IMG/VR virus record: IMGVR_UViG_3300009091_000008
Span: 1 to 39,271 of that record
Strand: one strand, 5' to 3'
Length of the DNA: 39,271 nt
Source: a virus
Shown: positions 1 to 39,271 of the stretch, one piece after another
Numbering within the stretch: the first letter of the stretch is position 1
Layout of the letters: each line of letters starts with the position of its first letter
Program-made: the position numbers and the translations under genes
The notes under the pieces: model-generated
Database searches by the model: none
Told to the model about the DNA's origin: nothing
Seen by the model: only the letters and a program-made list of their open reading frames with translations

Positions 1-37
1 GGAACCGGAGGAACCGGAGGAACCGGAGGAAGTGGAA
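1..37. repeat. Terminal direct repeat, left copy (circular-assembly overlap)
   Basis: These 37 bases are identical to positions 39235-39271. The repeat lies inside a run of 9-base GGAACCGGA units that encode Glu-Pro-Glu tripeptides. The portal frame passes through both copies without a shift. The simplest reading is that the molecule is circular or permuted and was cut here by assembly. Because the repeat unit is 9 bases, the number of units may be wrong by whole units, but the reading frame would be unaffected. Confidence 0.9.
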
Positions 38-2002
38 GGGGAGGGGGAGGAACCGGAACAGGACGGGGAGGGTCCGCCGCCTGAAAAGGTAGCCCGGGCC
101 CCGGTCCCTTTCGCATCCAGCGGCGCTACCCCGGGGGCAGCCGCTGACGTAGACACCCGGGAAGCGGCCTGGACGAAGGCCCGCAGGATGTACCGGGAAC
201 GCTGCGTGGATGACCTGGCCGCCTGGCGCGGCTGGGCCGTCAAGCGGCTGAAGAAAGGCCGCAGGCTCCGGCACTTCGGGACCCGCTACGTGCCGCCCAG
301 AATGCGGGATGCTCTGGAATCCGGGCTGCTGGACTGCAAGGCAGCCGCGGACGTGCAGGCCCTGTTCCACCGGGTGACCGGGGACTATCTGTCCGTGGCC
401 AAGGGGGAACCGAAACCCGGCAAGGTGTTCCTGCGGTTGGAAGCCAAGCTGGAAGACCTGCTGCTGACCTGGCTGGAAGACCTGTTCCCGAAGGTCCTGG
501 ACTGGGCCCTGGCCCAGCTTCCGGCAGACAAGCTGGCCAAGGGTCAGATGCCGGACCTAACCCCAGGGGAAGACGTGGCAGACGGCCTGGCTGCCACCCT
601 GGCCGAAGCGGCCACCCAGGGGGCCAGTCAGGCTGGCATCCAGGTGGGGTTCCGGCTGGATGCCGTGCCCCAGCCTGCCCTGGACTATGCCCAGGCCCGG
701 GCCGGGGAACTGGTGGGCATGAAGCTGGTGGATGGCCAGTGGATTCCGAACCCGAACAGCCGCTGGCAGATTAGCGAAACCCTGCGGGCCCAGGTCCAGG
801 GGCTGACCAGCCGGGCCATTCAGGAAGGCTGGTCACCCCAGCAGTTGAAGGCCCACCTGGAACAGCACTTCGGGTCATGGCGTGCAGAGACAATCGCCCG
901 CACCGAAGTGGGCCTGGCCGCGGGCAAGGGGGCGGCCGAAGCCTACCGGGCCGCGGATATTCAGTGGGTGCAGATTCTGGACGGGACAGGCTGCCTTCCG
1001 GACGGCCACGAAGATGGGGCCCCGAAGGCAGAGGGAACGCCGGGCGTGGTCCAGCCCCAGAACGAAGCGGACGGCCAGGTCTGGACGCTGGACCAGTACC
1101 AGGAACAGGTCCTGGGGCATCCGAATTGTGTCCGGGGCACCGTGCCCTATACACCCGAAACGGCGGATCCGGAGCAGGGCTGGCAGGAACCGGAAGGCTG
1201 GCAGGTGGGCAATGTCCCCGTGATGCCCACCCCGCCGCCCACGCAGCAGCAGGACCCGCTGACCATGCCTGCCCCGCCCCAGCCCGGTGCTGCCATCCCG
1301 GACGCTCCACTGCGGACGTTCGCGGACGGCCAGGAAGCCCGGGCGTTCTACCGGGACACGCTGGGTTCCAAGCTGGTCCAGGCGGGCATCACGGAAAATG
1401 ACCTGGTGGTGTCTGCATCCCAGGTGGGCCGGACGCTGGAAGGTATGAAGGCCCGCGGCGTGCCCATGCCGCAGTACGTGGTGATGGGGTCCAGCGGGGA
1501 AAAGGCGTGGGCCTGGTACAACTGGGAAGACCATAGCCTGCACTTCCACCATAGGTTTGACTGGAAGAACGTCCGGAGCTTGACCGGCCGGTCCCAGGAA
1601 CTGATGCGGGCGGAATTCGCGTCTGGCTTCAAGGCGTCCCAGACCATGGAATCCACAGTGGTCCATGAGATGGCCCACGTGGCACACTTGCAGCCCGCCA
1701 CCACGCTGGCGGAATACAGTGCCCGCCGCTTTGACTGGCCAGCCCAGGCCAGCCCCAGTGCCCCGGAAGCTGAACGGAAGGCCCTGGCGGCCTTGGCAGA
1801 GCGGACCCTGGGCCGGTACGCCACGACGGAACCCGCTGAATTCGTGGCCGAAGCCTGGGCGTTCGTTTATGAAGGCGGTACGCTACCGCCGGAACTGCTG
1901 GAACTGTATCGGGGCATCAAAGGGGCCCCGCCCCTGCCCACCATGCGGCTGCCTGGGTGGGAATCACTGCCCCCCAGGGTGACCGGAGGGACCGCACCAT
2001 GA
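2..2002 (+). CDS. Portal-MuF fusion protein, C-terminal part: MuF head protein with metallopeptidase-like domain
   Basis: This is the continuation of the portal gene that starts at 37805; joined across the 37-base overlap the product is 1143 residues. After an acidic Glu-Pro-Glu linker comes a MuF-type head-morphogenesis domain. Its clearest part is the segment with ETIARTEVG, ILDGTGC and HPNCVRG at about 860-1150. A proline-rich linker follows, then a last domain of roughly 230 residues with HEMAH at 1664-1678 (fused residues 1032-1036) and a downstream TEPAEFVAEAW segment that could supply a third, glutamate, zinc ligand. MuF proteins act in head assembly and can enter the capsid; some carry C-terminal enzyme or toxin domains. 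Whether this domain trims the head, acts on the host or is inactive is not known. It ends in an ATGA overlap with the next gene. Confidence 0.87.
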   Translation, partial: EPEEPEEPEEVEGEGEEPEQDGEGPPPEKVARAPVPFASSGATPGAAADVDTREAAWTKARRMYRERCVDDLAAWRGWAVKRLKKGRRLRHFGTRYVPPRMRDALESGLLDCKAAADVQALFHRVTGDYLSVAKGEPKPGKVFLRLEAKLEDLLLTWLEDLFPKVLDWALAQLPADKLAKGQMPDLTPGEDVADGLAATLAEAATQGASQAGIQVGFRLDAVPQPALDYAQARAGELVGMKLVDGQWIPNPNSRWQISETLRAQVQGLTSRAIQEGWSPQQLKAHLEQHFGSWRAETIARTEVGLAAGKGAAEAYRAADIQWVQILDGTGCLPDGHEDGAPKAEGTPGVVQPQNEADGQVWTLDQYQEQVLGHPNCVRGTVPYTPETADPEQGWQEPEGWQVGNVPVMPTPPPTQQQDPLTMPAPPQPGAAIPDAPLRTFADGQEARAFYRDTLGSKLVQAGITENDLVVSASQVGRTLEGMKARGVPMPQYVVMGSSGEKAWAWYNWEDHSLHFHHRFDWKNVRSLTGRSQELMRAEFASGFKASQTMESTVVHEMAHVAHLQPATTLAEYSARRFDWPAQASPSAPEAERKALAALAERTLGRYATTEPAEFVAEAWAFVYEGGTLPPELLELYRGIKGAPPLPTMRLPGWESLPPRVTGGTAP

Positions 2003-2208
2003 CCACCCCAGTGTCACAGTGCCTGTTCTGCAAACACCTGGGGCTTCCAGGGAAGAACGGGCCATCCTGTGCGGCCTTCCCAGATGGCATCCCCAGCCCT
2101 GTGGCCTTCAGCCAGGTGGACCACCGGCAGCCCGTGGACGGGGACCATGGCATCCAGTACGAACCGGCGGATCCAGCCCGGGATTTTTGGGCCCTGTTCG
2201 CGGACTAG
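1999..2208 (+). CDS. Small zinc-finger-like phage protein
   Basis: The product has 69 residues and starts at the ATG that overlaps the stop codon of the portal-MuF gene, so translation is probably coupled. It opens with QCLFCKH, followed by a third Cys, an AFPDGIP segment, a lone His and a GDHGIQY segment. Cys and His in this pattern suggest a small zinc-binding protein. Small proteins of this look often follow MuF genes in phages, but their role is not established. The position suggests a head-assembly accessory role, which is inference. Confidence 0.72.
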   Translation: MTTPVSQCLFCKHLGLPGKNGPSCAAFPDGIPSPVAFSQVDHRQPVDGDHGIQYEPADPARDFWALFAD

Positions 2209-2222
2209 CGGAGGGATGACCG

Positions 2223-2642
2223 ATGGCAAAGAGTAGATTCAACGTCCTGTCCGGCGGGGCCCTGACCGGGCCCGGGTCCAGCCCTGCCTTTCCCGTGGTA
2301 CAGGGCAGCACGGTGGAAGTGGGAATCAGCACGGGGACCGTGACCGGCACCGCGGTGGCCATGAACATCTGGGCGGAATTCAGCCCGGACAACGGGACCA
2401 CCTGGTATCCCAAAGCCTATGACCAGGCCCTGACTGGCACCCCCACAGCGGCCCTGGACCTGACGGCCACCAGCGGGAAAACGAACATCAACGGAGCGTC
2501 CGCCTGGACGGAAGCCAGCGACAACGTGAAGGTGTCCGCCCTGTACCGGGACTGGCCCGCGGACCTGATGCGCCTGACCTGGGCCATGACCGGCACCACC
2601 CCGTCCGTCCCTGTCACGGCGGACGTGGCCACAGTGGGCTAG
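2223..2642 (+). CDS. Hypothetical beta-rich head-region protein
   Basis: The product has 139 residues and a good ribosome site (GGAGGGATGACCG) before the ATG. It is rich in Thr, Val, Ala and Gly with alternating hydrophobic stretches and a WAEFSPDNGTTWYPK segment, all typical of a beta-sandwich virion protein. It has no cysteines, signal peptide or membrane segment. It sits between the MuF gene and the decoration paralogs and ends five bases before the next ATG, so it is probably a virion surface or head-completion protein. I do not recognise the family. Confidence 0.6.
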   Translation: MAKSRFNVLSGGALTGPGSSPAFPVVQGSTVEVGISTGTVTGTAVAMNIWAEFSPDNGTTWYPKAYDQALTGTPTAALDLTATSGKTNINGASAWTEASDNVKVSALYRDWPADLMRLTWAMTGTTPSVPVTADVATVG

Positions 2643-2646
2643 GGCT

Positions 2647-3513
2647 ATGTCACGCATCCTGATTCCCGTGAGGATTCCTGACCGGGCGACGGGCGCCGAT
2701 GGCGGCGGCACGCAGGTGGCCGGGGACGCCACCTATGGGCACGTGGTCCAGAATGACTGGCGGACCGTGCTGGTGGCCACGAACACGGACGCCGGGGCTT
2801 CGCATACCGTGTCATTCGACGTGCCCAGCGTTCTGGGCGACACGGAAGACGGCCTGAACGTCCAGGCCCCGGACCGGGTGGTGACGCTGACCGCCCTTCA
2901 GCGGAAAATCATGGGCCCTTTCCCGGCCCAGTGGGACCAGGAACAGGAACACCTGGCGAATGCCAACCTGGACACCTGGACCACCGGCACGGACCTGGCG
3001 TCCTGGAACGAAAGCATTACCGCTGGGACCGTTGCCAGGGAACAGGCCAAGGTGGCCAGCCCGGGCGGGTCCGCAGCGAAGATCACCCGGACCGTGGCGT
3101 CCGGTTCCCTGGCCATCGTCCAGAACACCATCCACCTGCTGGATTCCACGAAGTACCGCCTGCGGATGGCGTGGGCCGCGGACCAGGACGGTCTGGGCCT
3201 GGTCTGTGGAATCAAAGTCTTCAACCAGGCACAGACGAACCGCCTGCAACCGGACGGGTCCTGGGCGGCCGGGGACGCCTATGCTGGGAAGTGGACCCCG
3301 CGGGTGGACTACCAGGAAGTGGAACTGCCCATTACAACGCCTGTCACCACGGGGGCGGACCTTTACACCCTGGAACTGTGGCACGTGACGCCCGGCCCCC
3401 TGGCGGCCATTTACGTGGACAACGTGTCCCTGGCCAGGTGGGACGGACTGCGCGGGGTGGTCTTCACGGTGGACAGTGCCCTGCTGAACCTGCAAGCCTT
3501 CCGGATGGGATAG
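2647..3513 (+). CDS. Head-decoration-like paralog A with inserted CBM-like jelly-roll domain
   Basis: The product has 288 residues. The first ~100 match the three downstream paralogs: IPVRIPDRA, GDATYGHVVQND, then GPFP near residue 93. A domain of roughly 165 residues is inserted after GPFP. It begins NLDTWTTGTDLASWNES and ends IYVDNVSLARWDG, the usual opening and closing pattern of CBM4/9-like jelly rolls. The host domain then resumes with its last strand (VDSALLNLQAFRMG). A short domain of this style is common beside phage capsid genes and is thought to bind the capsid surface. The insert would then be displayed outward and might bind glycans; that is inference. Confidence 0.72.
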   Translation: MSRILIPVRIPDRATGADGGGTQVAGDATYGHVVQNDWRTVLVATNTDAGASHTVSFDVPSVLGDTEDGLNVQAPDRVVTLTALQRKIMGPFPAQWDQEQEHLANANLDTWTTGTDLASWNESITAGTVAREQAKVASPGGSAAKITRTVASGSLAIVQNTIHLLDSTKYRLRMAWAADQDGLGLVCGIKVFNQAQTNRLQPDGSWAAGDAYAGKWTPRVDYQEVELPITTPVTTGADLYTLELWHVTPGPLAAIYVDNVSLARWDGLRGVVFTVDSALLNLQAFRMG

Positions 3514-3523
3514 GGGGTGGACT

Positions 3524-3883
3524 GTGGCGCGCACTGCCGTGCCGGTACAGGTGACAGCCAGAACGGGCGTGCTGTTCGCTGCGTCCGGATCCGAAGTGGC
3601 CGGGGACATTGTGAACGGCCACGAATTCGTGAATGACGGCGCCACCTATCTGTATGCCAGGAACGTGGACGTGGTGAACCCAGCCAGCATTACCGTACTG
3701 GTGGGCCGGACCGTGGATGGCCAGACCGTGGCGTCAAAGGTCCTATCCGTCACCACGAACGGCCAGAGGCTTTTCGGGCCCTGGCCCGTGGACGTTTACA
3801 ACCAGCCTACGGCCCCCACGAAGGTCTATTTTGACGTGGGGGACGTGGACCTGCGGCTGTCCATCTGGAAGCTGGGGGGTTAG
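3524..3883 (+). CDS. Head-decoration-like paralog B (single domain)
   Basis: The product has 119 residues with a GTG start at 3524, preceded by GGGGGTGG. It is the plain form of the family: an N-terminal PVQVTARTGV strand, GDIVNGHEFVNDG, a TVDGQ turn, GPWPVDVYNQP and a closing DVDLRLSIWKL strand. The length equals paralogs A and C minus their inserts, which defines the insertion point clearly. It is probably a capsid-surface protein. The final TAG is separated from the ATG of paralog C by only CCC, so ribosomes may re-initiate. Confidence 0.7.
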   Translation: MARTAVPVQVTARTGVLFAASGSEVAGDIVNGHEFVNDGATYLYARNVDVVNPASITVLVGRTVDGQTVASKVLSVTTNGQRLFGPWPVDVYNQPTAPTKVYFDVGDVDLRLSIWKLGG

Positions 3884-3886
3884 CCC

Positions 3887-4762
3887 ATGCGGTACGAAGT
3901 CCCGGTGACCAGGCTTTCCCGGGCCACGGTGAACGTCGGTGGGACCGGCGGGGCCACGGTCGGGGACGTGACCTATGGCCACGTGGTGCGGAATGACGGC
4001 CGGACCCTGCTGCACGTGCTGAATACGTCCGGGTCGTCCAGGATTGTGACCGTCCGCTACCCCAACCTGGTGGACGGCAACCAGCCCACGGCCAAGCAAC
4101 TGACCATCCCCGGCGGCACGGACGTGCAGTGTCTGGTGGGGCCCTTCCCGGACAGCTACAGCGAAGACCGACACGGGTTCCAGGTCCTGCCAAACCCCGG
4201 CTTTGAAACCTGGGCCAGCGGCACGGACCCGTCCCAGTGGCTGGAAGTCCTGACGGGCGGGGTGGTGGAACGGGTCACCCAGGGGGACCTGCTGCGGGAG
4301 GGGTCCGGATCCTGCTGCCGCCTGCGGCGGACTGGGGCCGGGGACCTGTACGTTTACACGGACCCCGCGGTGCGGTTCCACCTTCCGGAGTCTTCCCGCT
4401 GCGTGGTGGAAGGCTGGGCCCGCCGGGAGGGGAACACGGCATCCACGCTGGGCGTCCAGATGGTGGAAGCCCTGGCTGCCCCGGACGTGTACCTGGCCGC
4501 GGATGGGGTCACCTGGTCCACCACCCCGCAGGACGTGGTGGCCGTCGCCCTGTCCGAACAGTGGCAGTTTTTCCGGGTTCCCTTCACGGCCCGCAGCGTC
4601 CTGGGCACCCAGTACGGCCTTCAACTGACGGAGCGGACCGCAAACGTGGGGGCGCGGGCACTGGTGGATGACTGGCGGGTGGGCCTGCTGGACCCGCCCA
4701 CGGGGTTCCAGGTGGACGTATCGGGATCGGGCCTGTACCTGCGCGCCTATCGGCTGGCGTAG
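3887..4762 (+). CDS. Head-decoration-like paralog C with inserted CBM-like jelly-roll domain
   Basis: The product has 291 residues. The N-terminal ~90 match paralog B (VPVTRLSRATV, GDVTYGHVVRNDGRTLLHV, LVDG, GPFPDSY). An insert beginning VLPNPGFETWASGTDPSQW and ending ALVDDWRVGLLD has the CBM4/9-like pattern. The last strand (VDVSGSGLYLRAYRLA) then completes the original domain. The insertion site is the same as in paralog A, but the two inserts are only distantly alike, so they diverged long ago or were acquired separately. The likely role is a capsid decoration that displays a ligand-binding domain. Confidence 0.72.
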   Translation: MRYEVPVTRLSRATVNVGGTGGATVGDVTYGHVVRNDGRTLLHVLNTSGSSRIVTVRYPNLVDGNQPTAKQLTIPGGTDVQCLVGPFPDSYSEDRHGFQVLPNPGFETWASGTDPSQWLEVLTGGVVERVTQGDLLREGSGSCCRLRRTGAGDLYVYTDPAVRFHLPESSRCVVEGWARREGNTASTLGVQMVEALAAPDVYLAADGVTWSTTPQDVVAVALSEQWQFFRVPFTARSVLGTQYGLQLTERTANVGARALVDDWRVGLLDPPTGFQVDVSGSGLYLRAYRLA

Positions 4763-4773
4763 AGGGGGGAGCC

Positions 4774-5178
4774 ATGGCAAGGGTGGACATTCCGGTCACG
4801 AACCTGGTGCAAGCGGGCGTCCTACAGATAGGGCCGGGCACTACGGAAGTCACGGGGAACAATGCCCAGGGGCACCGTTTCAAGAATGACGGCCGGGTTT
4901 TCCTGCACGTCCGGAACCTGAACGCGGGTTCCGCCCACGGCATTCAACTGGTGGCGGGCGATGGGCTGAAGCCGGACGGCCTGGCCCCGGCGGACTACAC
5001 CCTGTCCATTCCGCCCCTGAACGAACGCCTATGGGGCCCGTTCCCTCCGCAGCTTTACAACCAGGTCCAGAATGCTGAACCGGAATACTGCTGGGTGGGC
5101 GCCAGCGGGGACGTTCAGCTACGCTTCCGCGCCTTCCGTATTCCGGAGGGTGACCCCTTGCAGGGCGGGGAATACTAG
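4774..5178 (+). CDS. Head-decoration-like paralog D (single domain)
   Basis: The product has 134 residues. A ribosome site (GAGGGGGGAGCC) precedes the ATG at 4774. It shares the family landmarks: IPVTNLVQAGV, QGHRFKNDGRVFLHVRN, GPFPPQLYNQV and a terminal VQLRFRAFRI strand, followed by a short extra tail (PEGDPLQGGEY). It carries no insert. Four paralogs in a row point to local duplication. Having plain and inserted forms side by side would let the capsid carry a mixture of decorations. The paralogy is visible in the sequence; the structural role is inferred. Confidence 0.68.
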   Translation: MARVDIPVTNLVQAGVLQIGPGTTEVTGNNAQGHRFKNDGRVFLHVRNLNAGSAHGIQLVAGDGLKPDGLAPADYTLSIPPLNERLWGPFPPQLYNQVQNAEPEYCWVGASGDVQLRFRAFRIPEGDPLQGGEY

Positions 5179-5179
5179 G

Positions 5180-5201
5180 GTGCCAGTGGTGCTACACTGG
5201 A
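5180..5201 (+). promoter_or_regulatory. Possible degenerate operator/-10 element upstream of the protease-capsid genes
   Basis: Between paralog D and the protease gene lies GTGCCAGTGGTGCTACACT, which resembles the early promoter core (GTGTCAC...GTGCTACATT) with one base missing. No -35 box is visible at the right distance. CCAGTG and CACTGG also form a 6-base inverted repeat with a 6-base loop. It could be a decayed promoter, an operator alone, or chance. Confidence 0.3.
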
Positions 5202-5237
5202 CCCCCACAGGTGGTAGGACCACGGGGGCATAGGCGG

Positions 5238-6422
5238 ATGGCCAAAAACACGCAGTTTTTCCTGCCTCTGTCAAAGGTGACGGAAGCCGCTGACGGCACT
5301 GTCTACGTGGAGTCTGTGGCCACGGCGGAAGTGCTGGACGTGCAGGGGGAAGTGGTCCTGCACGAAGCGGCAAAGGCCGCATTCCAGGAATGGACGGACT
5401 ATTTTTCCCAGGTGACTGGCGGGAAGTCCCTGGGCAACATCCGGGAAATGCACCAGCCCTGGGCGGCCGGGAAGGCTGTGGCCTGGTGGTCCGATGATGA
5501 CGCAAAGACCACGCACCTGGCCCTGAAGGTGGTGGACCCGGACGCCTGCCAAAAAGTCCGGGAAGGGGTTTACACGGGGCTGTCCATCCAGGGTGGGGAC
5601 GTGGAACGGTCCACCATCACTCTGGACGGGAAGCGGGTCCCGGCAGTCACCCACGTGCGGCTGAATGAAGTGTCCCTGGTAGATAAACCGGCCTGTCCAG
5701 CGGCCACGTTCCAGGTGGTCAAGCGGGCGGCCCCGGAGGATGCAACCATGCCGGAAGACGTGACCAAGGGGGCCGCGGAAGCGGCGGCCCAGGCCGGGGA
5801 CGCCATGAAGGCCATGCTGGCCACGCTGGCCGCGGCCTGCGGTATCGAAGGGGACCCGGACACGCTGGCCCTTCAGGACGTGCTGGACGCCGTGAAGGCC
5901 ATGCGCTACGGGAAGGCGGGCCTGGAAGCCGCGGCGGCCATGGGCAAGGCGGACGGCGTGCAGCCGGAACCGGAAGCGGATCCGGCGCCCGAACCCGAAG
6001 GGGAACCGGACCAGCCGGACGGCCAGGTGCCCGCGGAGGATTCGCCCGCGCCCGAACCTGTGGCGGAAGACTTGACGCTGGCGGACGTGCTGGCGGAACT
6101 GCGGAAGGTGGGGGAGACGGTCCAGGGCCTGGTGGGCACGCTGGCAAAGGTGGAACAGGGCGGGCTGTCCAAGTCCGCCGCCACGGACCAGTCCGAAGTG
6201 CTGAAGGCTGTGCAGGACCTGGCGTCCATGGTGCGTGACCTTCCGGCCCCCCCGCCCGGGCGGCCGGTGGGAAAGAACCTGGACGCCGGGAGTGGGAAGG
6301 CGGGGAATGACCCGGAAACGCTGCGGAAAGCGGTGGAAGCCCTGGAAGCGGCGGGGGTGATCCCCATGCAGATGCAGCAGGCTGTCAGGCTGAACCTGGC
6401 GGCCCAGCACGTGGGCGGTTAG
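5238..6422 (+). CDS. XkdF-like prohead protease fused to scaffold-like tail
   Basis: ATG 5238 (after TAGGCGG) is preferred over a GTG at 5211, giving 394 residues. Residues 1 to ~175 resemble XkdF-type prohead proteases: EVLDVQGEVVLHEAAKAAFQEW, a REMHQP histidine, a GVYTGLSIQG serine segment and VSLVDKPACPAATF. His and Ser are the expected catalytic residues. The rest is Ala/Glu/Pro-rich, has a long acidic stretch (about 260-290) and ends in predicted helices, like a built-in scaffold. The protease normally cleaves scaffold and capsid protein during head maturation. It lies directly before the capsid gene, as usual. Confidence 0.82.
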   Translation: MAKNTQFFLPLSKVTEAADGTVYVESVATAEVLDVQGEVVLHEAAKAAFQEWTDYFSQVTGGKSLGNIREMHQPWAAGKAVAWWSDDDAKTTHLALKVVDPDACQKVREGVYTGLSIQGGDVERSTITLDGKRVPAVTHVRLNEVSLVDKPACPAATFQVVKRAAPEDATMPEDVTKGAAEAAAQAGDAMKAMLATLAAACGIEGDPDTLALQDVLDAVKAMRYGKAGLEAAAAMGKADGVQPEPEADPAPEPEGEPDQPDGQVPAEDSPAPEPVAEDLTLADVLAELRKVGETVQGLVGTLAKVEQGGLSKSAATDQSEVLKAVQDLASMVRDLPAPPPGRPVGKNLDAGSGKAGNDPETLRKAVEALEAAGVIPMQMQQAVRLNLAAQHVGG

Positions 6423-6442
6423 CCCGCGGAGGAAGTCAAGCC

Positions 6443-7930
6443 ATGCTGACAATTCAGGAAGTTACGGCCCAGTCCCTGGCCGAAGCGGCCAAGGTGGTGG
6501 GCAATGGGGACCTTTCGAAGTCCATCACCACGGCCACCGGCCTGACCGGGGTGCGGCTGGATGCGGCCGCAAAGCAACTGGTTCCCCTTATGTCCCCGTT
6601 CCGGCAGTCCATCCCCAGGATGGTGAAGGATGGGGCGACTGCCAGTCAGTGGAAGGCCATCACCGGGCTGTCCCACCCGAAGCTGTCCGTAGCGGAGGAA
6701 GCGGCGGGGGCCCTGTTCACCACCACGGTGGCTTCGAAGTCCGCCAGCTACAAGTCCATGGCCCTTCGCGGGAAGGTGACCAGGGAAGCGGTGGCAGCGT
6801 CCCAGGGCTTTGACCCCGCGCTGCGGAAGGAAACGGCCAACACGCTGCTGCTGGCCATGAAGCTGGAAGAAATCTACATCCTGGGCGGGAACGTGACGGC
6901 GACCGGGAACCCGGCCGCGCCCACGCTGACCCTGGCCACGACGGCGGGCAGCCTGGCCCCGTCCACCACCACGTATTACGGCCGGATCGTCGGCCTGACC
7001 GCACTTGCCGCCAACCGGGTGACCATCAATCGCCCGGATGACGTGAACGCGAATTCAGAATCCATGTTTGACGGCGCCGTGGTGGCGGCCTTTGCGTCCA
7101 CGGACGGCCTGACCATGGAAGGCGCGGAAGGAAACAGCGGTGCCCAGACCGGCACCAGCAAGGCCCTGAAGGTGACCTGGACCCCGCTTGCGGGGTGCGT
7201 GGCTTACGCTGTTTTTATCGGCACCAGTGCTGGTGCGGCCAACCTGTGGTGTCAGGGGATCTTCACCCAGACGCAGGTATGCTTCAAGACTCTCCAGACT
7301 TCCACCACCATCAAAGCGGACAGTGCCAGCATTCCGGCCGCGGACGACACGGCGGATGCCCTGTCCTATGACGGCATCATCCCCAGCCTTCAGGCCGCCG
7401 GGTCCGGCGCGTACCTGCGGAACCTGAATGCCAAGCTGTCCCAGGCGGGTGGTGAAGTGGCCGAAGTCCAGGAAGCCCTGGCCGTCCTGTGGGACACCAT
7501 GAAGCTGGGCAAAATCCGGATTCTGGTGGCTGGCCAGGAACAGCGGACCATTACGAAGCTGGGCATTCTGACCGGAGGCGGGCCCACAATCAACGTGAAC
7601 CCCGGCGACGTGAACGGCCGGGCCAGTATCGTGCAGGGCTACCACGTGGGCTACATCCTGAACGCCAGCACGGGCGACGTTTGCCCCGTGGAAACCATGC
7701 CCTGGCTGCCCGGCGGGTCCATCCTGCTGCTGCCCATGGAAATCCCGTACCCTGACGCCAACCAGGGAAGCCCCTTTGATATGGCCATGGGCTTTGACTG
7801 GGAGCGGTGGGACTACGGCACCACGTCCAGCACGGGCCCCGTGTATGAATTCGAAGTCAGGTGCTACGGCGCCCTGCGGGCCATCTTCACGGGTGGATGC
7901 GGGTACATCCACAACATCCACAAGAGCTAA
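6443..7930 (+). CDS. Major capsid protein (HK97-fold type) with Ig/FN3-like insertion
   Basis: The product has 495 residues and is preceded by GCGGAGGAAGTCAAGCC. The order of genes (terminase, portal, protease, this) and the sequence style (SPFRQSIPRM, GALFTTTVASKSASYKSMALRGKVTREA, then a C-terminal WLPGGSILLLPMEIPYP and WDYGTTSSTGPVYEFEV) identify the major head protein. It is longer than a typical ~300-350-residue HK97 capsid protein because of a segment at about 155-285. That segment starts with APTLTLATTAGSLAPSTTTYY and ends near WTPLAGCVAYAVFIGTS, and it looks like an inserted Ig/FN3-type sandwich that would project from the shell. Confidence 0.85.
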   Translation: MLTIQEVTAQSLAEAAKVVGNGDLSKSITTATGLTGVRLDAAAKQLVPLMSPFRQSIPRMVKDGATASQWKAITGLSHPKLSVAEEAAGALFTTTVASKSASYKSMALRGKVTREAVAASQGFDPALRKETANTLLLAMKLEEIYILGGNVTATGNPAAPTLTLATTAGSLAPSTTTYYGRIVGLTALAANRVTINRPDDVNANSESMFDGAVVAAFASTDGLTMEGAEGNSGAQTGTSKALKVTWTPLAGCVAYAVFIGTSAGAANLWCQGIFTQTQVCFKTLQTSTTIKADSASIPAADDTADALSYDGIIPSLQAAGSGAYLRNLNAKLSQAGGEVAEVQEALAVLWDTMKLGKIRILVAGQEQRTITKLGILTGGGPTINVNPGDVNGRASIVQGYHVGYILNASTGDVCPVETMPWLPGGSILLLPMEIPYPDANQGSPFDMAMGFDWERWDYGTTSSTGPVYEFEVRCYGALRAIFTGGCGYIHNIHKS

Positions 7931-7937
7931 CCCAACC

Positions 7938-7964
7938 GGGGCCCGGGGACAGCCCCCGGGCCCC
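7938..7964 (+). terminator. GC hairpin after the capsid gene (partial terminator)
   Basis: A perfect 11-base stem (GGGGCCCGGGG at 7938-7948 with its complement at 7954-7964) encloses a 5-base loop and is followed by only three Ts. Without a long U-tract it probably attenuates rather than stops transcription, leaving capsid mRNA more abundant than the connector and tail message. It could also stabilise the 3' end of the capsid transcript. Confidence 0.6.
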
Positions 7965-7979
7965 TTTCCAGGGGGACGC

Positions 7980-8231
7980 ATGGCCAAACGGAAGACCAGA
8001 GAACCGGACCCCGGCCTGGCCGTCCAGGCGGAACCGGAACCGGAAGCGGGCGCCGGGCCCGGGCCGGAGGAAGTGGCAGAGGAACAGCCGCCCGTGCGGT
8101 TCTACTGCGGGCGGAACACCACGGCATTCCACGTGGCTGGCCGGACATTCGTGGTGGCGGACGGGGTGCTGACGGTCCCGCATGAACTGGCGGGCCATGC
8201 CGTCCAGGCGGGCTTCCAGCGGGCAGACTAG
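7980..8231 (+). CDS. Small head-region protein of unknown role
   Basis: The product has 83 residues and starts at ATG 7980 after CAGGGGGACGC, a variant of the initiation site used by many early genes. The N-terminal third is basic, then acidic and Pro/Glu-rich. The C-terminal half (VRFYCGRNTTAFHVAGRTFVV, ADGVLTVP, AGFQRAD) looks like a small beta domain. Small proteins of this type often lie between capsid and connector genes in siphoviruses; the function is not established. A TAG-CCC-ATG junction links it to the connector gene. Confidence 0.6.
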   Translation: MAKRKTREPDPGLAVQAEPEPEAGAGPGPEEVAEEQPPVRFYCGRNTTAFHVAGRTFVVADGVLTVPHELAGHAVQAGFQRAD

Positions 8232-8234
8232 CCC

Positions 8235-8843
8235 ATGGCATACATCACGAATGCGGACGTGACGGACTGGGCGCCTGGGCCGTTCACCGGCCTTGACGCC
8301 GACGTGCTGACGGCCTGCGTTGAAGCGGCGTGCCGCGCCATCGAAGAATTCACAGGCCGCCTGTTCACCCCCACCACGGGGCGGGTGCGGTATTTTGACG
8401 GGGACACAGCCTATGGCAAAACCCAGCACCTGCTGGTGCTGGAACCATCGGATGCCCCGGTCCGTACCGTCACCACGGTGCAGGAAAACGGGTCCACCCT
8501 GTCCGTGGCATCGGGCTACAGCACGGCCCAGGTCCTGACCAGGAACCTGGGGTTGGAAGAACCGTGCTACCTGGTCCGGCAGGATGGCCATACCACGATA
8601 GCCTGGGCGGCCGGGGTGCAGAATATCCGGGTGGTGTATGACTGCGGGCCCGCGGACCTGGCCAGCGTCCACCCCGTGGCCATCCATGCGGCCAAGGAAC
8701 TGTCTTGGCTGATGTTCAAGGAAGGCCGCCGGACGGGCGTGCTGGCCACGGCCAAAGGCGGCGGGGGCGGCACGTACCTAAAGGACCTGCCAGCGTCCAC
8801 GCTGCGCGCCCTTCAAGCCATGCAGCGGTGGCGGACAGCCTGA
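8235..8843 (+). CDS. Head-tail connector (gp6/adaptor-like)
   Basis: The product has 202 residues. The start YITNADVTDWAPG, the helical VLTACVEAACRAIEEFTGRLF segment and a following PSDAPVRTVTTV strand are the usual layout of DNA-packaging adaptor proteins that form a ring under the portal. The C-terminal part (AIHAAKELSWLMFKEGRRTGV) is also helical, and a Gly-rich loop lies near 175. Its place directly after the head genes and before the second connector supports the role. The stop codon overlaps the next start (TGATG). Confidence 0.75.
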   Translation: MAYITNADVTDWAPGPFTGLDADVLTACVEAACRAIEEFTGRLFTPTTGRVRYFDGDTAYGKTQHLLVLEPSDAPVRTVTTVQENGSTLSVASGYSTAQVLTRNLGLEEPCYLVRQDGHTTIAWAAGVQNIRVVYDCGPADLASVHPVAIHAAKELSWLMFKEGRRTGVLATAKGGGGGTYLKDLPASTLRALQAMQRWRTA

Positions 8844-9370
8844 TGGCGGATACCAGCCGGGTTTACCTAACGCCCAGCCAGGCCGCGGCCCTGTTCCAGC
8901 GGATGGGGGCGAAGTCCGCGGACGTGCTGGTGTCCGCGGCCCGGGCGTCCGTCCAGGTGCTGATGGGGCTGGCCATCCGGGAGGGTTTCGAAAACCAGGG
9001 GCCCACGTACCTGAACCGGGACACGGGCCGGGCCATCGGGTCCATTCCCCCCAGTGTCGGGTGGGCAGCGTCGAAGACGGCTGTGGACGCCTGGTATGGA
9101 TCCAACCTGGGCTATATCCGGGCCCATGAGGAAGGCTTCCGTGGCCCCGTGGGCGTGCGGCCCCACGTGCGGCGGACGAAGTGGGGTTCCGCCTTCGTGC
9201 GTGCCCACCAGCGGACCCTGAACATGCGGGCCAGACGGATGTTCCGGGACAGCTTCCAGCGGCACCAGGACGTGCCTGTCCGGGCACTGAACGCGGCGGT
9301 AAACCACGCCGTCAGGACGCAGCAGGTCCCCACCCCTGGGCAGGTGACCCGGCTTTCCGGGACGGGGTAG
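8843..9370 (+). CDS. Tail-completion / HK97 gp10-like protein
   Basis: The product has 175 residues and starts at the ATG that overlaps the preceding stop. The segment GPTYLNRDTGRAIGSIPPSVGWAASK, then a GSNLGYIRAHEEGFRG motif and a strongly basic C-terminal half (RAHQRTLNMRARRMFRDS) are typical of gp10-like proteins that sit at the head-tail joint. The YIRAHEEGF motif is a common signature of that group. Position two genes after the capsid supports the call. A tail-terminator role is less likely because the next gene fits it better. Confidence 0.7.
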   Translation: MADTSRVYLTPSQAAALFQRMGAKSADVLVSAARASVQVLMGLAIREGFENQGPTYLNRDTGRAIGSIPPSVGWAASKTAVDAWYGSNLGYIRAHEEGFRGPVGVRPHVRRTKWGSAFVRAHQRTLNMRARRMFRDSFQRHQDVPVRALNAAVNHAVRTQQVPTPGQVTRLSGTG

Positions 9371-9373
9371 ACC

Positions 9374-10318
9374 GTGCCCCCGGTCAACCTGCTGCCGGAT
9401 CCAGGCTTTGACCTGCTGGACCCACGCTGGGTTCCGAACACGGCAGAGCTTCTTTTTGACCTGGGCATAGAACTGAGTCCGCCGGTGCTGGCGTACTGCT
9501 ACACGGTGCCGGAAGGTATCGGCCACCGGGGCGGCAGTATGACCTGGGATGACCCCCTGCCGGTCCAGGTGGGGGACATTGTGGACGTGTCCGGCTGGGG
9601 CTGGGCCCCCTTCGGGGAGGGGACAGGCTGGACGCAGGCTTTCGTATCCCAGGGGGGCGGCCCCTTCACGGAAGTGGGCCCCTGGTTTGACCCCGCGGCA
9701 AGCTGGACGGCCCTTCCCTGGGGCCTGGTGGAAGTCACGGCCCTGCCCTTCCTGATACGCTTCGGCCTGCGGGCAAACGTGCCGGACCCCATGCACCTGC
9801 TGCTGGATGACCTGGCCGTGATGCTACCGGAGGACCTGGCCATGCAGAACCGCTGGGACGCCCACCTGGCCCTGATAAACAGGCTGAAGACAATCACGGG
9901 GACGCCCACGTATCACCTGAACCTGGCGAACCGGGTTTTCCCGCGGCTGTTCGTGCCCGGGGAGGAAACGGCATCCCTGCTGCCGTACCTGTGCGTGCCC
10001 CTGTATGGGGACGCCCCGCGGTACGAAACCGGGGAGCGGGGGCACACCCTGATGCGGTGGCGGGTCAACATCCACGGGTTCGTCCACGAAGGATCACAGA
10101 CCTATGACGTATGCGAAGCCCACCGGGACTGCCTGCACCTGCATGATGACGTTCTGAAATGCCTGATGGGTGACCCCACGCTGGGCGGGAAAGCCAGGCT
10201 GATGGAAGTCGCTGACGGCGGCGGGGCCGTGGCTGGCGTGGACGACTTGCCATGGGGGGAATTCGTGATTCCGCTGGAACTGATGATGGCCGTGGGGCTG
10301 GACGTTCTGGGACCGTAG
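9374..10318 (+). CDS. Tail terminator with N-terminal jelly-roll domain
   Basis: GTG start at 9374; the product has 314 residues. Residues 1 to ~155 begin with NLLPDPGFDLLDPRW and continue with beta-rich segments (VGDIVDVSGWGWAPF, VEVTALPFLIRFGLRANV, HLLLDDLAVML). This is the layout of CBM4/9-like jelly rolls. The remaining ~160 residues look like a tail terminator: an N-terminal helix (RWDAHLALINRLKTITG), TYHLNLANRVFPRL, RWRVNIHGFV and LHDDVLKCLMGDPTLGG. Tail terminators are usually only the second part, so this is an unusual fusion. It would place a binding domain around the tail neck. Confidence 0.68.
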   Translation: MPPVNLLPDPGFDLLDPRWVPNTAELLFDLGIELSPPVLAYCYTVPEGIGHRGGSMTWDDPLPVQVGDIVDVSGWGWAPFGEGTGWTQAFVSQGGGPFTEVGPWFDPAASWTALPWGLVEVTALPFLIRFGLRANVPDPMHLLLDDLAVMLPEDLAMQNRWDAHLALINRLKTITGTPTYHLNLANRVFPRLFVPGEETASLLPYLCVPLYGDAPRYETGERGHTLMRWRVNIHGFVHEGSQTYDVCEAHRDCLHLHDDVLKCLMGDPTLGGKARLMEVADGGGAVAGVDDLPWGEFVIPLELMMAVGLDVLGP

Positions 10319-10329
10319 GGGAGGGAACC

Positions 10330-10866
10330 ATGCGGCACCTGTTTTTCAGCGGGCTGAAGCCCGGAGAAACCACCTGGATGTATTACGGGCCCTATAGGTC
10401 CGTGCGGACAATCGGGCCAGGGGAGCGGATTCCCCTTGGAGAATTCGAATGGCCCCAGCACTACGTGAACATGGGGCTGGCCGTTTACGACGGCGAGGAA
10501 GACGGACAGGACGCCCGGCTGAACGTCCTGCGGGACGAAGTGGCGGCCAGCTTCGTGAAGCTGGGTTACACGGTGCCGGGCGAAGCGGACCCGCGGCTGT
10601 GGACGCTGGACCAGATGCTGGAAAGCATCACGGGGGCGGTCCGCGCCCACGTGCTGGCCGTGGCAGACTACCGCGCCCAGCAGGCCGTCCGGGACGCCGC
10701 GGAAGCCGCGGAACTGGAACGTCAGGCCGCGGAACAGGCCGCCGCGGAAGCGGCCCACTGGGAACGTGTCAGCACCCCGCAGGTGTCCACGGAAGGGGCC
10801 CCCGAAGTGGGGCCGGACGTGGCCACAGGGGAACAGGGCCCGGAGGGGGCGGACCCCGGGCTGTAG
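10330..10866 (+). CDS. Hypothetical protein in tail-assembly region
   Basis: The product has 178 residues; ATG 10330 follows GGGGAGGGAACC. The N-terminal third (MRHLFFSGLKPGETTWMYYGPY, VRTIGPGERIPL) looks like a compact beta domain. The middle is helical, and residues ~120-150 form an Ala/Glu-rich coiled-coil-like stretch before an acidic, disordered end. There are no cysteines and no membrane segment. It lies between the tail terminator and the tail tube gene, so a head-tail joint or tail-assembly role is likely, but I do not recognise the family. Confidence 0.55.
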   Translation: MRHLFFSGLKPGETTWMYYGPYRSVRTIGPGERIPLGEFEWPQHYVNMGLAVYDGEEDGQDARLNVLRDEVAASFVKLGYTVPGEADPRLWTLDQMLESITGAVRAHVLAVADYRAQQAVRDAAEAAELERQAAEQAAAEAAHWERVSTPQVSTEGAPEVGPDVATGEQGPEGADPGL

Positions 10867-10902
10867 GGCAGCGGAACACGGGGGACGCGGGAGGAAAACG
10901 GA

Positions 10903-11454
10903 ATGCCCAGTGCCCTGAATTTCAGCATCGGACCGGCGGTGGTCAAGGTGGGCCCCTACGTGACCGCCGGGGGGGCGGGGACCGCGACGGACCGGGGGTA
11001 TACGAAGAACCCCGCTACCGTCCAGGTCACCCTGAATGACTACGAAATCAAGACGGAACAGGCTTACGGGACGCTGCGGAAGGTGCCGATTGATGGCCAG
11101 GTGAAGGTGAAGGCTACCCTGTCTGAAGCCACCCTCACCAACATCAAGGACATTCTCCGTCAGCCTACCGGGAACCTGACCGGCACCGAACCGAACGCCA
11201 CCCTGCTGGTGGGGGCCTTCGGGGAGATTTACCACCAGGTGGTCTTTGTCGGGAAGGGCGCCAGGGCTACGGCCACGGGCGCGGATGCCACCCGGACCTG
11301 GACTTTTCACCGCTGTATCGTCGAAAGCATCGGGGAATTCAGCGTGGGGAAGGGCGGGGAGATGGTGGCGGAAGTCACCTGGGACGTGCTGTATGACGAA
11401 ACCATCAGCGCGGCAAACAAGTTCTGGTCCGTCAGCGATAGCGGGGCCACCTAG
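10903..11454 (+). CDS. Major tail tube protein
   Basis: The product has 183 residues and a clear ribosome site (GGGAGGAAAACGG). The content fits tail tube proteins: GPAVVKVGPYVTAG, TLNDYEIKTEQAYGTL, IDGQVKVKATLSEATLTNI and a C-terminal strand-rich segment ending in WDVLYDETISAANKFWSV. It comes just before the chaperone-position gene and the tape measure, which is the normal siphovirus order. It polymerises into the hollow tail tube. Eight of its ten Glu codons are GAA, while all ten Lys codons are AAG. Confidence 0.78.
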   Translation: MPSALNFSIGPAVVKVGPYVTAGGAGTATDRGYTKNPATVQVTLNDYEIKTEQAYGTLRKVPIDGQVKVKATLSEATLTNIKDILRQPTGNLTGTEPNATLLVGAFGEIYHQVVFVGKGARATATGADATRTWTFHRCIVESIGEFSVGKGGEMVAEVTWDVLYDETISAANKFWSVSDSGAT

Positions 11455-11457
11455 CCC

Positions 11458-12117
11458 ATGAGTCTGTTGTCTAGCGGCGGGCTTACACGCTACGTGGAGC
11501 GGTGGGCCCGCCGCTATGTCTGCCATGCCCCGCGCCTGTCCACGTACCTGCTGGGGCTGGGCCTGTACCGGAAGGAATGGGCGGCCTATGCCCGGGCCGT
11601 GGCTGTCCGTCCAGAACTGCTGAACCCGGAACACTGGCGGCCCACCCTGCTGGGCATCCTGACCACGGCGCCCGACGAAAGGGCGGGCCGGGTTCTGGCC
11701 ACCTGCGTGGACCTGGTGGATGGAAAGCCCGGGGACCTGGAAACCCAGGTGGCCACCATGCCCGGCCTGGGCGTGGACCTGGCCCTGGCGTGCCTGTCCC
11801 TGGCGGACGTATCGCGGCTGTTCCAGGTGGCCGGTGGACCGGCCCTGGGGACCCTCCCGGTAGAGGAACTGGAAGACGCGGACCTGGACGCCGTGGAAGA
11901 ACCGCAGGCCGCCCAGCTTTTGGCGGCCATCCACGGGGTGGCCCTGGCCTATGCTGCCGGGGGGCCCATGGCCGTGATGCAGTGGCCCGCTGAAGTCTTC
12001 CTGGACGCGGTGGAACACATGGCCCACGCGAAGGAAGAACCAGCGGACAGCATGGGGCTGGGGCTAGGAAATGATGCCCGGATAGCCCAGGCGGATGCTC
12101 TGCTGTCCCGCCTGTAG
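11458..12117 (+). CDS. Putative tail assembly chaperone
   Basis: The product has 219 residues, almost entirely helical by composition, with no membrane segment. It starts three bases after the tail tube stop (TAG-CCC-ATG). The position between tail tube and tape measure is where siphoviruses encode chaperones that coat the tape measure during tail assembly. Those genes often use a programmed frameshift to make a longer form; I see no convincing slippery site or second ORF here. The call therefore rests mainly on position. Confidence 0.5.
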   Translation: MSLLSSGGLTRYVERWARRYVCHAPRLSTYLLGLGLYRKEWAAYARAVAVRPELLNPEHWRPTLLGILTTAPDERAGRVLATCVDLVDGKPGDLETQVATMPGLGVDLALACLSLADVSRLFQVAGGPALGTLPVEELEDADLDAVEEPQAAQLLAAIHGVALAYAAGGPMAVMQWPAEVFLDAVEHMAHAKEEPADSMGLGLGNDARIAQADALLSRL

Positions 12118-12125
12118 GGGGGCCA

Positions 12126-14417
12126 GTGGCCGAACAGAACACAGTACGCACGGTCCTGAAATTCCTGCTGGAAGGCGGGGACGTGCCCGCCGACGTGGCC
12201 AAGCGGTTGGAGCAGCTTGGCCAAAAAGCCAAGGTGGCCCAGCAGGACCTGAAGGGCACCAGCGGCGCCGTCAAAGACCTGGCCGGGCAACTGTCCAGCT
12301 ACCTGGGGGCCGCTGCGGTCGGCGCCTTCGTGAAGTCCGCAGTCTCTGACTTCGCCACCCTGGAACGTACCCTGAATGCCACGTCGGACCAGATGACCCG
12401 CATGGGCCTGGACGGGGGCCGGGCCATCCAGGGTGTCCGCCGGGACCTGGAAGCCCTGGCTGCCGGGGGTGGCCCACTGGTGTCCGAAACCCTGCCGGGC
12501 TTCCAGAAATTCCTGGGCATCACGCAGGACGTGGGCGCGGCCATGGCAGCCACGAAGCTGGCCGCGGATGCTTCGGAGCGTGGCACGCTGGAATACGGGG
12601 CGGCCATGGACGCCGTGGCCCAGCTAATTCAGGGCAGGCCGATGGGCGCGGCCATGGCCCTGAACCTGCAACTGCGTGACCAGTCCGGCCGGTTGAAGAC
12701 GAATGCGGAACTGATGCAGGAAGTGGTGGCCGCGGTGGGCGGCCTGGGGGACGCCTTCCAGGACACCCAGAACAAGCTGGACCAGGCCGGGGCCGGGTGG
12801 GAACGCTTCAAGACGAAGGCCGGGGAAGGGCTGTCCGTGCTGGCCGGGTGGGCGGCCAAGGGGCTGGGCGCCCTGACAACCTACGCCCAGGACCTGGGGG
12901 CATGGTACGGGTTCGTGGTGAACGGGGCCCTGGACGTGGCCCGGAACCTGGGCGAAATCTTCAGCGCGGCGTTTGACCTGAAAAAGCTGGCCACGGATCC
13001 GGGCCAGTGGTGGGCGGACCTGGGGGCGGCCGGGAAAAAGGTCACGGATGACCTGGCCCTGTCCTGGCAGACGCTGACCGAACAGATAGCGGAGAATCAC
13101 CGGGACATAGGGAAGGATGCTGCCACCACGGCCACGGACCTGGAAAAGCTGCTGGCCCAGGCCAGAAAGAAAGCGGCCGCGGAACAGGCAGAGGAAGACA
13201 AGAAGAACGCCGAAAAGCGGATGGAATACGAAGCCCGGGCGGCCCTGGCCCTGGAAGCGGCCAAGGTCAAGGCCACAGAGGAAGGCAGCCAGGCGCGGCT
13301 GGACGCCATGCTGGAAGCCCTGCGGGTGGAACACGAACAGCGGCTGGCCGAAGCCCGCAAGCTGAACGCTGACCTGGCCACGGAAGACCAGCGGTATGCC
13401 CTGGAACGCCTGGCCCTGATAAACCAGTTCCACGCTGCCTGGCTGGCCATCGAAGCGGAGAACGCGAAAGCCCGGGCGGACGCCGAACAGGAAGCCTTCC
13501 TGGAACGCCTGGCGGAACGGAGGGAACAGGCGGGCCTGGCCGTGGAAGCGGAGGGGGAGCGGGAAGACGCGGAGCGGGACGCCAGGTATGCGGACCTGCT
13601 GGACCGGGCGGGAGCCTTCCAGGATCAACTGGCCGCCCTGGACGCGGAAGCCCTGGACACCCGGCGGGAACGGGAACTGGCAGCCGTGGATGCGGAATGG
13701 GAAGACGCCAGGAACCGGGCCCTGGAAGGGGATGCCGCGGCCGCGGAGGAATTGAATAACACCCAGCGGTGGGAAGACCGGAAGGCGGCCGTGGAAGCCC
13801 GGTACGCTGGGGACCGGAAGGCCCTGGAAAAAGGGGTCAAGGAATTCAAGCGGCAGCAGATGATGGAAGGCGCGCAACTGGCCATTGCCAGCCTGCGGAC
13901 CATCTTCGGGAACAGTAAGGGCTTCGCCATCGCGGAAGCCATCATGAACACGTACCAGGGCGCGACCCGGGCCCTGAAGGATTACCCCCAGCCCTATGCC
14001 AGTATCGTGGCGGCCCTGACCATTGCCGCGGGCATGAAACAGGTGGCGGAAATTCGGAAACAGCAGCCCACGGAAGGCAAGGGCTTTGATGACCCGGCTA
14101 ATGATCGGTTGGCGTATCTGGGCGGCCGGAAGTGGGCCACGGACCTGGTGGCCATGGTGGGCCGCGGGTTCCAGGAAGGGGTGAACCTGTCTATGGCTGG
14201 GATGGCGCGGGGCCCGTCCGCGGACGTGCGGATGCCGGACAGCCCCGCACCGGCACCGGCCGTGGTCCAGGCCCCGGGCATCAGCCGGACCGTGGAAGCT
14301 GGTCCACGGGTGGCCCTGAACGTGGGCGTGCTGGTGGCGGACGAGGAAAGCTTGAGGCAACTGAACCGGGAACTGGACCGGGTGGCCGCCCGGGACGAAA
14401 ACAGGCTGGTGGGCTGA
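12126..14417 (+). CDS. Tail tape measure protein
   Basis: GTG start at 12126; the product has 763 residues. The N-terminal half contains Ala/Gly-rich amphipathic segments and a hydrophobic WYGFVVNGALDVA stretch. Residues ~330-590 are a long Glu/Ala/Arg-rich coiled coil. The C-terminal part has AEAIMNTYQGATRALKDYPQ and IVAALTIAAGMKQVAEIRKQ, a hallmark of tape measure proteins. It sets tail length and is ejected with the DNA. At about 1.5 angstrom per residue the tail would be near 115 nm. The stop overlaps the next ATG. Confidence 0.88.
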   Translation: MAEQNTVRTVLKFLLEGGDVPADVAKRLEQLGQKAKVAQQDLKGTSGAVKDLAGQLSSYLGAAAVGAFVKSAVSDFATLERTLNATSDQMTRMGLDGGRAIQGVRRDLEALAAGGGPLVSETLPGFQKFLGITQDVGAAMAATKLAADASERGTLEYGAAMDAVAQLIQGRPMGAAMALNLQLRDQSGRLKTNAELMQEVVAAVGGLGDAFQDTQNKLDQAGAGWERFKTKAGEGLSVLAGWAAKGLGALTTYAQDLGAWYGFVVNGALDVARNLGEIFSAAFDLKKLATDPGQWWADLGAAGKKVTDDLALSWQTLTEQIAENHRDIGKDAATTATDLEKLLAQARKKAAAEQAEEDKKNAEKRMEYEARAALALEAAKVKATEEGSQARLDAMLEALRVEHEQRLAEARKLNADLATEDQRYALERLALINQFHAAWLAIEAENAKARADAEQEAFLERLAERREQAGLAVEAEGEREDAERDARYADLLDRAGAFQDQLAALDAEALDTRRERELAAVDAEWEDARNRALEGDAAAAEELNNTQRWEDRKAAVEARYAGDRKALEKGVKEFKRQQMMEGAQLAIASLRTIFGNSKGFAIAEAIMNTYQGATRALKDYPQPYASIVAALTIAAGMKQVAEIRKQQPTEGKGFDDPANDRLAYLGGRKWATDLVAMVGRGFQEGVNLSMAGMARGPSADVRMPDSPAPAPAVVQAPGISRTVEAGPRVALNVGVLVADEESLRQLNRELDRVAARDENRLVG

Positions 14418-15082
14418 TGGCTGGACCTATCAGGACCCGAACCGTGGGGCTGCTGGCGAATGGCGGCGGGGAAGACCTGTTCTGGAACGGGTCCGTATAC
14501 CGGCCGTCTAACTGGACCGTGGCCGGGGCGTCCACAATGACCCAGATAAATATAGACACCATCCAGGGCCGCTATGCGTGGGCCATCTGGAACGGGGCGA
14601 CGGGTGGCGTGCCGCCTGGCCCCACGTCCTACGTGGCCCTGGGCCCTGCCGTGGCCCTTCCGCGGAATGCCTGGCTGGTCTTCGGGATGCACAGCACGCA
14701 CATGGGGGGCGACTCTAACCCCACGAACATGGCAGGCGCGGGCATCTGGGCGTGGACCATTCGGAACGTCACGCGGTCCGTGCAGTGGAATGAAGCCACC
14801 GGGACGTGGACCGCGGACGGGTCCATCACCCGGGACCTGCCATATACCGTGCAGACGGACTACCGGCGCCAGGGCCATTTCTGGGTGCCGCTGAATGATG
14901 CGGCTTTCCAGGACACAGATGTTTATGAACTGCGGCACGTGGCCCAGTATTCCTACACCAGCAGCGGCACGGCCCATGACCGTATCTGGTGGCTGGGACC
15001 GTATCACCGCAGGCTGGACGTGCTGGCTGCCAGGTACATCACCAGCACCCCGGCCCAGGCCGGGCCGCCGCGCTACATATAG
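14417..15082 (+). CDS. Tail-tip region protein, possible jelly-roll fold
   Basis: The product has 221 residues and starts at the ATG that overlaps the tape measure stop. It is Trp/Tyr-rich and beta-rich (GRYAWAIWNGATGG, GIWAWTIRNVTRSVQW, TADYRRQGHFWVPLND-like segments) and ends DRIWWLGPYHRRLDVLA. The layout recalls the jelly-roll domains elsewhere in this genome, but the match is weak. In siphoviruses the gene after the tape measure usually encodes the distal tail protein. A distal-tail or host-contact role is therefore inferred from position. Confidence 0.5.
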   Translation: MAGPIRTRTVGLLANGGGEDLFWNGSVYRPSNWTVAGASTMTQINIDTIQGRYAWAIWNGATGGVPPGPTSYVALGPAVALPRNAWLVFGMHSTHMGGDSNPTNMAGAGIWAWTIRNVTRSVQWNEATGTWTADGSITRDLPYTVQTDYRRQGHFWVPLNDAAFQDTDVYELRHVAQYSYTSSGTAHDRIWWLGPYHRRLDVLAARYITSTPAQAGPPRYI

Positions 15083-15091
15083 GGGGGCGCC

Positions 15092-17896
15092 GTGCAGGAA
15101 GTCCGGACCAGCCAGTTTCTGACGCTGAACATCCTGGAAAACGGCGACCTGGAAACCTGGGCCGCCGGGGTTCCGTCTGGCTGGACTGCCGTGCTGTCGG
15201 CTGGGAACAGCATCACCCAGGAAACCGGGGCGGGCTATGTCTACAGTGGCGCGTCCGCCTGCAAGGTCCTGCACCCGAACACGGGGGACTGCTACATAAA
15301 GCGGGGCACGTCCCAGGTCCTGGAACCGGGGGGCTGGTATCTGGCGAAAGTGGCCATGGCCCGGGGCATCGGGGAATCATCCTATGCGCCCGGAACCGCG
15401 GTCCGCCTGCGGCTGGTGAACGTCACGAAGAACACCAGCTATAACGGGGCCACGGCGGCCTGGGCGTCTGGCGTCACCCAGCAGGTGGCAAACACGGTGG
15501 GGACAAAGTACGTGCTGTCCCGTGTCTGGGTGAAGGTCCCCGGGGAGTATTCAATTTCTGATGTTTACGAAATCCGGGCGGGCTTCCTGTCCAGTTCCGG
15601 GACTGGCATCACCGGGTGGATTGATGCGGTCAGCCTGACCGGGCCCTTCCCCCAGCCGTCCCATAAGCTGGCCAAAGTCCAGGTGACCACGAACCGCCAG
15701 CCTACGGTGAGGCAGTATCAGGTCAGCCTGGTGGACCCCTGGGGCCGGACCTGGGACGTGACGGAGCGGCTGGAACTGGACGGCCTGGGCACGCTGACGG
15801 AACAGGGGGAAGAATCCCTGCTGCAACTGGTCCATGGGGACTTGACCCTGACCCTGCTGGACCGGGACGGGTTCCTGGAAGACCTGCTGGCCACGGCCCA
15901 GCCCACGGACCGCTGGCAGGTAATCATCAGCCGGGAAACCCAGCGGCGGCGTACCAGGTGGGAACGCCTGTTTGCGGGCGTGCTGGACCTGCCCTGGTCC
16001 GCGAAGCGGAACCCGGGGGATGGGACCTTCACCCTGCGTGCCTTCACGTATTCCAAAGACCTGGAAGCGGCCACGGCGGAAGGGGTGTGCCGCACGTTCC
16101 CTGCCCTGCTGGGGACCGTCAGCAGCGGTGGCACGGCTGTGACCGTCAGCCCGGACACCACGGGGCTGATGCGGGGGGACAGCTTCACCCTGGATGATGG
16201 CGTGAACCGTCAAGACTTCCAGGTGGAATACATCATCAGCACCAGCCAGGTCCGCACCAGCGACACGGCATCATCCAGTTTCAGCAGCGCGGGGATGACC
16301 GTCCGGACCCCGTGGTACAGGTACAAAACCCCGGCGGAACTGGCGGCCCTGCTGCTGGCCGCGGCTGCCCCGGAGCGGTCCAGCGTGGACCTGGACGGCC
16401 TGGTGTCAGACTACCCCATCAGCAGCCCGGTCAACGCCAGCGGCACGCCCCTATCCGGAAAGCCAAAGTCAGTCACGGTGGACGGGTCCGCAGTCACGGC
16501 GACCTGGACCGCGGCGGCCTATTCGAAGCGGACGCAGGCCACCAGCCCCACGTCAGGGTTCGCGGACGGCGCCACGTCTAACGTGATGCAGGGCGACTGG
16601 ACCCCCTATCAGGATGCCGCCCCAGGGGCCGTCCTGTCCCACAGTGCGGGCACGGTGGATGCCGGGGAATTCGCCTGGGACTACGTGAATTCGCGCCGCT
16701 ACGAAATCCAGGAAATCGTGAGTGGTGGTCCTACCTATTCCCTGAACCTGTACCAGAATGGCGTGCTGCTGGTCACCCTGGAATCCAGCGGAACCGGGAA
16801 TCATTCGCACTGGCGTTGCGAATATGACCCCATCCAGAACCGTGTCTGGTACAGCTTCACGAATTCGGGCGGGGTGTCCACGTTGAAGTATTACAACGTG
16901 GTGGGCGGGACGAAGGCCACGGTATCCGGTGGATCTAACCCCGTCTGGCCGCGGTTCTGTGGCCAGTACGGCGGCGGGGTCATGCTGACCGTGGACGAAA
17001 CCACCCGGACGCTCCGTGTCTACACCACGGCCACCACGCCCGCCCTGCTGGCGTCCGTCGCCCTGCCAGCGTCTGTGGGCCGGTCCCTGCTGTGGACCGC
17101 CCGCTACCTGGACGGGTTCCTGTGCTGGCTGTCCCGGGGGCAGACCGGGACTGGTACATACCTGACGGTCCTGGACACGGAAGACTGGTCCGTGGTGGCG
17201 GTCTATCCGCTGTCCACGTCAATCCTGGGCGCGTCCGCATCCCTGCAAGCGGCCATCACGGGAACCGCTGGATTCCTGACCAGGTTTACCCCGGCAGGCG
17301 GGACCACCTGCCTGGTAGGCTGGGCCGGTGAGGAATGGGTGGTAATAGGGCGTAGCTTCCTGGGCGTTATCAGCTATGCGGATTTTGCCGGGGCATCCGT
17401 GGCCAAGGGACTGAAGGACCTGGCCACAGCCTGCCTGGCCATGCTGGTGGTGGACCATGAGGGAACGGTGTCCCTGACGCAGCGGCTGACCCTGGAAGAC
17501 CAGACGCCGAAGCTGGACCTGGGCGAACCGCTGCGGGGCGCCAGCAGGTCCACCATCTGGGACCACTACCGGGAATCAGTGGCCATCACCGGGCGGACGG
17601 ACAGCGGGGGTGACTTCGAAGTGGTGGCCGGTGAAACCGGGCGGTCCGCCAAACGCCTGTCCGTGTCCCTGGACCTGGTGACCAGCCCGGGCGCGGCCTA
17701 TGCCGTGGCCGCGGCCCTGGCGGCCTATGCCACGGCGAAGCGGGAACAGGTGGACGGGTCCTGGCGGGAAGGCCGGGAACTGGTCCGGGCCATGGACGTG
17801 GTGACCTGGGACGGGAAGACCTGGCTGGTGTCCAGCGTGCAGTCCAGCGTGGGGAAGGCAGAACAGCGTCTTCGTCTGTTTGAAATTACGGGGTGA
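15092..17896 (+). CDS. Tail hub/baseplate protein with N-terminal jelly roll and large central insertion
   Basis: GTG start at 15092; the product has 934 residues. Residues ~10-180 begin NILENGDLETWAAGVPSGW and end TGWIDAVSLTG, a CBM4/9-like domain. A hub-like section follows (YQVSLVDPWGRTWDVTERLELDG, LTLTLLDRDGFLEDL, LFAGVLDLPWSAKR). A segment of ~270 residues (roughly 490-760) has repeated Trp-containing strands, such as FAWDYVNSRRYEIQEI and WTARYLDGFLCWLSRG, suggesting a propeller-like insertion. Residues ~765-934 return to the hub fold (DHYRESVAITGRTDSGG, VTWDGKTWLVSSVQSSV). The hub should cap the tail tube, and the extra domains are likely host-contact parts. Confidence 0.65.
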   Translation: MQEVRTSQFLTLNILENGDLETWAAGVPSGWTAVLSAGNSITQETGAGYVYSGASACKVLHPNTGDCYIKRGTSQVLEPGGWYLAKVAMARGIGESSYAPGTAVRLRLVNVTKNTSYNGATAAWASGVTQQVANTVGTKYVLSRVWVKVPGEYSISDVYEIRAGFLSSSGTGITGWIDAVSLTGPFPQPSHKLAKVQVTTNRQPTVRQYQVSLVDPWGRTWDVTERLELDGLGTLTEQGEESLLQLVHGDLTLTLLDRDGFLEDLLATAQPTDRWQVIISRETQRRRTRWERLFAGVLDLPWSAKRNPGDGTFTLRAFTYSKDLEAATAEGVCRTFPALLGTVSSGGTAVTVSPDTTGLMRGDSFTLDDGVNRQDFQVEYIISTSQVRTSDTASSSFSSAGMTVRTPWYRYKTPAELAALLLAAAAPERSSVDLDGLVSDYPISSPVNASGTPLSGKPKSVTVDGSAVTATWTAAAYSKRTQATSPTSGFADGATSNVMQGDWTPYQDAAPGAVLSHSAGTVDAGEFAWDYVNSRRYEIQEIVSGGPTYSLNLYQNGVLLVTLESSGTGNHSHWRCEYDPIQNRVWYSFTNSGGVSTLKYYNVVGGTKATVSGGSNPVWPRFCGQYGGGVMLTVDETTRTLRVYTTATTPALLASVALPASVGRSLLWTARYLDGFLCWLSRGQTGTGTYLTVLDTEDWSVVAVYPLSTSILGASASLQAAITGTAGFLTRFTPAGGTTCLVGWAGEEWVVIGRSFLGVISYADFAGASVAKGLKDLATACLAMLVVDHEGTVSLTQRLTLEDQTPKLDLGEPLRGASRSTIWDHYRESVAITGRTDSGGDFEVVAGETGRSAKRLSVSLDLVTSPGAAYAVAAALAAYATAKREQVDGSWREGRELVRAMDVVTWDGKTWLVSSVQSSVGKAEQRLRLFEITG

Positions 17897-17899
17897 CAC

Positions 17900-18352
17900 G
17901 TGACCAGCTACGGGTGGCAGCCGATGGTGCGGACCATCCCCCTGGATGGGCCCGAAGAACTGCTGGACCTGACAGAATGCTTCCCGGATACAAACGGGCC
18001 AGTATCAATCGAAGTGGCCCATAAGCCGGAACAGACACAGCGGGACCTGCTGAACCGGAACAGCCAGCCCATCACCTGGGGATTCCGGGGCGAAGCGAAA
18101 ATGGAATTCGAAGTGGGCAGCACGGAACAGGTGTTCTGGCTGTCCACCATGGTGAACCGTCTGGCATCGGAACAGTGGGCCTGTTCCCTGTCCCTGGACG
18201 GGGGCGTGACCTGGCGGGACGTGGTAATGGCCGCCTTCACCGGCCCGAAGCCGCTGGGCGGGAAGGTGTTTGCCGGGGCGGCGTACAGCCTGACGGTCCG
18301 CACGAAGGAACTGCTGGCAGAAATCCCCCCGCTGGGCGTGGGCGTCTGGTGA
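17900..18352 (+). CDS. Tail-tip associated hypothetical protein
   Basis: GTG start at 17900; the product has 150 residues. It is beta-rich with WQPMVRTIPLDGPEELLDLTECF, a GEAKMEFEVGS strand and LSLDGGVTWRDVVMAAF. It ends LTVRTKELLAEIPPLGVGVW. There is no signal peptide or membrane segment. It lies between the tail hub and a secreted protein, and its stop overlaps the next ATG. A minor tail protein is the most likely identity; I do not recognise a family. Confidence 0.5.
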   Translation: MTSYGWQPMVRTIPLDGPEELLDLTECFPDTNGPVSIEVAHKPEQTQRDLLNRNSQPITWGFRGEAKMEFEVGSTEQVFWLSTMVNRLASEQWACSLSLDGGVTWRDVVMAAFTGPKPLGGKVFAGAAYSLTVRTKELLAEIPPLGVGVW

Positions 18353-18915
18353 TGCGCGCCCGGTGGGCCTGGCTGCTGTGGCTGTCCCTGCTGGCAGCGT
18401 TCCTGATGGCCGCCTGGTGCGGCCCGGCCCGGGGGGCCTGTGACCAGCCCCCGGCCTTCGGACAGTGGGATGACCTGCCAGCCTGCCCCCCGGAAGGAAT
18501 CCCCACAGAACCCTGCCAGACTACGTGCAGCCCGGAGCGGGAACAGGTGCAGTGCGGCTGTTCAGAATGCCTGTTCTGGGACCCGGAACCGCTGGCGTCC
18601 TGGTACGAAGTGAACCGGGAAACCGTCAGCAGCGGAACCATGGTGCAGGTGGGGTCCGTGCAGCCGCGGGTGGTGGACGAAGCCGGGGCCACGGTCCTGC
18701 CAACCACCTGGTGCCCACCCTGGGACGTGCCATTTCCCCGGGAGGGGACAGCCTACCGCTACCGCCTGCGGGCGTGCAACCGGAACGGGACGACCGGGGA
18801 ACCCCAGTGCGGTCCATGGACGGAACCTGGGGTGGTCTACGTGGCGGCGCCGTACTGGTGCGGCAGTATCGCGGAAAGCCAGTGTTATGTAGGGGACCCG
18901 GTGGCTGGCAGATAG
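18352..18915 (+). CDS. Exported Cys-rich protein at the tail/lysis boundary
   Basis: The product has 187 residues. The N terminus (MRARWAWLLWLSLLAAFLMAAWCG, broken here as a basic start plus hydrophobic core) is a signal peptide with a likely cut after ARGA. The mature part has many cysteines, including PACPPEG, CQTTCSPE, CGCSECLF and CYVG. Its C-terminal half (LASWYEVNRETV, YRYRLRACNRNGTTGEPQCG) resembles an FN3-like sandwich. Disulfides would form outside the cytoplasm. It could be a tail-tip adhesin, a superinfection-exclusion factor or an envelope-disrupting protein; nothing in the sequence decides. Confidence 0.55.
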   Translation: MRARWAWLLWLSLLAAFLMAAWCGPARGACDQPPAFGQWDDLPACPPEGIPTEPCQTTCSPEREQVQCGCSECLFWDPEPLASWYEVNRETVSSGTMVQVGSVQPRVVDEAGATVLPTTWCPPWDVPFPREGTAYRYRLRACNRNGTTGEPQCGPWTEPGVVYVAAPYWCGSIAESQCYVGDPVAGR

Positions 18916-18928
18916 TCACCCCCAGGCG

Positions 18929-18956
18929 TTGAACCAGGCGCCGAAGGGGGTACTAT
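18929..18956 (+). promoter_or_regulatory. Candidate promoter of the lysis cassette
   Basis: TTGAAC (18929-18934) and TACTAT (18951-18956) are 16 bases apart in the gap before the endolysin. The -10 box touches an in-frame ATG at 18957, so a transcript from here would begin after that ATG. Translation would then have to start at ATG 18981. The spacer lacks the GTGNCAC palindrome of the early promoters, so this promoter is probably controlled differently. Confidence 0.55.
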
Positions 18957-18980
18957 ATGGGCGGACCAAAGGGGGACCAG

Positions 18981-19502
18981 ATGCCAAGCGGTCAGCCGGG
19001 GTGGAGTCGTGACCCTGAAGACCTGCTGCCAGACGTGCAGGTGATCCATGCGTCCTGGGTGCAGGCGTGCCAGGCCCGCGGCGTGCAGGTCCTGACCTAT
19101 TGCACCTGGCGGTCCGCCGTGGCCCAGGCGGCCCTGTATGCCATCGGGAGAACCCAGCCGGGCAAGGATGCCCGCGGACGGTCCGGTTTTGGCCGCGGGT
19201 TCTATGTCACCATGGCACAGCCATGGGAATCCGAACACCAGTACCGCATGGCCTGGGACGCGGTTCCGCTGCTGGGCGGAAAGCCGGACTGGTCCTATGC
19301 GGACCTGGACCGGGACGGGACCCCGGACGAACGGCACTGGATGGTGATGGCCGAGGAAGCGGACCGCCTGGGCATCGGCTGGGCTGGCCGCTGGGAACGC
19401 TTCAGAGAATACGTTCACTGGTCCCATTCGGCCGGGCTGGACAGGTCCACGCTGCGGGCCATGGCGCTGTCATTCGGACAGGACCGTGGGCAGGTAGCAT
19501 GA
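18981..19502 (+). CDS. Endolysin, M15-type peptidase (L-Ala-D-Glu / D-Ala-D-Ala class)
   Basis: The start is ATG 18981, after AAAGGGGGACCAG, rather than ATG 18957 inside the promoter; the product has 173 residues. The zinc site is visible: SEHQYRMAWDAVPL gives His86 and Asp93 in the family pattern H-x6-D, and REYVHW gives His146. The segment GIGWAGRWERFREYVHW matches the conserved end of phage M15 endolysins. The enzyme cuts peptide links in peptidoglycan. It has no signal peptide, so it needs the holin for release. It overlaps the next gene by ATGA. Confidence 0.85.
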   Translation: MPSGQPGWSRDPEDLLPDVQVIHASWVQACQARGVQVLTYCTWRSAVAQAALYAIGRTQPGKDARGRSGFGRGFYVTMAQPWESEHQYRMAWDAVPLLGGKPDWSYADLDRDGTPDERHWMVMAEEADRLGIGWAGRWERFREYVHWSHSAGLDRSTLRAMALSFGQDRGQVA

Positions 19503-19867
19503 AAATGATCCCGCGGCCCGAAGGCTGCCCCGGAGCGGAGGACTGCACGGCCGTGCAAACACCCCGGACTGACCTTTGGAAGAATATGGCCATGATTCTG
19601 GCCACGGCCTGTCTGACTGGGTGCGGGTTCTGGCTGCTGGAAGGCCGGGACCGTGTGACGCGGGAACAGGTTGCCCGGATGATAGCGGAACAGTCCCCCT
19701 ACGTGATGGACCGCCAGCTATTGCTGGACCGAACCGGACAGGTGGCGGACCTGACCCGCACGGTGGACGCTGTGGCGCGGTCCCAGGCAGAGATGAAGCT
19801 GGTGCTGGCCATCATGGCCACCCGGGAGGGCATTGCCTTGCCACCGGACTGGGGCCACCGGCCCTAA
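19499..19867 (+). CDS. Lysis-cassette membrane protein, spanin- or accessory-like
   Basis: The product has 122 residues. A cytoplasmic N-terminal stretch of ~30 residues precedes one membrane segment (MAMILATACLTGCGFWLL). A long helical tail with coiled-coil character follows (REQVARMIAEQ, VADLTRTVDAVARSQAEMKLVLAIM). One membrane anchor plus a coiled coil is the layout of inner-membrane spanins. LTGC inside the hydrophobic part also resembles a lipobox, though it lies deep for a signal peptide. It sits between endolysin and holin, with ATGA coupling to the endolysin. Confidence 0.5.
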   Translation: MKMIPRPEGCPGAEDCTAVQTPRTDLWKNMAMILATACLTGCGFWLLEGRDRVTREQVARMIAEQSPYVMDRQLLLDRTGQVADLTRTVDAVARSQAEMKLVLAIMATREGIALPPDWGHRP

Positions 19868-19884
19868 CTGGAAGGGGGTAGCAG

Positions 19885-20160
19885 ATGGAACTGACCACGT
19901 ACATGGCCACCCTGGCCGCCATTGCCGCCCTGCTGTGGGCCTTCCTGAAGGGGCTGGGGAAGACACCCGCGACGGCCAAGCGGCTGGCCTGGGTGGTCGG
20001 GCCCGTCCTGGGCGTGGTGGCCCACGTGGCCGGGTTCCTGGACAGCCCAGCGAATGACCCCCTGGACTACATGGTGTCCGCGGTCTTCGGCCTGGTGGCC
20101 ACGTTCGCGGCCGCTGGGGGCACCAGGCTGAACATGCTGGGCACGGAATCCAAGCCGTGA
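19885..20160 (+). CDS. Putative holin (three membrane segments)
   Basis: The product has 91 residues; ATG 19885 follows GGAAGGGGGTAGCAG. Hydrophobic segments lie at about 4-22, 33-51 and 62-80, separated by short polar turns (KGLGKTPATAKR, DSPANDPLD). Three membrane spans and a short polar C terminus fit class I holins, which open the inner membrane and free the endolysin. Position inside the lysis cassette supports this. The last four bases overlap the GTG start of the next gene. Confidence 0.7.
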   Translation: MELTTYMATLAAIAALLWAFLKGLGKTPATAKRLAWVVGPVLGVVAHVAGFLDSPANDPLDYMVSAVFGLVATFAAAGGTRLNMLGTESKP

Positions 20161-20837
20161 AGGTCCCCTGGCGTCTGGCCCTGGAAGCGGCCCTGCTGGC
20201 CGTGGTGGCCGTCCAGGGCTGGATGCTGTGGGGACGGGGGCCAGGGCCCGGCCCGGCCGGGAACCTGCCCCTGCCGCCCGGATACACGCCCGGATCTTTC
20301 GTGGCGGAACCCTTGCCGGACCTGCCCGGCCAGGGACTGGCCACGGTCCGGGCCACGGTTCTACCTGCCCGGCAGCCCATCGGCCTGGACGTGCCCCTGG
20401 TGATGCCCTGGGGGGCTGTGCTGGCGCCGTCCGGGGGCGGCCAGCCCCAGGGCCCGGCGGTAGCCTGGCCCACCCCGGAAGACCTGCACGGGGCCTGCAC
20501 GGTGAACCTGGCCAGGGGGGACGGCATTGTGGGGGCGGAAGCCTGGTGGACCGGATGCCTGAAGCTGCCTGGCGGGGAAGACCTGTGCCGGGGGCCCGTG
20601 CTGGCGGACCGGGACCAGGTGACCTTGCAGGTGGCGAAGCGGGAACTGCCGAAGCGGTGGGCCGCGGAAGCCCGGCTGATGGCCAGCTTTCCGGACCCCG
20701 GACTGGCTGCCGGGGTGTCCGTGTACGGGCGCGGCCGCCTGGGCTGGACCGTGGGCCTGGAACGGGTCCGCCTGGATGGCGGGACCTGGGACAACCGCGG
20801 GTCCGCGGGCCTGGCCGTCCGCCTGGGCCGCCGCTAG
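20157..20837 (+). CDS. Signal-anchored protein at the end of the lysis cassette
   Basis: GTG start at 20157; the product has 226 residues. The N terminus (MKVPWRLALEAALLAVVAVQGWMLW) is a signal anchor, followed by a Gly/Pro-rich linker. The outer domain is beta-rich with three Cys (HGACTVN, TGCLKLPGGEDLCRG) and ends in Gly-rich repeated strands (VSVYGRGRLGWTVGLERVRL, NRGSAGLAVRLGRR). It is the last late gene before the tRNA. It could work with the small coiled-coil protein in outer-membrane disruption, but it does not look like a standard spanin. Confidence 0.5.
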   Translation: MKVPWRLALEAALLAVVAVQGWMLWGRGPGPGPAGNLPLPPGYTPGSFVAEPLPDLPGQGLATVRATVLPARQPIGLDVPLVMPWGAVLAPSGGGQPQGPAVAWPTPEDLHGACTVNLARGDGIVGAEAWWTGCLKLPGGEDLCRGPVLADRDQVTLQVAKRELPKRWAAEARLMASFPDPGLAAGVSVYGRGRLGWTVGLERVRLDGGTWDNRGSAGLAVRLGRR

Positions 20838-20841
20838 TTCC

Positions 20842-20916
20842 TGGTGGCCCCGGCGGGGATCGAACCCGCGTTTCCAGCTTGAAGGGCTGGGGTCCTAACC
20901 GCTAGACCACGGGGCC
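20842..20916 (-). tRNA. tRNA-Glu (anticodon UUC)
   Basis: Read on the minus strand, GGCCCCG pairs with CGGGGCC to form the acceptor stem. The D arm is GTCTAGCGGTTAGGAC, the anticodon stem-loop is CCAGC-CCTTCAA-GCTGG with anticodon TTC (complement at 20881-20883), and the T arm is GCGGG-TTCGATC-CCCGC. The 3' CCA is encoded. It is the only minus-strand gene found and converges on the lysis genes. UUC reads GAA best, and GAA is the favoured Glu codon in this genome, so it probably supports phage translation. Confidence 0.95.
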
Positions 20917-20984
20917 AGATGCCGGGCAGGATACGCCAGGGCGCGGCTGCCGTGCTACGGGCGAAAGCGGGGAGAAACACGAAA

Positions 20985-21029
20985 GGCCCGCCCGGCAGGA
21001 ATCAGCTATTTAGCCCCACCGGACGGGCC
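20985..21029. terminator. Long inverted repeat at the late/early boundary
   Basis: GGCCCGCCCGG (20985-20995) pairs with CCGGACGGGCC (21019-21029) with one mismatch around a 23-base loop. On the minus strand the stem is followed by TTTCGTGTTT, so it may stop transcripts in that direction. It lies in the 294-base gap 20838-21131, which also holds the tRNA and the first early promoter. I see no protein gene in the rest of that gap. Confidence 0.4.
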
Positions 21030-21096
21030 CCCCGCTGGAACTGTGGGGGACACGTTCCGCCGTCATTCTGCCCCGAAAAAAAATCGCTGTCCACTC

Positions 21097-21125
21097 TTGA
21101 CTGCCGTGTCACGGCGTGCTACATT
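21097..21125 (+). promoter_or_regulatory. Early promoter P1 with internal palindromic operator
   Basis: TTGACT (21097-21102) and TACATT (21120-21125) are 17 bases apart. The spacer contains GCCGTGTCACGGC, a perfect 6+1+6 palindrome. A protein bound there would cover the space between the two boxes and block or reshape polymerase binding. The expected start site falls on the ATG at 21132. Confidence 0.85.
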
Positions 21126-21131
21126 AGGGGC

Positions 21132-21275
21132 ATGACACAGGAACGTCTGAAACAGATGCGGGAACTGGCGGCGGCCCTGAACGGGATGGCTGACCTGGAA
21201 CGCGGCATCTGTGTGAGGCTGTGGGTGCTGGCGGCCGTATGGTGCGGCTGGTGGGCCCTGTTCCTGCTGGTCTGA
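21132..21275 (+). CDS. Small single-span membrane protein, probably leaderless
   Basis: The product has 47 residues: a polar helical N-terminal half (TQERLKQMRELAAALNGMADLERG) and a C-terminal hydrophobic segment (LWVLAAVWCGWWALFLLV). The ATG lies 6 bases after the -10 box of P1, at the expected transcription start, so the mRNA may begin at the AUG itself. The nearby AGGGG is too close to act as a normal ribosome site. It is the first gene of the early region. Role unknown; small early membrane proteins of phages often modify the host envelope or block superinfection. Confidence 0.6.
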   Translation: MTQERLKQMRELAAALNGMADLERGICVRLWVLAAVWCGWWALFLLV

Positions 21276-21287
21276 CAGGGGGACACG

Positions 21288-21485
21288 ATGGACACGAACA
21301 CGACGGAGCGGCTGGCCCAGGTGGAAGTGATAGCCCGGAGCCTTCACACCCTGCTGGGGGACCTGCTGCGGGTGGCGGACCAGGTGGTGCCGGACCACGT
21401 GGCCACGGACCCGGACCACGCCTATGGCCGCCTGGTGGACCGCGCGGAAGCCTACCTGCTGGAAGTGGAAGGGGTGCTGTCATGA
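21288..21485 (+). CDS. Small early protein
   Basis: The product has 65 residues. ATG 21288 follows CAGGGGGACACG, the shared early initiation site. The sequence is helical and acidic: a first helix (RLAQVEVIARSLHTLLGDLLRVAD), a short VVPDHVATDPDHAYGR turn and a second helix (LVDRAEAYLLEVEGVL). No cysteines or membrane segment. It is coupled to the following gene by ATGA. Function unknown. Confidence 0.6.
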   Translation: MDTNTTERLAQVEVIARSLHTLLGDLLRVADQVVPDHVATDPDHAYGRLVDRAEAYLLEVEGVLS

Positions 21486-22096
21486 AGCGGACCATTGGCA
21501 CCATTGAAGTGGCCCAGGACGTGGTGCTGCATTTCCAGGGCTACGAAACGGCCGCCTGGTGGGAAGACGTGAACGTGGCCGCGGGCAGCTACCCCGTCCA
21601 GGGGGAAGTGGACGCCCAGGGCAAGGTAAAAGACCTGGTGTTTTTCGGCCTTCCGGGCACGGTGGTGGCGGACTATTTCCGCAGTCTGTGGGGCGGGATG
21701 CCCATGGGCCAGGATTACGACCGCACCCAGAACGCAGGCAAGCCCAGTTCCTACCGGGGTTCCCTGTACCTGCACGCCAGCCACGGCCTGCTGAACGGGG
21801 GCGGCCAGGACCTGGGCCACGGGATGACGTTCCGGCTGGCGGATGACCTGCAAGCCACGGCCATCCAGGTTGACAGTTTCTGCCAGCCCGGAACGAAGGT
21901 CACCCTGGTGGACGTGCGGGCGGCCTTCCACGTGGAACGGGTCCGGCAGCGGGACGCCGTGGCCGTGAATGCGGCCCTGGTGGCGGCCAGGCTTCCGAAG
22001 TGGTGGACCCGGCACGATACGGACGGCCTGGTGACCATCGGGGTGGCACTGGACCAGGCCCAGGCCCTGCGGGACGCCGTGGCCCCCTGGCAGTAG
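21482..22096 (+). CDS. Early hypothetical protein
   Basis: The product has 204 residues. It starts with beta segments (IGTIEVAQDVVLHFQGYETAAWW) and continues with a KVKDLVFFGLPGTVVADYFRSLWGG segment and a His/Asp-containing middle (SLYLHASHGLLNGGGQDLGHG). The end is helical (DQAQALRDAVAPW). No Walker, HTH or other motif is clear. It is the last gene of the P1 transcript, since a strong terminator follows within 25 bases. Role unknown. Confidence 0.55.
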   Translation: MKRTIGTIEVAQDVVLHFQGYETAAWWEDVNVAAGSYPVQGEVDAQGKVKDLVFFGLPGTVVADYFRSLWGGMPMGQDYDRTQNAGKPSSYRGSLYLHASHGLLNGGGQDLGHGMTFRLADDLQATAIQVDSFCQPGTKVTLVDVRAAFHVERVRQRDAVAVNAALVAARLPKWWTRHDTDGLVTIGVALDQAQALRDAVAPWQ

Positions 22097-22118
22097 ATCC
22101 CCCAGCGGCCAGTGGAAG

Positions 22119-22147
22119 GGGCCCGGTCCGCCGGGCCCTTTTTCTTT
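22119..22147 (+). terminator. Rho-independent terminator of the P1 transcript
   Basis: GGGCCCGG (22119-22126) and CCGGGCCC (22131-22138) form a perfect 8-base stem with a TCCG loop, followed at once by TTTTTCTTT. This is the clearest intrinsic terminator in the window. The next early promoter starts only 11 bases after it. Confidence 0.9.
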
Positions 22148-22157
22148 GCGGAACCCC

Positions 22158-22186
22158 TTGACTCCCGTGTCACGCGGTGGTACATT
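22158..22186 (+). promoter_or_regulatory. Early promoter P2 with internal operator
   Basis: TTGACT (22158-22163), a 17-base spacer with CCCGTGTCACGCG, and TACATT (22181-22186). The GTG-T-CAC core is intact while the outer arms are imperfect. The predicted start site coincides with the base of the stem-loop at 22193. Confidence 0.85.
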
Positions 22187-22192
22187 CATTCC

Positions 22193-22214
22193 GTCAGGCC
22201 AAGGTGGCCAGGAC
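22193..22214 (+). promoter_or_regulatory. 5'-end stem-loop in the P2 leader
   Basis: GTC-A-GGCCA, loop AGG, then TGGCC-A-GGAC. It starts at the predicted first transcribed base. The same GTC-A-GGCC outline, with a different inner pair, occurs in the P4 leader. It may protect the 5' end or bind a protein. Confidence 0.55.
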
Positions 22215-22232
22215 AAAACGCAGGGGGACACA

Positions 22233-22970
22233 ATGGACGCCAGCACGTACCGGAGATGGGTGGTAAGGGAAGAACTGACCTGGCCCGAACGTGAACAGGT
22301 CTGGACCGTGCGGGACAACATGGCGGAAGGCGGGTTCTGGGACCCGCAGGCCACCAGGTTCCCCACGAAGGCGGAAGCGGACCAGGCCGTGGCGGACCTG
22401 GAAGCGGCCAGCGGGAACATGGACGGGGAAACGTCCCTGGCCTGGCACGTGGTGGTCACCTTCGGGGCGACCAGGGGCCGGTTCCGGGCGTGCAATTCCG
22501 CGGTGCGCTACGGGGTGGACCTGGCGGCCCTGGATGCGGCCATCTGGGCCCAGCAGGACGGATACGGGGTCAAGGGCTTCACCCCCGCCCAGGGCTGGGA
22601 CTGGTCCGGCATCCGGGACAGCAGCCACCTGGCCGTCCGCGATATGGCCCAGGCCATCCGGGAGAACCTGAAGGCCCAGGGGCTGGTGGTCAGAGTGGAA
22701 GCCCGCGGTAAGAGCGGACAGGTGGAAGTCACCTGGGCGCGGGCCCCCCGGCCGAAGGGCAGCAGCGGCGTGGTGAAGCATCAGGTGGTGGTGGACGGCC
22801 AGGTGCTGGCCATTCGGCGGTCCCCCCGCACGTACACCCACGCCGTGGTGGCCCGCTACACGGACGGCAGCCTGCACGTGGAGCGGTGGTCCCAGACCAG
22901 GAAGGCGGCGGATGCCTTTGCCCGGACGTTCACCAGGCCGCCGCTGGTGGTGGAAGTCACCCGGGGCTAG
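22233..22970 (+). CDS. Early hypothetical protein, mixed alpha/beta
   Basis: ATG 22233 follows GCAGGGGGACACA; an upstream in-frame ATG at 22146 lies before the promoter and is rejected. The product has 245 residues. The N-terminal region is helical and Trp/Glu-rich (YRRWVVREELTWPEREQVW). The middle has WHVVVTFGATRGRFRA, and there is a basic segment (RVEARGKSGQVEVTWARAPRPKG) that could touch nucleic acid. The C-terminal ~60 residues form a beta domain (HQVVVDGQVLAIRRSPRTYTHAVVARY). It is alone on its transcript. Function unknown. Confidence 0.55.
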   Translation: MDASTYRRWVVREELTWPEREQVWTVRDNMAEGGFWDPQATRFPTKAEADQAVADLEAASGNMDGETSLAWHVVVTFGATRGRFRACNSAVRYGVDLAALDAAIWAQQDGYGVKGFTPAQGWDWSGIRDSSHLAVRDMAQAIRENLKAQGLVVRVEARGKSGQVEVTWARAPRPKGSSGVVKHQVVVDGQVLAIRRSPRTYTHAVVARYTDGSLHVERWSQTRKAADAFARTFTRPPLVVEVTRG

Positions 22971-22993
22971 TCCCCCTGGCCCTGGGACGCGGG

Positions 22994-23025
22994 GGGCCTG
23001 GCTTCGGCCGGGCCCTTCGCGTTTT
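22994..23025 (+). terminator. Terminator with UUCG tetraloop
   Basis: GGGCCTGGC (22994-23002), loop TTCG, then GCCGGGCCC (23007-23015), with one G-U pair, followed by TTCGCGTTTT. The UUCG tetraloop makes the hairpin unusually stable. It ends the P2 transcript 12 bases before the -35 box of P3. Confidence 0.8.
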
Positions 23026-23036
23026 CAGGGGGGGAC

Positions 23037-23065
23037 TTGACAACGGTGTCACGGTGTGATACATT
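23037..23065 (+). promoter_or_regulatory. Early promoter P3 with internal operator
   Basis: TTGACA (23037-23042), a 17-base spacer containing ACGGTGTCACGGT, and TACATT (23060-23065). Its -35 box is a perfect consensus, so it may be the strongest of the set when not blocked. Confidence 0.85.
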
Positions 23066-23069
23066 AGCA

Positions 23070-23089
23070 GTGCTGGGCTGGTCCAGCAC
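23070..23089 (+). promoter_or_regulatory. 5'-end stem-loop in the P3 leader
   Basis: GTGCTGG (23070-23076) and CCAGCAC (23083-23089) pair perfectly around GCTGGT. The position relative to the start site matches the P2 and P4 hairpins, but the stem sequence is different, which favours a structural rather than sequence-specific role. Confidence 0.6.
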
Positions 23090-23107
23090 GGAACGCAGGG
23101 GGACACA

Positions 23108-23377
23108 ATGCGAAACCAGACACAGATAGAGCGGGACATTCTGATGGCCGTGGCCACGCTGCGGGACCTTCCCATGGCCACGGCGCGCACGGCCGAAGGG
23201 ATGGACCTGGGCGGCATGGACCGCGGGCTGGCGTACCGCCGCGCCCTGGCGGCCACCCGGCTGGTCCGCATGACCCTGAAGGCCGTGGAAGCGGACCTGG
23301 TGGGCCTTCAGACGCATGCCCACGTCTGGGGAGATGACAGCCGCTGCATGACCTGTGGCGCGGACGGGCTGGCCTGA
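23108..23377 (+). CDS. Small early protein with C-terminal Cys/His motif
   Basis: The product has 89 residues; ATG 23108 follows GCAGGGGGACACA. The first ~65 residues are helical (TQIERDILMAVATLRDLP, LAATRLVRMTLKAVEADL). The end HAHVWGDDSRCMTCGADGLA has two His and a CMTC pair and could bind one metal ion. It is the first gene on the P3 transcript and is coupled to the next gene by TGATG. Function unknown. Confidence 0.6.
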   Translation: MRNQTQIERDILMAVATLRDLPMATARTAEGMDLGGMDRGLAYRRALAATRLVRMTLKAVEADLVGLQTHAHVWGDDSRCMTCGADGLA

Positions 23378-23628
23378 TGGCCGCCGGGAAGGTCCACCTG
23401 GCCATTCACGCCCCGCTGGACCGCTGCACCCCCCAGCGGGGCACCATGACCCTGGACCGGGCCACCGGCCTGGTGACCGTGCGGCCCCTGCGGGCCCGGC
23501 GGGTTTACACCATGACCGTGGACTGGGTGGCCGGGGTGCTGGTCCAGGCCGTGCTGAAGGCGGAAGCCAGGGCCGCGGCCGCGGAGCGGAAGCCCAGGGC
23601 CCGCCGCGTCCGCCGCGGGGTGCTGTGA
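23377..23628 (+). CDS. Small early basic protein
   Basis: The product has 83 residues and starts at the ATG overlapping the preceding stop. The N-terminal half is beta-like (KVHLAIHAPLDR, GLVTVRPLRARRVYTMTVDWV), and the C terminus is strongly basic (AEARAAAAERKPRARRVRRGV). A nucleic-acid-binding role is possible from the charge alone. The stop overlaps the ATG of the metallohydrolase gene, so the three genes after P3 are translated as a tight unit. Confidence 0.55.
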   Translation: MAAGKVHLAIHAPLDRCTPQRGTMTLDRATGLVTVRPLRARRVYTMTVDWVAGVLVQAVLKAEARAAAAERKPRARRVRRGVL

Positions 23629-24263
23629 TGCGGGGCTGGGTGTCCGGGGACGTGCGGAGGGCCCTGGCACGGGCCCGGGACAGCGGGAACATGGGCCGCC
23701 TGGACCTGCTGCTGGCGGGCATAGAATCCGTCCCCCGGTCCGCCACCCGGGACCGGAAGCGGCTGGCCGTCTATGGCGCGGAGCGGGCCGCCTTCCGGGA
23801 CTGTACGGCCCGATACCCCAGCATTGCCGCCTGCCAGGAATACATAGACCGCTGCGTGGAAGACCGCCGCTTCCAGGCGGCCTTCCCCCACGTCAAGGCC
23901 ATCATGGTGAAGGCCAGCAGGTCCAGCAGGCGCATGGGTTCGTACTGGGGCGGGACCATCCAGGTATCGAAAGCCGGGCGGGTTTCCTGGGTGCTGCTGC
24001 ATGAACTGGCCCACGGGTGTGCGGACACCTGGCCGTCCCACGGCCGGGACTTCGTGAACGCTTACCTGGAACTGGTCCGGCTGTTCATGGGGGCCCCGGC
24101 CAGGAAGGCCCTGGCGGCGGAACTGCGGGCCCGGAAGGTGCCCCGCCGGGGGACGGACCTGGAAGCCTGGAAGACCAGGCAGCGGGCTACCTGCCGCCGG
24201 GCAGCACGTAAGGGCCGGGCCGCCGCGGCCACGTTCACTGTGGACCCGAAGAATAGCCCTTGA
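23628..24263 (+). CDS. Putative metallohydrolase, zincin type (TIGR04338-like)
   Basis: The product has 211 residues. WVLLHELAHGCADTWPSHGRDF gives the HExxH pair (His125, Glu126, His129) and a third ligand candidate His138 in SHG. The short spacing and the SHGRDFVNAYLELV tail resemble a group of small phage and actinobacterial metallohydrolases (TIGR04338) rather than classic secreted proteases. No signal peptide is present, so it acts in the cytoplasm. Its target is unknown. The C terminus is basic. Its stop codon lies inside the -35 box of P4. Confidence 0.68.
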   Translation: MRGWVSGDVRRALARARDSGNMGRLDLLLAGIESVPRSATRDRKRLAVYGAERAAFRDCTARYPSIAACQEYIDRCVEDRRFQAAFPHVKAIMVKASRSSRRMGSYWGGTIQVSKAGRVSWVLLHELAHGCADTWPSHGRDFVNAYLELVRLFMGAPARKALAAELRARKVPRRGTDLEAWKTRQRATCRRAARKGRAAAATFTVDPKNSP

Positions 24264-24288
24264 CTACCGTGTCACGCCGTGCTACATT
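24260..24288 (+). promoter_or_regulatory. Early promoter P4 with internal operator
   Basis: TTGACT (24260-24265), a 17-base spacer with ACCGTGTCACGCC, and TACATT (24283-24288). The -35 box overlaps the last codon of the metallohydrolase gene. No terminator is seen between P3 genes and P4, so the P3 transcript may read through. Confidence 0.85.
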
Positions 24289-24294
24289 AGCAGT

Positions 24295-24317
24295 GTCAGG
24301 CCGATGGACGGCCAGAC
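24295..24317 (+). promoter_or_regulatory. 5'-end stem-loop in the P4 leader
   Basis: GTC-A-GGCCG, loop ATGGA, CGGCC-A-GAC. Compared with the P2 leader the closing inner pair has changed from A-U to G-C while pairing is kept, and the A/A mismatch is at the same place. That is a small covariation signal for a real RNA structure. Confidence 0.6.
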
Positions 24318-24333
24318 GGAACAGGGGGACACA

Positions 24334-24729
24334 ATGAATAGGGTGCAGATGGAAGTCAGGGTGATGGGGACGGGGCCGCTGGCCCCCATGGCCGCGGCCA
24401 GCATTCTGGCGGACCGCCTGAACGGCCACGGGGCCGGGCAAGTCCAGCAGGACCTGCACATGGACTACCTGGCCATTCGTGCCGCCCAGTCCCACGTGAG
24501 GCTGCTGAACCTGCGGGCCCGGCGGGTGGTGGGCGGTGACCTTCGCTGCGGGAATGACCCGGTGGTGACCGTGGACTGTGAAGTCCACGTGGAACAGGCC
24601 AGCACGGCCATCAATCAGGTCCGGATGCTGCTGACGGGCCCCCGGCCGATGGGCACGGGTCACGCTCCGGACCCCACGGTGGACGTGCTGGACGTGACCG
24701 TGACGCCGCTGGTGCGGAAGGCCCGCTGA
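24334..24729 (+). CDS. Early hypothetical protein
   Basis: ATG 24334 follows ACAGGGGGACACA, and the upstream in-frame ATG at 24304 lies inside the leader hairpin, so it is rejected; the product has 131 residues. Segments alternate between strands and helices: VQMEVRVMG, APMAAASILADRLNG, QSHVRLLNLRARRVVGG, VVTVDCEVHVEQASTAINQVRMLL and DVLDVTVTPLVRK. It may be a small alpha/beta protein. There is no recognisable motif. A strong hairpin separates it from the next gene. Confidence 0.55.
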   Translation: MNRVQMEVRVMGTGPLAPMAAASILADRLNGHGAGQVQQDLHMDYLAIRAAQSHVRLLNLRARRVVGGDLRCGNDPVVTVDCEVHVEQASTAINQVRMLLTGPRPMGTGHAPDPTVDVLDVTVTPLVRKAR

Positions 24730-24740
24730 ACGAACGAACA

Positions 24741-24764
24741 GGGGGCCCGGCTGCCCGGGCCCCC
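24741..24764 (+). terminator. Strong GC hairpin without U-tract
   Basis: GGGGGCCCGG (24741-24750) pairs perfectly with CCGGGCCCCC (24755-24764) around CTGC. CCTGGGGGACACC and the next ATG follow directly, so the stem ends just before the ribosome site of the 24777 gene. It may act as a partial terminator or pause, or as a processing barrier. Confidence 0.5.
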
Positions 24765-24776
24765 CTGGGGGACACC

Positions 24777-25475
24777 ATGAACGTGACAGTGAAACATGAA
24801 GGCCCGCGGGGATGCGGGCACCGGAAGCCGGGCGGCCTGTACCTGGTGACGGACGGTCTGGGCCAGCCCTGTGGCCGTCTGCCCCTTCCGCTGGTCTGCT
24901 GTCCCACCTGTGGCCAGGGCATCCGCCCGGCCCGCGGCTGGTCCTGGGTGGACCCGCGGCCCATCATCCAGATGGCGCCCCCCTGCGTGAACAGCCCGGC
25001 GGCCTGCGGCGGGTGTCCGCTGTCCAGGGCGGACGGCCTGGGGGAACGGGCGGGCATCATCTGGGTGGGGGAACAGTTCTACCGGACGCCCACGGAATTC
25101 AACGTGGAAGCTGCCCGCATGGGCGTGTCCCGCCGCATCCACCAGGTGCCCAAAGACTTCAAGCTGGGCCAGACCTGGGTGCTGCTGGCCCATCGGAAGG
25201 CCATCCGGACAACCTGTCCGGCCTGCCACGGCCTGGGCCGGGTGCTGGACGTGAACGGCCCGGTGGACTGTGAACCCTGCAAGGCCGTGGGGTCCACCTG
25301 GCTGCCCGGCATCTTCCACGCCTTCCAGCCTGCCAGGATTGAATACGTGGTCCGGGACCAGGACACGGACGAAGCCCTGGAACGCCTGGTGGCCCGCGGC
25401 ATCACGCCCGTGAGGGTGGTCCCGGTGCCCGCGGAAGGGCCAGGACTGTTCGCGGAGGGGGCAGACCATGCGTGA
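24777..25475 (+). CDS. Cys-rich zinc-binding phage protein
   Basis: The product has 232 residues. Three likely metal sites are visible: the opening GCGHRKPGGLYLV with CGRLPLPLVCCPTCGQGI; CVNSPAACGGCPL near 75-90; and CPACHGLGRVLDVNGPVDCEPC near 145-165, which resembles a DnaJ-type zinc finger. The CGHRKPGGLYLV start is familiar from uncharacterised phage early proteins. The C-terminal part (YVVRDQDTDEALERLVARGITPVRVVPV) is alpha/beta. It could bind DNA, RNA or a host protein. It overlaps the next gene by eight bases. Confidence 0.65.
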   Translation: MNVTVKHEGPRGCGHRKPGGLYLVTDGLGQPCGRLPLPLVCCPTCGQGIRPARGWSWVDPRPIIQMAPPCVNSPAACGGCPLSRADGLGERAGIIWVGEQFYRTPTEFNVEAARMGVSRRIHQVPKDFKLGQTWVLLAHRKAIRTTCPACHGLGRVLDVNGPVDCEPCKAVGSTWLPGIFHAFQPARIEYVVRDQDTDEALERLVARGITPVRVVPVPAEGPGLFAEGADHA

Positions 25476-25977
25476 CGGCAAGCTGTCGGCCGCGGATCTT
25501 CGGTTCCTGCGGCACCTGCTGGATGGGGGCCGGGCTGTGATGACGCCCGGCCACGGCCTGGGCGTGTACCACCCGTCAGGGGTGCGCTACGGCCTGTCCG
25601 GCACGTACCCCTACAAGCTGTCCCAGCGGGGCCTGGTGGCCGTGGGGGGCCTGCTGGACGGCCAGCGGGCCGTAGCCCTGACCCCGGACGGGGCCCTAGT
25701 GGCGGAAGCCCACCAGCACACCACGGCCCTGCCGGATGCAGCCCTGAACCTGCTGGACCACCTGGCCCGTGGCCGCCTGGCCTGGGTGGGCCTGGGCGGG
25801 AAGCTGTGGCTGGCTGGCAAGCTGTCAGGCCATCTGGCCCCGGCCATGGTGGCCCTGCTGGACGCGGGCTATGCCCAGGTGATGGACCCGGATATGCCCA
25901 GGTGTCCTGACCGGCGGGTGCTGCTGACCACGGCGGGCCGCCGGTTCTATCACGACCTGACCACCGTATCGTCTTGA
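25468..25977 (+). CDS. Early hypothetical protein, possible winged-helix
   Basis: The product has 169 residues and starts at ATG 25468, inside the end of the preceding gene. It seems to hold two similar halves. LSAADLRFLRHLLDGGRAV...YPYKLSQRGLVAVGG...VALTPDGALVAE is followed by LPDAALNLLDHLARGRLAW...APAMVALLDAGYAQVM...VLLTTAGRRFYHDL. Each half runs helix-helix-hairpin and then a short LT-x-x-G segment, the style of winged-helix folds with a final 'LTPxG' strand. DNA binding is possible but not shown. Its stop codon overlaps the -35 box of P5. Confidence 0.5.
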   Translation: MRDGKLSAADLRFLRHLLDGGRAVMTPGHGLGVYHPSGVRYGLSGTYPYKLSQRGLVAVGGLLDGQRAVALTPDGALVAEAHQHTTALPDAALNLLDHLARGRLAWVGLGGKLWLAGKLSGHLAPAMVALLDAGYAQVMDPDMPRCPDRRVLLTTAGRRFYHDLTTVSS

Positions 25978-26013
25978 CGTGCCACGGGGCTGGAAGTATA
26001 ACGGCGTGACACG
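25974..26013 (+). promoter_or_regulatory. Promoter P5 with two operators
   Basis: TTGACG (25974-25979), a 17-base spacer and TATAAC (25997-26002). One palindrome core, CGTGCCACG, overlaps the -35 box (25978-25986). A second, CGTGACACG, covers the start site (26005-26013). This is the only member of the family with two cores, and its -10 box is nearest consensus. The double site suggests tight, possibly auto-regulated control of the gene behind it. Confidence 0.75.
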
Positions 26014-26029
26014 GGCCCGCTGCGGGCCC
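26013..26029 (+). promoter_or_regulatory. Leader hairpin of P5
   Basis: GGGCCCG (26013-26019), loop CTG, CGGGCCC (26023-26029), directly after the second operator and before GGGAGG. It is another stem-loop close to the 5' end of an early transcript. Confidence 0.5.
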
Positions 26030-26046
26030 TGGATGGGAGGAATGCC

Positions 26047-26277
26047 ATGGGGAAGATGGGGACCAGGCCGGTGGTTTTTGGCAGCCACCTGCCACTGCGC
26101 GTGGATGATGCCAAGCTGAAGGAAGTGGAGCGGGTCCAGGCGGACGTGGCGCGGGACCGCAGCTATACGGTCCGCTATCTGCTGGACCTGGGGCTGGCCC
26201 AGCATCGGGCCCGGATGCAGAAACGGGCCGCGGACCGCGCCTATCAGGCCCGGAAGCGGTCCACCGGGCGGGTGTGA
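26047..26277 (+). CDS. Ribbon-helix-helix-like protein, candidate operator-binding repressor
   Basis: The product has 76 residues with a GGGAGG ribosome site. VVFGSHLPLRVDDAKLKEVERV begins with a possible beta strand and a first helix; ARDRSYTVRYLLDLGLAQHRA fits the turn and second helix of Arc/MetJ/CopG-type repressors. The C-terminal tail is very basic (ARMQKRAADRAYQARKR). Such dimers bind short palindromes. It lies directly behind P5, whose two GTGNCAC palindromes would allow self-control. It is my first choice for the protein that reads the operators of the early promoter family; this link is inference. Confidence 0.55.
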   Translation: MGKMGTRPVVFGSHLPLRVDDAKLKEVERVQADVARDRSYTVRYLLDLGLAQHRARMQKRAADRAYQARKRSTGRV

Positions 26278-26504
26278 TGGTGGGACGGGGGGACACGTCC
26301 AGCCGGGCCCGGGTCAACGTCACCCTGCTGGGCAAGGTGCTGGGGGAGAAATTCGCGTCCCGCCTGCCGGAAGACGTGCGGCGGCACTACCAGGACCACC
26401 CCGAACACCTGGGGCCGGACCTGAAGCTGGTGGCCCTTTACTGCGTGCTGATTGTGGAACTGGGCGTGGCCATCGCACTGCTGGCCGCCTGGGCCGTGAA
26501 CTGA
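26277..26504 (+). CDS. Small C-tail-anchored membrane protein
   Basis: The start is ATG 26277, in a TGATG overlap with the previous stop (a GTG one codon earlier is also possible); the product has 75 residues. A polar N-terminal part (SSRARVNVTLLGKVLGEKFASRLPEDVRRHY) precedes one C-terminal membrane segment (LVALYCVLIVELGVAIALLAAW). It is coupled to the exonuclease gene by a further TGATG. Function unknown. Confidence 0.55.
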   Translation: MVGRGDTSSRARVNVTLLGKVLGEKFASRLPEDVRRHYQDHPEHLGPDLKLVALYCVLIVELGVAIALLAAWAVN

Positions 26505-26515
26505 TGGGGGAGAAC

Positions 26516-27448
26516 ATGGAAGCGGAGCGGAGAACCTACATCGGCGGCAGCGATATGGCCGCCATCCTGGGGCTGAACCCCTACAAGTCGCCCTACCACG
26601 TCTGGTGTCTGAAGCGTGGGCTGGTCACGGACGACGTAGGGGACCAGGAAGCGGTCTACTGGGGCACGCGCCACGAAGCCATGCTGATGGAAGAATGGGC
26701 CCGGCGGACGGGCGGGGAAGTGCTGGCCTATCCGGGCCCGTTCCTGCGGCACCCCACGAAGCCCTACCTGGGCGGGCACACAGACGGCCTGGGCCTGGCG
26801 GACACGCTGACCCTGCTGGAAGGGAAGACCGTTTCCGAACGGGTGTTCGCCAACCAGTGGGAACAGCCGGACGGCGAAGTCCGGGCCCCCAGCCACTACC
26901 GCATTCAAGGCCAGTGGTATCTGCACCTGTGGCACGCAAAGGCGGCCGCGGATCCGGATACCCCGGCCCCGCCCAGCGTGGTCCACTTCCCCACCCTGGT
27001 GGGCGGCAACCGCTTCCTGGTCTATGCGGACCCCTACCGGCCGGACCTGGGGGCCAAGCTGGAAGCCCAGGCGGACCTGTTCTGGGAACGGGTGGTCACA
27101 GGGCAGGTGCCGGATGACTTCGCGCCTGGGGACAACCTGGCCCTGGCCTTTCCGGAGGAACGGCCTGGCAGTCAGGTGGACCTGTCCGAAGACCTGCTGG
27201 CACGGTGGCAGGACCTGGATGCACGTATCTGGGCCCACGAAGCGGAACTGAAGCCGCTGCGGGAAGCCAAAGACAAGCTGGCCCTGGAAGTCCAGGCCGT
27301 GATGGGTGATGCGGAGCGGGGCGCGTTCCCTGGCGGCCTGGTCTGCACCTGGAACCTGAAGAACGGGACCAGGCAGGGCTACACGGTGGAACCGAAAGCG
27401 GAGCGGGGCTTCCGCTGGCCCACGGTGCGGGCCCGGAAGGGGGCCTGA
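26516..27448 (+). CDS. YqaJ-type viral recombinase exonuclease
   Basis: ATG 26516 follows GGGGGAGAAC and is preferred over ATG 26504; the product has 310 residues. YIGGSDMAAILGLNPYKSPYHVW, then WGTRHEAMLMEEWARRTG, GHTDGLGLADTLTLLEGKTV and HYRIQGQWYLHLWHAK give the standard core of YqaJ/lambda-Exo-like nucleases: a first Glu, an Asp, and the E-x-K pair for metal-dependent 5'-3' resection. The C-terminal ~90 residues are helical. It should pair with the annealing protein at 28925 in recombination of phage DNA ends. Confidence 0.88.
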   Translation: MEAERRTYIGGSDMAAILGLNPYKSPYHVWCLKRGLVTDDVGDQEAVYWGTRHEAMLMEEWARRTGGEVLAYPGPFLRHPTKPYLGGHTDGLGLADTLTLLEGKTVSERVFANQWEQPDGEVRAPSHYRIQGQWYLHLWHAKAAADPDTPAPPSVVHFPTLVGGNRFLVYADPYRPDLGAKLEAQADLFWERVVTGQVPDDFAPGDNLALAFPEERPGSQVDLSEDLLARWQDLDARIWAHEAELKPLREAKDKLALEVQAVMGDAERGAFPGGLVCTWNLKNGTRQGYTVEPKAERGFRWPTVRARKGA

Positions 27449-27450
27449 CC

Positions 27451-27687
27451 ATGCGGTTTCTCAAGGACGAAGAACTGGCCTGGTCGCCTGCGTCCGTCAC
27501 GGCGGACTGGCTGGCAATGCAGCGGGAACAGCGGGTGGCCATGGTAGAGGAACTGGCCTATGCCCGGGCCGTGGTGCGGGAATTCAAGGTCCTGAATTTC
27601 CAGGAACGGGTGAACCTGCCCAGCGGCCTGCGGTCCGGCCTGGACCACTACCTGCGGAAGCTGGCCGGGGACGGGGTGGTGCTGTGA
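27451..27687 (+). CDS. Small early protein downstream of exonuclease
   Basis: The product has 78 residues; the ribosome site is AGGGGGCCTGACC. It is helical throughout (SVTADWLAMQREQRVAMVEELAYARAVVREFK) with a C-terminal FQERVNLPSGLRSGLDHYLRKLAGDG segment. A closely similar FQERVDL segment occurs in the HTH protein at 28230. The last four bases (GTGA) overlap the start of the next gene. Function unknown. Confidence 0.55.
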   Translation: MRFLKDEELAWSPASVTADWLAMQREQRVAMVEELAYARAVVREFKVLNFQERVNLPSGLRSGLDHYLRKLAGDGVVL

Positions 27688-28184
27688 AGCCCCCGGACGG
27701 CTGGACGTGTCCGATGGGACGGCCCTGGGCGGACCACGAAGGGCCCAGCCCCGGGTTCCTGCACGTGGTAGGGCGGGGAGGGGTGGGCTGCATCCCAGCC
27801 AACCGCACCCAGCCAGCCATGGCGACTGGGCCCGGCCCAGTGGAACGGAACACCCTGTGGGACGAAGTGGCCGAACAGGACCACCCGGCCGTGCGGAACA
27901 CGGACCTGGACACCAGCCACGAAGCCTGGGCCATGGTGGAACCTGTGGCGGGCGCCCTGCGGGCTATGGTGCTGGTCCACCTGCGGACGCAGGGCCCGGC
28001 CACCTGCGGTGAAATCGCCCTGGCCCATGACTACCCCAGGGACAGCATCAGCCCCCGCATGGCTGAACTGCGGCATAAGGGGCTGGTGGAGAACAGCGGG
28101 ACGAAGCGGCGGATGCCTGGCAAGAAGTCCAGGCAGACGGTCTGGCAGGCCGTGCCGCCGGACGGCCCGGGAGAAACAGATTGA
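27684..28184 (+). CDS. Winged-helix DNA-binding protein
   Basis: GTG start at 27684; the product has 166 residues. The N-terminal third is Pro/Gly-rich and may be flexible. The C-terminal half has the typical phage wHTH layout: LRAMVLVHLRTQGPATCGEIALAHDYPRDSISPRMAELRHKGLVENSG, that is, a helix, a recognition-type helix (SISPRMAELRHKG) and a wing (KRRMPGKKSRQTVWQAV). It probably binds DNA as a regulator or in replication. The stop codon lies in the -35 box of P6. Confidence 0.65.
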   Translation: MKPPDGWTCPMGRPWADHEGPSPGFLHVVGRGGVGCIPANRTQPAMATGPGPVERNTLWDEVAEQDHPAVRNTDLDTSHEAWAMVEPVAGALRAMVLVHLRTQGPATCGEIALAHDYPRDSISPRMAELRHKGLVENSGTKRRMPGKKSRQTVWQAVPPDGPGETD

Positions 28185-28210
28185 CGCCACGTGCCACGTG
28201 GTGTTACATT
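28181..28210 (+). promoter_or_regulatory. Early promoter P6 with perfect 15-base palindrome
   Basis: TTGACG (28181-28186) and TACATT (28205-28210) are 18 bases apart. The spacer starts with CCACGTGCCACGTGG (28187-28201), a perfect 7+1+7 palindrome and the longest in the family. The leader is only about 13 bases, and the ribosome site GGGGGA lies almost at the 5' end. Confidence 0.85.
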
Positions 28211-28229
28211 AGGGCTGGGGGACACGAAG

Positions 28230-28709
28230 ATGAAAAGAACCGGAACGCGGGTCCTGACCTTGGCCGAAGCGGCCGCCCGGTCGGGACTGTCCAAAGCCAC
28301 CCTGAACCGTGCAGCCAAGCTGGGGGGCCTGCCAGCCACCCGGATTCCAGGCGGCCACCTGGACTGGATGGTAAGGGCCCGGGACGTGGACGCCTTTGTC
28401 AAGGCCAGGGGCGCCAGGAAGCGGAAGGCCCGTGGCGGCGGACCTGAACTGGGGCAGGCAAACAGTCTGCCATTCCAGGACCCCTGGAAGGGGAAGGTCA
28501 AGAAGCTGGACCCGGCCCCGGTGCCCGCGCCCGGCCAGGACGTGCGGCTGGTGACGGTCGGCGGGTTCCAGGAACGGGTGGACCTGACGGACCGGGCGGC
28601 CCGGAACCTGGGGATGCTGAAACACTGGACGGCCGCGCCCACGGCCGAAGTCCTGGATGCGGCCCTGGTGGCCCTGGCCCGGGAACTGGGCCTGCACGGG
28701 GTGGAGTGA
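28230..28709 (+). CDS. HTH regulator, excisionase/MerR-like N terminus
   Basis: ATG 28230 is chosen because it follows GGGGGACACGAAG and the upstream in-frame ATG lies before the -10 box; the product has 159 residues. VLTLAEAAARSGLSKATLNRAAKLGGLPATRIPGGHLDWMVRARDVDAFV is a winged HTH of the excisionase/MerR kind. A basic linker (KARGARKRKARGGG) and a second small domain (FQERVDLTDRAARNLGMLKHW, VLDAALVALAREL) follow. It is the second candidate, after the ribbon-helix-helix protein, for control of the early promoters. No integrase is present, so excision is unlikely to be its job. Confidence 0.68.
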   Translation: MKRTGTRVLTLAEAAARSGLSKATLNRAAKLGGLPATRIPGGHLDWMVRARDVDAFVKARGARKRKARGGGPELGQANSLPFQDPWKGKVKKLDPAPVPAPGQDVRLVTVGGFQERVDLTDRAARNLGMLKHWTAAPTAEVLDAALVALARELGLHGVE

Positions 28710-28885
28710 TGGGCGTTCCCACCGTACAAGAAGCCTGGATGCTGGTCCGTGGGGACCTGGGCATGGCCGACGTGGACCAGCCCCCGGACCTGTTCATGGC
28801 GGGCTGGACAGCCTACACCACCCTGGTGGCCGGGCCCCAGGCGGAAGCCCTGTGCAACCTGCTGTCCCGCCTGTTAGACGACTGA
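28709..28885 (+). CDS. Very small early protein
   Basis: The product has 58 residues; its ATG overlaps the stop of the HTH gene (TGATG). The sequence is GVPTVQEAWMLVRGDLGMAD, a DVDQPPDLFMAGWTAYTT segment and AEALCNLLSRLLDD, which is helical and acidic. Translational coupling and codon use like its neighbours support it as a real gene. Function unknown; it may act with the HTH protein. Confidence 0.6.
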   Translation: MGVPTVQEAWMLVRGDLGMADVDQPPDLFMAGWTAYTTLVAGPQAEALCNLLSRLLDD

Positions 28886-28924
28886 CCTTCAACCCGCGGC
28901 GGATGCCGCATAGTGGGGTGAGAC

Positions 28925-30010
28925 GTGGCAGAACAGAACGGAAGCGGACTGGTCCCGCAGTCTACGGGGTTCCTGGAACAGCAGCAGGGACCGGACGGCA
29001 GCCTGGCCACCCTGGGCCGGGAACAGTCCGGCATTCAAGCTGGGCTGGTGATCGCAAAGCGGTTCCCCCGGGACGAAACCCGGGCCGCGGCCAGCATCCT
29101 GAACACCTGCCGCCGGGCGGGGTTCGCGGAGCGGGCCCGCTACAGCTTCCCCCGGGGCGGGTCCACGGTGGAAGGGCCCAGTATCGTCCTGGCCAGGGAA
29201 ATGGCCATCCGCTGGGGGAACGTCCGGCACGGTTTCACGGTGACGGAGTGGACCCCGGACCGGGTGACCGTGGAAGGCTGGGCCGTGGACCTGGAAACGA
29301 ACACCTGGGCCACGTCTTCCGCCACCTTTGCCCGGCGGGTCCAGCGGAAGAACAAACAGACGCGGCAGACGGAGTGGGTGAAGCCGGACGAACGGGACGA
29401 ACGGGAACTGGTCAACCGGCACGGGGCGACTGCCCAGCGGAACGCCATCCTGCAAGTGATCCCCCGGGACATTGTGGATGACGCCATGACCCAGGTACGG
29501 AAGACGCTGGTGGACGCGGAAGCCGGACACCTGAAGTCTGACCCGGCCCGGGCCCGCCGCCTGCTGCTGTCCGCCCTGATGGACCTGGGGGTGACCCCGG
29601 ACCAGGTGGACGCCTATCTGGGCCGCCCGCTGGACCAGGCGACGGCGGAACAGATGGCGGACCTAAAGGGGGTGGGCCAGGCCATCGCGGAAGGCCAGGT
29701 GACCCGGGACGAAGTGTTCCCGCCCACCCAGCGGGAGGGCTCACCGCAGGCCGCCAGGCCCACTGACCCCCTGGACGCTCTAGCTGCGTCCCTGCCGAAC
29801 GCGGAACCGAACCCTGCCACCCAGCCAGCCCCGGTCACGAACGCCCCGCAGGCGCCCACAGGCGCGCAAGGCGGGCCCACTACGGTGGACTGCCCCGGAT
29901 GCGGGGCGAAGCTGACCGATGGGGCATCCCTTTGCCCGGATCCGGATTGTCCGTCTAACGTGACCGGAACGGTCCAGGAACCCATCACGAAGGGTTCCCG
30001 GAAGCGGTAA
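28925..30010 (+). CDS. Putative single-strand annealing protein with C-terminal zinc ribbon
   Basis: GTG start at 28925; the product has 361 residues. AGLVIAKRFPRDETRAAASILNTCRR, then FPRGGSTVEGPSIVLAREMAIRWGNVRHGFTVTEW, VEGWAVDLETNT and NRHGATAQRNAILQVIPRDIVDDA match a widespread phage family thought to be a RecT/Red-beta-like annealing protein. The pairing with YqaJ supports this. A disordered Pro/Ala-rich linker (~260-315) ends in CPGCGAKLTDGASLCPDPDCP, a four-Cys zinc ribbon not usual for annealing proteins; it could recruit another replication factor. Confidence 0.65.
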   Translation: MAEQNGSGLVPQSTGFLEQQQGPDGSLATLGREQSGIQAGLVIAKRFPRDETRAAASILNTCRRAGFAERARYSFPRGGSTVEGPSIVLAREMAIRWGNVRHGFTVTEWTPDRVTVEGWAVDLETNTWATSSATFARRVQRKNKQTRQTEWVKPDERDERELVNRHGATAQRNAILQVIPRDIVDDAMTQVRKTLVDAEAGHLKSDPARARRLLLSALMDLGVTPDQVDAYLGRPLDQATAEQMADLKGVGQAIAEGQVTRDEVFPPTQREGSPQAARPTDPLDALAASLPNAEPNPATQPAPVTNAPQAPTGAQGGPTTVDCPGCGAKLTDGASLCPDPDCPSNVTGTVQEPITKGSRKR

Positions 30011-30017
30011 ACTGCCC

Positions 30018-30041
30018 GGCCCCCGGCAAACGTCGGGGGCC
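30018..30041 (+). terminator. Hairpin between annealing and replication genes
   Basis: GGCCCCCG (30018-30025) pairs perfectly with CGGGGGCC (30034-30041) around GCAAACGT. ATTCCGCACACGTTTC follows, so no strong U-tract is present. It probably reduces but does not end transcription. Confidence 0.45.
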
Positions 30042-30068
30042 ATTCCGCACACGTTTCAGGGGGACACT

Positions 30069-31193
30069 GTGGCCCAGTATCGGACAGTGGACTGCCGCAT
30101 CTGGGGGGACCAGCGGTTTCTGGGGCTTCCCGATGCTTCCAAGCTGGCCTGGCTTTACCTGCTGACGCACCCCAACCAGACGGCCGTGGGGGCGTTCATG
30201 GCCACCCTGCCCGGGCTGTCCGCGGAACTGGGATGGCCCACGGCGGAACCCTTCCATGCCGTGCTGGCGGCGGGGATGGCCCTGCATGACCCGGCGGCCC
30301 GGATGTTCCTGCTGCCGCGTTTCATTCACTACAATCAGCCCCAGAATGTCAACCAGGTGAAGGGCTGGGCCCGGCCCCTGTCCCTGCTGCCGGAGTGCGG
30401 ATTGAAGCTGCGGCTGCTGGGGACGCTGCGGTCCTGGCTGGCGGAACACGGCAAAGACGGGATGCTGGAAGCCTTCCATGCGGCCTTCCCCCAGGACCCA
30501 GCGGAAGATGCCGCCATGCAGGAACACTATCGGAACCCTTCGGGAACGGTTCCGCCAACCGTTTCGAAATCAGGAACAGGAACAGGAACAGGAACAGGAA
30601 CAGGAATCCCCCCCTTACCCCCCCCTGTGGGGGGGTTCGTATCGGGCCCGACCGGGAAGCGGAAGCGGACGGCCCCGGCCCGGCCGTATAGCCAGGAATT
30701 CCTGGCGTTCTGGGATGCCATCCCAGCGAACCCGCGGAAGGTGAACCAAGACGGGGCATGGCGTATCTGGAAGGCTAAGGGGCTGGACCAGGAAGCGGAC
30801 CGCCTGGTGACCTGGGCTCGGGGGATGGGGCAATGCCACCAGTGGGTGGTGGACCAAAACATCCCGCTTGTCACCACCATGCTAAATCAGGACCGCTGGA
30901 AGGCACCGCTGCCCCGGGAAGTCCAGGCAGCCGCGCCACCCCAGCGGACCCCTGAACAGGAAGCGGACGCCTGGCGGATGGCCCGGCTGGGCTTCCTGCT
31001 GGCAGACCTGACCCGGGCCGTTCTCAAGAAACATGGGCTGGACCTGAAGCGGGAAGGCCAGGGGGCCATGGCTTGTCTGCTGGTCCTGGAAGCGGCCAGG
31101 AAGAACGGCCAGGACTTCAAGCCAGGGCACCATCCGGATGCTTTGATCCAGGCAGCCATGGAAGCCTGGGAACGTGGGCGCAAAGAAGCGTAG
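30069..31193 (+). CDS. O-like replication initiation protein
   Basis: GTG 30069 follows CAGGGGGACACT; the product has 374 residues. The N-terminal ~110 residues form a winged-helix unit common in phage initiators (YRTVDCRIWGDQRFLGLPDASKLAWLYLLTHP, MFLLPRFIHYNQPQNVNQVKGW). A Thr-Gly repeat and Pro-rich linker lie at ~168-190. The second domain (YSQEFLAFWDAIPANPRKVNQDGAWRIWKAKG, then IPLVTTMLNQDRWKAPLP) is the familiar C-terminal part of phage O/DnaD-like proteins that contacts the host helicase loader or helicase. It probably binds an origin and loads the host replisome. No phage polymerase was found. Confidence 0.75.
   Translation: MAQYRTVDCRIWGDQRFLGLPDASKLAWLYLLTHPNQTAVGAFMATLPGLSAELGWPTAEPFHAVLAAGMALHDPAARMFLLPRFIHYNQPQNVNQVKGWARPLSLLPECGLKLRLLGTLRSWLAEHGKDGMLEAFHAAFPQDPAEDAAMQEHYRNPSGTVPPTVSKSGTGTGTGTGTGIPPLPPPVGGFVSGPTGKRKRTAPARPYSQEFLAFWDAIPANPRKVNQDGAWRIWKAKGLDQEADRLVTWARGMGQCHQWVVDQNIPLVTTMLNQDRWKAPLPREVQAAAPPQRTPEQEADAWRMARLGFLLADLTRAVLKKHGLDLKREGQGAMACLLVLEAARKNGQDFKPGHHPDALIQAAMEAWERGRKEA
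30572..30607 (+). repeat. Tandem 6-base repeat inside the replication gene
   Basis: AGGAAC is repeated five times in a row and followed by AGGAAT. It encodes a Thr-Gly linker. As in lambda, where origin repeats lie inside the initiator gene, it may also be an origin element; alternatively it is only a linker grown by slippage. Confidence 0.6.
30619..30635 (+). repeat. C7-TGT-G7 perfect hairpin inside the replication gene
   Basis: Seven Cs and seven Gs flank TGT, 11 bases after the AGGAAC repeats. It could form a very stable cruciform or RNA stem. It encodes Pro-Pro-Val-Gly-Gly and may be part of an origin. Confidence 0.5.
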
Positions 31194-31389
31194 GGGCCAG
31201 GTCCAGGTGTTGGCCATCCTGCTGGACGGGCGCCAGCGGCTGGTGAACGCTGACTGCTGGGTGCAGGGCCGGGACCTGGTGCTGCCAGCGTTCCTACAGG
31301 ACCCGGAACAGGACGTTCCCAGGGTTTTCGGACACGTCGGGGAACATCGGACCGTTCCGGTCTATATCGAAGTTCAGGGGGACTGCTGA
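31174..31389 (+). CDS. Small early protein
   Basis: GTG 31174 overlaps the previous gene by 20 bases and gives 71 residues; a GTG at 31207, after TAGGGGCCAG, would give 60. The product is beta-rich (QVQVLAILLDGRQRLVNADCWVQGRDLVLP, RTVPVYIEVQGD). There is no known motif. The second start avoids the overlap and is also credible. Function unknown. Confidence 0.45.
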   Translation: MGAKKRRGQVQVLAILLDGRQRLVNADCWVQGRDLVLPAFLQDPEQDVPRVFGHVGEHRTVPVYIEVQGDC

Positions 31390-31405
31390 TGGACGGGGGC
31401 AGACC

Positions 31406-31642
31406 ATGACCAGGGAAATACGGCTGACGAAGAAACAGGGGGCCAGGTTCCTGAAGGGCCACCGCACGGAAACCACCAGGCGCGTGGTGGTGATGGTGGA
31501 CGGCCTGACCACCCGGACGGCCCGGGCTTCGGCCAAGCTGCCGCCGGACGTGGCCCAGGCACTGGCAGACCACCTGGCCCTGGAAATGGACGCCTGGCTG
31601 AAAATGGACGCCTGGCTGTCCACCCCGCGGAAACAGCCTTGA
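31406..31642 (+). CDS. Small early protein with internal duplication
   Basis: The product has 78 residues; ATG 31406 follows GGGGGCAGACC. A basic N terminus (TREIRLTKKQGARFLKGHRTETTRR) precedes a VVVMVDGL strand, a helix (PPDVAQALADHLALEMDAWL) and a tandem copy of MDAWL caused by an 18-base duplication. The stop codon overlaps the -35 box of P7. Function unknown. Confidence 0.55.
   Translation: MTREIRLTKKQGARFLKGHRTETTRRVVVMVDGLTTRTARASAKLPPDVAQALADHLALEMDAWLKMDAWLSTPRKQP
31584..31618 (+). repeat. In-frame 18-base tandem duplication
   Basis: AAATGGACGCCTGGCTG occurs at 31584-31600 and again at 31602-31618, an offset of exactly 18 bases. It adds six codons without a frameshift. The copies are identical, so the event is probably recent. 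Confidence 0.85.
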
Positions 31643-31668
31643 CAGACGGTGGCACGCCGTCATACGTT
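31639..31668 (+). promoter_or_regulatory. Early promoter P7 with internal operator
   Basis: TTGACA (31639-31644), an 18-base spacer with GACGGTGGCACGCCGTC, and TACGTT (31663-31668). The core is GTG-G-CAC. The outer arms GACGG and CCGTC pair, but the inner part is less regular than in P1 or P6. The predicted start is close to 31674, just before the shared initiation site. Confidence 0.75.
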
Positions 31669-31688
31669 AGCCCATGAAGGGGGACACA

Positions 31689-32099
31689 ATGAACCCAGGC
31701 GAAAACGGCCAGGAACAGGACAAGTGCAGGGCGGAAGTGCAGGTGAGGGGCCTTTTCGGACAGTACGCCCGATGCCAGCGGGCCGCATTCGTGGATGGGT
31801 GGTGTTACCAGCACCATCCCGATGCCCAGGCCGCCCGGGACCGTGCGTCTGCCCAGCGGTATGACCGGCAACTGTGGCCAGGCCGGGTCAAAGACAACGC
31901 CCAGGCCGCCTGCAAGCTGGCCGGGGCCCTGCTGGAAACCATGGTGGAAGTGGGGGCGGCGCCCGCGGACTATCGGGCCCTGGCGGACTACCTGACGGAC
32001 TGCGGGAACTGGAACGGCGACAATGCCACCCGGCCCCTGCTGTCCCAGGACGTGCTGGGCCACTATACGCCCCTGGCCGTGGACCGGACGGATCCATGA
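31689..32099 (+). CDS. Early zinc-finger-like protein
   Basis: ATG 31689 follows AAGGGGGACACA; the in-frame ATG at 31674 lies at the expected transcript start and is less likely. The product has 136 residues. CRAEVQ...YARCQRAAFVDGWCYQHHPDAQAARDRA gives a C...C...C-x2-H-H arrangement, a small zinc finger often seen in phage early proteins. The rest is helical (NAQAACKLAGALLETMVEVGAAPADYRALADYL). It probably binds nucleic acid or a host protein. It is coupled to the next gene by ATGA. Confidence 0.6.
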   Translation: MNPGENGQEQDKCRAEVQVRGLFGQYARCQRAAFVDGWCYQHHPDAQAARDRASAQRYDRQLWPGRVKDNAQAACKLAGALLETMVEVGAAPADYRALADYLTDCGNWNGDNATRPLLSQDVLGHYTPLAVDRTDP

Positions 32100-32410
32100 C
32101 ACCCGCCCGGCTGGCTGCCCTGCGGCTGCTGCGGGATGAAGGGCCCCTGACAGCATCCTGGCTGGCCTTCCGGCTGTGGGGGAAGCCAGGCGCGGCCGGT
32201 TCCCAGGCGCGGCGGGCGTGGGTGCTGTCTGCCGGAGCCTACCTGGGCAAGCTGCGGGCAGCCCACCTGGCCAGGAAGAATGCCGCCAGCGGCCAGTGGA
32301 CCCTGACGCAGCACGGCCAGGACTGCCTGGCCCATGCTGAACTGGACCTGCTGACCAGGGCCCTGGCGAGTTTCAAAACGTCAAAAACTACACACCAGAA
32401 CGGGGGGTGA
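32096..32410 (+). CDS. Small winged-helix-like protein
   Basis: The product has 104 residues and starts in the ATGA overlap at 32096. ARLAALRLLRDEGPLTASWLAFRLWG, ARRAWVLSAGAYLGKLRAAHLARK and SGQWTLTQHGQDCLAHA follow the helix-helix-wing order of a winged HTH ending in a 'WxLTxxG' strand. The C-terminal tail is polar. DNA binding is likely but not certain. It follows the zinc-finger gene on the P7 transcript. Confidence 0.55.
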   Translation: MTPARLAALRLLRDEGPLTASWLAFRLWGKPGAAGSQARRAWVLSAGAYLGKLRAAHLARKNAASGQWTLTQHGQDCLAHAELDLLTRALASFKTSKTTHQNGG

Positions 32411-32413
32411 AGG

Positions 32414-32623
32414 ATGCCGGGGGCATGGTGGTGGCTGACCGTCTGGCTGGCGGCGGCCGGGCTGTTCTACGTGGCCGGGGTGGCCTTCAAGTCCAGCAGC
32501 GGTGAAACGCCCAGCGGAAGCTGGGTTCTACTCTGGTCTGCCGTCTGCCTGGCCTGGCCCTGGACCATGGGGCTGACCGTGGTGGGCTTCGTGCTGGGCG
32601 TGACGGCCAGACGGAGGGGGTGA
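32414..32623 (+). CDS. Small two-span membrane protein
   Basis: The product has 69 residues. Two hydrophobic segments (WWWLTVWLAAAGLFYVAGVAF and LLWSAVCLAWPWTMGLTVVGFVLG) flank a short polar turn (KSSSGETPSGS); the C terminus is basic (TARRRG), which suggests both ends face the cytoplasm. It starts three bases after the preceding stop. A superinfection-exclusion or accessory-holin role is possible but unproven. Confidence 0.55.
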   Translation: MPGAWWWLTVWLAAAGLFYVAGVAFKSSSGETPSGSWVLLWSAVCLAWPWTMGLTVVGFVLGVTARRRG

Positions 32624-32626
32624 CCT

Positions 32627-33013
32627 GTGCGGCGGAAGCGGCAGCGGATGTTGGAAGCCACAGGGAAGCTGGACCGGAACCGGGAACCGGACCCGGCATC
32701 CAGGTTCCTGGACGGGGTGGCCCTAGACTTCAACCTGGCAGTGGATGGGCTGGACCGGGTGCGGGTGCTGCTGGGCGCAAAGCCCCACGTTCGCTGCCTG
32801 GTCCGGACGGAATACCATCCTGGCAGGACCATGATGGACCAGAACGCCGTCCGGGTGGGCTGGGGCAGCAGGTGGACGGACTGGCTGGGCTGGGCCCTAT
32901 TTCAGCCCCTGGAATGGGGCGTGGAACGTCCGGTGGCTTTGGCCTGGCGGGCCTGGAAGCGTGTCCAGGGCATGTTCCACGTGGAACGCCAGGCGGAAGG
33001 GGGCCAGCCATGA
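32627..33013 (+). CDS. Early hypothetical protein
   Basis: GTG 32627 follows GGAGGGGGTGACCT; the product has 128 residues. The start is very basic (RRKRQRMLEATGKLDRNR), then a helix (FLDGVALDFNLAVDGLDRVRVLL). A Trp-rich stretch (VGWGSRWTDWLGWALFQPLEWG) could lie on the membrane surface. It ends WKRVQGMFHVERQAEGG and overlaps the next ATG by four bases. Function unknown. Confidence 0.5.
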   Translation: MRRKRQRMLEATGKLDRNREPDPASRFLDGVALDFNLAVDGLDRVRVLLGAKPHVRCLVRTEYHPGRTMMDQNAVRVGWGSRWTDWLGWALFQPLEWGVERPVALAWRAWKRVQGMFHVERQAEGGQP

Positions 33014-33396
33014 CTGGCGCGGAGGAACGGGCCGCACGGGTGGAGTGGGGGAACATCCCCATTGCCTTCCGCCCTGAGTGGGAATCGTACTGGCTGGGCT
33101 GGCAGGCCCGCGCCGCCCGCGCCGGGAAGGGGCCATACACCTTCGACTGTGACGCCGAAGTGATCCGCGATGCAGACGGGATCATCGTCCAGTGGAAGGA
33201 GATCCTTGCTTGCCTCAACGCCCGCGCCGGGGGTGAGCAGGCCATCGTGGAGGCGGCGCGGCGGATCAGCCCCGACGAGTGGCGCATAGCAGTCCATGAA
33301 GCGGAAGGCGAGTCGCGGACGATAGCTAGCAAGCTGCGCGCCCTCGCCTCCGCCGTGGAGGCCCAGCCCGCCCCGCCACGCGAGGGGAAGCCGTGA
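33010..33396 (+). CDS. Chimeric-looking small protein with atypical codon use
   Basis: The product has 128 residues. The first ~42 (TGAEERAARVEWGNIPIAFRPEWESYWLGW) use codons like the rest of the phage. From about 33140 the style changes: Glu becomes mostly GAG (7 of 10), CTC appears, and Arg is often CGC. The second part (CDAEVIRDADGIIVQWKEILACL, AIVEAARRISPDEWRIAVHEAEGESRTIASKLRALASAVE) is helical, with no known motif. The change points to recent import of the 3' part, from the host or another phage. The stop overlaps the next ATG. Confidence 0.55.
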   Translation: MTGAEERAARVEWGNIPIAFRPEWESYWLGWQARAARAGKGPYTFDCDAEVIRDADGIIVQWKEILACLNARAGGEQAIVEAARRISPDEWRIAVHEAEGESRTIASKLRALASAVEAQPAPPREGKP

Positions 33397-33647
33397 TGCG
33401 GCCGACCCGTGTTCCCCAGCCAGTGGTTTTCATAGCCCACCTGATTGATGCCCTGCGGCATCCTGGGGAATCCAGACTACATGCCGCGGAACGGACGCTG
33501 CTAGAGGAAGCCCTGTGGACCGCCCGGGGCTGCCAGCAGGCCGCGGCTGAAGACCTGGGCATCAGCCCCAGGGTCATGAATTACAAGCTGGGCAAGCGGG
33601 CCATGCGCCCGAAGGATAGAAAGCCCACCACGCCAGTGGACAACTGA
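33396..33647 (+). CDS. Fis-type HTH protein
   Basis: The product has 83 residues; ATG 33396 follows GAGGGGAAG and overlaps the previous stop. The C-terminal half ERTLLEEALWTARGCQQAAAEDLGISPRVMNYKLGKRAMRPKD matches the Fis/NtrC-type DNA-binding helix-turn-helix (an 'AA..LGIS.r....KL' core). The N-terminal part is short and has no receiver or ATPase domain. It is probably a small DNA-bending or regulatory protein, perhaps for late genes. Promoter P8 lies across its stop codon. Confidence 0.68.
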   Translation: MRPTRVPQPVVFIAHLIDALRHPGESRLHAAERTLLEEALWTARGCQQAAAEDLGISPRVMNYKLGKRAMRPKDRKPTTPVDN

Positions 33648-33680
33648 CAGGCATGGGCGTATGTTACACGCCGTGACACG
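33637..33680 (+). promoter_or_regulatory. Promoter P8 with operator at the start site
   Basis: TGGACA (33637-33642), 17 bases, TATGTT (33660-33665). The palindrome core CGTGACACG (33672-33680) sits at the expected start site, in inverted orientation relative to P1-P4. A GGGGC-GGAC-GCCCC stem-loop (33684-33697) follows in the leader. It serves the operon of secreted and membrane proteins. Confidence 0.55.
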
Positions 33681-33708
33681 TAAGGGGCGGACGCCCCGGG
33701 AGGGTTCC

Positions 33709-34164
33709 ATGCTGAAGGTGCTGCGGTTCTGCCAGGTGGCCATGGCGGCCCTGACCGTGCTGCTGGTGCTGTTCGCCATGCCGGGCCTGGCCGTGGCGGA
33801 CCGCCTGCTGGCAGGCCCGCCTGGGCCCGTGCCCAACATCAGGGTGACTGTGCCGGACCCTGACCAGGGCCCGGACCCGCGGCCTGGGCGCGTGCCGGAT
33901 CCTATCGTGGTGCCCTGGTCGGAAGCATCCCTGATGGGGGCCTGTGATGACTCCGTGGACTGCGCCACGGCGCTGCGGTCCTGGTGCATTTTGGACGACA
34001 AAGGCAAGTCCCACGGGACCGGGACGAAGCGTGTCTATTTTGACAAAACCAGCGACGAAAAATGTCACGGGGAATGCGAGGATTCCACGCCCGTAAGGGT
34101 CGAATGCCTGGAACCGAAGCCCCCGCCGCCCCTTCCGAAGCCGAAGCCGCAGGCCGGGCTATGA
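33709..34164 (+). CDS. Secreted Cys-containing protein
   Basis: ATG 33709 follows GGGAGGGTTCC; the in-frame ATG at 33661 lies within the promoter and is rejected. The product has 151 residues. A signal peptide (MLKVLRFCQVAMAALTVLLV plus LFAMPGLAVA) precedes a Pro-rich linker with a repeated PDP/GPDP pattern. The compact domain has six Cys (GACDDSVDCATALRSWC, KCHGECED, VECLEPK) and ends in a Pro/Lys tail. It is probably a disulfide-bonded periplasmic or extracellular protein. Function unknown; neighbours are also exported. Confidence 0.55.
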   Translation: MLKVLRFCQVAMAALTVLLVLFAMPGLAVADRLLAGPPGPVPNIRVTVPDPDQGPDPRPGRVPDPIVVPWSEASLMGACDDSVDCATALRSWCILDDKGKSHGTGTKRVYFDKTSDEKCHGECEDSTPVRVECLEPKPPPPLPKPKPQAGL

Positions 34165-34508
34165 GACTCCGCAACTGGCTGAACGTGGACCTGGTGGAAG
34201 CCCTGGCCCTGGTGGGCCTGCTGTGCGTTGCCATGCTGCTGGCCGTGCCCATCGCCGTCCTGCTGGGCGGCCTGCTGGGCGGCCAGGCCCCAGCGGCTGC
34301 TGCGGCGCCTGCCGTGGCCCTGCCGGGTGACCCGCCTCTGGTGCTGGGGGCCCTGGTGGTAATCATCCCATCGGAAGAACGCGGCGTGGTGGAAGGGCTG
34401 ATGCTGACCAGCCACGACGAACCCCAGGCCCTGGTGGTCTACAAGAACGCCCAGCGGGTGGCCGTGCGGCAGTGGTGGCCGCGGCACCTGCTGGCCCTGA
34501 CGGACTGA
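34161..34508 (+). CDS. Signal-anchored membrane protein
   Basis: The product has 115 residues and starts in the ATGA overlap. A long hydrophobic stretch (ALALVGLLCVAMLLAVPIAV, continuing through LLGGLLGG) anchors it. An Ala-rich linker and a small beta domain follow (PLVLGALVVIIPSEERGVVEGLML, ALVVYKNAQRVAVRQWW), probably outside the cytoplasm. Function unknown. Confidence 0.55.
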   Translation: MRLRNWLNVDLVEALALVGLLCVAMLLAVPIAVLLGGLLGGQAPAAAAAPAVALPGDPPLVLGALVVIIPSEERGVVEGLMLTSHDEPQALVVYKNAQRVAVRQWWPRHLLALTD

Positions 34509-34512
34509 TGTA

Positions 34513-34725
34513 GTGGCCAGGCGGGAGCCTTCAACCGCAAGGCGGCGGGACGGCGGGTTAGACCTGGGAAGCCTTCCCCGCTGTGGCACCTGCCTGGCCC
34601 ACTACCTTCCGGAATTCGAAGACGGGCCGCCCCAGGCCCGGGCGATGGTTGGCAAGCTGGAACTGGACGGCGTGACCCCGCATGTATGCCGGGGCCACCT
34701 GCCCCACGGGAGGAACGAACCATGA
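34513..34725 (+). CDS. Small zinc-finger-like protein
   Basis: GTG start at 34513; the product has 70 residues. A basic N terminus (ARREPSTARRRDGG) precedes LPRCGTCLAHYLPEF and, ~30 residues later, VCRGHLPHG. CxxC plus CxxH is a likely single zinc site. There is no signal peptide, unlike the neighbours. It overlaps the next gene by four bases. Function unknown. Confidence 0.5.
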   Translation: MARREPSTARRRDGGLDLGSLPRCGTCLAHYLPEFEDGPPQARAMVGKLELDGVTPHVCRGHLPHGRNEP

Positions 34726-35015
34726 CCACGAAGCTGACCCTGGTGCTGATGCTGCTGGCAGTGTGCCTGTCCGGCTGTTCCGGTTCGGACCAGGTGGTGG
34801 GCACGGAGCCTGTGCCCACGGAGCGGGTGACCTGTCCCGCTGTCAAGGTGGGGGACCTGGTGGCGTACACGGGCCCGGATGGCGGCCGGGAACCCATGGC
34901 CACTGTCCTGGCTGACCGATACAACTGCCGCCTGGACCTGCTGGCCGGGAAGTACGGCCTAAAGCGTTACGTGTCCTATTCGGCCAAGCCCATCCCGAAC
35001 ACCTGGGCCCGATAG
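34722..35015 (+). CDS. Small lipoprotein
   Basis: The product has 97 residues and starts in the ATGA overlap at 34722. A short signal peptide ends in a lipobox (LLAVCLSGC followed by Ser-Gly-Ser), so signal peptidase II should cut before that Cys and attach lipid. The mature part has two more Cys and beta-like segments (VKVGDLVAYTGPDGGREPMATVLADRYNC). Phage lipoproteins often block superinfection at the envelope or act as outer-membrane spanins; being far from the lysis genes makes exclusion the more likely role. Confidence 0.62.
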   Translation: MTTKLTLVLMLLAVCLSGCSGSDQVVGTEPVPTERVTCPAVKVGDLVAYTGPDGGREPMATVLADRYNCRLDLLAGKYGLKRYVSYSAKPIPNTWAR

Positions 35016-35044
35016 AACGCCCCCGGAGCGGGGCTAAAGGAGCG

Positions 35045-35707
35045 ATGATGGCTGGAAAGAAAATCCTGTGTGCCCTGATTCTGCTGGTGGCCGCGCTTCC
35101 TGTGGCAGCGGAGGAAGTCATGCTTCCCCAGCCCGCGCCTGGCCAGGTCTACTCTGATTTTATCGAAGGCCCGGACTGGGACGGCATGAGCATTTACACG
35201 ATCAACGAATACCCCAGCTATGAAACCATCCTGGACGTGCTGGACGGCGGGGTCACGTATCTGCTGAAGGTCACGGTGCCGTTCTACCGGGATCCCCACG
35301 ACCAGTTCCTGATGGACTGGAACGCTGCCATCGTGAACTATGACGGACAGTGCCTTCCGGATGATGACGCCTGCGAAACGTGGGTGGAGCTTCAGTGCAG
35401 CTTGCACCGGCCCTATGACCAGACCACTTCGGCGTCCGTCGCGTACTACTCTGCAAGGCCGTCCACGACGGGCGACTGCAAGGCCACCTGTAAATATGAG
35501 AACGTAAACCATCAGACACGCACTATCGAAGTGGAAGCGGACTGCTGGCCGCTGGACCCGCCCTATCACCAGATGGAAACGGAATGCCAGGCCCAGCCCA
35601 TCCCGGACTTTTGCCCGGTGTGTACGGCGAACCCTATGAGTTGCGCGTGCCAGGGGTGCGTGGGACCGGACAACCTGGATGACCCCCACTGTCCGTCTGG
35701 CTGCTGA
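35045..35707 (+). CDS. Secreted Cys-rich protein
   Basis: The product has 220 residues from ATG 35045 (ATG 35048 is equally possible); AAAGGAGCG is a good ribosome site. A signal peptide (KKILCALILLVAALPVAA, then EE) starts the protein. The mature part has a mixed beta region (MSIYTINEYPSYETILDVLDGG, LKVTVPFYRD) and about fourteen Cys, mostly in the last 100 residues (CKATCKYE, CPVCTANPMSCACQGCVG). Several disulfides or a metal site are likely. It is the last gene before a strong hairpin. Function unknown. Confidence 0.55.
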   Translation: MMAGKKILCALILLVAALPVAAEEVMLPQPAPGQVYSDFIEGPDWDGMSIYTINEYPSYETILDVLDGGVTYLLKVTVPFYRDPHDQFLMDWNAAIVNYDGQCLPDDDACETWVELQCSLHRPYDQTTSASVAYYSARPSTTGDCKATCKYENVNHQTRTIEVEADCWPLDPPYHQMETECQAQPIPDFCPVCTANPMSCACQGCVGPDNLDDPHCPSGC

Positions 35708-35724
35708 ACGTCCGTAAAAAGACC

Positions 35725-35752
35725 GGGGCTGGGGACCCCCGCCCCCAGCCCC
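35725..35752. terminator. Strong hairpin at the end of the early region
   Basis: GGGGCTGGGG (35725-35734) pairs perfectly with CCCCAGCCCC (35743-35752) around an 8-base loop. A run of five As precedes it (35716-35720), so it has a U-tract only on the minus strand; on the plus strand it would act as a stem without U-tract. It separates the exported-protein operon from the packaging genes. Confidence 0.6.
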
Positions 35753-35776
35753 ACCACCCCACGGGAAGGGACACGC

Positions 35777-35805
35777 CTAACCTGGCGGAAGACTAGGGCT
35801 ATAGT
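35777..35805 (+). promoter_or_regulatory. Candidate promoter of the packaging genes
   Basis: TATAGT (35800-35805) is a good -10 box; CTAACC (35777-35782) is a weak -35 box at 17 bases. There is no GTGNCAC palindrome, as in the lysis promoter. A weak -35 box suggests that an activator is needed, which would suit late expression. Confidence 0.45.
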
Positions 35806-35840
35806 GGCCCCGGGTCAAGGGCTTCCCTGGGGGAAGTGCC

Positions 35841-35987
35841 ATGCCGCTGCTGGTGGGGGTGGTCTTCGGCGTGCTGTTCGTCCTGCTGGCGGGCAGCCTG
35901 CTGGCATGGCGGCCAGACACCAGGCGGCACGGGGGAGTAGAATCCAGCCATGGGAATGAAGGCCAGGAAGACCAGGGCGAAGCGTAA
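35841..35987 (+). CDS. 48-residue membrane protein overlapping the small terminase
   Basis: ATG 35841 follows CTGGGGGAAGTGCC. The product is one hydrophobic segment (LLVGVVFGVLFVLLAGSLLAW) and a polar, acidic tail. The last 38 bases overlap the small terminase gene in another frame. The good ribosome site and membrane segment favour a real gene. It may be a holin-like or head-tether protein; the function is unknown. Confidence 0.5.
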   Translation: MPLLVGVVFGVLFVLLAGSLLAWRPDTRRHGGVESSHGNEGQEDQGEA

Positions 35988-36474
35988 GGGGAAGGCGGAC
36001 CAGCCGAAACGGTCGGGCCCAGGCCGCCCCACGAAGCGGACCCCAGAACTGGACGGCATCCTGTATGGCGCCCTGGCCCACGGTGCCACGGATGACGAAG
36101 CGGCCACCTTGGCAGGCATCTGCCGGAAGACGCTGCACACCTGGCGGAAGGATGACCCTGACCTGGAAGAACACCTGTCCGCGGCCAAGGCGCGGGCGGA
36201 CCACCGGGTGCAGGACACGCTTTTCAAGCTGGCCACGGGTCAGGTGGTGGTCCAGGACGTGCCCCACGTCACGAAGCTGGGCACTGTCATTCTGGTGGAC
36301 GAACCCCAGGCCCCCAGCTATCCGGCCATCCGCCTGTGGCTGACGAACCGGATGCCGGAAGACTGGCGGGACCGGGTGACCCTGGAAGGGGACCCGAACC
36401 GGCCGGTGGAAGTCACGGTGACGGAGCGGCCCTGGGTGGACACGCCCGCGGATGGGGAGGGCACGGGGGACTAG
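35950..36474 (+). CDS. terS: Small terminase subunit
   Basis: The product has 174 residues. A very basic start (KARKTRAKRKGKADQPKRSGPGRPTK) leads to a helix-turn-helix (GILYGALAHGATDDEAATLAGICRKTLHTWRK) that should bind the packaging site. A helical core (DLEEHLSAAKARADHRVQDTLFKLATG) follows, then a terminase-like PSYPAIRLWLTNRMPEDWRD segment. It recognises phage DNA and regulates the large subunit. It ends directly before the GTG of the large terminase. The ribosome site is weak and distant, so coupling with the overlapping small gene is plausible. Confidence 0.8.
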   Translation: MGMKARKTRAKRKGKADQPKRSGPGRPTKRTPELDGILYGALAHGATDDEAATLAGICRKTLHTWRKDDPDLEEHLSAAKARADHRVQDTLFKLATGQVVVQDVPHVTKLGTVILVDEPQAPSYPAIRLWLTNRMPEDWRDRVTLEGDPNRPVEVTVTERPWVDTPADGEGTGD

Positions 36475-37785
36475 GTGAAGCCCGCCCGCAGGGTGGAACT
36501 GGTCCTGCCTGGGCTGTTCCCGTGGCAGCAGGAATTCCGCCGCCTGGTCAGTGAGTCTTCGGCCACGTTCATTCTGGTGGCCGTGGGCCGCCGGGCCGGG
36601 AAGACCACCGGCCTGACCCGCATTGCCGGGGACCTGACCATCGGCGGCCGGTTCCGCCTGGGCGGCCAGGACCGGGTGGAACGGGGGACCGTGTTCTGGG
36701 GGGCGCCCACCTATGACCTTTCCTTCATAGCCCGTGAACTATTTCAAGAATGGTACGGGCGCCTGATACGGAAGTCCGAAAACGAACGGCCGCGGGATCG
36801 GATGCTGTCCGGGGGGTCCGTCCTGTGGCGGTCTTTCGACCGGGAGGGGGGCAGCCTGGGCCGCGGGTTCCACGTGTCCGTGATAGAGGAAGCGGCCCGG
36901 GTGAAGGGGACGCAGGTTTACGAAGAACTGCTGATGACGGCCGCCGACCGGAAGGGCAAGCTGGTGGCCATCACCACCCCCCGGGGTCAGTCCCACTGGA
37001 CCCATGACTGGTACAGGAAGGCCCGGGACGGACACCCGGATTACGCCTGCATCCACGGGCCCAGCACCCAAAACCCCATGCCCCAGGTCCGGGACTTCAT
37101 ACGGGTGGCCAGGGAAACCATGCCGGATCACCTGTTCCGGCAGGAAGTCCTGGCGGAATTCATACCTGGGGAGGGTGGCGTCTTCCGCAACATCGTGGCC
37201 TGTTCCAGCCTGGCGGGGTATCACCAGGCGCCGCCTGGGCTGGGCCGCCGCTACATCATCGGCTGTGACGTGGCCAAGCATCAGGACTGGACCGTGATGT
37301 ATGCCCTGGACGTGGACACAGGCGAAGTCCACGGCGTGGACCGCTTCCAGCACTGCCCCTGGCCGCTGGTAGAGGAACGCATCCGGACATTCCACCTGAC
37401 CTGGAACCGGGGCACCGTCTTCCTGGACAGCACGGGAGTGGGGGACGCCGTGTATGACCACCTGGTGGAAAAGGGGGTCCCGTGCGTTCCGGTGGTCTGG
37501 TCTTCAGCATCCAAAGACGTGCTGGTGATGCGCCTGGCCCTGGCCCTCGAACGGGGCGCCATTGCCTTCCCAGCGGATGACATATTGACGGGGGAGCTTG
37601 AAACATACCACTATGACATTTCAGCCACTGGGCGGTTCCGCTATACTGCCCCAGACGGAAAACATGATGACTGCGTGGCTGCACTGGCCCTGGCCGTCTA
37701 TGGGCGCCACCACCGGACGCCAGGCGACCTGTGGACGCAGCACCTGGCGGGCCTGCTGGCCCAGCAGCCGCATCCTGGCACGTAG
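36475..37785 (+). CDS. terL: Large terminase subunit (ATPase-nuclease)
   Basis: GTG start directly after the small subunit; the product has 436 residues, normal for the family. Walker A is VGRRAGKTT (37-45) and Walker B is VSVIEEA (134-140), with the catalytic Glu following. The coupling motif is AITTPRG (165-171). The RNase-H-like nuclease has Asp265 in IIGCDVAKHQD, Asp318 in VFLDSTGVGD and Asp398/399 in KHDDCVAALALA. It cuts concatemers and pumps DNA into the head through the portal. All key residues are present. Confidence 0.95.
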   Translation: MKPARRVELVLPGLFPWQQEFRRLVSESSATFILVAVGRRAGKTTGLTRIAGDLTIGGRFRLGGQDRVERGTVFWGAPTYDLSFIARELFQEWYGRLIRKSENERPRDRMLSGGSVLWRSFDREGGSLGRGFHVSVIEEAARVKGTQVYEELLMTAADRKGKLVAITTPRGQSHWTHDWYRKARDGHPDYACIHGPSTQNPMPQVRDFIRVARETMPDHLFRQEVLAEFIPGEGGVFRNIVACSSLAGYHQAPPGLGRRYIIGCDVAKHQDWTVMYALDVDTGEVHGVDRFQHCPWPLVEERIRTFHLTWNRGTVFLDSTGVGDAVYDHLVEKGVPCVPVVWSSASKDVLVMRLALALERGAIAFPADDILTGELETYHYDISATGRFRYTAPDGKHDDCVAALALAVYGRHHRTPGDLWTQHLAGLLAQQPHPGT

Positions 37786-37804
37786 CAGCACGGGGGGCTA
37801 GAGA

Positions 37805-39271
37805 ATGGCCAAGCGTCCAGCCGGGGTCCAGTCCGTCCAGTCCCTGGGCGATATGGTGCGGGCCCTGCTGGGGGGCGTGATGCCCCAGGCCGATACCAGC
37901 GGCCGCCTTCAGATGCAGCCCCCGCCCCTGGATGCGTCCACGCCCCAGGGGACGGACCCCCGCAGCTTCGTGGCCGCCATGGGGGCCAACCTGGTGCCCA
38001 GCCCCCGCACGAACACGGGCGGGGACCTGACGGCCTTTGACACGCTGAAGGCCCTGGCCGCCTTTGACCTGGTGCGGGTGGTAATTGAAGACGTGAAGGG
38101 CCAGATTCTGGGGATGACCCCGGAAGTGGTCACGAAACAGGGCCACGAAAAAGCCCCCGGGATTGAAGAACAGATGGCCACGGCCCAGCGGTGGCTGGCC
38201 TGGCCTGACCCCCTGGCCGGGCTGGGCTGGCGCGACTGGTGCAGCCAGGTCCTGGAAGAAATCCTGGTGACCGATGCCCTAACCCTGCTGCCGCGGTACA
38301 CCCGGGGCGGGGAGTTTATCGGGACGGAACAGGTGGACGGGTCCACTATCGTCTGCCTGGTGGACGAACGGGGCCGCCCCCCGCTGCCCCCGCGGGCCGC
38401 CTATCAGCAGGTGGTGCTGGGCGTCCCAGAGACTGAATTCCAGATAGGGGAACTGCTGTACCTGCCGTCCACCCGGCGGCCGGATAGCCCGTATGGCCGT
38501 TCCAAAGTGGAATCCGTAATCTGGACCGTGAACCTGGCCCTGCGTCAAACGGCCGCGGACCTGGCCTATTTTACGGATGGCAACCTGCCGGACGGCGGCC
38601 TGTATGGCGTGCCGGAATCCTGGACACCCCCCCAGATAGCAGAATTCCAGCGGCTGTGGAATGACCTGCTGTCCGGGAACACTGCCATGCGGTCCGGCCT
38701 GCGGTTCGTGCCCCCCGGCACGTACCACGCCACGAAGGACCGCGCCTGGTCCTACGAACAGGTGGAGTGGCTGTCCCGCGTGATTGCCTGGGGCTTCGGG
38801 GTCAGCCCTATGCCCATCGCCAAACAGATGAACCGTTCCACTTCGGAAGTCCAGGAACAGTCCACCACGGAATCCGGGGTCCGCCCGGTGACCCTGTTCC
38901 TGGCGTCCGTGGGGACACGGGTTCTGAACCTGTGCGCCGGGTGCCCGGACGTGGAACTGGTCTACCCCGTGGACAAGACGGAAGACCCCACGGTGACCTA
39001 TCAGCGGGGCATCCAGCAGGTCCACGGTGGCGTCAAAACCGTGAACGAAGAACGGAAGCTGCACGGCCTGGACCCCTATCCTTTCGACGTGCCGCCCTTC
39101 CTGGTGACGCCCGCCGGGCCCGTGTTCCTGGAAGACCTGGTGACCGGGCGGGAAGCTGAACAGCAGGCCCGCCTGGCGGCGGCCGAAGCATCGGCGGCAG
39201 GCGCGGAAGCGGCAGCCCAGGCCGTGGAACCGGAGGAACCGGAGGAACCGGAGGAACCGGAGGAAGTGGAA
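37805..39271 (+). CDS. Portal protein, N-terminal part of the portal-MuF fusion (runs off the window)
   Basis: ATG 37805; 489 codons to the edge with no stop, continuing in frame at position 38 on the left. Portal features are clear: AAFDLVRVVIEDVKGQILGM, WCSQVLEEILVTDALTLLPRY, LYLPSTRRPDSPYGRSKVESV, and a stem/clip-like region with VEWLSRVIAWGFGVSPMPIAKQMNRS. The dodecameric portal is the DNA gate of the head. The C terminus becomes Ala/Glu-rich and then a Glu-Pro-Glu repeat that links to the MuF domain. In most phages portal and MuF are separate genes, and no stop or start separates them here. Confidence 0.9.
   Translation, partial: MAKRPAGVQSVQSLGDMVRALLGGVMPQADTSGRLQMQPPPLDASTPQGTDPRSFVAAMGANLVPSPRTNTGGDLTAFDTLKALAAFDLVRVVIEDVKGQILGMTPEVVTKQGHEKAPGIEEQMATAQRWLAWPDPLAGLGWRDWCSQVLEEILVTDALTLLPRYTRGGEFIGTEQVDGSTIVCLVDERGRPPLPPRAAYQQVVLGVPETEFQIGELLYLPSTRRPDSPYGRSKVESVIWTVNLALRQTAADLAYFTDGNLPDGGLYGVPESWTPPQIAEFQRLWNDLLSGNTAMRSGLRFVPPGTYHATKDRAWSYEQVEWLSRVIAWGFGVSPMPIAKQMNRSTSEVQEQSTTESGVRPVTLFLASVGTRVLNLCAGCPDVELVYPVDKTEDPTVTYQRGIQQVHGGVKTVNEERKLHGLDPYPFDVPPFLVTPAGPVFLEDLVTGREAEQQARLAAAEASAAGAEAAAQAVEPEEPEEPEEPEEVE
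39235..39271. repeat. Terminal direct repeat, right copy
   Basis: Identical to positions 1-37. With one copy removed, the molecule is 39,234 bases. One further GGAACCGGA unit precedes this copy on the right, so the true unit number is uncertain. Confidence 0.9.

Follow-up and report, generated by a model that had tools for sequence, protein, structure and literature searches.

Why two genes of a four-gene tandem array should carry a large extra domain in the middle of a small conserved protein, and where on the virus particle such proteins would act, is the question raised by a sequence of 39,271 nucleotides from an uncultured phage (positions 1 to 39,271 of IMG/VR record IMGVR_UViG_3300009091_000008), hereafter called the window. 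Four consecutive open reading frames on the plus strand, designated A to D, lie within positions 2647 to 5178 and are spaced by 3 to 11 bp (Table 1). A core of about 115 residues is common to all four, and every pair of cores scores 13 to 29 standard deviations (sd) over shuffled sequence, which rules out chance similarity; D and B, for instance, match at 34% over 123 aa (E = 1e-18). The preliminary description of this locus proposed four tandem paralogs with a common N-terminal domain up to a GPFP/GPWP motif, about 165 to 200 inserted residues in A and C, and the same last β-strand behind the insert. The positions of the reading frames and the core scores establish the tandem paralogy, and the motif is found, together with core homology, in all four proteins. 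In A about 168 and in C about 176 extra residues separate the GPFP motif from the C-terminal strands, within the range first given; the common C-terminal end is also present, except that it comprises two strands (a hairpin) and not one. The 139-aa gene directly upstream of A (2223-2642) was rejected as a fifth paralog, as its scores against the cores are at shuffle level (-0.6 to 2.2 sd); it has no family match and is unrelated to A-D.

Table 1. Coordinates of the paralogs, their cores and inserts, and the tail protein with a putative insert-like module
Feature	Position in window	Strand	Size or residues	Basis or remark
Paralog A, whole	2647-3513	+	288 aa	
Paralog A, core N-terminal part	2647-2940	+	residues 1-98	homology to B, C, and D; model pLDDT mostly >90
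Insert of A	2941-3444	+	residues ~99-266	predicted CBM4-like jelly roll; structural match 2y6j; model pLDDT ~60
Paralog A, core C-terminal hairpin	3445-3513	+	residues 267-288 and stop	pLDDT 93-96; aligns with last two strands of B
Paralog B, core only, compact	3524-3883	+	119 aa	AlphaFold2 single domain; phrog_38030, E = 6.6e-18
Paralog C, whole	3887-4762	+	291 aa	
Paralog C, core N-terminal part	3887-4165	+	residues 1-93	phrog_38030, E = 8e-8; phrog_16194, E = 1e-4
Insert of C	4166-4693	+	residues ~94-269	homolog of A insert, BLAST E = 4e-8
Paralog C, core C-terminal hairpin and stop	4694-4762	+		alignment with B, D, and relatives
Paralog D, compact core	4774-5178	+	134 aa	phrog_38030, E = 6e-14
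Window tail protein	15092-17896	+	934 aa	N terminus (residues ~13-190) probably with insert-like jelly-roll module

The array appears to be genuine. In a second contig (L001), the MuF gene, the 139-aa gene, A, B, and a cut C follow one another in the same order as in the window with 4 differences in 4205 nt, and the changes within A-C are three synonymous and one non-synonymous; because L001 repeats the gene order near-identically, a chimeric assembly is unlikely. All four frames are open, and their GC3 values (0.78 to 0.87) resemble those of the neighboring head genes. On these grounds, a sequencing or assembly artefact, or a set of decaying gene copies, is scarcely credible as the explanation of A-D and was rejected; nothing was found in its favor. 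With regard to the history of the copies, the best tree joins A with C and B with D, with weak supports (74/48 and 89/30), and alternative trees are not rejected (p-AU of 0.21 to 0.31). The pairing is the pattern expected from duplication of a two-gene cassette, at which it may hint. The DNA repeats between the copies are degenerate, indicating that the duplications are old.

The AlphaFold2 model of B (22 sequences; pLDDT of 92.5, pTM of 0.84) is a single domain, all β with one short helix, whose last two strands (100-105 and 110-117) correspond to the strands behind the insert of A. For A itself (24 sequences), the model has an N-terminal part mostly above 90 in pLDDT, an all-β insert at about 60, and strands 269-275 and 280-286 with block-mean pLDDT values of 93 to 96; one alignment row (P0008), misaligned with the core, was left out before folding. 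We assessed the unity of the N- and C-terminal parts of A by pLDDT, by the location of the strands, and by comparison with the compact B model, and we describe A as having one core domain because of that model and the confidence of the flanks. These predictions support an arrangement in which the inserts of A and C occupy the same loop, before the last β-hairpin of the sandwich. They agree with the earlier proposal of insertion into a single loop, not fusion at an end: the predicted B sandwich includes the post-insert strands, the flanks in A are mostly above 90 in pLDDT, and alignment and structure prediction, which had been suggested as the check, are consistent with one small sandwich with the insert emerging from one loop. 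Judged in this way, the N and C parts do not appear to fall into separate domains.

The inserts of A and C are themselves homologs (33% over 72 aa by BLAST; alignment score of 98, compared with a shuffled mean of 31 and sd of 5.6). The insert of A (99-268), in a model with pLDDT of about 60, superposes on the Rhodothermus carbohydrate-binding module CBM4-2 (2y6j) with a Z score of 14.0 and an RMSD of 2.6 over 144 of 167 residues (VIA-align), and it is thus predicted to adopt the jelly-roll fold of CBM4 modules (2y6j, 1gui), an assignment that goes beyond the preliminary description. Neither insert matches a Pfam family at E ≤ 10 or any PDB entry by sequence, and for this reason we call the module CBM4-like and do not file it as CBM4; unlike CBM4 modules, it has no sequence-profile match to them and is carried by a small phage protein, not by an enzyme. 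Further structural matches of the A insert are domains in phage tailspikes, in a tail fibre, and in the baseplate of phi812; CenC-like, minor tail, and tail fibre proteins are among its BFVD matches, and the C insert weakly matches a profile of phage tail fibres (phrog_15641, E = 0.002). Function cannot be deduced from fold alone, and the missing Pfam and PDB sequence matches would also suit a structural spacer or a protein-binding jelly roll that does not bind carbohydrate. However, the best structural matches of the insert are CBM4 modules, and in phages this fold is found mostly on adsorption proteins, so we consider such a role the less likely one.

Relatives of the insert point to tail proteins as well. 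Among those found, the closest (48% over 62 aa) forms a domain of a tail protein in another locus, L056; that protein has at least 824 residues and is encoded two genes downstream of a tape-measure-like gene. In the window itself, the 934-aa tail protein resembles the inserts weakly (insert-profile E = 0.0023; hhalign E = 0.0014 over 49 columns), and the NxxLETW signature is common to the inserts and the start of this protein, which probably begins with a jelly-roll module of the same kind. The simplest reading is that a tail-type adhesion module would have been exchanged with the core scaffold. The ORF that precedes the 934-aa gene (14132-15082, its start likely well inside) encodes a β-rich, tail-tip-like protein that has no Pfam match.

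The core belongs to a family that is already known, though uncharacterised. In a profile search, A to D match phrog_38030 with E values of 5e-8, 7e-18, 8e-8, and 6e-14, respectively, and the same profile is matched by 22 of 22 aligned compact members. The family (phrog_38030/16194/24894) consists of phage proteins of about 110 aa, annotated as unknown or, for some members in PHROGs and RefSeq, as tail protein; phiSASD1 gp31, REQ1 Orf72, Chymera gp13, and Kromp gp90 are named examples. A profile of the 22 compact members identified 100 other ORFs in 89 fetched loci, and all 100 are compact, none having an insert. Most of these loci were fetched by N-terminal pattern scans, so that the sample covers part of the family and, since the patterns are N-terminal, should not be biased against inserts. 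From the GPF motif to the C terminus, 89 relatives have 21 to 59 residues, compared with 199 in A and 206 in C; members are usually about 105 to 120 aa long, which is a habit and not a definition, and B and D fit this length while A and C exceed it through their inserts. The loop in which the inserts lie is among the most length-variable stretches in the compact relatives. Two or three family copies, again all compact, occur in ten other loci, and the four copies of the window exceed the maximum of three in the other fetched loci. Tandem copies are thus ordinary and inserts unusual, and it is the insert-bearing copies, as judged by sequence, that set the window apart. Among 398 genomes of the Thalassospira phylum, a search run without a positive control found nothing.

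By structure, the core resembles phage proteins in BFVD that are uncharacterised (E = 4e-10). In the PDB, it has no Foldseek match with E below 0.001 and no sequence match; its best fold match there has a Z score of 7.2, and no decoration protein is among the matches listed. The core may nevertheless have one of the folds of solved decoration proteins (β-tulip, OB, Ig-like, or β-tadpole), which such a list does not exclude.

Gene order in the window suggests the head. A-D are located in the head module, where the portal-MuF gene precedes them and the genes for the protease and the major capsid protein (the latter at 6443-7930) follow. The best candidate for a major tail gene (10903-11454) is about 5.7 kb away. 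Family genes are absent throughout the genomes of four phages whose capsid proteins are related (THSA-485A, Polewnik, MMB025, and Sonali), so A-D look like an addition to this module; a search of IMG/VR for relatives of the major capsid protein gave nothing useful, and the window's TerL has only a distant likeness to Thermus and other phages. Some relatives adjoin head genes too: one follows a major capsid gene (L043), that of Streptomyces phage Marky (L058, 4752-8466) lies between the protease gene and a large gene annotated as ADP-ribosyltransferase, and three minor head or head morphogenesis profiles occur upstream in 3 of 67 non-redundant loci each. A-D may accordingly attach to the head lattice, at separate sites or at a common one, with the A and C inserts displayed from the head, and we give this arrangement not far short of an even chance. 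It has to be weighed against the neighbors of the family as a whole, which are most often tail terminator or major tail genes: upstream, profiles of the major tail protein and of the tail terminator each occur in 9 of 67 non-redundant loci, and major tail protein again leads downstream (10 of 63). The absence of decoration proteins from the fold matches listed also speaks against it, as does Chymera, in which a separate cementing-protein gene adjoins the capsid gene and the family member is near the tail genes.

The core could instead sit on the tail tube or the head-tail joint, where the inserts would give the tail a larger adhesive surface. The family genes of REQ1, Yara, and Chymera are flanked by the tail terminator gene and the major tail protein gene; that of ctuI7215 is directly upstream of the tail tube gene; and phiSASD1 gp31, annotated as a tail protein, is encoded in the neck region. 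These positions, the neighbor counts, and the insert module itself, which is typical of tail proteins, make a tail or neck location a serious possibility, albeit one below an even chance, since the genes of the window lie inside the head module and at a distance from the candidate major tail gene. Several members in Streptomyces phages adjoin HNH or small-terminase genes and not structural genes. Such a variable position across loci suits an accessory protein, and because of it, "capsid decoration" cannot be asserted. Placement in this head module is the main argument for the likeness to capsid decoration in the preliminary description; it does not extend to the relatives, most of which lie beside tail genes, or to the listed fold matches, and a head-only reading of the core family was rejected because synteny is mostly with tail terminator and major tail genes.

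Two further observations concern other parts of the window. The portal-MuF gene (32-2002; 1044 aa in L001) encodes a C-terminal HEMAH motif in a stretch of residues ~524-609 (about 1601-1858) that weakly matches Peptidase_M90 (E = 0.012), possibly a metallopeptidase-like domain whose carrier protein may accompany the particle. A tRNA-Glu gene (ttc) is located at 20842-20916 on the minus strand.

We favor, as fairly probable, a reading in which an accessory sandwich on the virion surface displays a CBM4-like domain from a loop; a place on the virion is suggested because the relatives, in the family loci examined, are mostly among virion genes. A-D would represent a small accessory protein of the virion in tandem copies, its β-sandwich docking on the particle, with B and D as the bare docking module. 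In A and C, a CBM4-type jelly roll, otherwise found in phage tail proteins, would occupy the loop before the last β-hairpin, such that the docking sandwich stays closed while the jelly roll points away from the particle and would aid the phage in holding on to glycans on the host or in its matrix. More tentatively, the sandwich may be a generic display scaffold: a cassette of one insert-bearing and one bare copy would have been duplicated in tandem to give A-B-C-D, the virion would carry a mixed array of bare and adhesin-bearing subunits, and the adhesin module would be common to the tail tip and the scaffold.

Adhesion domains of phages occur on major capsid, tail tube, and fibre proteins and are often Ig-like. 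Glycan-binding domains are found on the head, tail tube, and baseplate of a single virion in mycobacteriophage Douge (PMC13033339); however, the Ig-like domains of its major capsid and tail-tube proteins and the CBM of BppU are fused to or built into major structural proteins (PMC13033339), whereas those of the window are nested in accessory paralogs. The decoration proteins Hoc of T4, pb10 of T5, and gp8.5 of phi29 have been proposed to aid adhesion via carbohydrates (review PMC7602432). A-D are likewise proposed here as accessory surface adhesion proteins, but they have no sequence relation, and no listed fold relation, to these three, for which capsid binding has been shown. Compared with the other members found of phrog_38030/16194/24894, with which they share core sequence, the length of B and D, and tandem arrangement (two or three copies in the ten loci), the genes of the window alone have inserts, four copies, and a placement between MuF and protease genes. 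A limited search of open-licence literature found no CBM4-like module nested in a loop of this core family.

What the locus appears to offer is a small accessory protein, bare in many phages, with a CBM4-type module nested in its loop, and hence a natural insertion site in a widespread, putatively virion-associated scaffold of about 115 residues. It also corrects an easy inference, in that one genome suggests head decoration while the family points at least equally to the tail. The function of an uncharacterised family thereby becomes testable, through the docking site of the core and the binding of the insert to host glycans.

Follow-up and report, generated by a model that had tools for sequence, protein, structure and literature searches.

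The genome of this uncultured bacterial virus was found to possess eight promoters (P1 to P8) that share one operator and together form a single dispersed regulon, a conclusion that is strongly supported and agrees with a preliminary description of the sequence. The analysis covered the whole IMG/VR entry of 39,271 bases (referred to below as the window). The shared element is a 17-bp doublet of two palindromic heptads with centres exactly 10 bp apart, GTNNNAC-N3-GTNNNAC, the best form of which is GTGNCAC-N3-GTGNYAC. Written as GTNNNACNNNGTNNNAC (eight fixed bases), it occurs eight times in the 39,271 bp, all at P1–P8 and none elsewhere. With a probability of roughly 0.52, these sites would be the operators of one phage-encoded factor, a predicted ribbon-helix-helix (RHH) protein encoded at 26047, acting as a repressor.

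The first 37 bases of the window are identical to its last 37 and the portal ORF continues across the join, which suggests that it is most likely the complete, circularly permuted genome of a tailed phage. The G+C content is 67%, and the coding strand is the plus strand throughout, with the exception of a tRNA-Glu. After a late block (portal/MuF, head, tail and endolysin) come the early region (~21.1–33.6 kb), a few secreted proteins and the terminases. L006, a fragment of this virus, was the only close relative in the collections searched; queries with the terminase, the RHH and the PHROG-3657 proteins returned distant terminases only, plus this fragment.

An immunity region of the lambda type consists of divergent promoters and a CI-like repressor, usually with an integrase. 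The window departs from this arrangement, in agreement with the earlier statement that no classic immunity region is present. No CI-like repressor or integrase was detected among the ~30 early proteins scanned (late-region proteins were judged by reading and not all scanned), and there was no divergent, minus-strand promoter among the strong sites on the two strands of the window.

The promoters were checked by a motif search in which both strands of the whole window were scanned for sites matching TTGACA and either TATAAT or TACATT at a minimum of 10 of 12 positions. This sigma-70-like scan gave P1–P7 exactly and no other site, while P8 (TGGACA-17-TATGTT) is weaker, matching at 9/12. The near identity reported for P1–P4 (TTGACN-17-TACATT) was confirmed, with four exact matches to TTGACN18TACATT (at 21097, 22158, 23037 and 24260) against 0.01 expected. 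The second hexamer is preceded by TG (extended -10) in P1–P4 and P6. The promoters, their doublets and the units that they precede, the extent of which was judged from gene layout, are as follows.

21097..21125, plus strand: promoter P1; doublet GTGTCAC-ggc-GTGCTAC at 21106-21122; unit 21132-22096.
22158..22186, plus strand: promoter P2; doublet GTGTCAC-gcg-GTGGTAC at 22167-22183; unit 22233-22970.
23037..23065, plus strand: promoter P3; doublet GTGTCAC-ggt-GTGATAC at 23046-23062; unit 23108-24263.
24260..24288, plus strand: promoter P4; doublet GTGTCAC-gcc-GTGCTAC at 24269-24285; unit 24334-25977.
25974..26012, plus strand: promoter P5, TTGACG-17-TATAAC; doublet GTATAAC-ggc-GTGACAC at 25996-26012, across the -10 and start site.
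25979-25985, plus strand: third heptad of P5, GTGCCAC, covering the -35.
26047-28184, plus strand: unit of P5, with the RHH gene, a RecE-like exonuclease and a winged-helix-like protein.
28181..28210, plus strand: promoter P6, TTGACG-18-TACATT; doublet GTGCCAC-gtg-GTGTTAC at 28191-28207.
28230-31642, plus strand: unit of P6, with an HTH_17 protein, a PHROG 3657 protein and a DnaD-like helicase loader.
31639..31668, plus strand: promoter P7, TTGACA-18-TACGTT; doublet GTGGCAC-gcc-GTCATAC at 31649-31665; unit 31689-33647.
33637..33679, plus strand: promoter P8, TGGACA-17-TATGTT; doublet GTTACAC-gcc-GTGACAC at 33663-33679, across the -10 and start site.
33709 onward, plus strand: unit of P8, with the terminases, then all structural genes across the circular join.

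It had been described that a GTGNCAC-centred palindrome is present at each promoter. All of P1–P8 do carry one, and the perfect palindromes reported in P1 (13 bases, GCCGTGTCACGGC) and P6 (15 bases, CCACGTGCCACGTGG) were found as claimed. However, GTGNCAC by itself was rejected as the operator, as it is at chance level in the window (19 found against 21.4 expected); it is the pair with 10-bp spacing that is distinctive. A GTNNNAC partner at +/-10 bp was found for 8 of the 19 heptads, and these eight are exactly those of P1–P8. Among the remaining spacings between 7 and 40 bp none gave more than two such pairs, and 200 shuffles likewise gave at most two at any spacing.

The position of the doublet bears on whether it is a protein site or part of the promoter itself. 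In P1–P4, P6 and P7 it occupies the -35/-10 spacer, and its second heptad runs into the -10 (GTG-N-TAC-ATT). At five of the eight sites (P1–P4 and P6) this heptad doubles as the extended -10 (TGnTAC), and in P7, which lacks the TG, it still contributes the TAC of the -10; conservation of the second heptad is thus partly the promoter's own. The whole motif could be an extended -10 combined with a sigma-factor preference in the spacer, no regulator being involved; GTGNTACATT includes the extended -10, and TTGACA + TGNTAC promoters with various spacers precede genes in many phages. This explanation is very improbable because of P5, P7 and P8. P5 and P8 retain the doublet one turn further downstream, where it covers the -10 and start site and the strong heptad GTGACAC comes second, downstream of the -10; the TG is missing in P7; and six promoters share an invariant GTGNCAC in the spacer while its central base and neighbours vary. 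The non-fixed spacer bases of the doublet vary freely. That the doublet shifts relative to the -10 in P5 and P8 yet keeps its 10-bp internal spacing speaks for a site bound by a protein rather than for a part of the promoter.

Three proteins encoded by the phage were considered as regulators.

26047..26277, plus strand: 76-aa ribbon-helix-helix protein, candidate regulator, first gene after P5.
28230..28709, plus strand: HTH_17/excisionase-like protein, rival regulator (PF12728, E 5.1e-9; phrog_66, E 1.9e-9; BldC model, E 0.0023).
33393..33647, plus strand: Fis-type HTH_8 protein, rival regulator, last gene before P8 (PF02954, E 9.1e-8).

In the RHH fold, a beta-strand with alternating DNA-contact residues precedes two helices. 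The product of 26047 matches PHROG 4738, annotated as 'transcriptional repressor' (E 3.1e-5), and because this profile also picks up RHH proteins of NikR-like and CopG-like type among bacterial genomes (named by eye from sequence), its family was taken to be RHH; sequence homology to RHH proteins was thus found by way of PHROG 4738. The predicted DNA-contact strand H14-L-P-L-R18 was aligned with HFNFR of Mnt and QFNLR of Arc, the arginine being invariant, at an overall identity to these P22 proteins of only 15–19%. A Pfam search of the product gave no match, RHH included, which counts against the assignment. AlphaFold2, with one or two input sequences, predicted a strand followed by one long helix and did not place the turn between the two helices, and a fold search using the single-sequence model gave no useful match. 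This protein would be the likeliest binder of the doublet; further DNA-binding proteins are coded nearby (HTH_17 at 28230, Fis-like at 33393, winged-helix-like at 27684), a point against it.

It is possible, if on the unlikely side, that the doublet is instead bound by one of the phage HTH proteins, either the HTH_17/excisionase-like 28230 or the Fis-like 33393. A symmetric HTH dimer would read the 17 bp as one palindrome centred on NNN, and the site is indeed palindromic about its own centre (CAC-NNN-GTG). Alternatively, the site could be recognised as a 10-bp direct repeat, head to tail, by a BldC/excisionase-like protein. Binding to direct repeats is known for BldC-type proteins (PMC5859096), and the 28230 gene, located directly under P6, encodes an HTH_17 domain with weak similarity to BldC. 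However, the heptads are each palindromic, which is explained by an RHH dimer and is unneeded for a single HTH half-site, and the BldC repeat AATTxxxxC is AT-rich (PMC5859096), unlike GTGNCAC; the heptads of the window, GC-rich and palindromic, are not direct repeats of the BldC type.

An 11.5-kb viral contig with 42% G+C (L028), otherwise unrelated to the virus of the window, has two promoters with the doublet GTGCCAC-nCT-GTGCTAC. A 48-aa Arc-like RHH protein (phrog_582, E 1.7e-5) is encoded immediately after one of them, the distance from the start of the promoter to the start codon being 72 nt; that the adjacent gene is of RHH and not of HTH type speaks against the HTH rivals. This single independent case is supporting evidence, drawn from sequence comparison, for the pairing of RHH proteins with the doublet. 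The scan that found L028, with TTGACN{3,5}GTGNCACNNNGTGNTAC, gave promoter matches in 11 contigs; those other than L028 precede replication genes of various phages, and an operator common to them was at first considered. In a control scan with 16 heptads allowed in the spacer (71 contigs), other heptads such as GTGnCAG were about as common; GTGNCAC shows no clear enrichment over the control heptads in promoters of other phages, which is a point against the proposal. The doublet operator as an element common to many phages was rejected by this control, the pattern selecting extended -10 promoters. A search with GTGNCACNNNGTGNTACATT in viral contigs gave 48 stretches, nearly all of them chance matches within genes, and was likewise discarded.

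The doublets could also be bound by a host regulator, in which case the phage would be wired into host physiology and not controlled by its own repressor. This is considered improbable, as genome_contigs (one genome each for 84,980 species) contained no more than two occurrences of the full promoter-operator pattern, which lie in unrelated phyla. No widespread host regulon with the full pattern was therefore seen, a looser host motif being possible. A search of 399 genomes of one bacterial phylum gave five pattern matches and no signal.

If the RHH protein is the regulator, each operator unit would consist of a heptad of consensus GTGNCAC and a weaker member, GTGNTAC or GTNNNAC, at a distance of 10 bp or one helical turn. 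One RHH dimer would insert its beta-ribbon into the major groove at each heptad, and the two dimers would lie side by side on one face of the DNA and bind cooperatively. Occupancy of the spacer and -10, or of the -10 and start site, would shut out RNA polymerase. Because the doublet covers the core promoter, repression by exclusion of the polymerase is the simplest sign of regulation; the binder may activate instead. The 26047 gene is placed under its own operator at P5, so its product would accumulate after infection and switch off P1–P7 in a self-limiting manner, and the operator at P8 would bring the late operon under the same control. Should the phage be able to persist in its host, the RHH protein would keep the early promoters closed.

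The suggestion that one protein could switch off the whole early region is plausible in this respect, and a candidate for it exists, but the circuit is wider than the early region, as P8 faces the late operon. In its fullest form the proposal is that a single, autoregulated RHH protein of 76 aa runs all recognisable early promoters and the promoter of the late operon by way of eight 17-bp tandem-heptad operators, with no CI-type switch or integrase; this is offered tentatively and with considerable doubt.

The closest parallels include other RHH systems, among which operators placed within promoters and cooperative binding of adjacent dimers are both established (PMC4175270, PMC9499535, PMC2812701). 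The immI region of P22 also has small phage RHH repressors, Arc and Mnt, and the Arc operator within the -35/-10 spacer and the Mnt operator just downstream represent both placements found at P1–P8. However, P22 has one divergent promoter region, whereas eight promoters of the window share copies of one operator, and the operator sequence, spacing and surrounding genes are all unlike. MobC of RA3 binds between -35 and -10 and is a precedent for an RHH operator within a promoter (PMC4175270). Omega of pSM19035 (ParB) is similar in that RHH dimers bind 7-bp units over three promoters, the regulator's own included (PMC9499535). It differs in using 7-10 contiguous, non-palindromic WATCACW heptads (PMC9499535) where the window has two palindromic GTGNCAC heptads with a 3-bp gap, and in having a partition role, none being indicated in the window. 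At relO of RelB, RHH dimers are also bound side by side on the same DNA face with critical spacing (PMC2812701), but this is toxin-antitoxin autoregulation at one promoter with gapless hexads, and no toxin gene was identified in the window.

The comparison made earlier with multi-site repression in actinobacteriophages holds for layout only. In Cluster A phages (L5 type), one repressor acts at stoperators present in many copies across the genome (PMC9283540, PMC6550527), and the likeness lies in the dispersal of one operator across a phage genome. Stoperators lack symmetry and, away from promoters, also bring elongation to a halt (PMC9283540), whereas the sites of the window are symmetric heptad pairs, of which 8/8 are at promoters and none elsewhere. 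Cluster K phages have short repeats at gene starts (SAS/ESAS), some with inverted repeats upstream (PMC3203893). The window also has a repeated start sequence, GGGGGACAC, and leader hairpins which resemble these. The SAS is a different sequence, the 13-bp GGGATAGGAGCCC, and is found at translation starts, unlike the doublet, which is in promoters.

If the proposed circuit is correct, one 76-residue protein and one 17-bp site would time the whole phage genome, representing a very compact regulon. With defined operators, a 10-bp spacing rule and a single candidate gene, the circuit should be testable outside the host using synthetic promoters. RHH repressors of the P22 type, known there from a single switch, would then also be found to govern a dispersed regulon that spans the genome.

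The sequence GGGGGACAC was found in 10 copies between 21045 and 31687 of the window, in the early region, all on the plus strand. Eight of these are directly 5' of start codons (GGGGGACACAATG type), a placement which resembles that of the cluster K start-associated sequences (PMC3203893).

Among P1-P8, the eight predicted doublet-bearing promoters, the P1 unit has a terminator-like hairpin at its end, immediately 5' of P2, and a short stem-loop opens each leader behind P2, P3, P4, P5, and P8, close to where transcription is predicted to begin:

22125-22146, terminator-like hairpin and its T tract
22192-22222, leader stem-loop after P2
23070-23100, leader stem-loop after P3
24293-24323, leader stem-loop after P4
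26008-26038, leader stem-loop after P5
33681-33707, leader stem-loop after P8

The stem-loops scored z = -1.1 to -2.8 against shuffles. As their sequences are not alike, a simple reading is that they are 5'-end stabilizing hairpins.

Three further features were identified:

20842-20916, minus strand, tRNA-Glu (UUC), between the late and early regions, on the opposite strand
37805-39271 and 38-2002, portal ORF continuing over the circular join into a MuF-like ORF
3705-3731 of the unrelated viral contig L028, its second doublet promoter, lying between one gene on the minus strand and another, apparently HTH-like, on the plus strand

The tRNA possibly has a codon-supply or attachment role; no integrase was seen among the ~30 early proteins scanned. 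The MuF-like ORF also bears a zinc-protease-like motif (VHEMAH), and portal, MuF, and protease may form one fusion protein. The L028 region is possibly a divergent switch.

Follow-up and report, generated by a model that had tools for sequence, protein, structure and literature searches.

Can a single protein switch off the whole early region of a phage by acting on one operator that is repeated at dispersed promoters? The question is raised by a phage contig from IMG/VR (39,271 bases, 67% G+C; this whole stretch is the window of the present analysis), in which a preliminary description noted eight promoters, P1-P8, each with a GTGNCAC-centred palindrome. The contig termini have 37 identical bases in common and a portal-MuF gene spans the junction; because of the shared end bases and of the gene running across the ends, the genome is probably complete and circularly closed. 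The first part (0-20.8 kb) contains the head, tail and lysis genes and is followed by a tRNA-Glu on the minus strand. The early region after this tRNA consists of small genes, including those for a RecE/YqaJ exonuclease, a DnaD-like replication protein and a member of a family that includes RecT-like-annotated proteins; terS, terL and portal form the last block, 3' of the early region.

The phage records searched contained none similar in DNA, and searches with the terminase, capsid, ribbon-helix-helix (RHH) and early proteins recovered no closer relative, either for the phage or for its RHH protein. Besides one fragment (L005, 99.97% identical to the window), distant terminases (26-35%) were the sole relatives by protein, and no comparable regulon was seen in the direct repeats of the distant relatives.

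Promoters of the early region

All eight promoters are on the plus strand. P1-P4 had been described as near identical, and exact matches to TTGACN-17-TACATT were indeed found at 21097, 22158, 23037 and 24260. P1 (21097-21125, TTGACT-17-TACATT) has its operator in the spacer at 21105-21122 (CGTGTCACGGCGTGCTAC); the ATG at 21132 coincides with the expected start site, and the P1 transcript is possibly leaderless. P2 (22158-22186, TTGACT-17-TACATT, operator 22166-22183) is directly preceded on its 5' side by a GC-rich hairpin with a T-run (22125-22137) that resembles an intrinsic terminator; a strong GC-rich hairpin (about 22987-23022) lies upstream of P3 (23037-23065, TTGACA-17-TACATT, operator 23045-23062). 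Because of these hairpins before P2 and P3, the early region seems to be divided, at least in part, into a series of short transcription units. In P4 (24260-24288, TTGACT-17-TACATT, operator 24268-24285), as in P7, the -35 element shares bases with the stop codon of the gene before it.

The remaining four promoters are variants, as stated earlier: P6 and P7 have an 18-nt spacer, and P5 and P8 have weaker hexamers. P6 (28181-28210, TTGACG-18-TACATT, operator 28190-28207) leads to an HTH_17 gene and the replication block; P7 (31639-31668) reads TTGACA-18-TACGTT, with the operator at 31648-31665. P5 (25974-26013, TTGACG-17-TATAAC) has a full operator on the minus strand (25996-26013), over the -10 and start, and is the only promoter with an additional single box, CGTGCCACG, at 25978-25986 over the -35. 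P8 (33637-33680, TGGACA-17-TATGTT), the weakest promoter among the eight, has its operator on the minus strand at 33663-33680, again over the -10 and start. The location of the P5 and P8 operators on the opposite strand, over the -10/start, is a correction to the earlier description. terS, terL and portal are located downstream of P8, and, because P8 leads towards them, it may couple early shut-off to the late genes.

The pattern TTGAC-17/19-TAC[AG]TT occurs 6 times in the genome, compared to 0.01 occurrences per shuffled genome. On the plus strand, every TTGAC-N16-19-TA(N3)T in the genome carries the palindrome; on the minus strand, there are two such sequences without it. The proposal that one operator extends across the early region stands in so far as the operator is found at every recognisable consensus promoter, in positions suited to blocking polymerase; for P8, with terS, terL and portal downstream, the label "early" is tentative.

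Structure and distribution of the operator

In a matrix scan of the whole genome, all of P1-P8 matched one 18-bp motif, SGTGNCACGNSGTGNTAC, with scores of 22.1-27.6 bits. Exactly eight sites scored at least 22 bits, and the best other site in the genome reached 14.8 bits. It should be noted that the matrix was derived from the same eight sites; leave-one-out scores were 16.9-26.1, still above the best other site. None of 300 dinucleotide-shuffled genomes reached 22 bits. The operators are located in non-coding gaps in all cases (8/8), while non-coding DNA constitutes 7.2% of the early region. The box CGTGNCACG has 16 strand-hits versus 2.8 expected, and 16 was reached in 0 of 300 shuffles.

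The palindrome of the preliminary description was recovered in the spacer or at the start of all eight promoters, including the perfect copies in P1 (13 bases, GCCGTGTCACGGC) and P6 (15 bases, CCACGTGCCACGTGG). Its core, however, was too short to define the unit: the motif search suggested at the time succeeded for the promoter hexamers, whereas bare GTGNCAC showed no enrichment compared to shuffled genomes (19 versus 21.4 expected), and GTGNCAC alone was rejected as the motif. The unit consists of two 9-bp boxes, CGTGNCACG and the weaker CGTGNTACA (i.e., CGTG-N-CACG and CGTG-N-TACA), with 5-7 of 9 positions equal between the boxes and with centres 10 bp, or one helical turn, apart. Each box is a local palindrome, imperfect in the second one, with half-boxes about 4 bp apart, and the whole operator forms a looser palindrome.

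The operator fills the -35/-10 spacer in P1-P4, P6 and P7; the additional spacer base of P6 and P7 does not alter its register with the -10. In P5 and P8 it is reversed (opposite strand) and shifted over the -10 and start. Because of this reversal, we consider the operator a binding site in its own right and not part of the sigma-factor signal. The constant register to the -10 in six promoters could be taken to mean that the conserved spacer is a part of the promoter, namely an activator site that switches the promoters on. This reading is quite improbable, given that polymerase is normally blocked by sites in the spacer or at the start, that both hexamers are close to consensus as they are, and that P5 and P8 have the motif in reverse and in a shifted position.

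Conservation among P1-P4 is 0.8-0.9 inside the promoter and 0.2-0.4 outside, ending at the promoter edges. A copied promoter cassette was rejected, as the similarity stops at these edges, and we infer that the sites are kept by selection on the binding site and not by copying of a longer cassette. The whole-genome matrix scan found no copy of the motif outside promoters. This distribution bears on another alternative, in which the sites would serve mainly to block elongation, or in replication or partition, and would repress initiation only secondarily. An additional effect on elongation has been proposed for the stoperators of mycobacteriophage L5 (PMC9283540); unlike stoperators, the motif here is confined to promoters, and we regard this alternative as very improbable.

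The candidate repressor

The first gene behind P5 (26047-26277, plus strand) encodes a predicted RHH DNA-binding protein of 76 aa, which is the most likely candidate for a master repressor of P1-P8. It matches phrog_4738, annotated "transcriptional repressor", with an E value of 3e-5 (7e-7 in a one-genome search); the match covers 42 residues and is the only profile match behind the RHH call. When run on bacterial genomes, the phrog_4738 profile picks NikR-type proteins via their N-terminal RHH domain, the NikR label being our reading of their sequences. Because the same profile matches these domains, we assign phrog_4738 to the RHH family. Searches of Pfam, NCBIfam and PDB with the 26047-26277 protein returned nothing, and it was missed by a profile made solely of NikR domains. 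Two poor AlphaFold models (pTM 0.4), made with one and two sequences, show a strand followed by a single long helix in place of the RHH fold, which is not decisive with such shallow input; Foldseek found no PDB match for them.

The geometry of the operator is relevant here. An RHH dimer contacts a single major groove with its beta-ribbon, and such dimers pair lengthwise on DNA; AmrZ, an RHH protein, binds as a dimer of dimers (PMC3325190). For an RHH protein, two boxes separated by roughly one turn of the helix are expected, and this is the arrangement found in the operator (10 bp). We prefer an RHH protein over a classical HTH protein because the half-box centres are nearer to each other than a classical HTH dimer would allow.

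The same regulon could be served by another phage regulator, and several are encoded nearby. An HTH_17/excisionase-like DNA-binding protein (28230-28709, plus strand; PF12728, 5e-9; phrog_66, 2e-9) is the first gene product behind P6; a Fis/NtrC-type HTH_8 protein (33393-33647, plus strand; PF02954, 9e-8) is encoded just upstream of P8; and two winged-helix-like proteins are encoded at 27684-28184 and 32096-32410, the first of which has weak ArsR/MarR-type matches. We consider control by one of these proteins rather unlikely: the half-boxes are spaced too tightly to accommodate both heads of a classical HTH dimer, and the extra box is found only at P5, in front of the RHH gene.

Operator-like promoters in other genomes

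The pairing of operator and RHH gene was found a second time, in L016, an AT-rich phage contig (GC 42%) that is unrelated to the window. Two promoters of L016 have TTGAC-N-GTGCCACNCTGTGCTACA, with operator scores of 18.5 and 18.9 bits; sites of at least 18 bits are expected 0.001 times per shuffled contig, compared to the two observed. Directly downstream of one operator promoter, there is a gene for a 48-aa Arc-like RHH repressor (phrog_582, 1.7e-5). It should be noted that L016 was chosen from a large collection, so that it carries weight through the combination of two sites, their placement at promoters and the RHH gene; as such, it is suggestive support for the operator-RHH pairing, and it speaks against the HTH-type regulators as well. 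The two RHH proteins share 19% identity over a gapped alignment and are not recognisably related beyond the fold, and a search for relatives of the L016 repressor found only the protein itself.

Eight further phage contigs (L030-L037) have one operator-like, promoter-placed site each, and among them are four related contigs with the operator-like promoter before the same gene. The records searched contain no Arc-like/RHH gene, save one weak match, and these contigs were therefore dropped as support. The contigs L017-L020 and L026-L029 were read as chance or single hits.

Operator-like promoters occur singly in other phages, and also in a few bacterial genomes, and the phage-encoded regulator is a candidate. 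Both points would be compatible with a host transcription factor using the site, the phage having borrowed a host operator to time its early genes. Across 84,980 bacterial and archaeal genomes, however, exact matches number only 4, with no contig containing more than one, and a related pattern is found in 1 of 397 genomes of one family. A borrowed host operator is improbable, and a widespread host operator or regulon was rejected as too rare in bacterial genomes.

Comparison with known repressor systems

The phage P1 C1 and phiC31 c repressors act at dispersed operators over many early promoters; they differ from the present case in the repressor proteins and in the operator sequences. One sequence-specific site at several promoters of one phage, the hallmark of dispersed-operator repression, is what we found here, and the working principle is most likely this known one, although repressor type and site sequence are different. 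In sequence, the putative regulon belongs to none of the L5, SPbeta MrpR and SSV1 F55 systems. Among RHH repressors, Arc and Mnt of phage P22 are local regulators of one or two promoters. AmrZ of Pseudomonas, another RHH repressor, binds at two half sites and is autorepressing (PMC3325190). Box sequence and spacing in AmrZ and Arc/Mnt differ from those of the operator described here.

The layout had been likened to the multi-site repression of actinobacteriophages, with unrelated sequence, and this comparison held. In mycobacteriophage L5 (cluster A), one repressor acts at many dispersed sites (PMC9283540). The L5 sites, 13-bp and asymmetric, are recognised by a monomeric repressor that has two HTH-type domains, and they also occur outside promoters, whereas the operator here is 18-bp, has two palindromic boxes, is found only in promoters and has an RHH candidate. 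The L5-type stoperator sequence (GGTGGMTGTCAAG) had no match in the genome at 0 or 1 mismatch; with 2 mismatches, the matches were scattered over the genome and missed P1-P8. Therefore, a cluster A stoperator system was rejected, there being neither a match to the 13-bp sequence nor sites outside promoters. In SPbeta, an element is repeated at about ten promoter regions of one prophage under one master repressor, MrpR (SPBRE; PMC10516654). MrpR, whose element is 15 bp long, has the fold of a tyrosine recombinase; the present genome yielded no integrase-family domain.

The system most closely resembling the present one is F55 of SSV1, a small RHH protein that acts on a short repeated site at several early promoters and its own promoter and represses early genes (PMC5569661, PMC9608457). 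As in SSV1, there is an RHH candidate, and a repeated site covers elements of several early promoters and of the candidate's own. The differences are that F55 works at archaeal promoters (BRE, start site), that its site, ATAGATAGAGT, is unrelated to the operator here, and that SSV1 has a known carrier state, whereas one is merely a possibility here.

Proposed mechanism and implications

Taken as a whole, P1-P8 appear to constitute one regulon, which is probably shut down by an autoregulated RHH repressor made from the P5 transcript. On entry, the host sigma-70 polymerase would start at P1-P8. The RHH protein would build up from P5 and occupy the operators in the spacer or start region, as two small, adjacent protein dimers on the same DNA face, with a major groove read by each of them. 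Because the operator sits between the -35 and -10 or over the -10/start, its occupancy would exclude host RNA polymerase. The protein would limit its own synthesis via P5, the sole promoter with the extra box, and, as it accumulates, would turn down the remaining early promoters. We infer the binding of this protein to the sites, the step from binding to repression, and the timing.

A domain search of the genome found no tyrosine or serine integrase and no resolvase; no CI-type repressor was found, HTH_3 appearing only below the cut-off, inside the HTH_17 gene. A lambda-type immunity region was rejected on these two grounds. The earlier remark that a classic immunity region is lacking agrees with this result; it should not be extended to immunity as such, which is possible, since a dispersed-operator repressor can itself be an immunity system. 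As there is no integrase, the regulon may be used either for lytic early shut-off or for maintenance of a non-integrated, plasmid-like prophage; both are possible.

We also put forward, tentatively and as the more doubtful claim, that an integrase-less bacterial phage may have its whole early programme, including replication, under a single autoregulated RHH repressor at eight dispersed promoters, as a counterpart of SSV1 F55 and with the same pairing in L016. If this is true, the operator sequence could be used to find similar RHH regulons. The regulon defines a complete, testable early set in a phage with almost no database relatives, and names its probable repressor; if confirmed, the eight promoters would provide a natural series for how operator position sets repression. 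RHH proteins in bacterial phages are mostly known as local switches; if the present reading is confirmed, they can act as genome-wide controllers of early genes.

Genome ends and second sampling

The first 37 bases of the window (1-37) are identical to the last 37 (39235-39271), and in the portal-MuF gene these identical ends fall within a GGAACCGGA repeat; we are probably dealing with a complete genome that is either circular or circularly permuted. A 5.98-kb contig, L005 (IMGVR_UViG_3300006224_000690), has 99.97% identity to window positions 32117-38091, a stretch that includes P8, one of the eight predicted operator-bearing promoters; the contig is the same phage, sampled a second time.

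Early region and its surroundings

Within 21120-21134, the P1 start codon coincides with the expected transcription start of this predicted promoter; therefore, the first mRNA made from P1 may lack a leader. The ribosome-binding leader GGGGGACAC(A/G)ATG, found in near-identical copies directly 5' of 21288, 22233, 23108, 24334 and 31689, precedes the first or the second gene in several putative operator-controlled units. An early protein (23628-24263), for which Pfam and PHROG gave no match, carries a HELAH motif, as found in zinc metalloproteases. An intact tRNA-Glu (TTC) at 20842-20916 separates the structural module from P1; it is encoded on the minus strand, opposite to the phage genes.

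Three palindromes close to GTTCCACGTGGAAC (32973-32988, 21924-21939 and 24581-24596) resemble bacterial parS sites. With at most three mismatches, GTTCCACGTGGAAC produced 8 strand-hits at 4 places in the window versus 0.65 expected, the fourth place being at 1671. The three palindromes lie inside coding frames that read (F/V)HVE; thus, codon bias may account for them.

Operator-like promoter in other phages

In four related phage contigs (L031, L033, L036 and L037), TTGACAGGGTGGCACGGTGTGGTACACTG is found a short way 5' of a gene whose product (~680 aa) appears to be a T7-type DNA polymerase. TTGACAGGGTGGCACGGTGTGGTACACTG has the same operator shape, here in a different phage group.

Follow-up and report, generated by a model that had tools for sequence, protein, structure and literature searches.

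The described systems that appear, by analogy, to stand closest to the locus reported here are F55 of the Sulfolobus virus SSV1, SvtR, AmrZ, RelB and Arc. P22, a tailed phage, encodes the small ribbon-helix-helix (RHH) repressors Arc and Mnt; Arc binds as a pair of dimers and has an early-to-late shut-off role, and both proteins act at one locus, whereas eight dispersed promoters are concerned here. F55 is a 6.3-kDa RHH dimer whose binding sites, as far as they are described in PMC5569661, are tandem repeats at its own promoter as well as at several early ones. It shares with the present case the small size, the viral origin, the RHH class and the position of its sites, which overlap core promoter elements (PMC5569661). 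F55 belongs, according to the same description, to an archaeal lysogenic virus with archaeal promoters and ATAGATAG tandem repeats, whereas the present virus is a tailed phage whose promoters are of the sigma-70 type and in which no integrase was recognised. In its logic F55 appears to be the nearest system; the locus reported here would be its counterpart in a tailed phage, with promoter-embedded operators. SvtR of SIRV1 binds at three viral sites besides its own promoter, and its main site is described as lying about 80 nt from promoter elements (PMC5569661), whereas the sites reported here lie inside promoters. AmrZ of Pseudomonas aeruginosa is likewise described as an RHH protein that represses its own gene via two promoter sites, with two short half-sites per operator, but it is a bacterial regulator of 108 aa with the half-site GGC (PMC3325190) and not GTGNCAC. 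In E. coli, relO is occupied by two RelB dimers on the same face, each on a palindromic half-site, whose hexad core [A/T]TGT[A/C]A resembles the GTG/CAC heptads of this phage; the differences, as far as PMC2812701 describes RelB, are half-sites of 12 bp (10-bp spacing here), an antitoxin with a toxin as co-repressor, and control of one operon.

The DNA analysed (the window, 39,271 nt) is the whole of the IMG/VR virus record IMGVR_UViG_3300009091_000008 and carries an exact 37-bp terminal repeat at its ends. Circularity is likely rather than proven, because the stretch that holds this repeat is rich in GGAACCGGA. The window has genes for head, tail, endolysin and terminase functions. The early region (20.9-35.7 kb) encodes a YqaJ-like exonuclease, a replication-initiator-like protein and a RecT-like protein, the last label being an annotation carried by several database matches. 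A PHROG search with 49 proteins (thresholds 0.001 to 1), which did not take in the portal gene, the large terminase or the small genes 21288 and 28706, recognised no integrase, and the lysogeny functions expected of a temperate-phage immunity repressor (integrase or plasmid maintenance) were not found here. The protein encoded at 28230-28709 is excisionase-like and stands in a genome with no recognised integrase. A tRNA-Glu gene (20842-20916, minus strand) lies at the boundary of the late and early regions, just upstream of P1. A 78-aa protein encoded at 31406-31642 has a weak match to the BetI/TetR C-terminal domain (E 2.6e-4, below the Pfam cut-off) and has no DNA-binding part.

Eight promoters of the early region carry one composite operator (Table 1). 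The operator is 17 bp long and reads GTGNCAC-N3-GTGNTAC, with the two heptads 10 bp apart; the CGTGNCACG core is only half of it. When the six promoters with a forward site (P1-P4, P6 and P7) are aligned on the -10 hexamer, the centre of GTGNCAC is constantly 11 bp upstream of it, with spacers of 17 and 18 nt alike, and the GTGNTAC heptad 10 bp further on extends into the -10. In these six the operator lies in the -35/-10 spacer, while at P5 and P8 it is reversed and lies across the -10 and the start site. P8 had not been listed in the earlier note and was found independently by a promoter scan. Most early-region genes stand behind the eight promoters, including an array of small genes with no assigned function, the genes for the YqaJ-like exonuclease, the RecT-like protein and the replication initiator, and a membrane-protein-like gene.

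Table 1. Promoters, operators and candidate regulator genes in the window.
Feature	Position	Strand	Details
Operator in P1 spacer	21103..21122	+	P1 = TTGACT 21097, TACATT 21120
Operator in P2 spacer	22164..22183	+	P2 = TTGACT 22158, TACATT 22181
Operator in P3 spacer	23043..23062	+	P3 = TTGACA 23037, TACATT 23060
Operator in P4 spacer	24266..24285	+	P4 = TTGACT 24260, TACATT 24283
Promoter P5	25974..26002	+	TTGACG 25974-25979, 17-nt spacer, TATAAC 25997-26002
Lone palindromic core CGTGCCACG	25978..25986		End of P5 -35 box; by eye, no partner heptad at 10-bp distance on either side
Composite operator O5, reversed	25996..26015	-	Heptad GTTATAC over P5 -10, heptad GTGTCAC over inferred start site
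Proposed repressor gene, RHH protein, 76 aa	26047..26277	+	GGAGG ahead of ATG; phrog_4738 match
Gene for protein with winged-helix-like C-terminal domain, 166 aa	27684..28184	+	Weak Pfam/PHROG HTH hits; rival DNA binder
Operator in P6 spacer	28188..28207	+	P6 = TTGACG 28181, TACATT 28205; ahead of HTH_17 gene
Gene for HTH_17/excisionase-like protein, 159 aa, behind P6	28230..28709	+	Pfam HTH_17 E 5.1e-9; phrog_66 E 1.9e-9; TIGR01764 E 1.7e-5
Operator in P7 spacer	31646..31665	+	P7 = TTGACA 31639, TACGTT 31663; heptad kept, extended -10 TG absent
Gene for Fis-type HTH_8 protein, 84 aa	33393..33647	+	Pfam HTH_8 E 9.1e-8; rival DNA binder
Operator at P8, reversed as at P5	33663..33682	-	P8 = TGGACA 33637-33642, 17-nt spacer, TATGTT 33660-33665

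A weight matrix was built from the six forward sites and scanned on both strands; the scores of these six are high by construction. The leave-one-out scores were 21.5 (P1), 21.5 (P2), 21.9 (P3), 25.0 (P4), 13.4 (P6) and 18.5 bits (P7), so that P6, taken alone, is unconvincing. Both reversed sites were held out of the matrix and recovered, that of P5 at 23.9 bits (none of 1000 simulations reached even 21.8) and that of P8 at 18.3 bits (a score reached in 21 of 1000). By sequence, the same composite site is thus present at the promoter of the proposed repressor gene and at seven other viral promoters, as in systems of the F55 and SvtR kind. A further CGTGGCACG core was found inside a late-region gene (12577-12596); its score of 15.0 bits is within the simulated background, and it is probably due to chance. 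The mRNA from P1 is apparently leaderless, with an ATG at 21132 about 7 nt past the -10 (21120-21132), opening a 47-codon frame with a membrane-like segment. Of the 10 copies of the sequence GGGGGACAC, 8 stand just before a start codon, all of them in the early region (21278, 22223, 23098, 24324, 24767, 28217, 30059 and 31679), which suggests a recurring ribosome-binding leader or translational control element. Hairpins between start site and start codon were sought by folding five leaders, and these folded no better than shuffled sequences (z -1.67 to +0.29).

The operator has dyad axes at columns 7, 12 and 17, where the three-base arm pairs match in 100, 88 and 67% of cases across the eight sites; eight-base arms peak at column 12, with 70% matching. 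It consists of two subsites, each with a local symmetry of its own, that lie roughly one turn apart under an overall dyad, as in a tandem-dimer operator. The first heptad is a perfect palindrome in 8/8 sites, and columns G14, T15, A19 and C20 are conserved in all eight. Reading the second heptad as a mere extended -10 (TGN) was found to be insufficient: P7 (GTCATAC) has no TG, and P5 and P8 have the heptad on the opposite strand. The second heptad is probably more than an extended -10, an argument that is strong and not absolute, as its conservation partly coincides with -10 bases. The nested symmetry fits two adjacent RHH dimers, since palindromic subsites and an overall dyad occur together; a single helix-turn-helix (HTH) dimer does not require such symmetry.

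Three DNA-binding genes are present besides the RHH gene and count against assigning the operators to it. One of them encodes the HTH_17 protein of 159 aa, which carries a clear HTH domain, matches a family (phrog_66) labelled both excisionase and transcriptional regulator, and is itself encoded behind an operator-bearing promoter, P6, where the perfect local palindrome is the longest of the set (15 bp). If this protein were the repressor, its dimer would read GTNNCACGNCGTGNNAC, an inverted repeat of 17 bp whose half-sites are one turn apart, as the match of eight-base arms around column 12 would allow, and the RHH protein would have another role. A single HTH dimer, however, accounts neither for the perfect palindrome of the first heptad in all eight sites nor for the isolated palindromic heptad that overlaps the end of the P5 -35 box, and this explanation is considered unlikely.

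The promoter P5, which precedes the RHH gene, was described in the earlier note as the only one with two palindrome cores, one over the -35 box and one over the start site. This was borne out: the window contains 8 copies of CGTGNCACG, where 1.45 are expected (no order-1 Markov simulation of 1000 reached 8), and the only pair within 40 bp is formed by the P5 cores at 25978 and 26005, which are 27 bp apart. The first core shares only the last two bases of the -35 hexamer, and the rest of this core falls in the spacer. The second (26005-26013) sits over the inferred start site and is half of the 20-column composite operator O5, which overlaps the P5 -10 and was also picked up as an inverted repeat of the P2 site. 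The P5 -10 ends in C and not in T, in keeping with the overlapping operator column. The extra core at the -35 box is the one feature unique to P5, the reversed layout being shared with P8. The proposal that a double operator as such marks the repressor gene is not supported, because P8 repeats the reversed layout and P6, ahead of the HTH gene, has the longest palindrome.

The RHH gene has a GC3 of 0.84. Its product had been described as a small RHH-like protein with a basic tail, and both attributes are supported: the C-terminal third is basic, and residues 13-54 match positions 6-57 of the 59 of phrog_4738 (transcriptional repressor; E 3.1e-5 among 38,880 families). In a search of the whole genome it was the only match to phrog_4738 (E 7.3e-7). 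The profile itself, searched in 149 genomes, recognises NikR/CopG proteins that carry Pfam RHH_1. Of the 10 phrog_4738 loci fetched, 9 were read (one with an internal stop was left out), and 5 of these gave an RHH frame (the remaining 4 had been read on the wrong strand and were dropped); a Pfam scan of 3 of the 5 frames found RHH_1 in all three and also NikR_C in one. The 76-aa protein aligns with the RHH_1 proteins over the strand, helix A and the R-S pair at the start of helix B, and has, via phrog_4738, the strand-helix-helix profile of the class. The loop before helix 2 reads D37-R38-S39; the S of the G-X-S/T/N motif described for RHH proteins (PMC2812701, as far as consulted) is present and the G is absent. 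None of the families of Pfam (including RHH_1) and NCBIfam recognised the protein. A home-made profile of five RHH sequences ranked its frame first of 541, but at 4.3 bits, a score reached by 50 of 5000 shuffled sequences (4005 scored). AlphaFold2, run on the single sequence with no alignment, predicted a strand (17-20) followed by one unbroken helix (21-73) with a pTM of 0.41, and Foldseek found no match of this model to a PDB structure at E <= 0.001; the model says little about the fold and is not relied on here. An alignment-based PDB search found structures of NikR, HicB and CopG; these matches are not independent evidence, because the search profile is dominated by other rows.

RHH proteins often serve as antitoxins and repress the operon that encodes them, as PMC2812701 describes for RelB, and the gene at 26274-26504, which overlaps the stop codon of the RHH gene, encodes a small product that by eye resembles a membrane protein. 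The RHH protein might accordingly be a purely local regulator of its own promoter, for instance in a toxin-antitoxin or membrane-protein pair with the 26274-26504 product, with a regulator of similar motif acting at the other sites. This is very unlikely, as P5 and the other seven promoters share one composite operator sequence and the 26274-26504 product matches no Pfam or PHROG family.

No relatives of the 76-aa protein were found in IMG/VR, in a phage collection (DNA and protein) or among plasmids. The gene was absent, by tblastn or a meaningful phmmer score, from 80 distant phage loci collected by terminase alignment, and a search of 297 genomes gave one hit, inside a 619-aa frame. Queries with the RecT-like and YqaJ-like proteins found no relatives either. 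One 5,976-bp contig, IMGVR_UViG_3300006224_000690, is 99.97% identical to positions 32117-38091 over 5,975 bases (2 mismatches); apparently derived from the same phage, it adds nothing but an identical P8 sequence. Searches with the operator patterns found no relative sharing the operator in viral contigs or genome contigs. The hits obtained were unrelated promoters, of which five were one repeated sequence (contigs of 46-48% GC) and four lack the extended operator. As no relative with the operator was found, the assignment of the protein to the operators rests on fold class, geometry and gene position.

Another proposal is that the operators are bound by a host factor, which would tie early phage transcription to the physiology of the host, and that the RHH protein is unrelated to them. 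The promoters resemble ordinary sigma-70 promoters, and regulators of the host are candidates. Against this, the combined promoter and operator pattern gave only 4 scattered hits, all with no extended operator, in a collection of 84,980 species genomes that may not include the host, and only 2 of 297 genomes (from the phylum of one chance hit, which again may not include the host) matched at up to 2 mismatches. A host factor is regarded as quite improbable.

The explanation preferred here, and probably the correct one, is that two dimers of the RHH protein sit on each operator and keep RNA polymerase off all eight promoters, including that of the RHH gene itself, which would be autorepressed. 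The 76-aa protein is the most likely master switch because its own promoter and at least seven other early-region promoters share the two-part mark. The reading as master repressor proposed in the earlier note thus gained from the RHH call and from the operator with nested dyads common to eight promoters, and lost the double operator as its marker. Operators, operator geometry and the match to an RHH-type profile are observations; the binding, repression, autoregulation and timing described in the following are inferred. Two RHH dimers would occupy each operator and exclude RNA polymerase. At P1-P4, P6 and P7 the bound operator would fill the -35/-10 spacer and touch the -10; at P5 and P8 it would span the -10 to the start site. 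The lone core beside the P5 -35 box may provide a third contact, by which the repressor would limit its own synthesis. Since the eight promoters precede most early-region genes, the protein would turn off the early region, either in the late phase of infection or, should the phage have one, in a carrier state. A shut-off from early to late expression is at least as likely as a function in lysogeny or immunity, because no integrase was recognised among the 49 proteins.

It is tentatively suggested that, in a tailed phage with no recognisable lysogeny genes, one 76-aa RHH protein runs an early regulon of at least eight promoters via a modular two-dimer operator, which lies forward in the spacer at some promoters and, reversed, over the -10 and the start site at others, and so forms a bacterial counterpart of F55 that serves as a timing switch and not for immunity. 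No report of a multi-promoter RHH regulon in a tailed phage was recognised in the open-access papers searched. The eight matched promoters make the repressor claim directly testable with one purified protein. If the claim is true, the two operator orientations would be natural test pairs for the blocking of RNA polymerase by RHH dimers, and a tailed phage would have its early promoters under the coordinated control of a very small repressor whose class usually serves a single operon.
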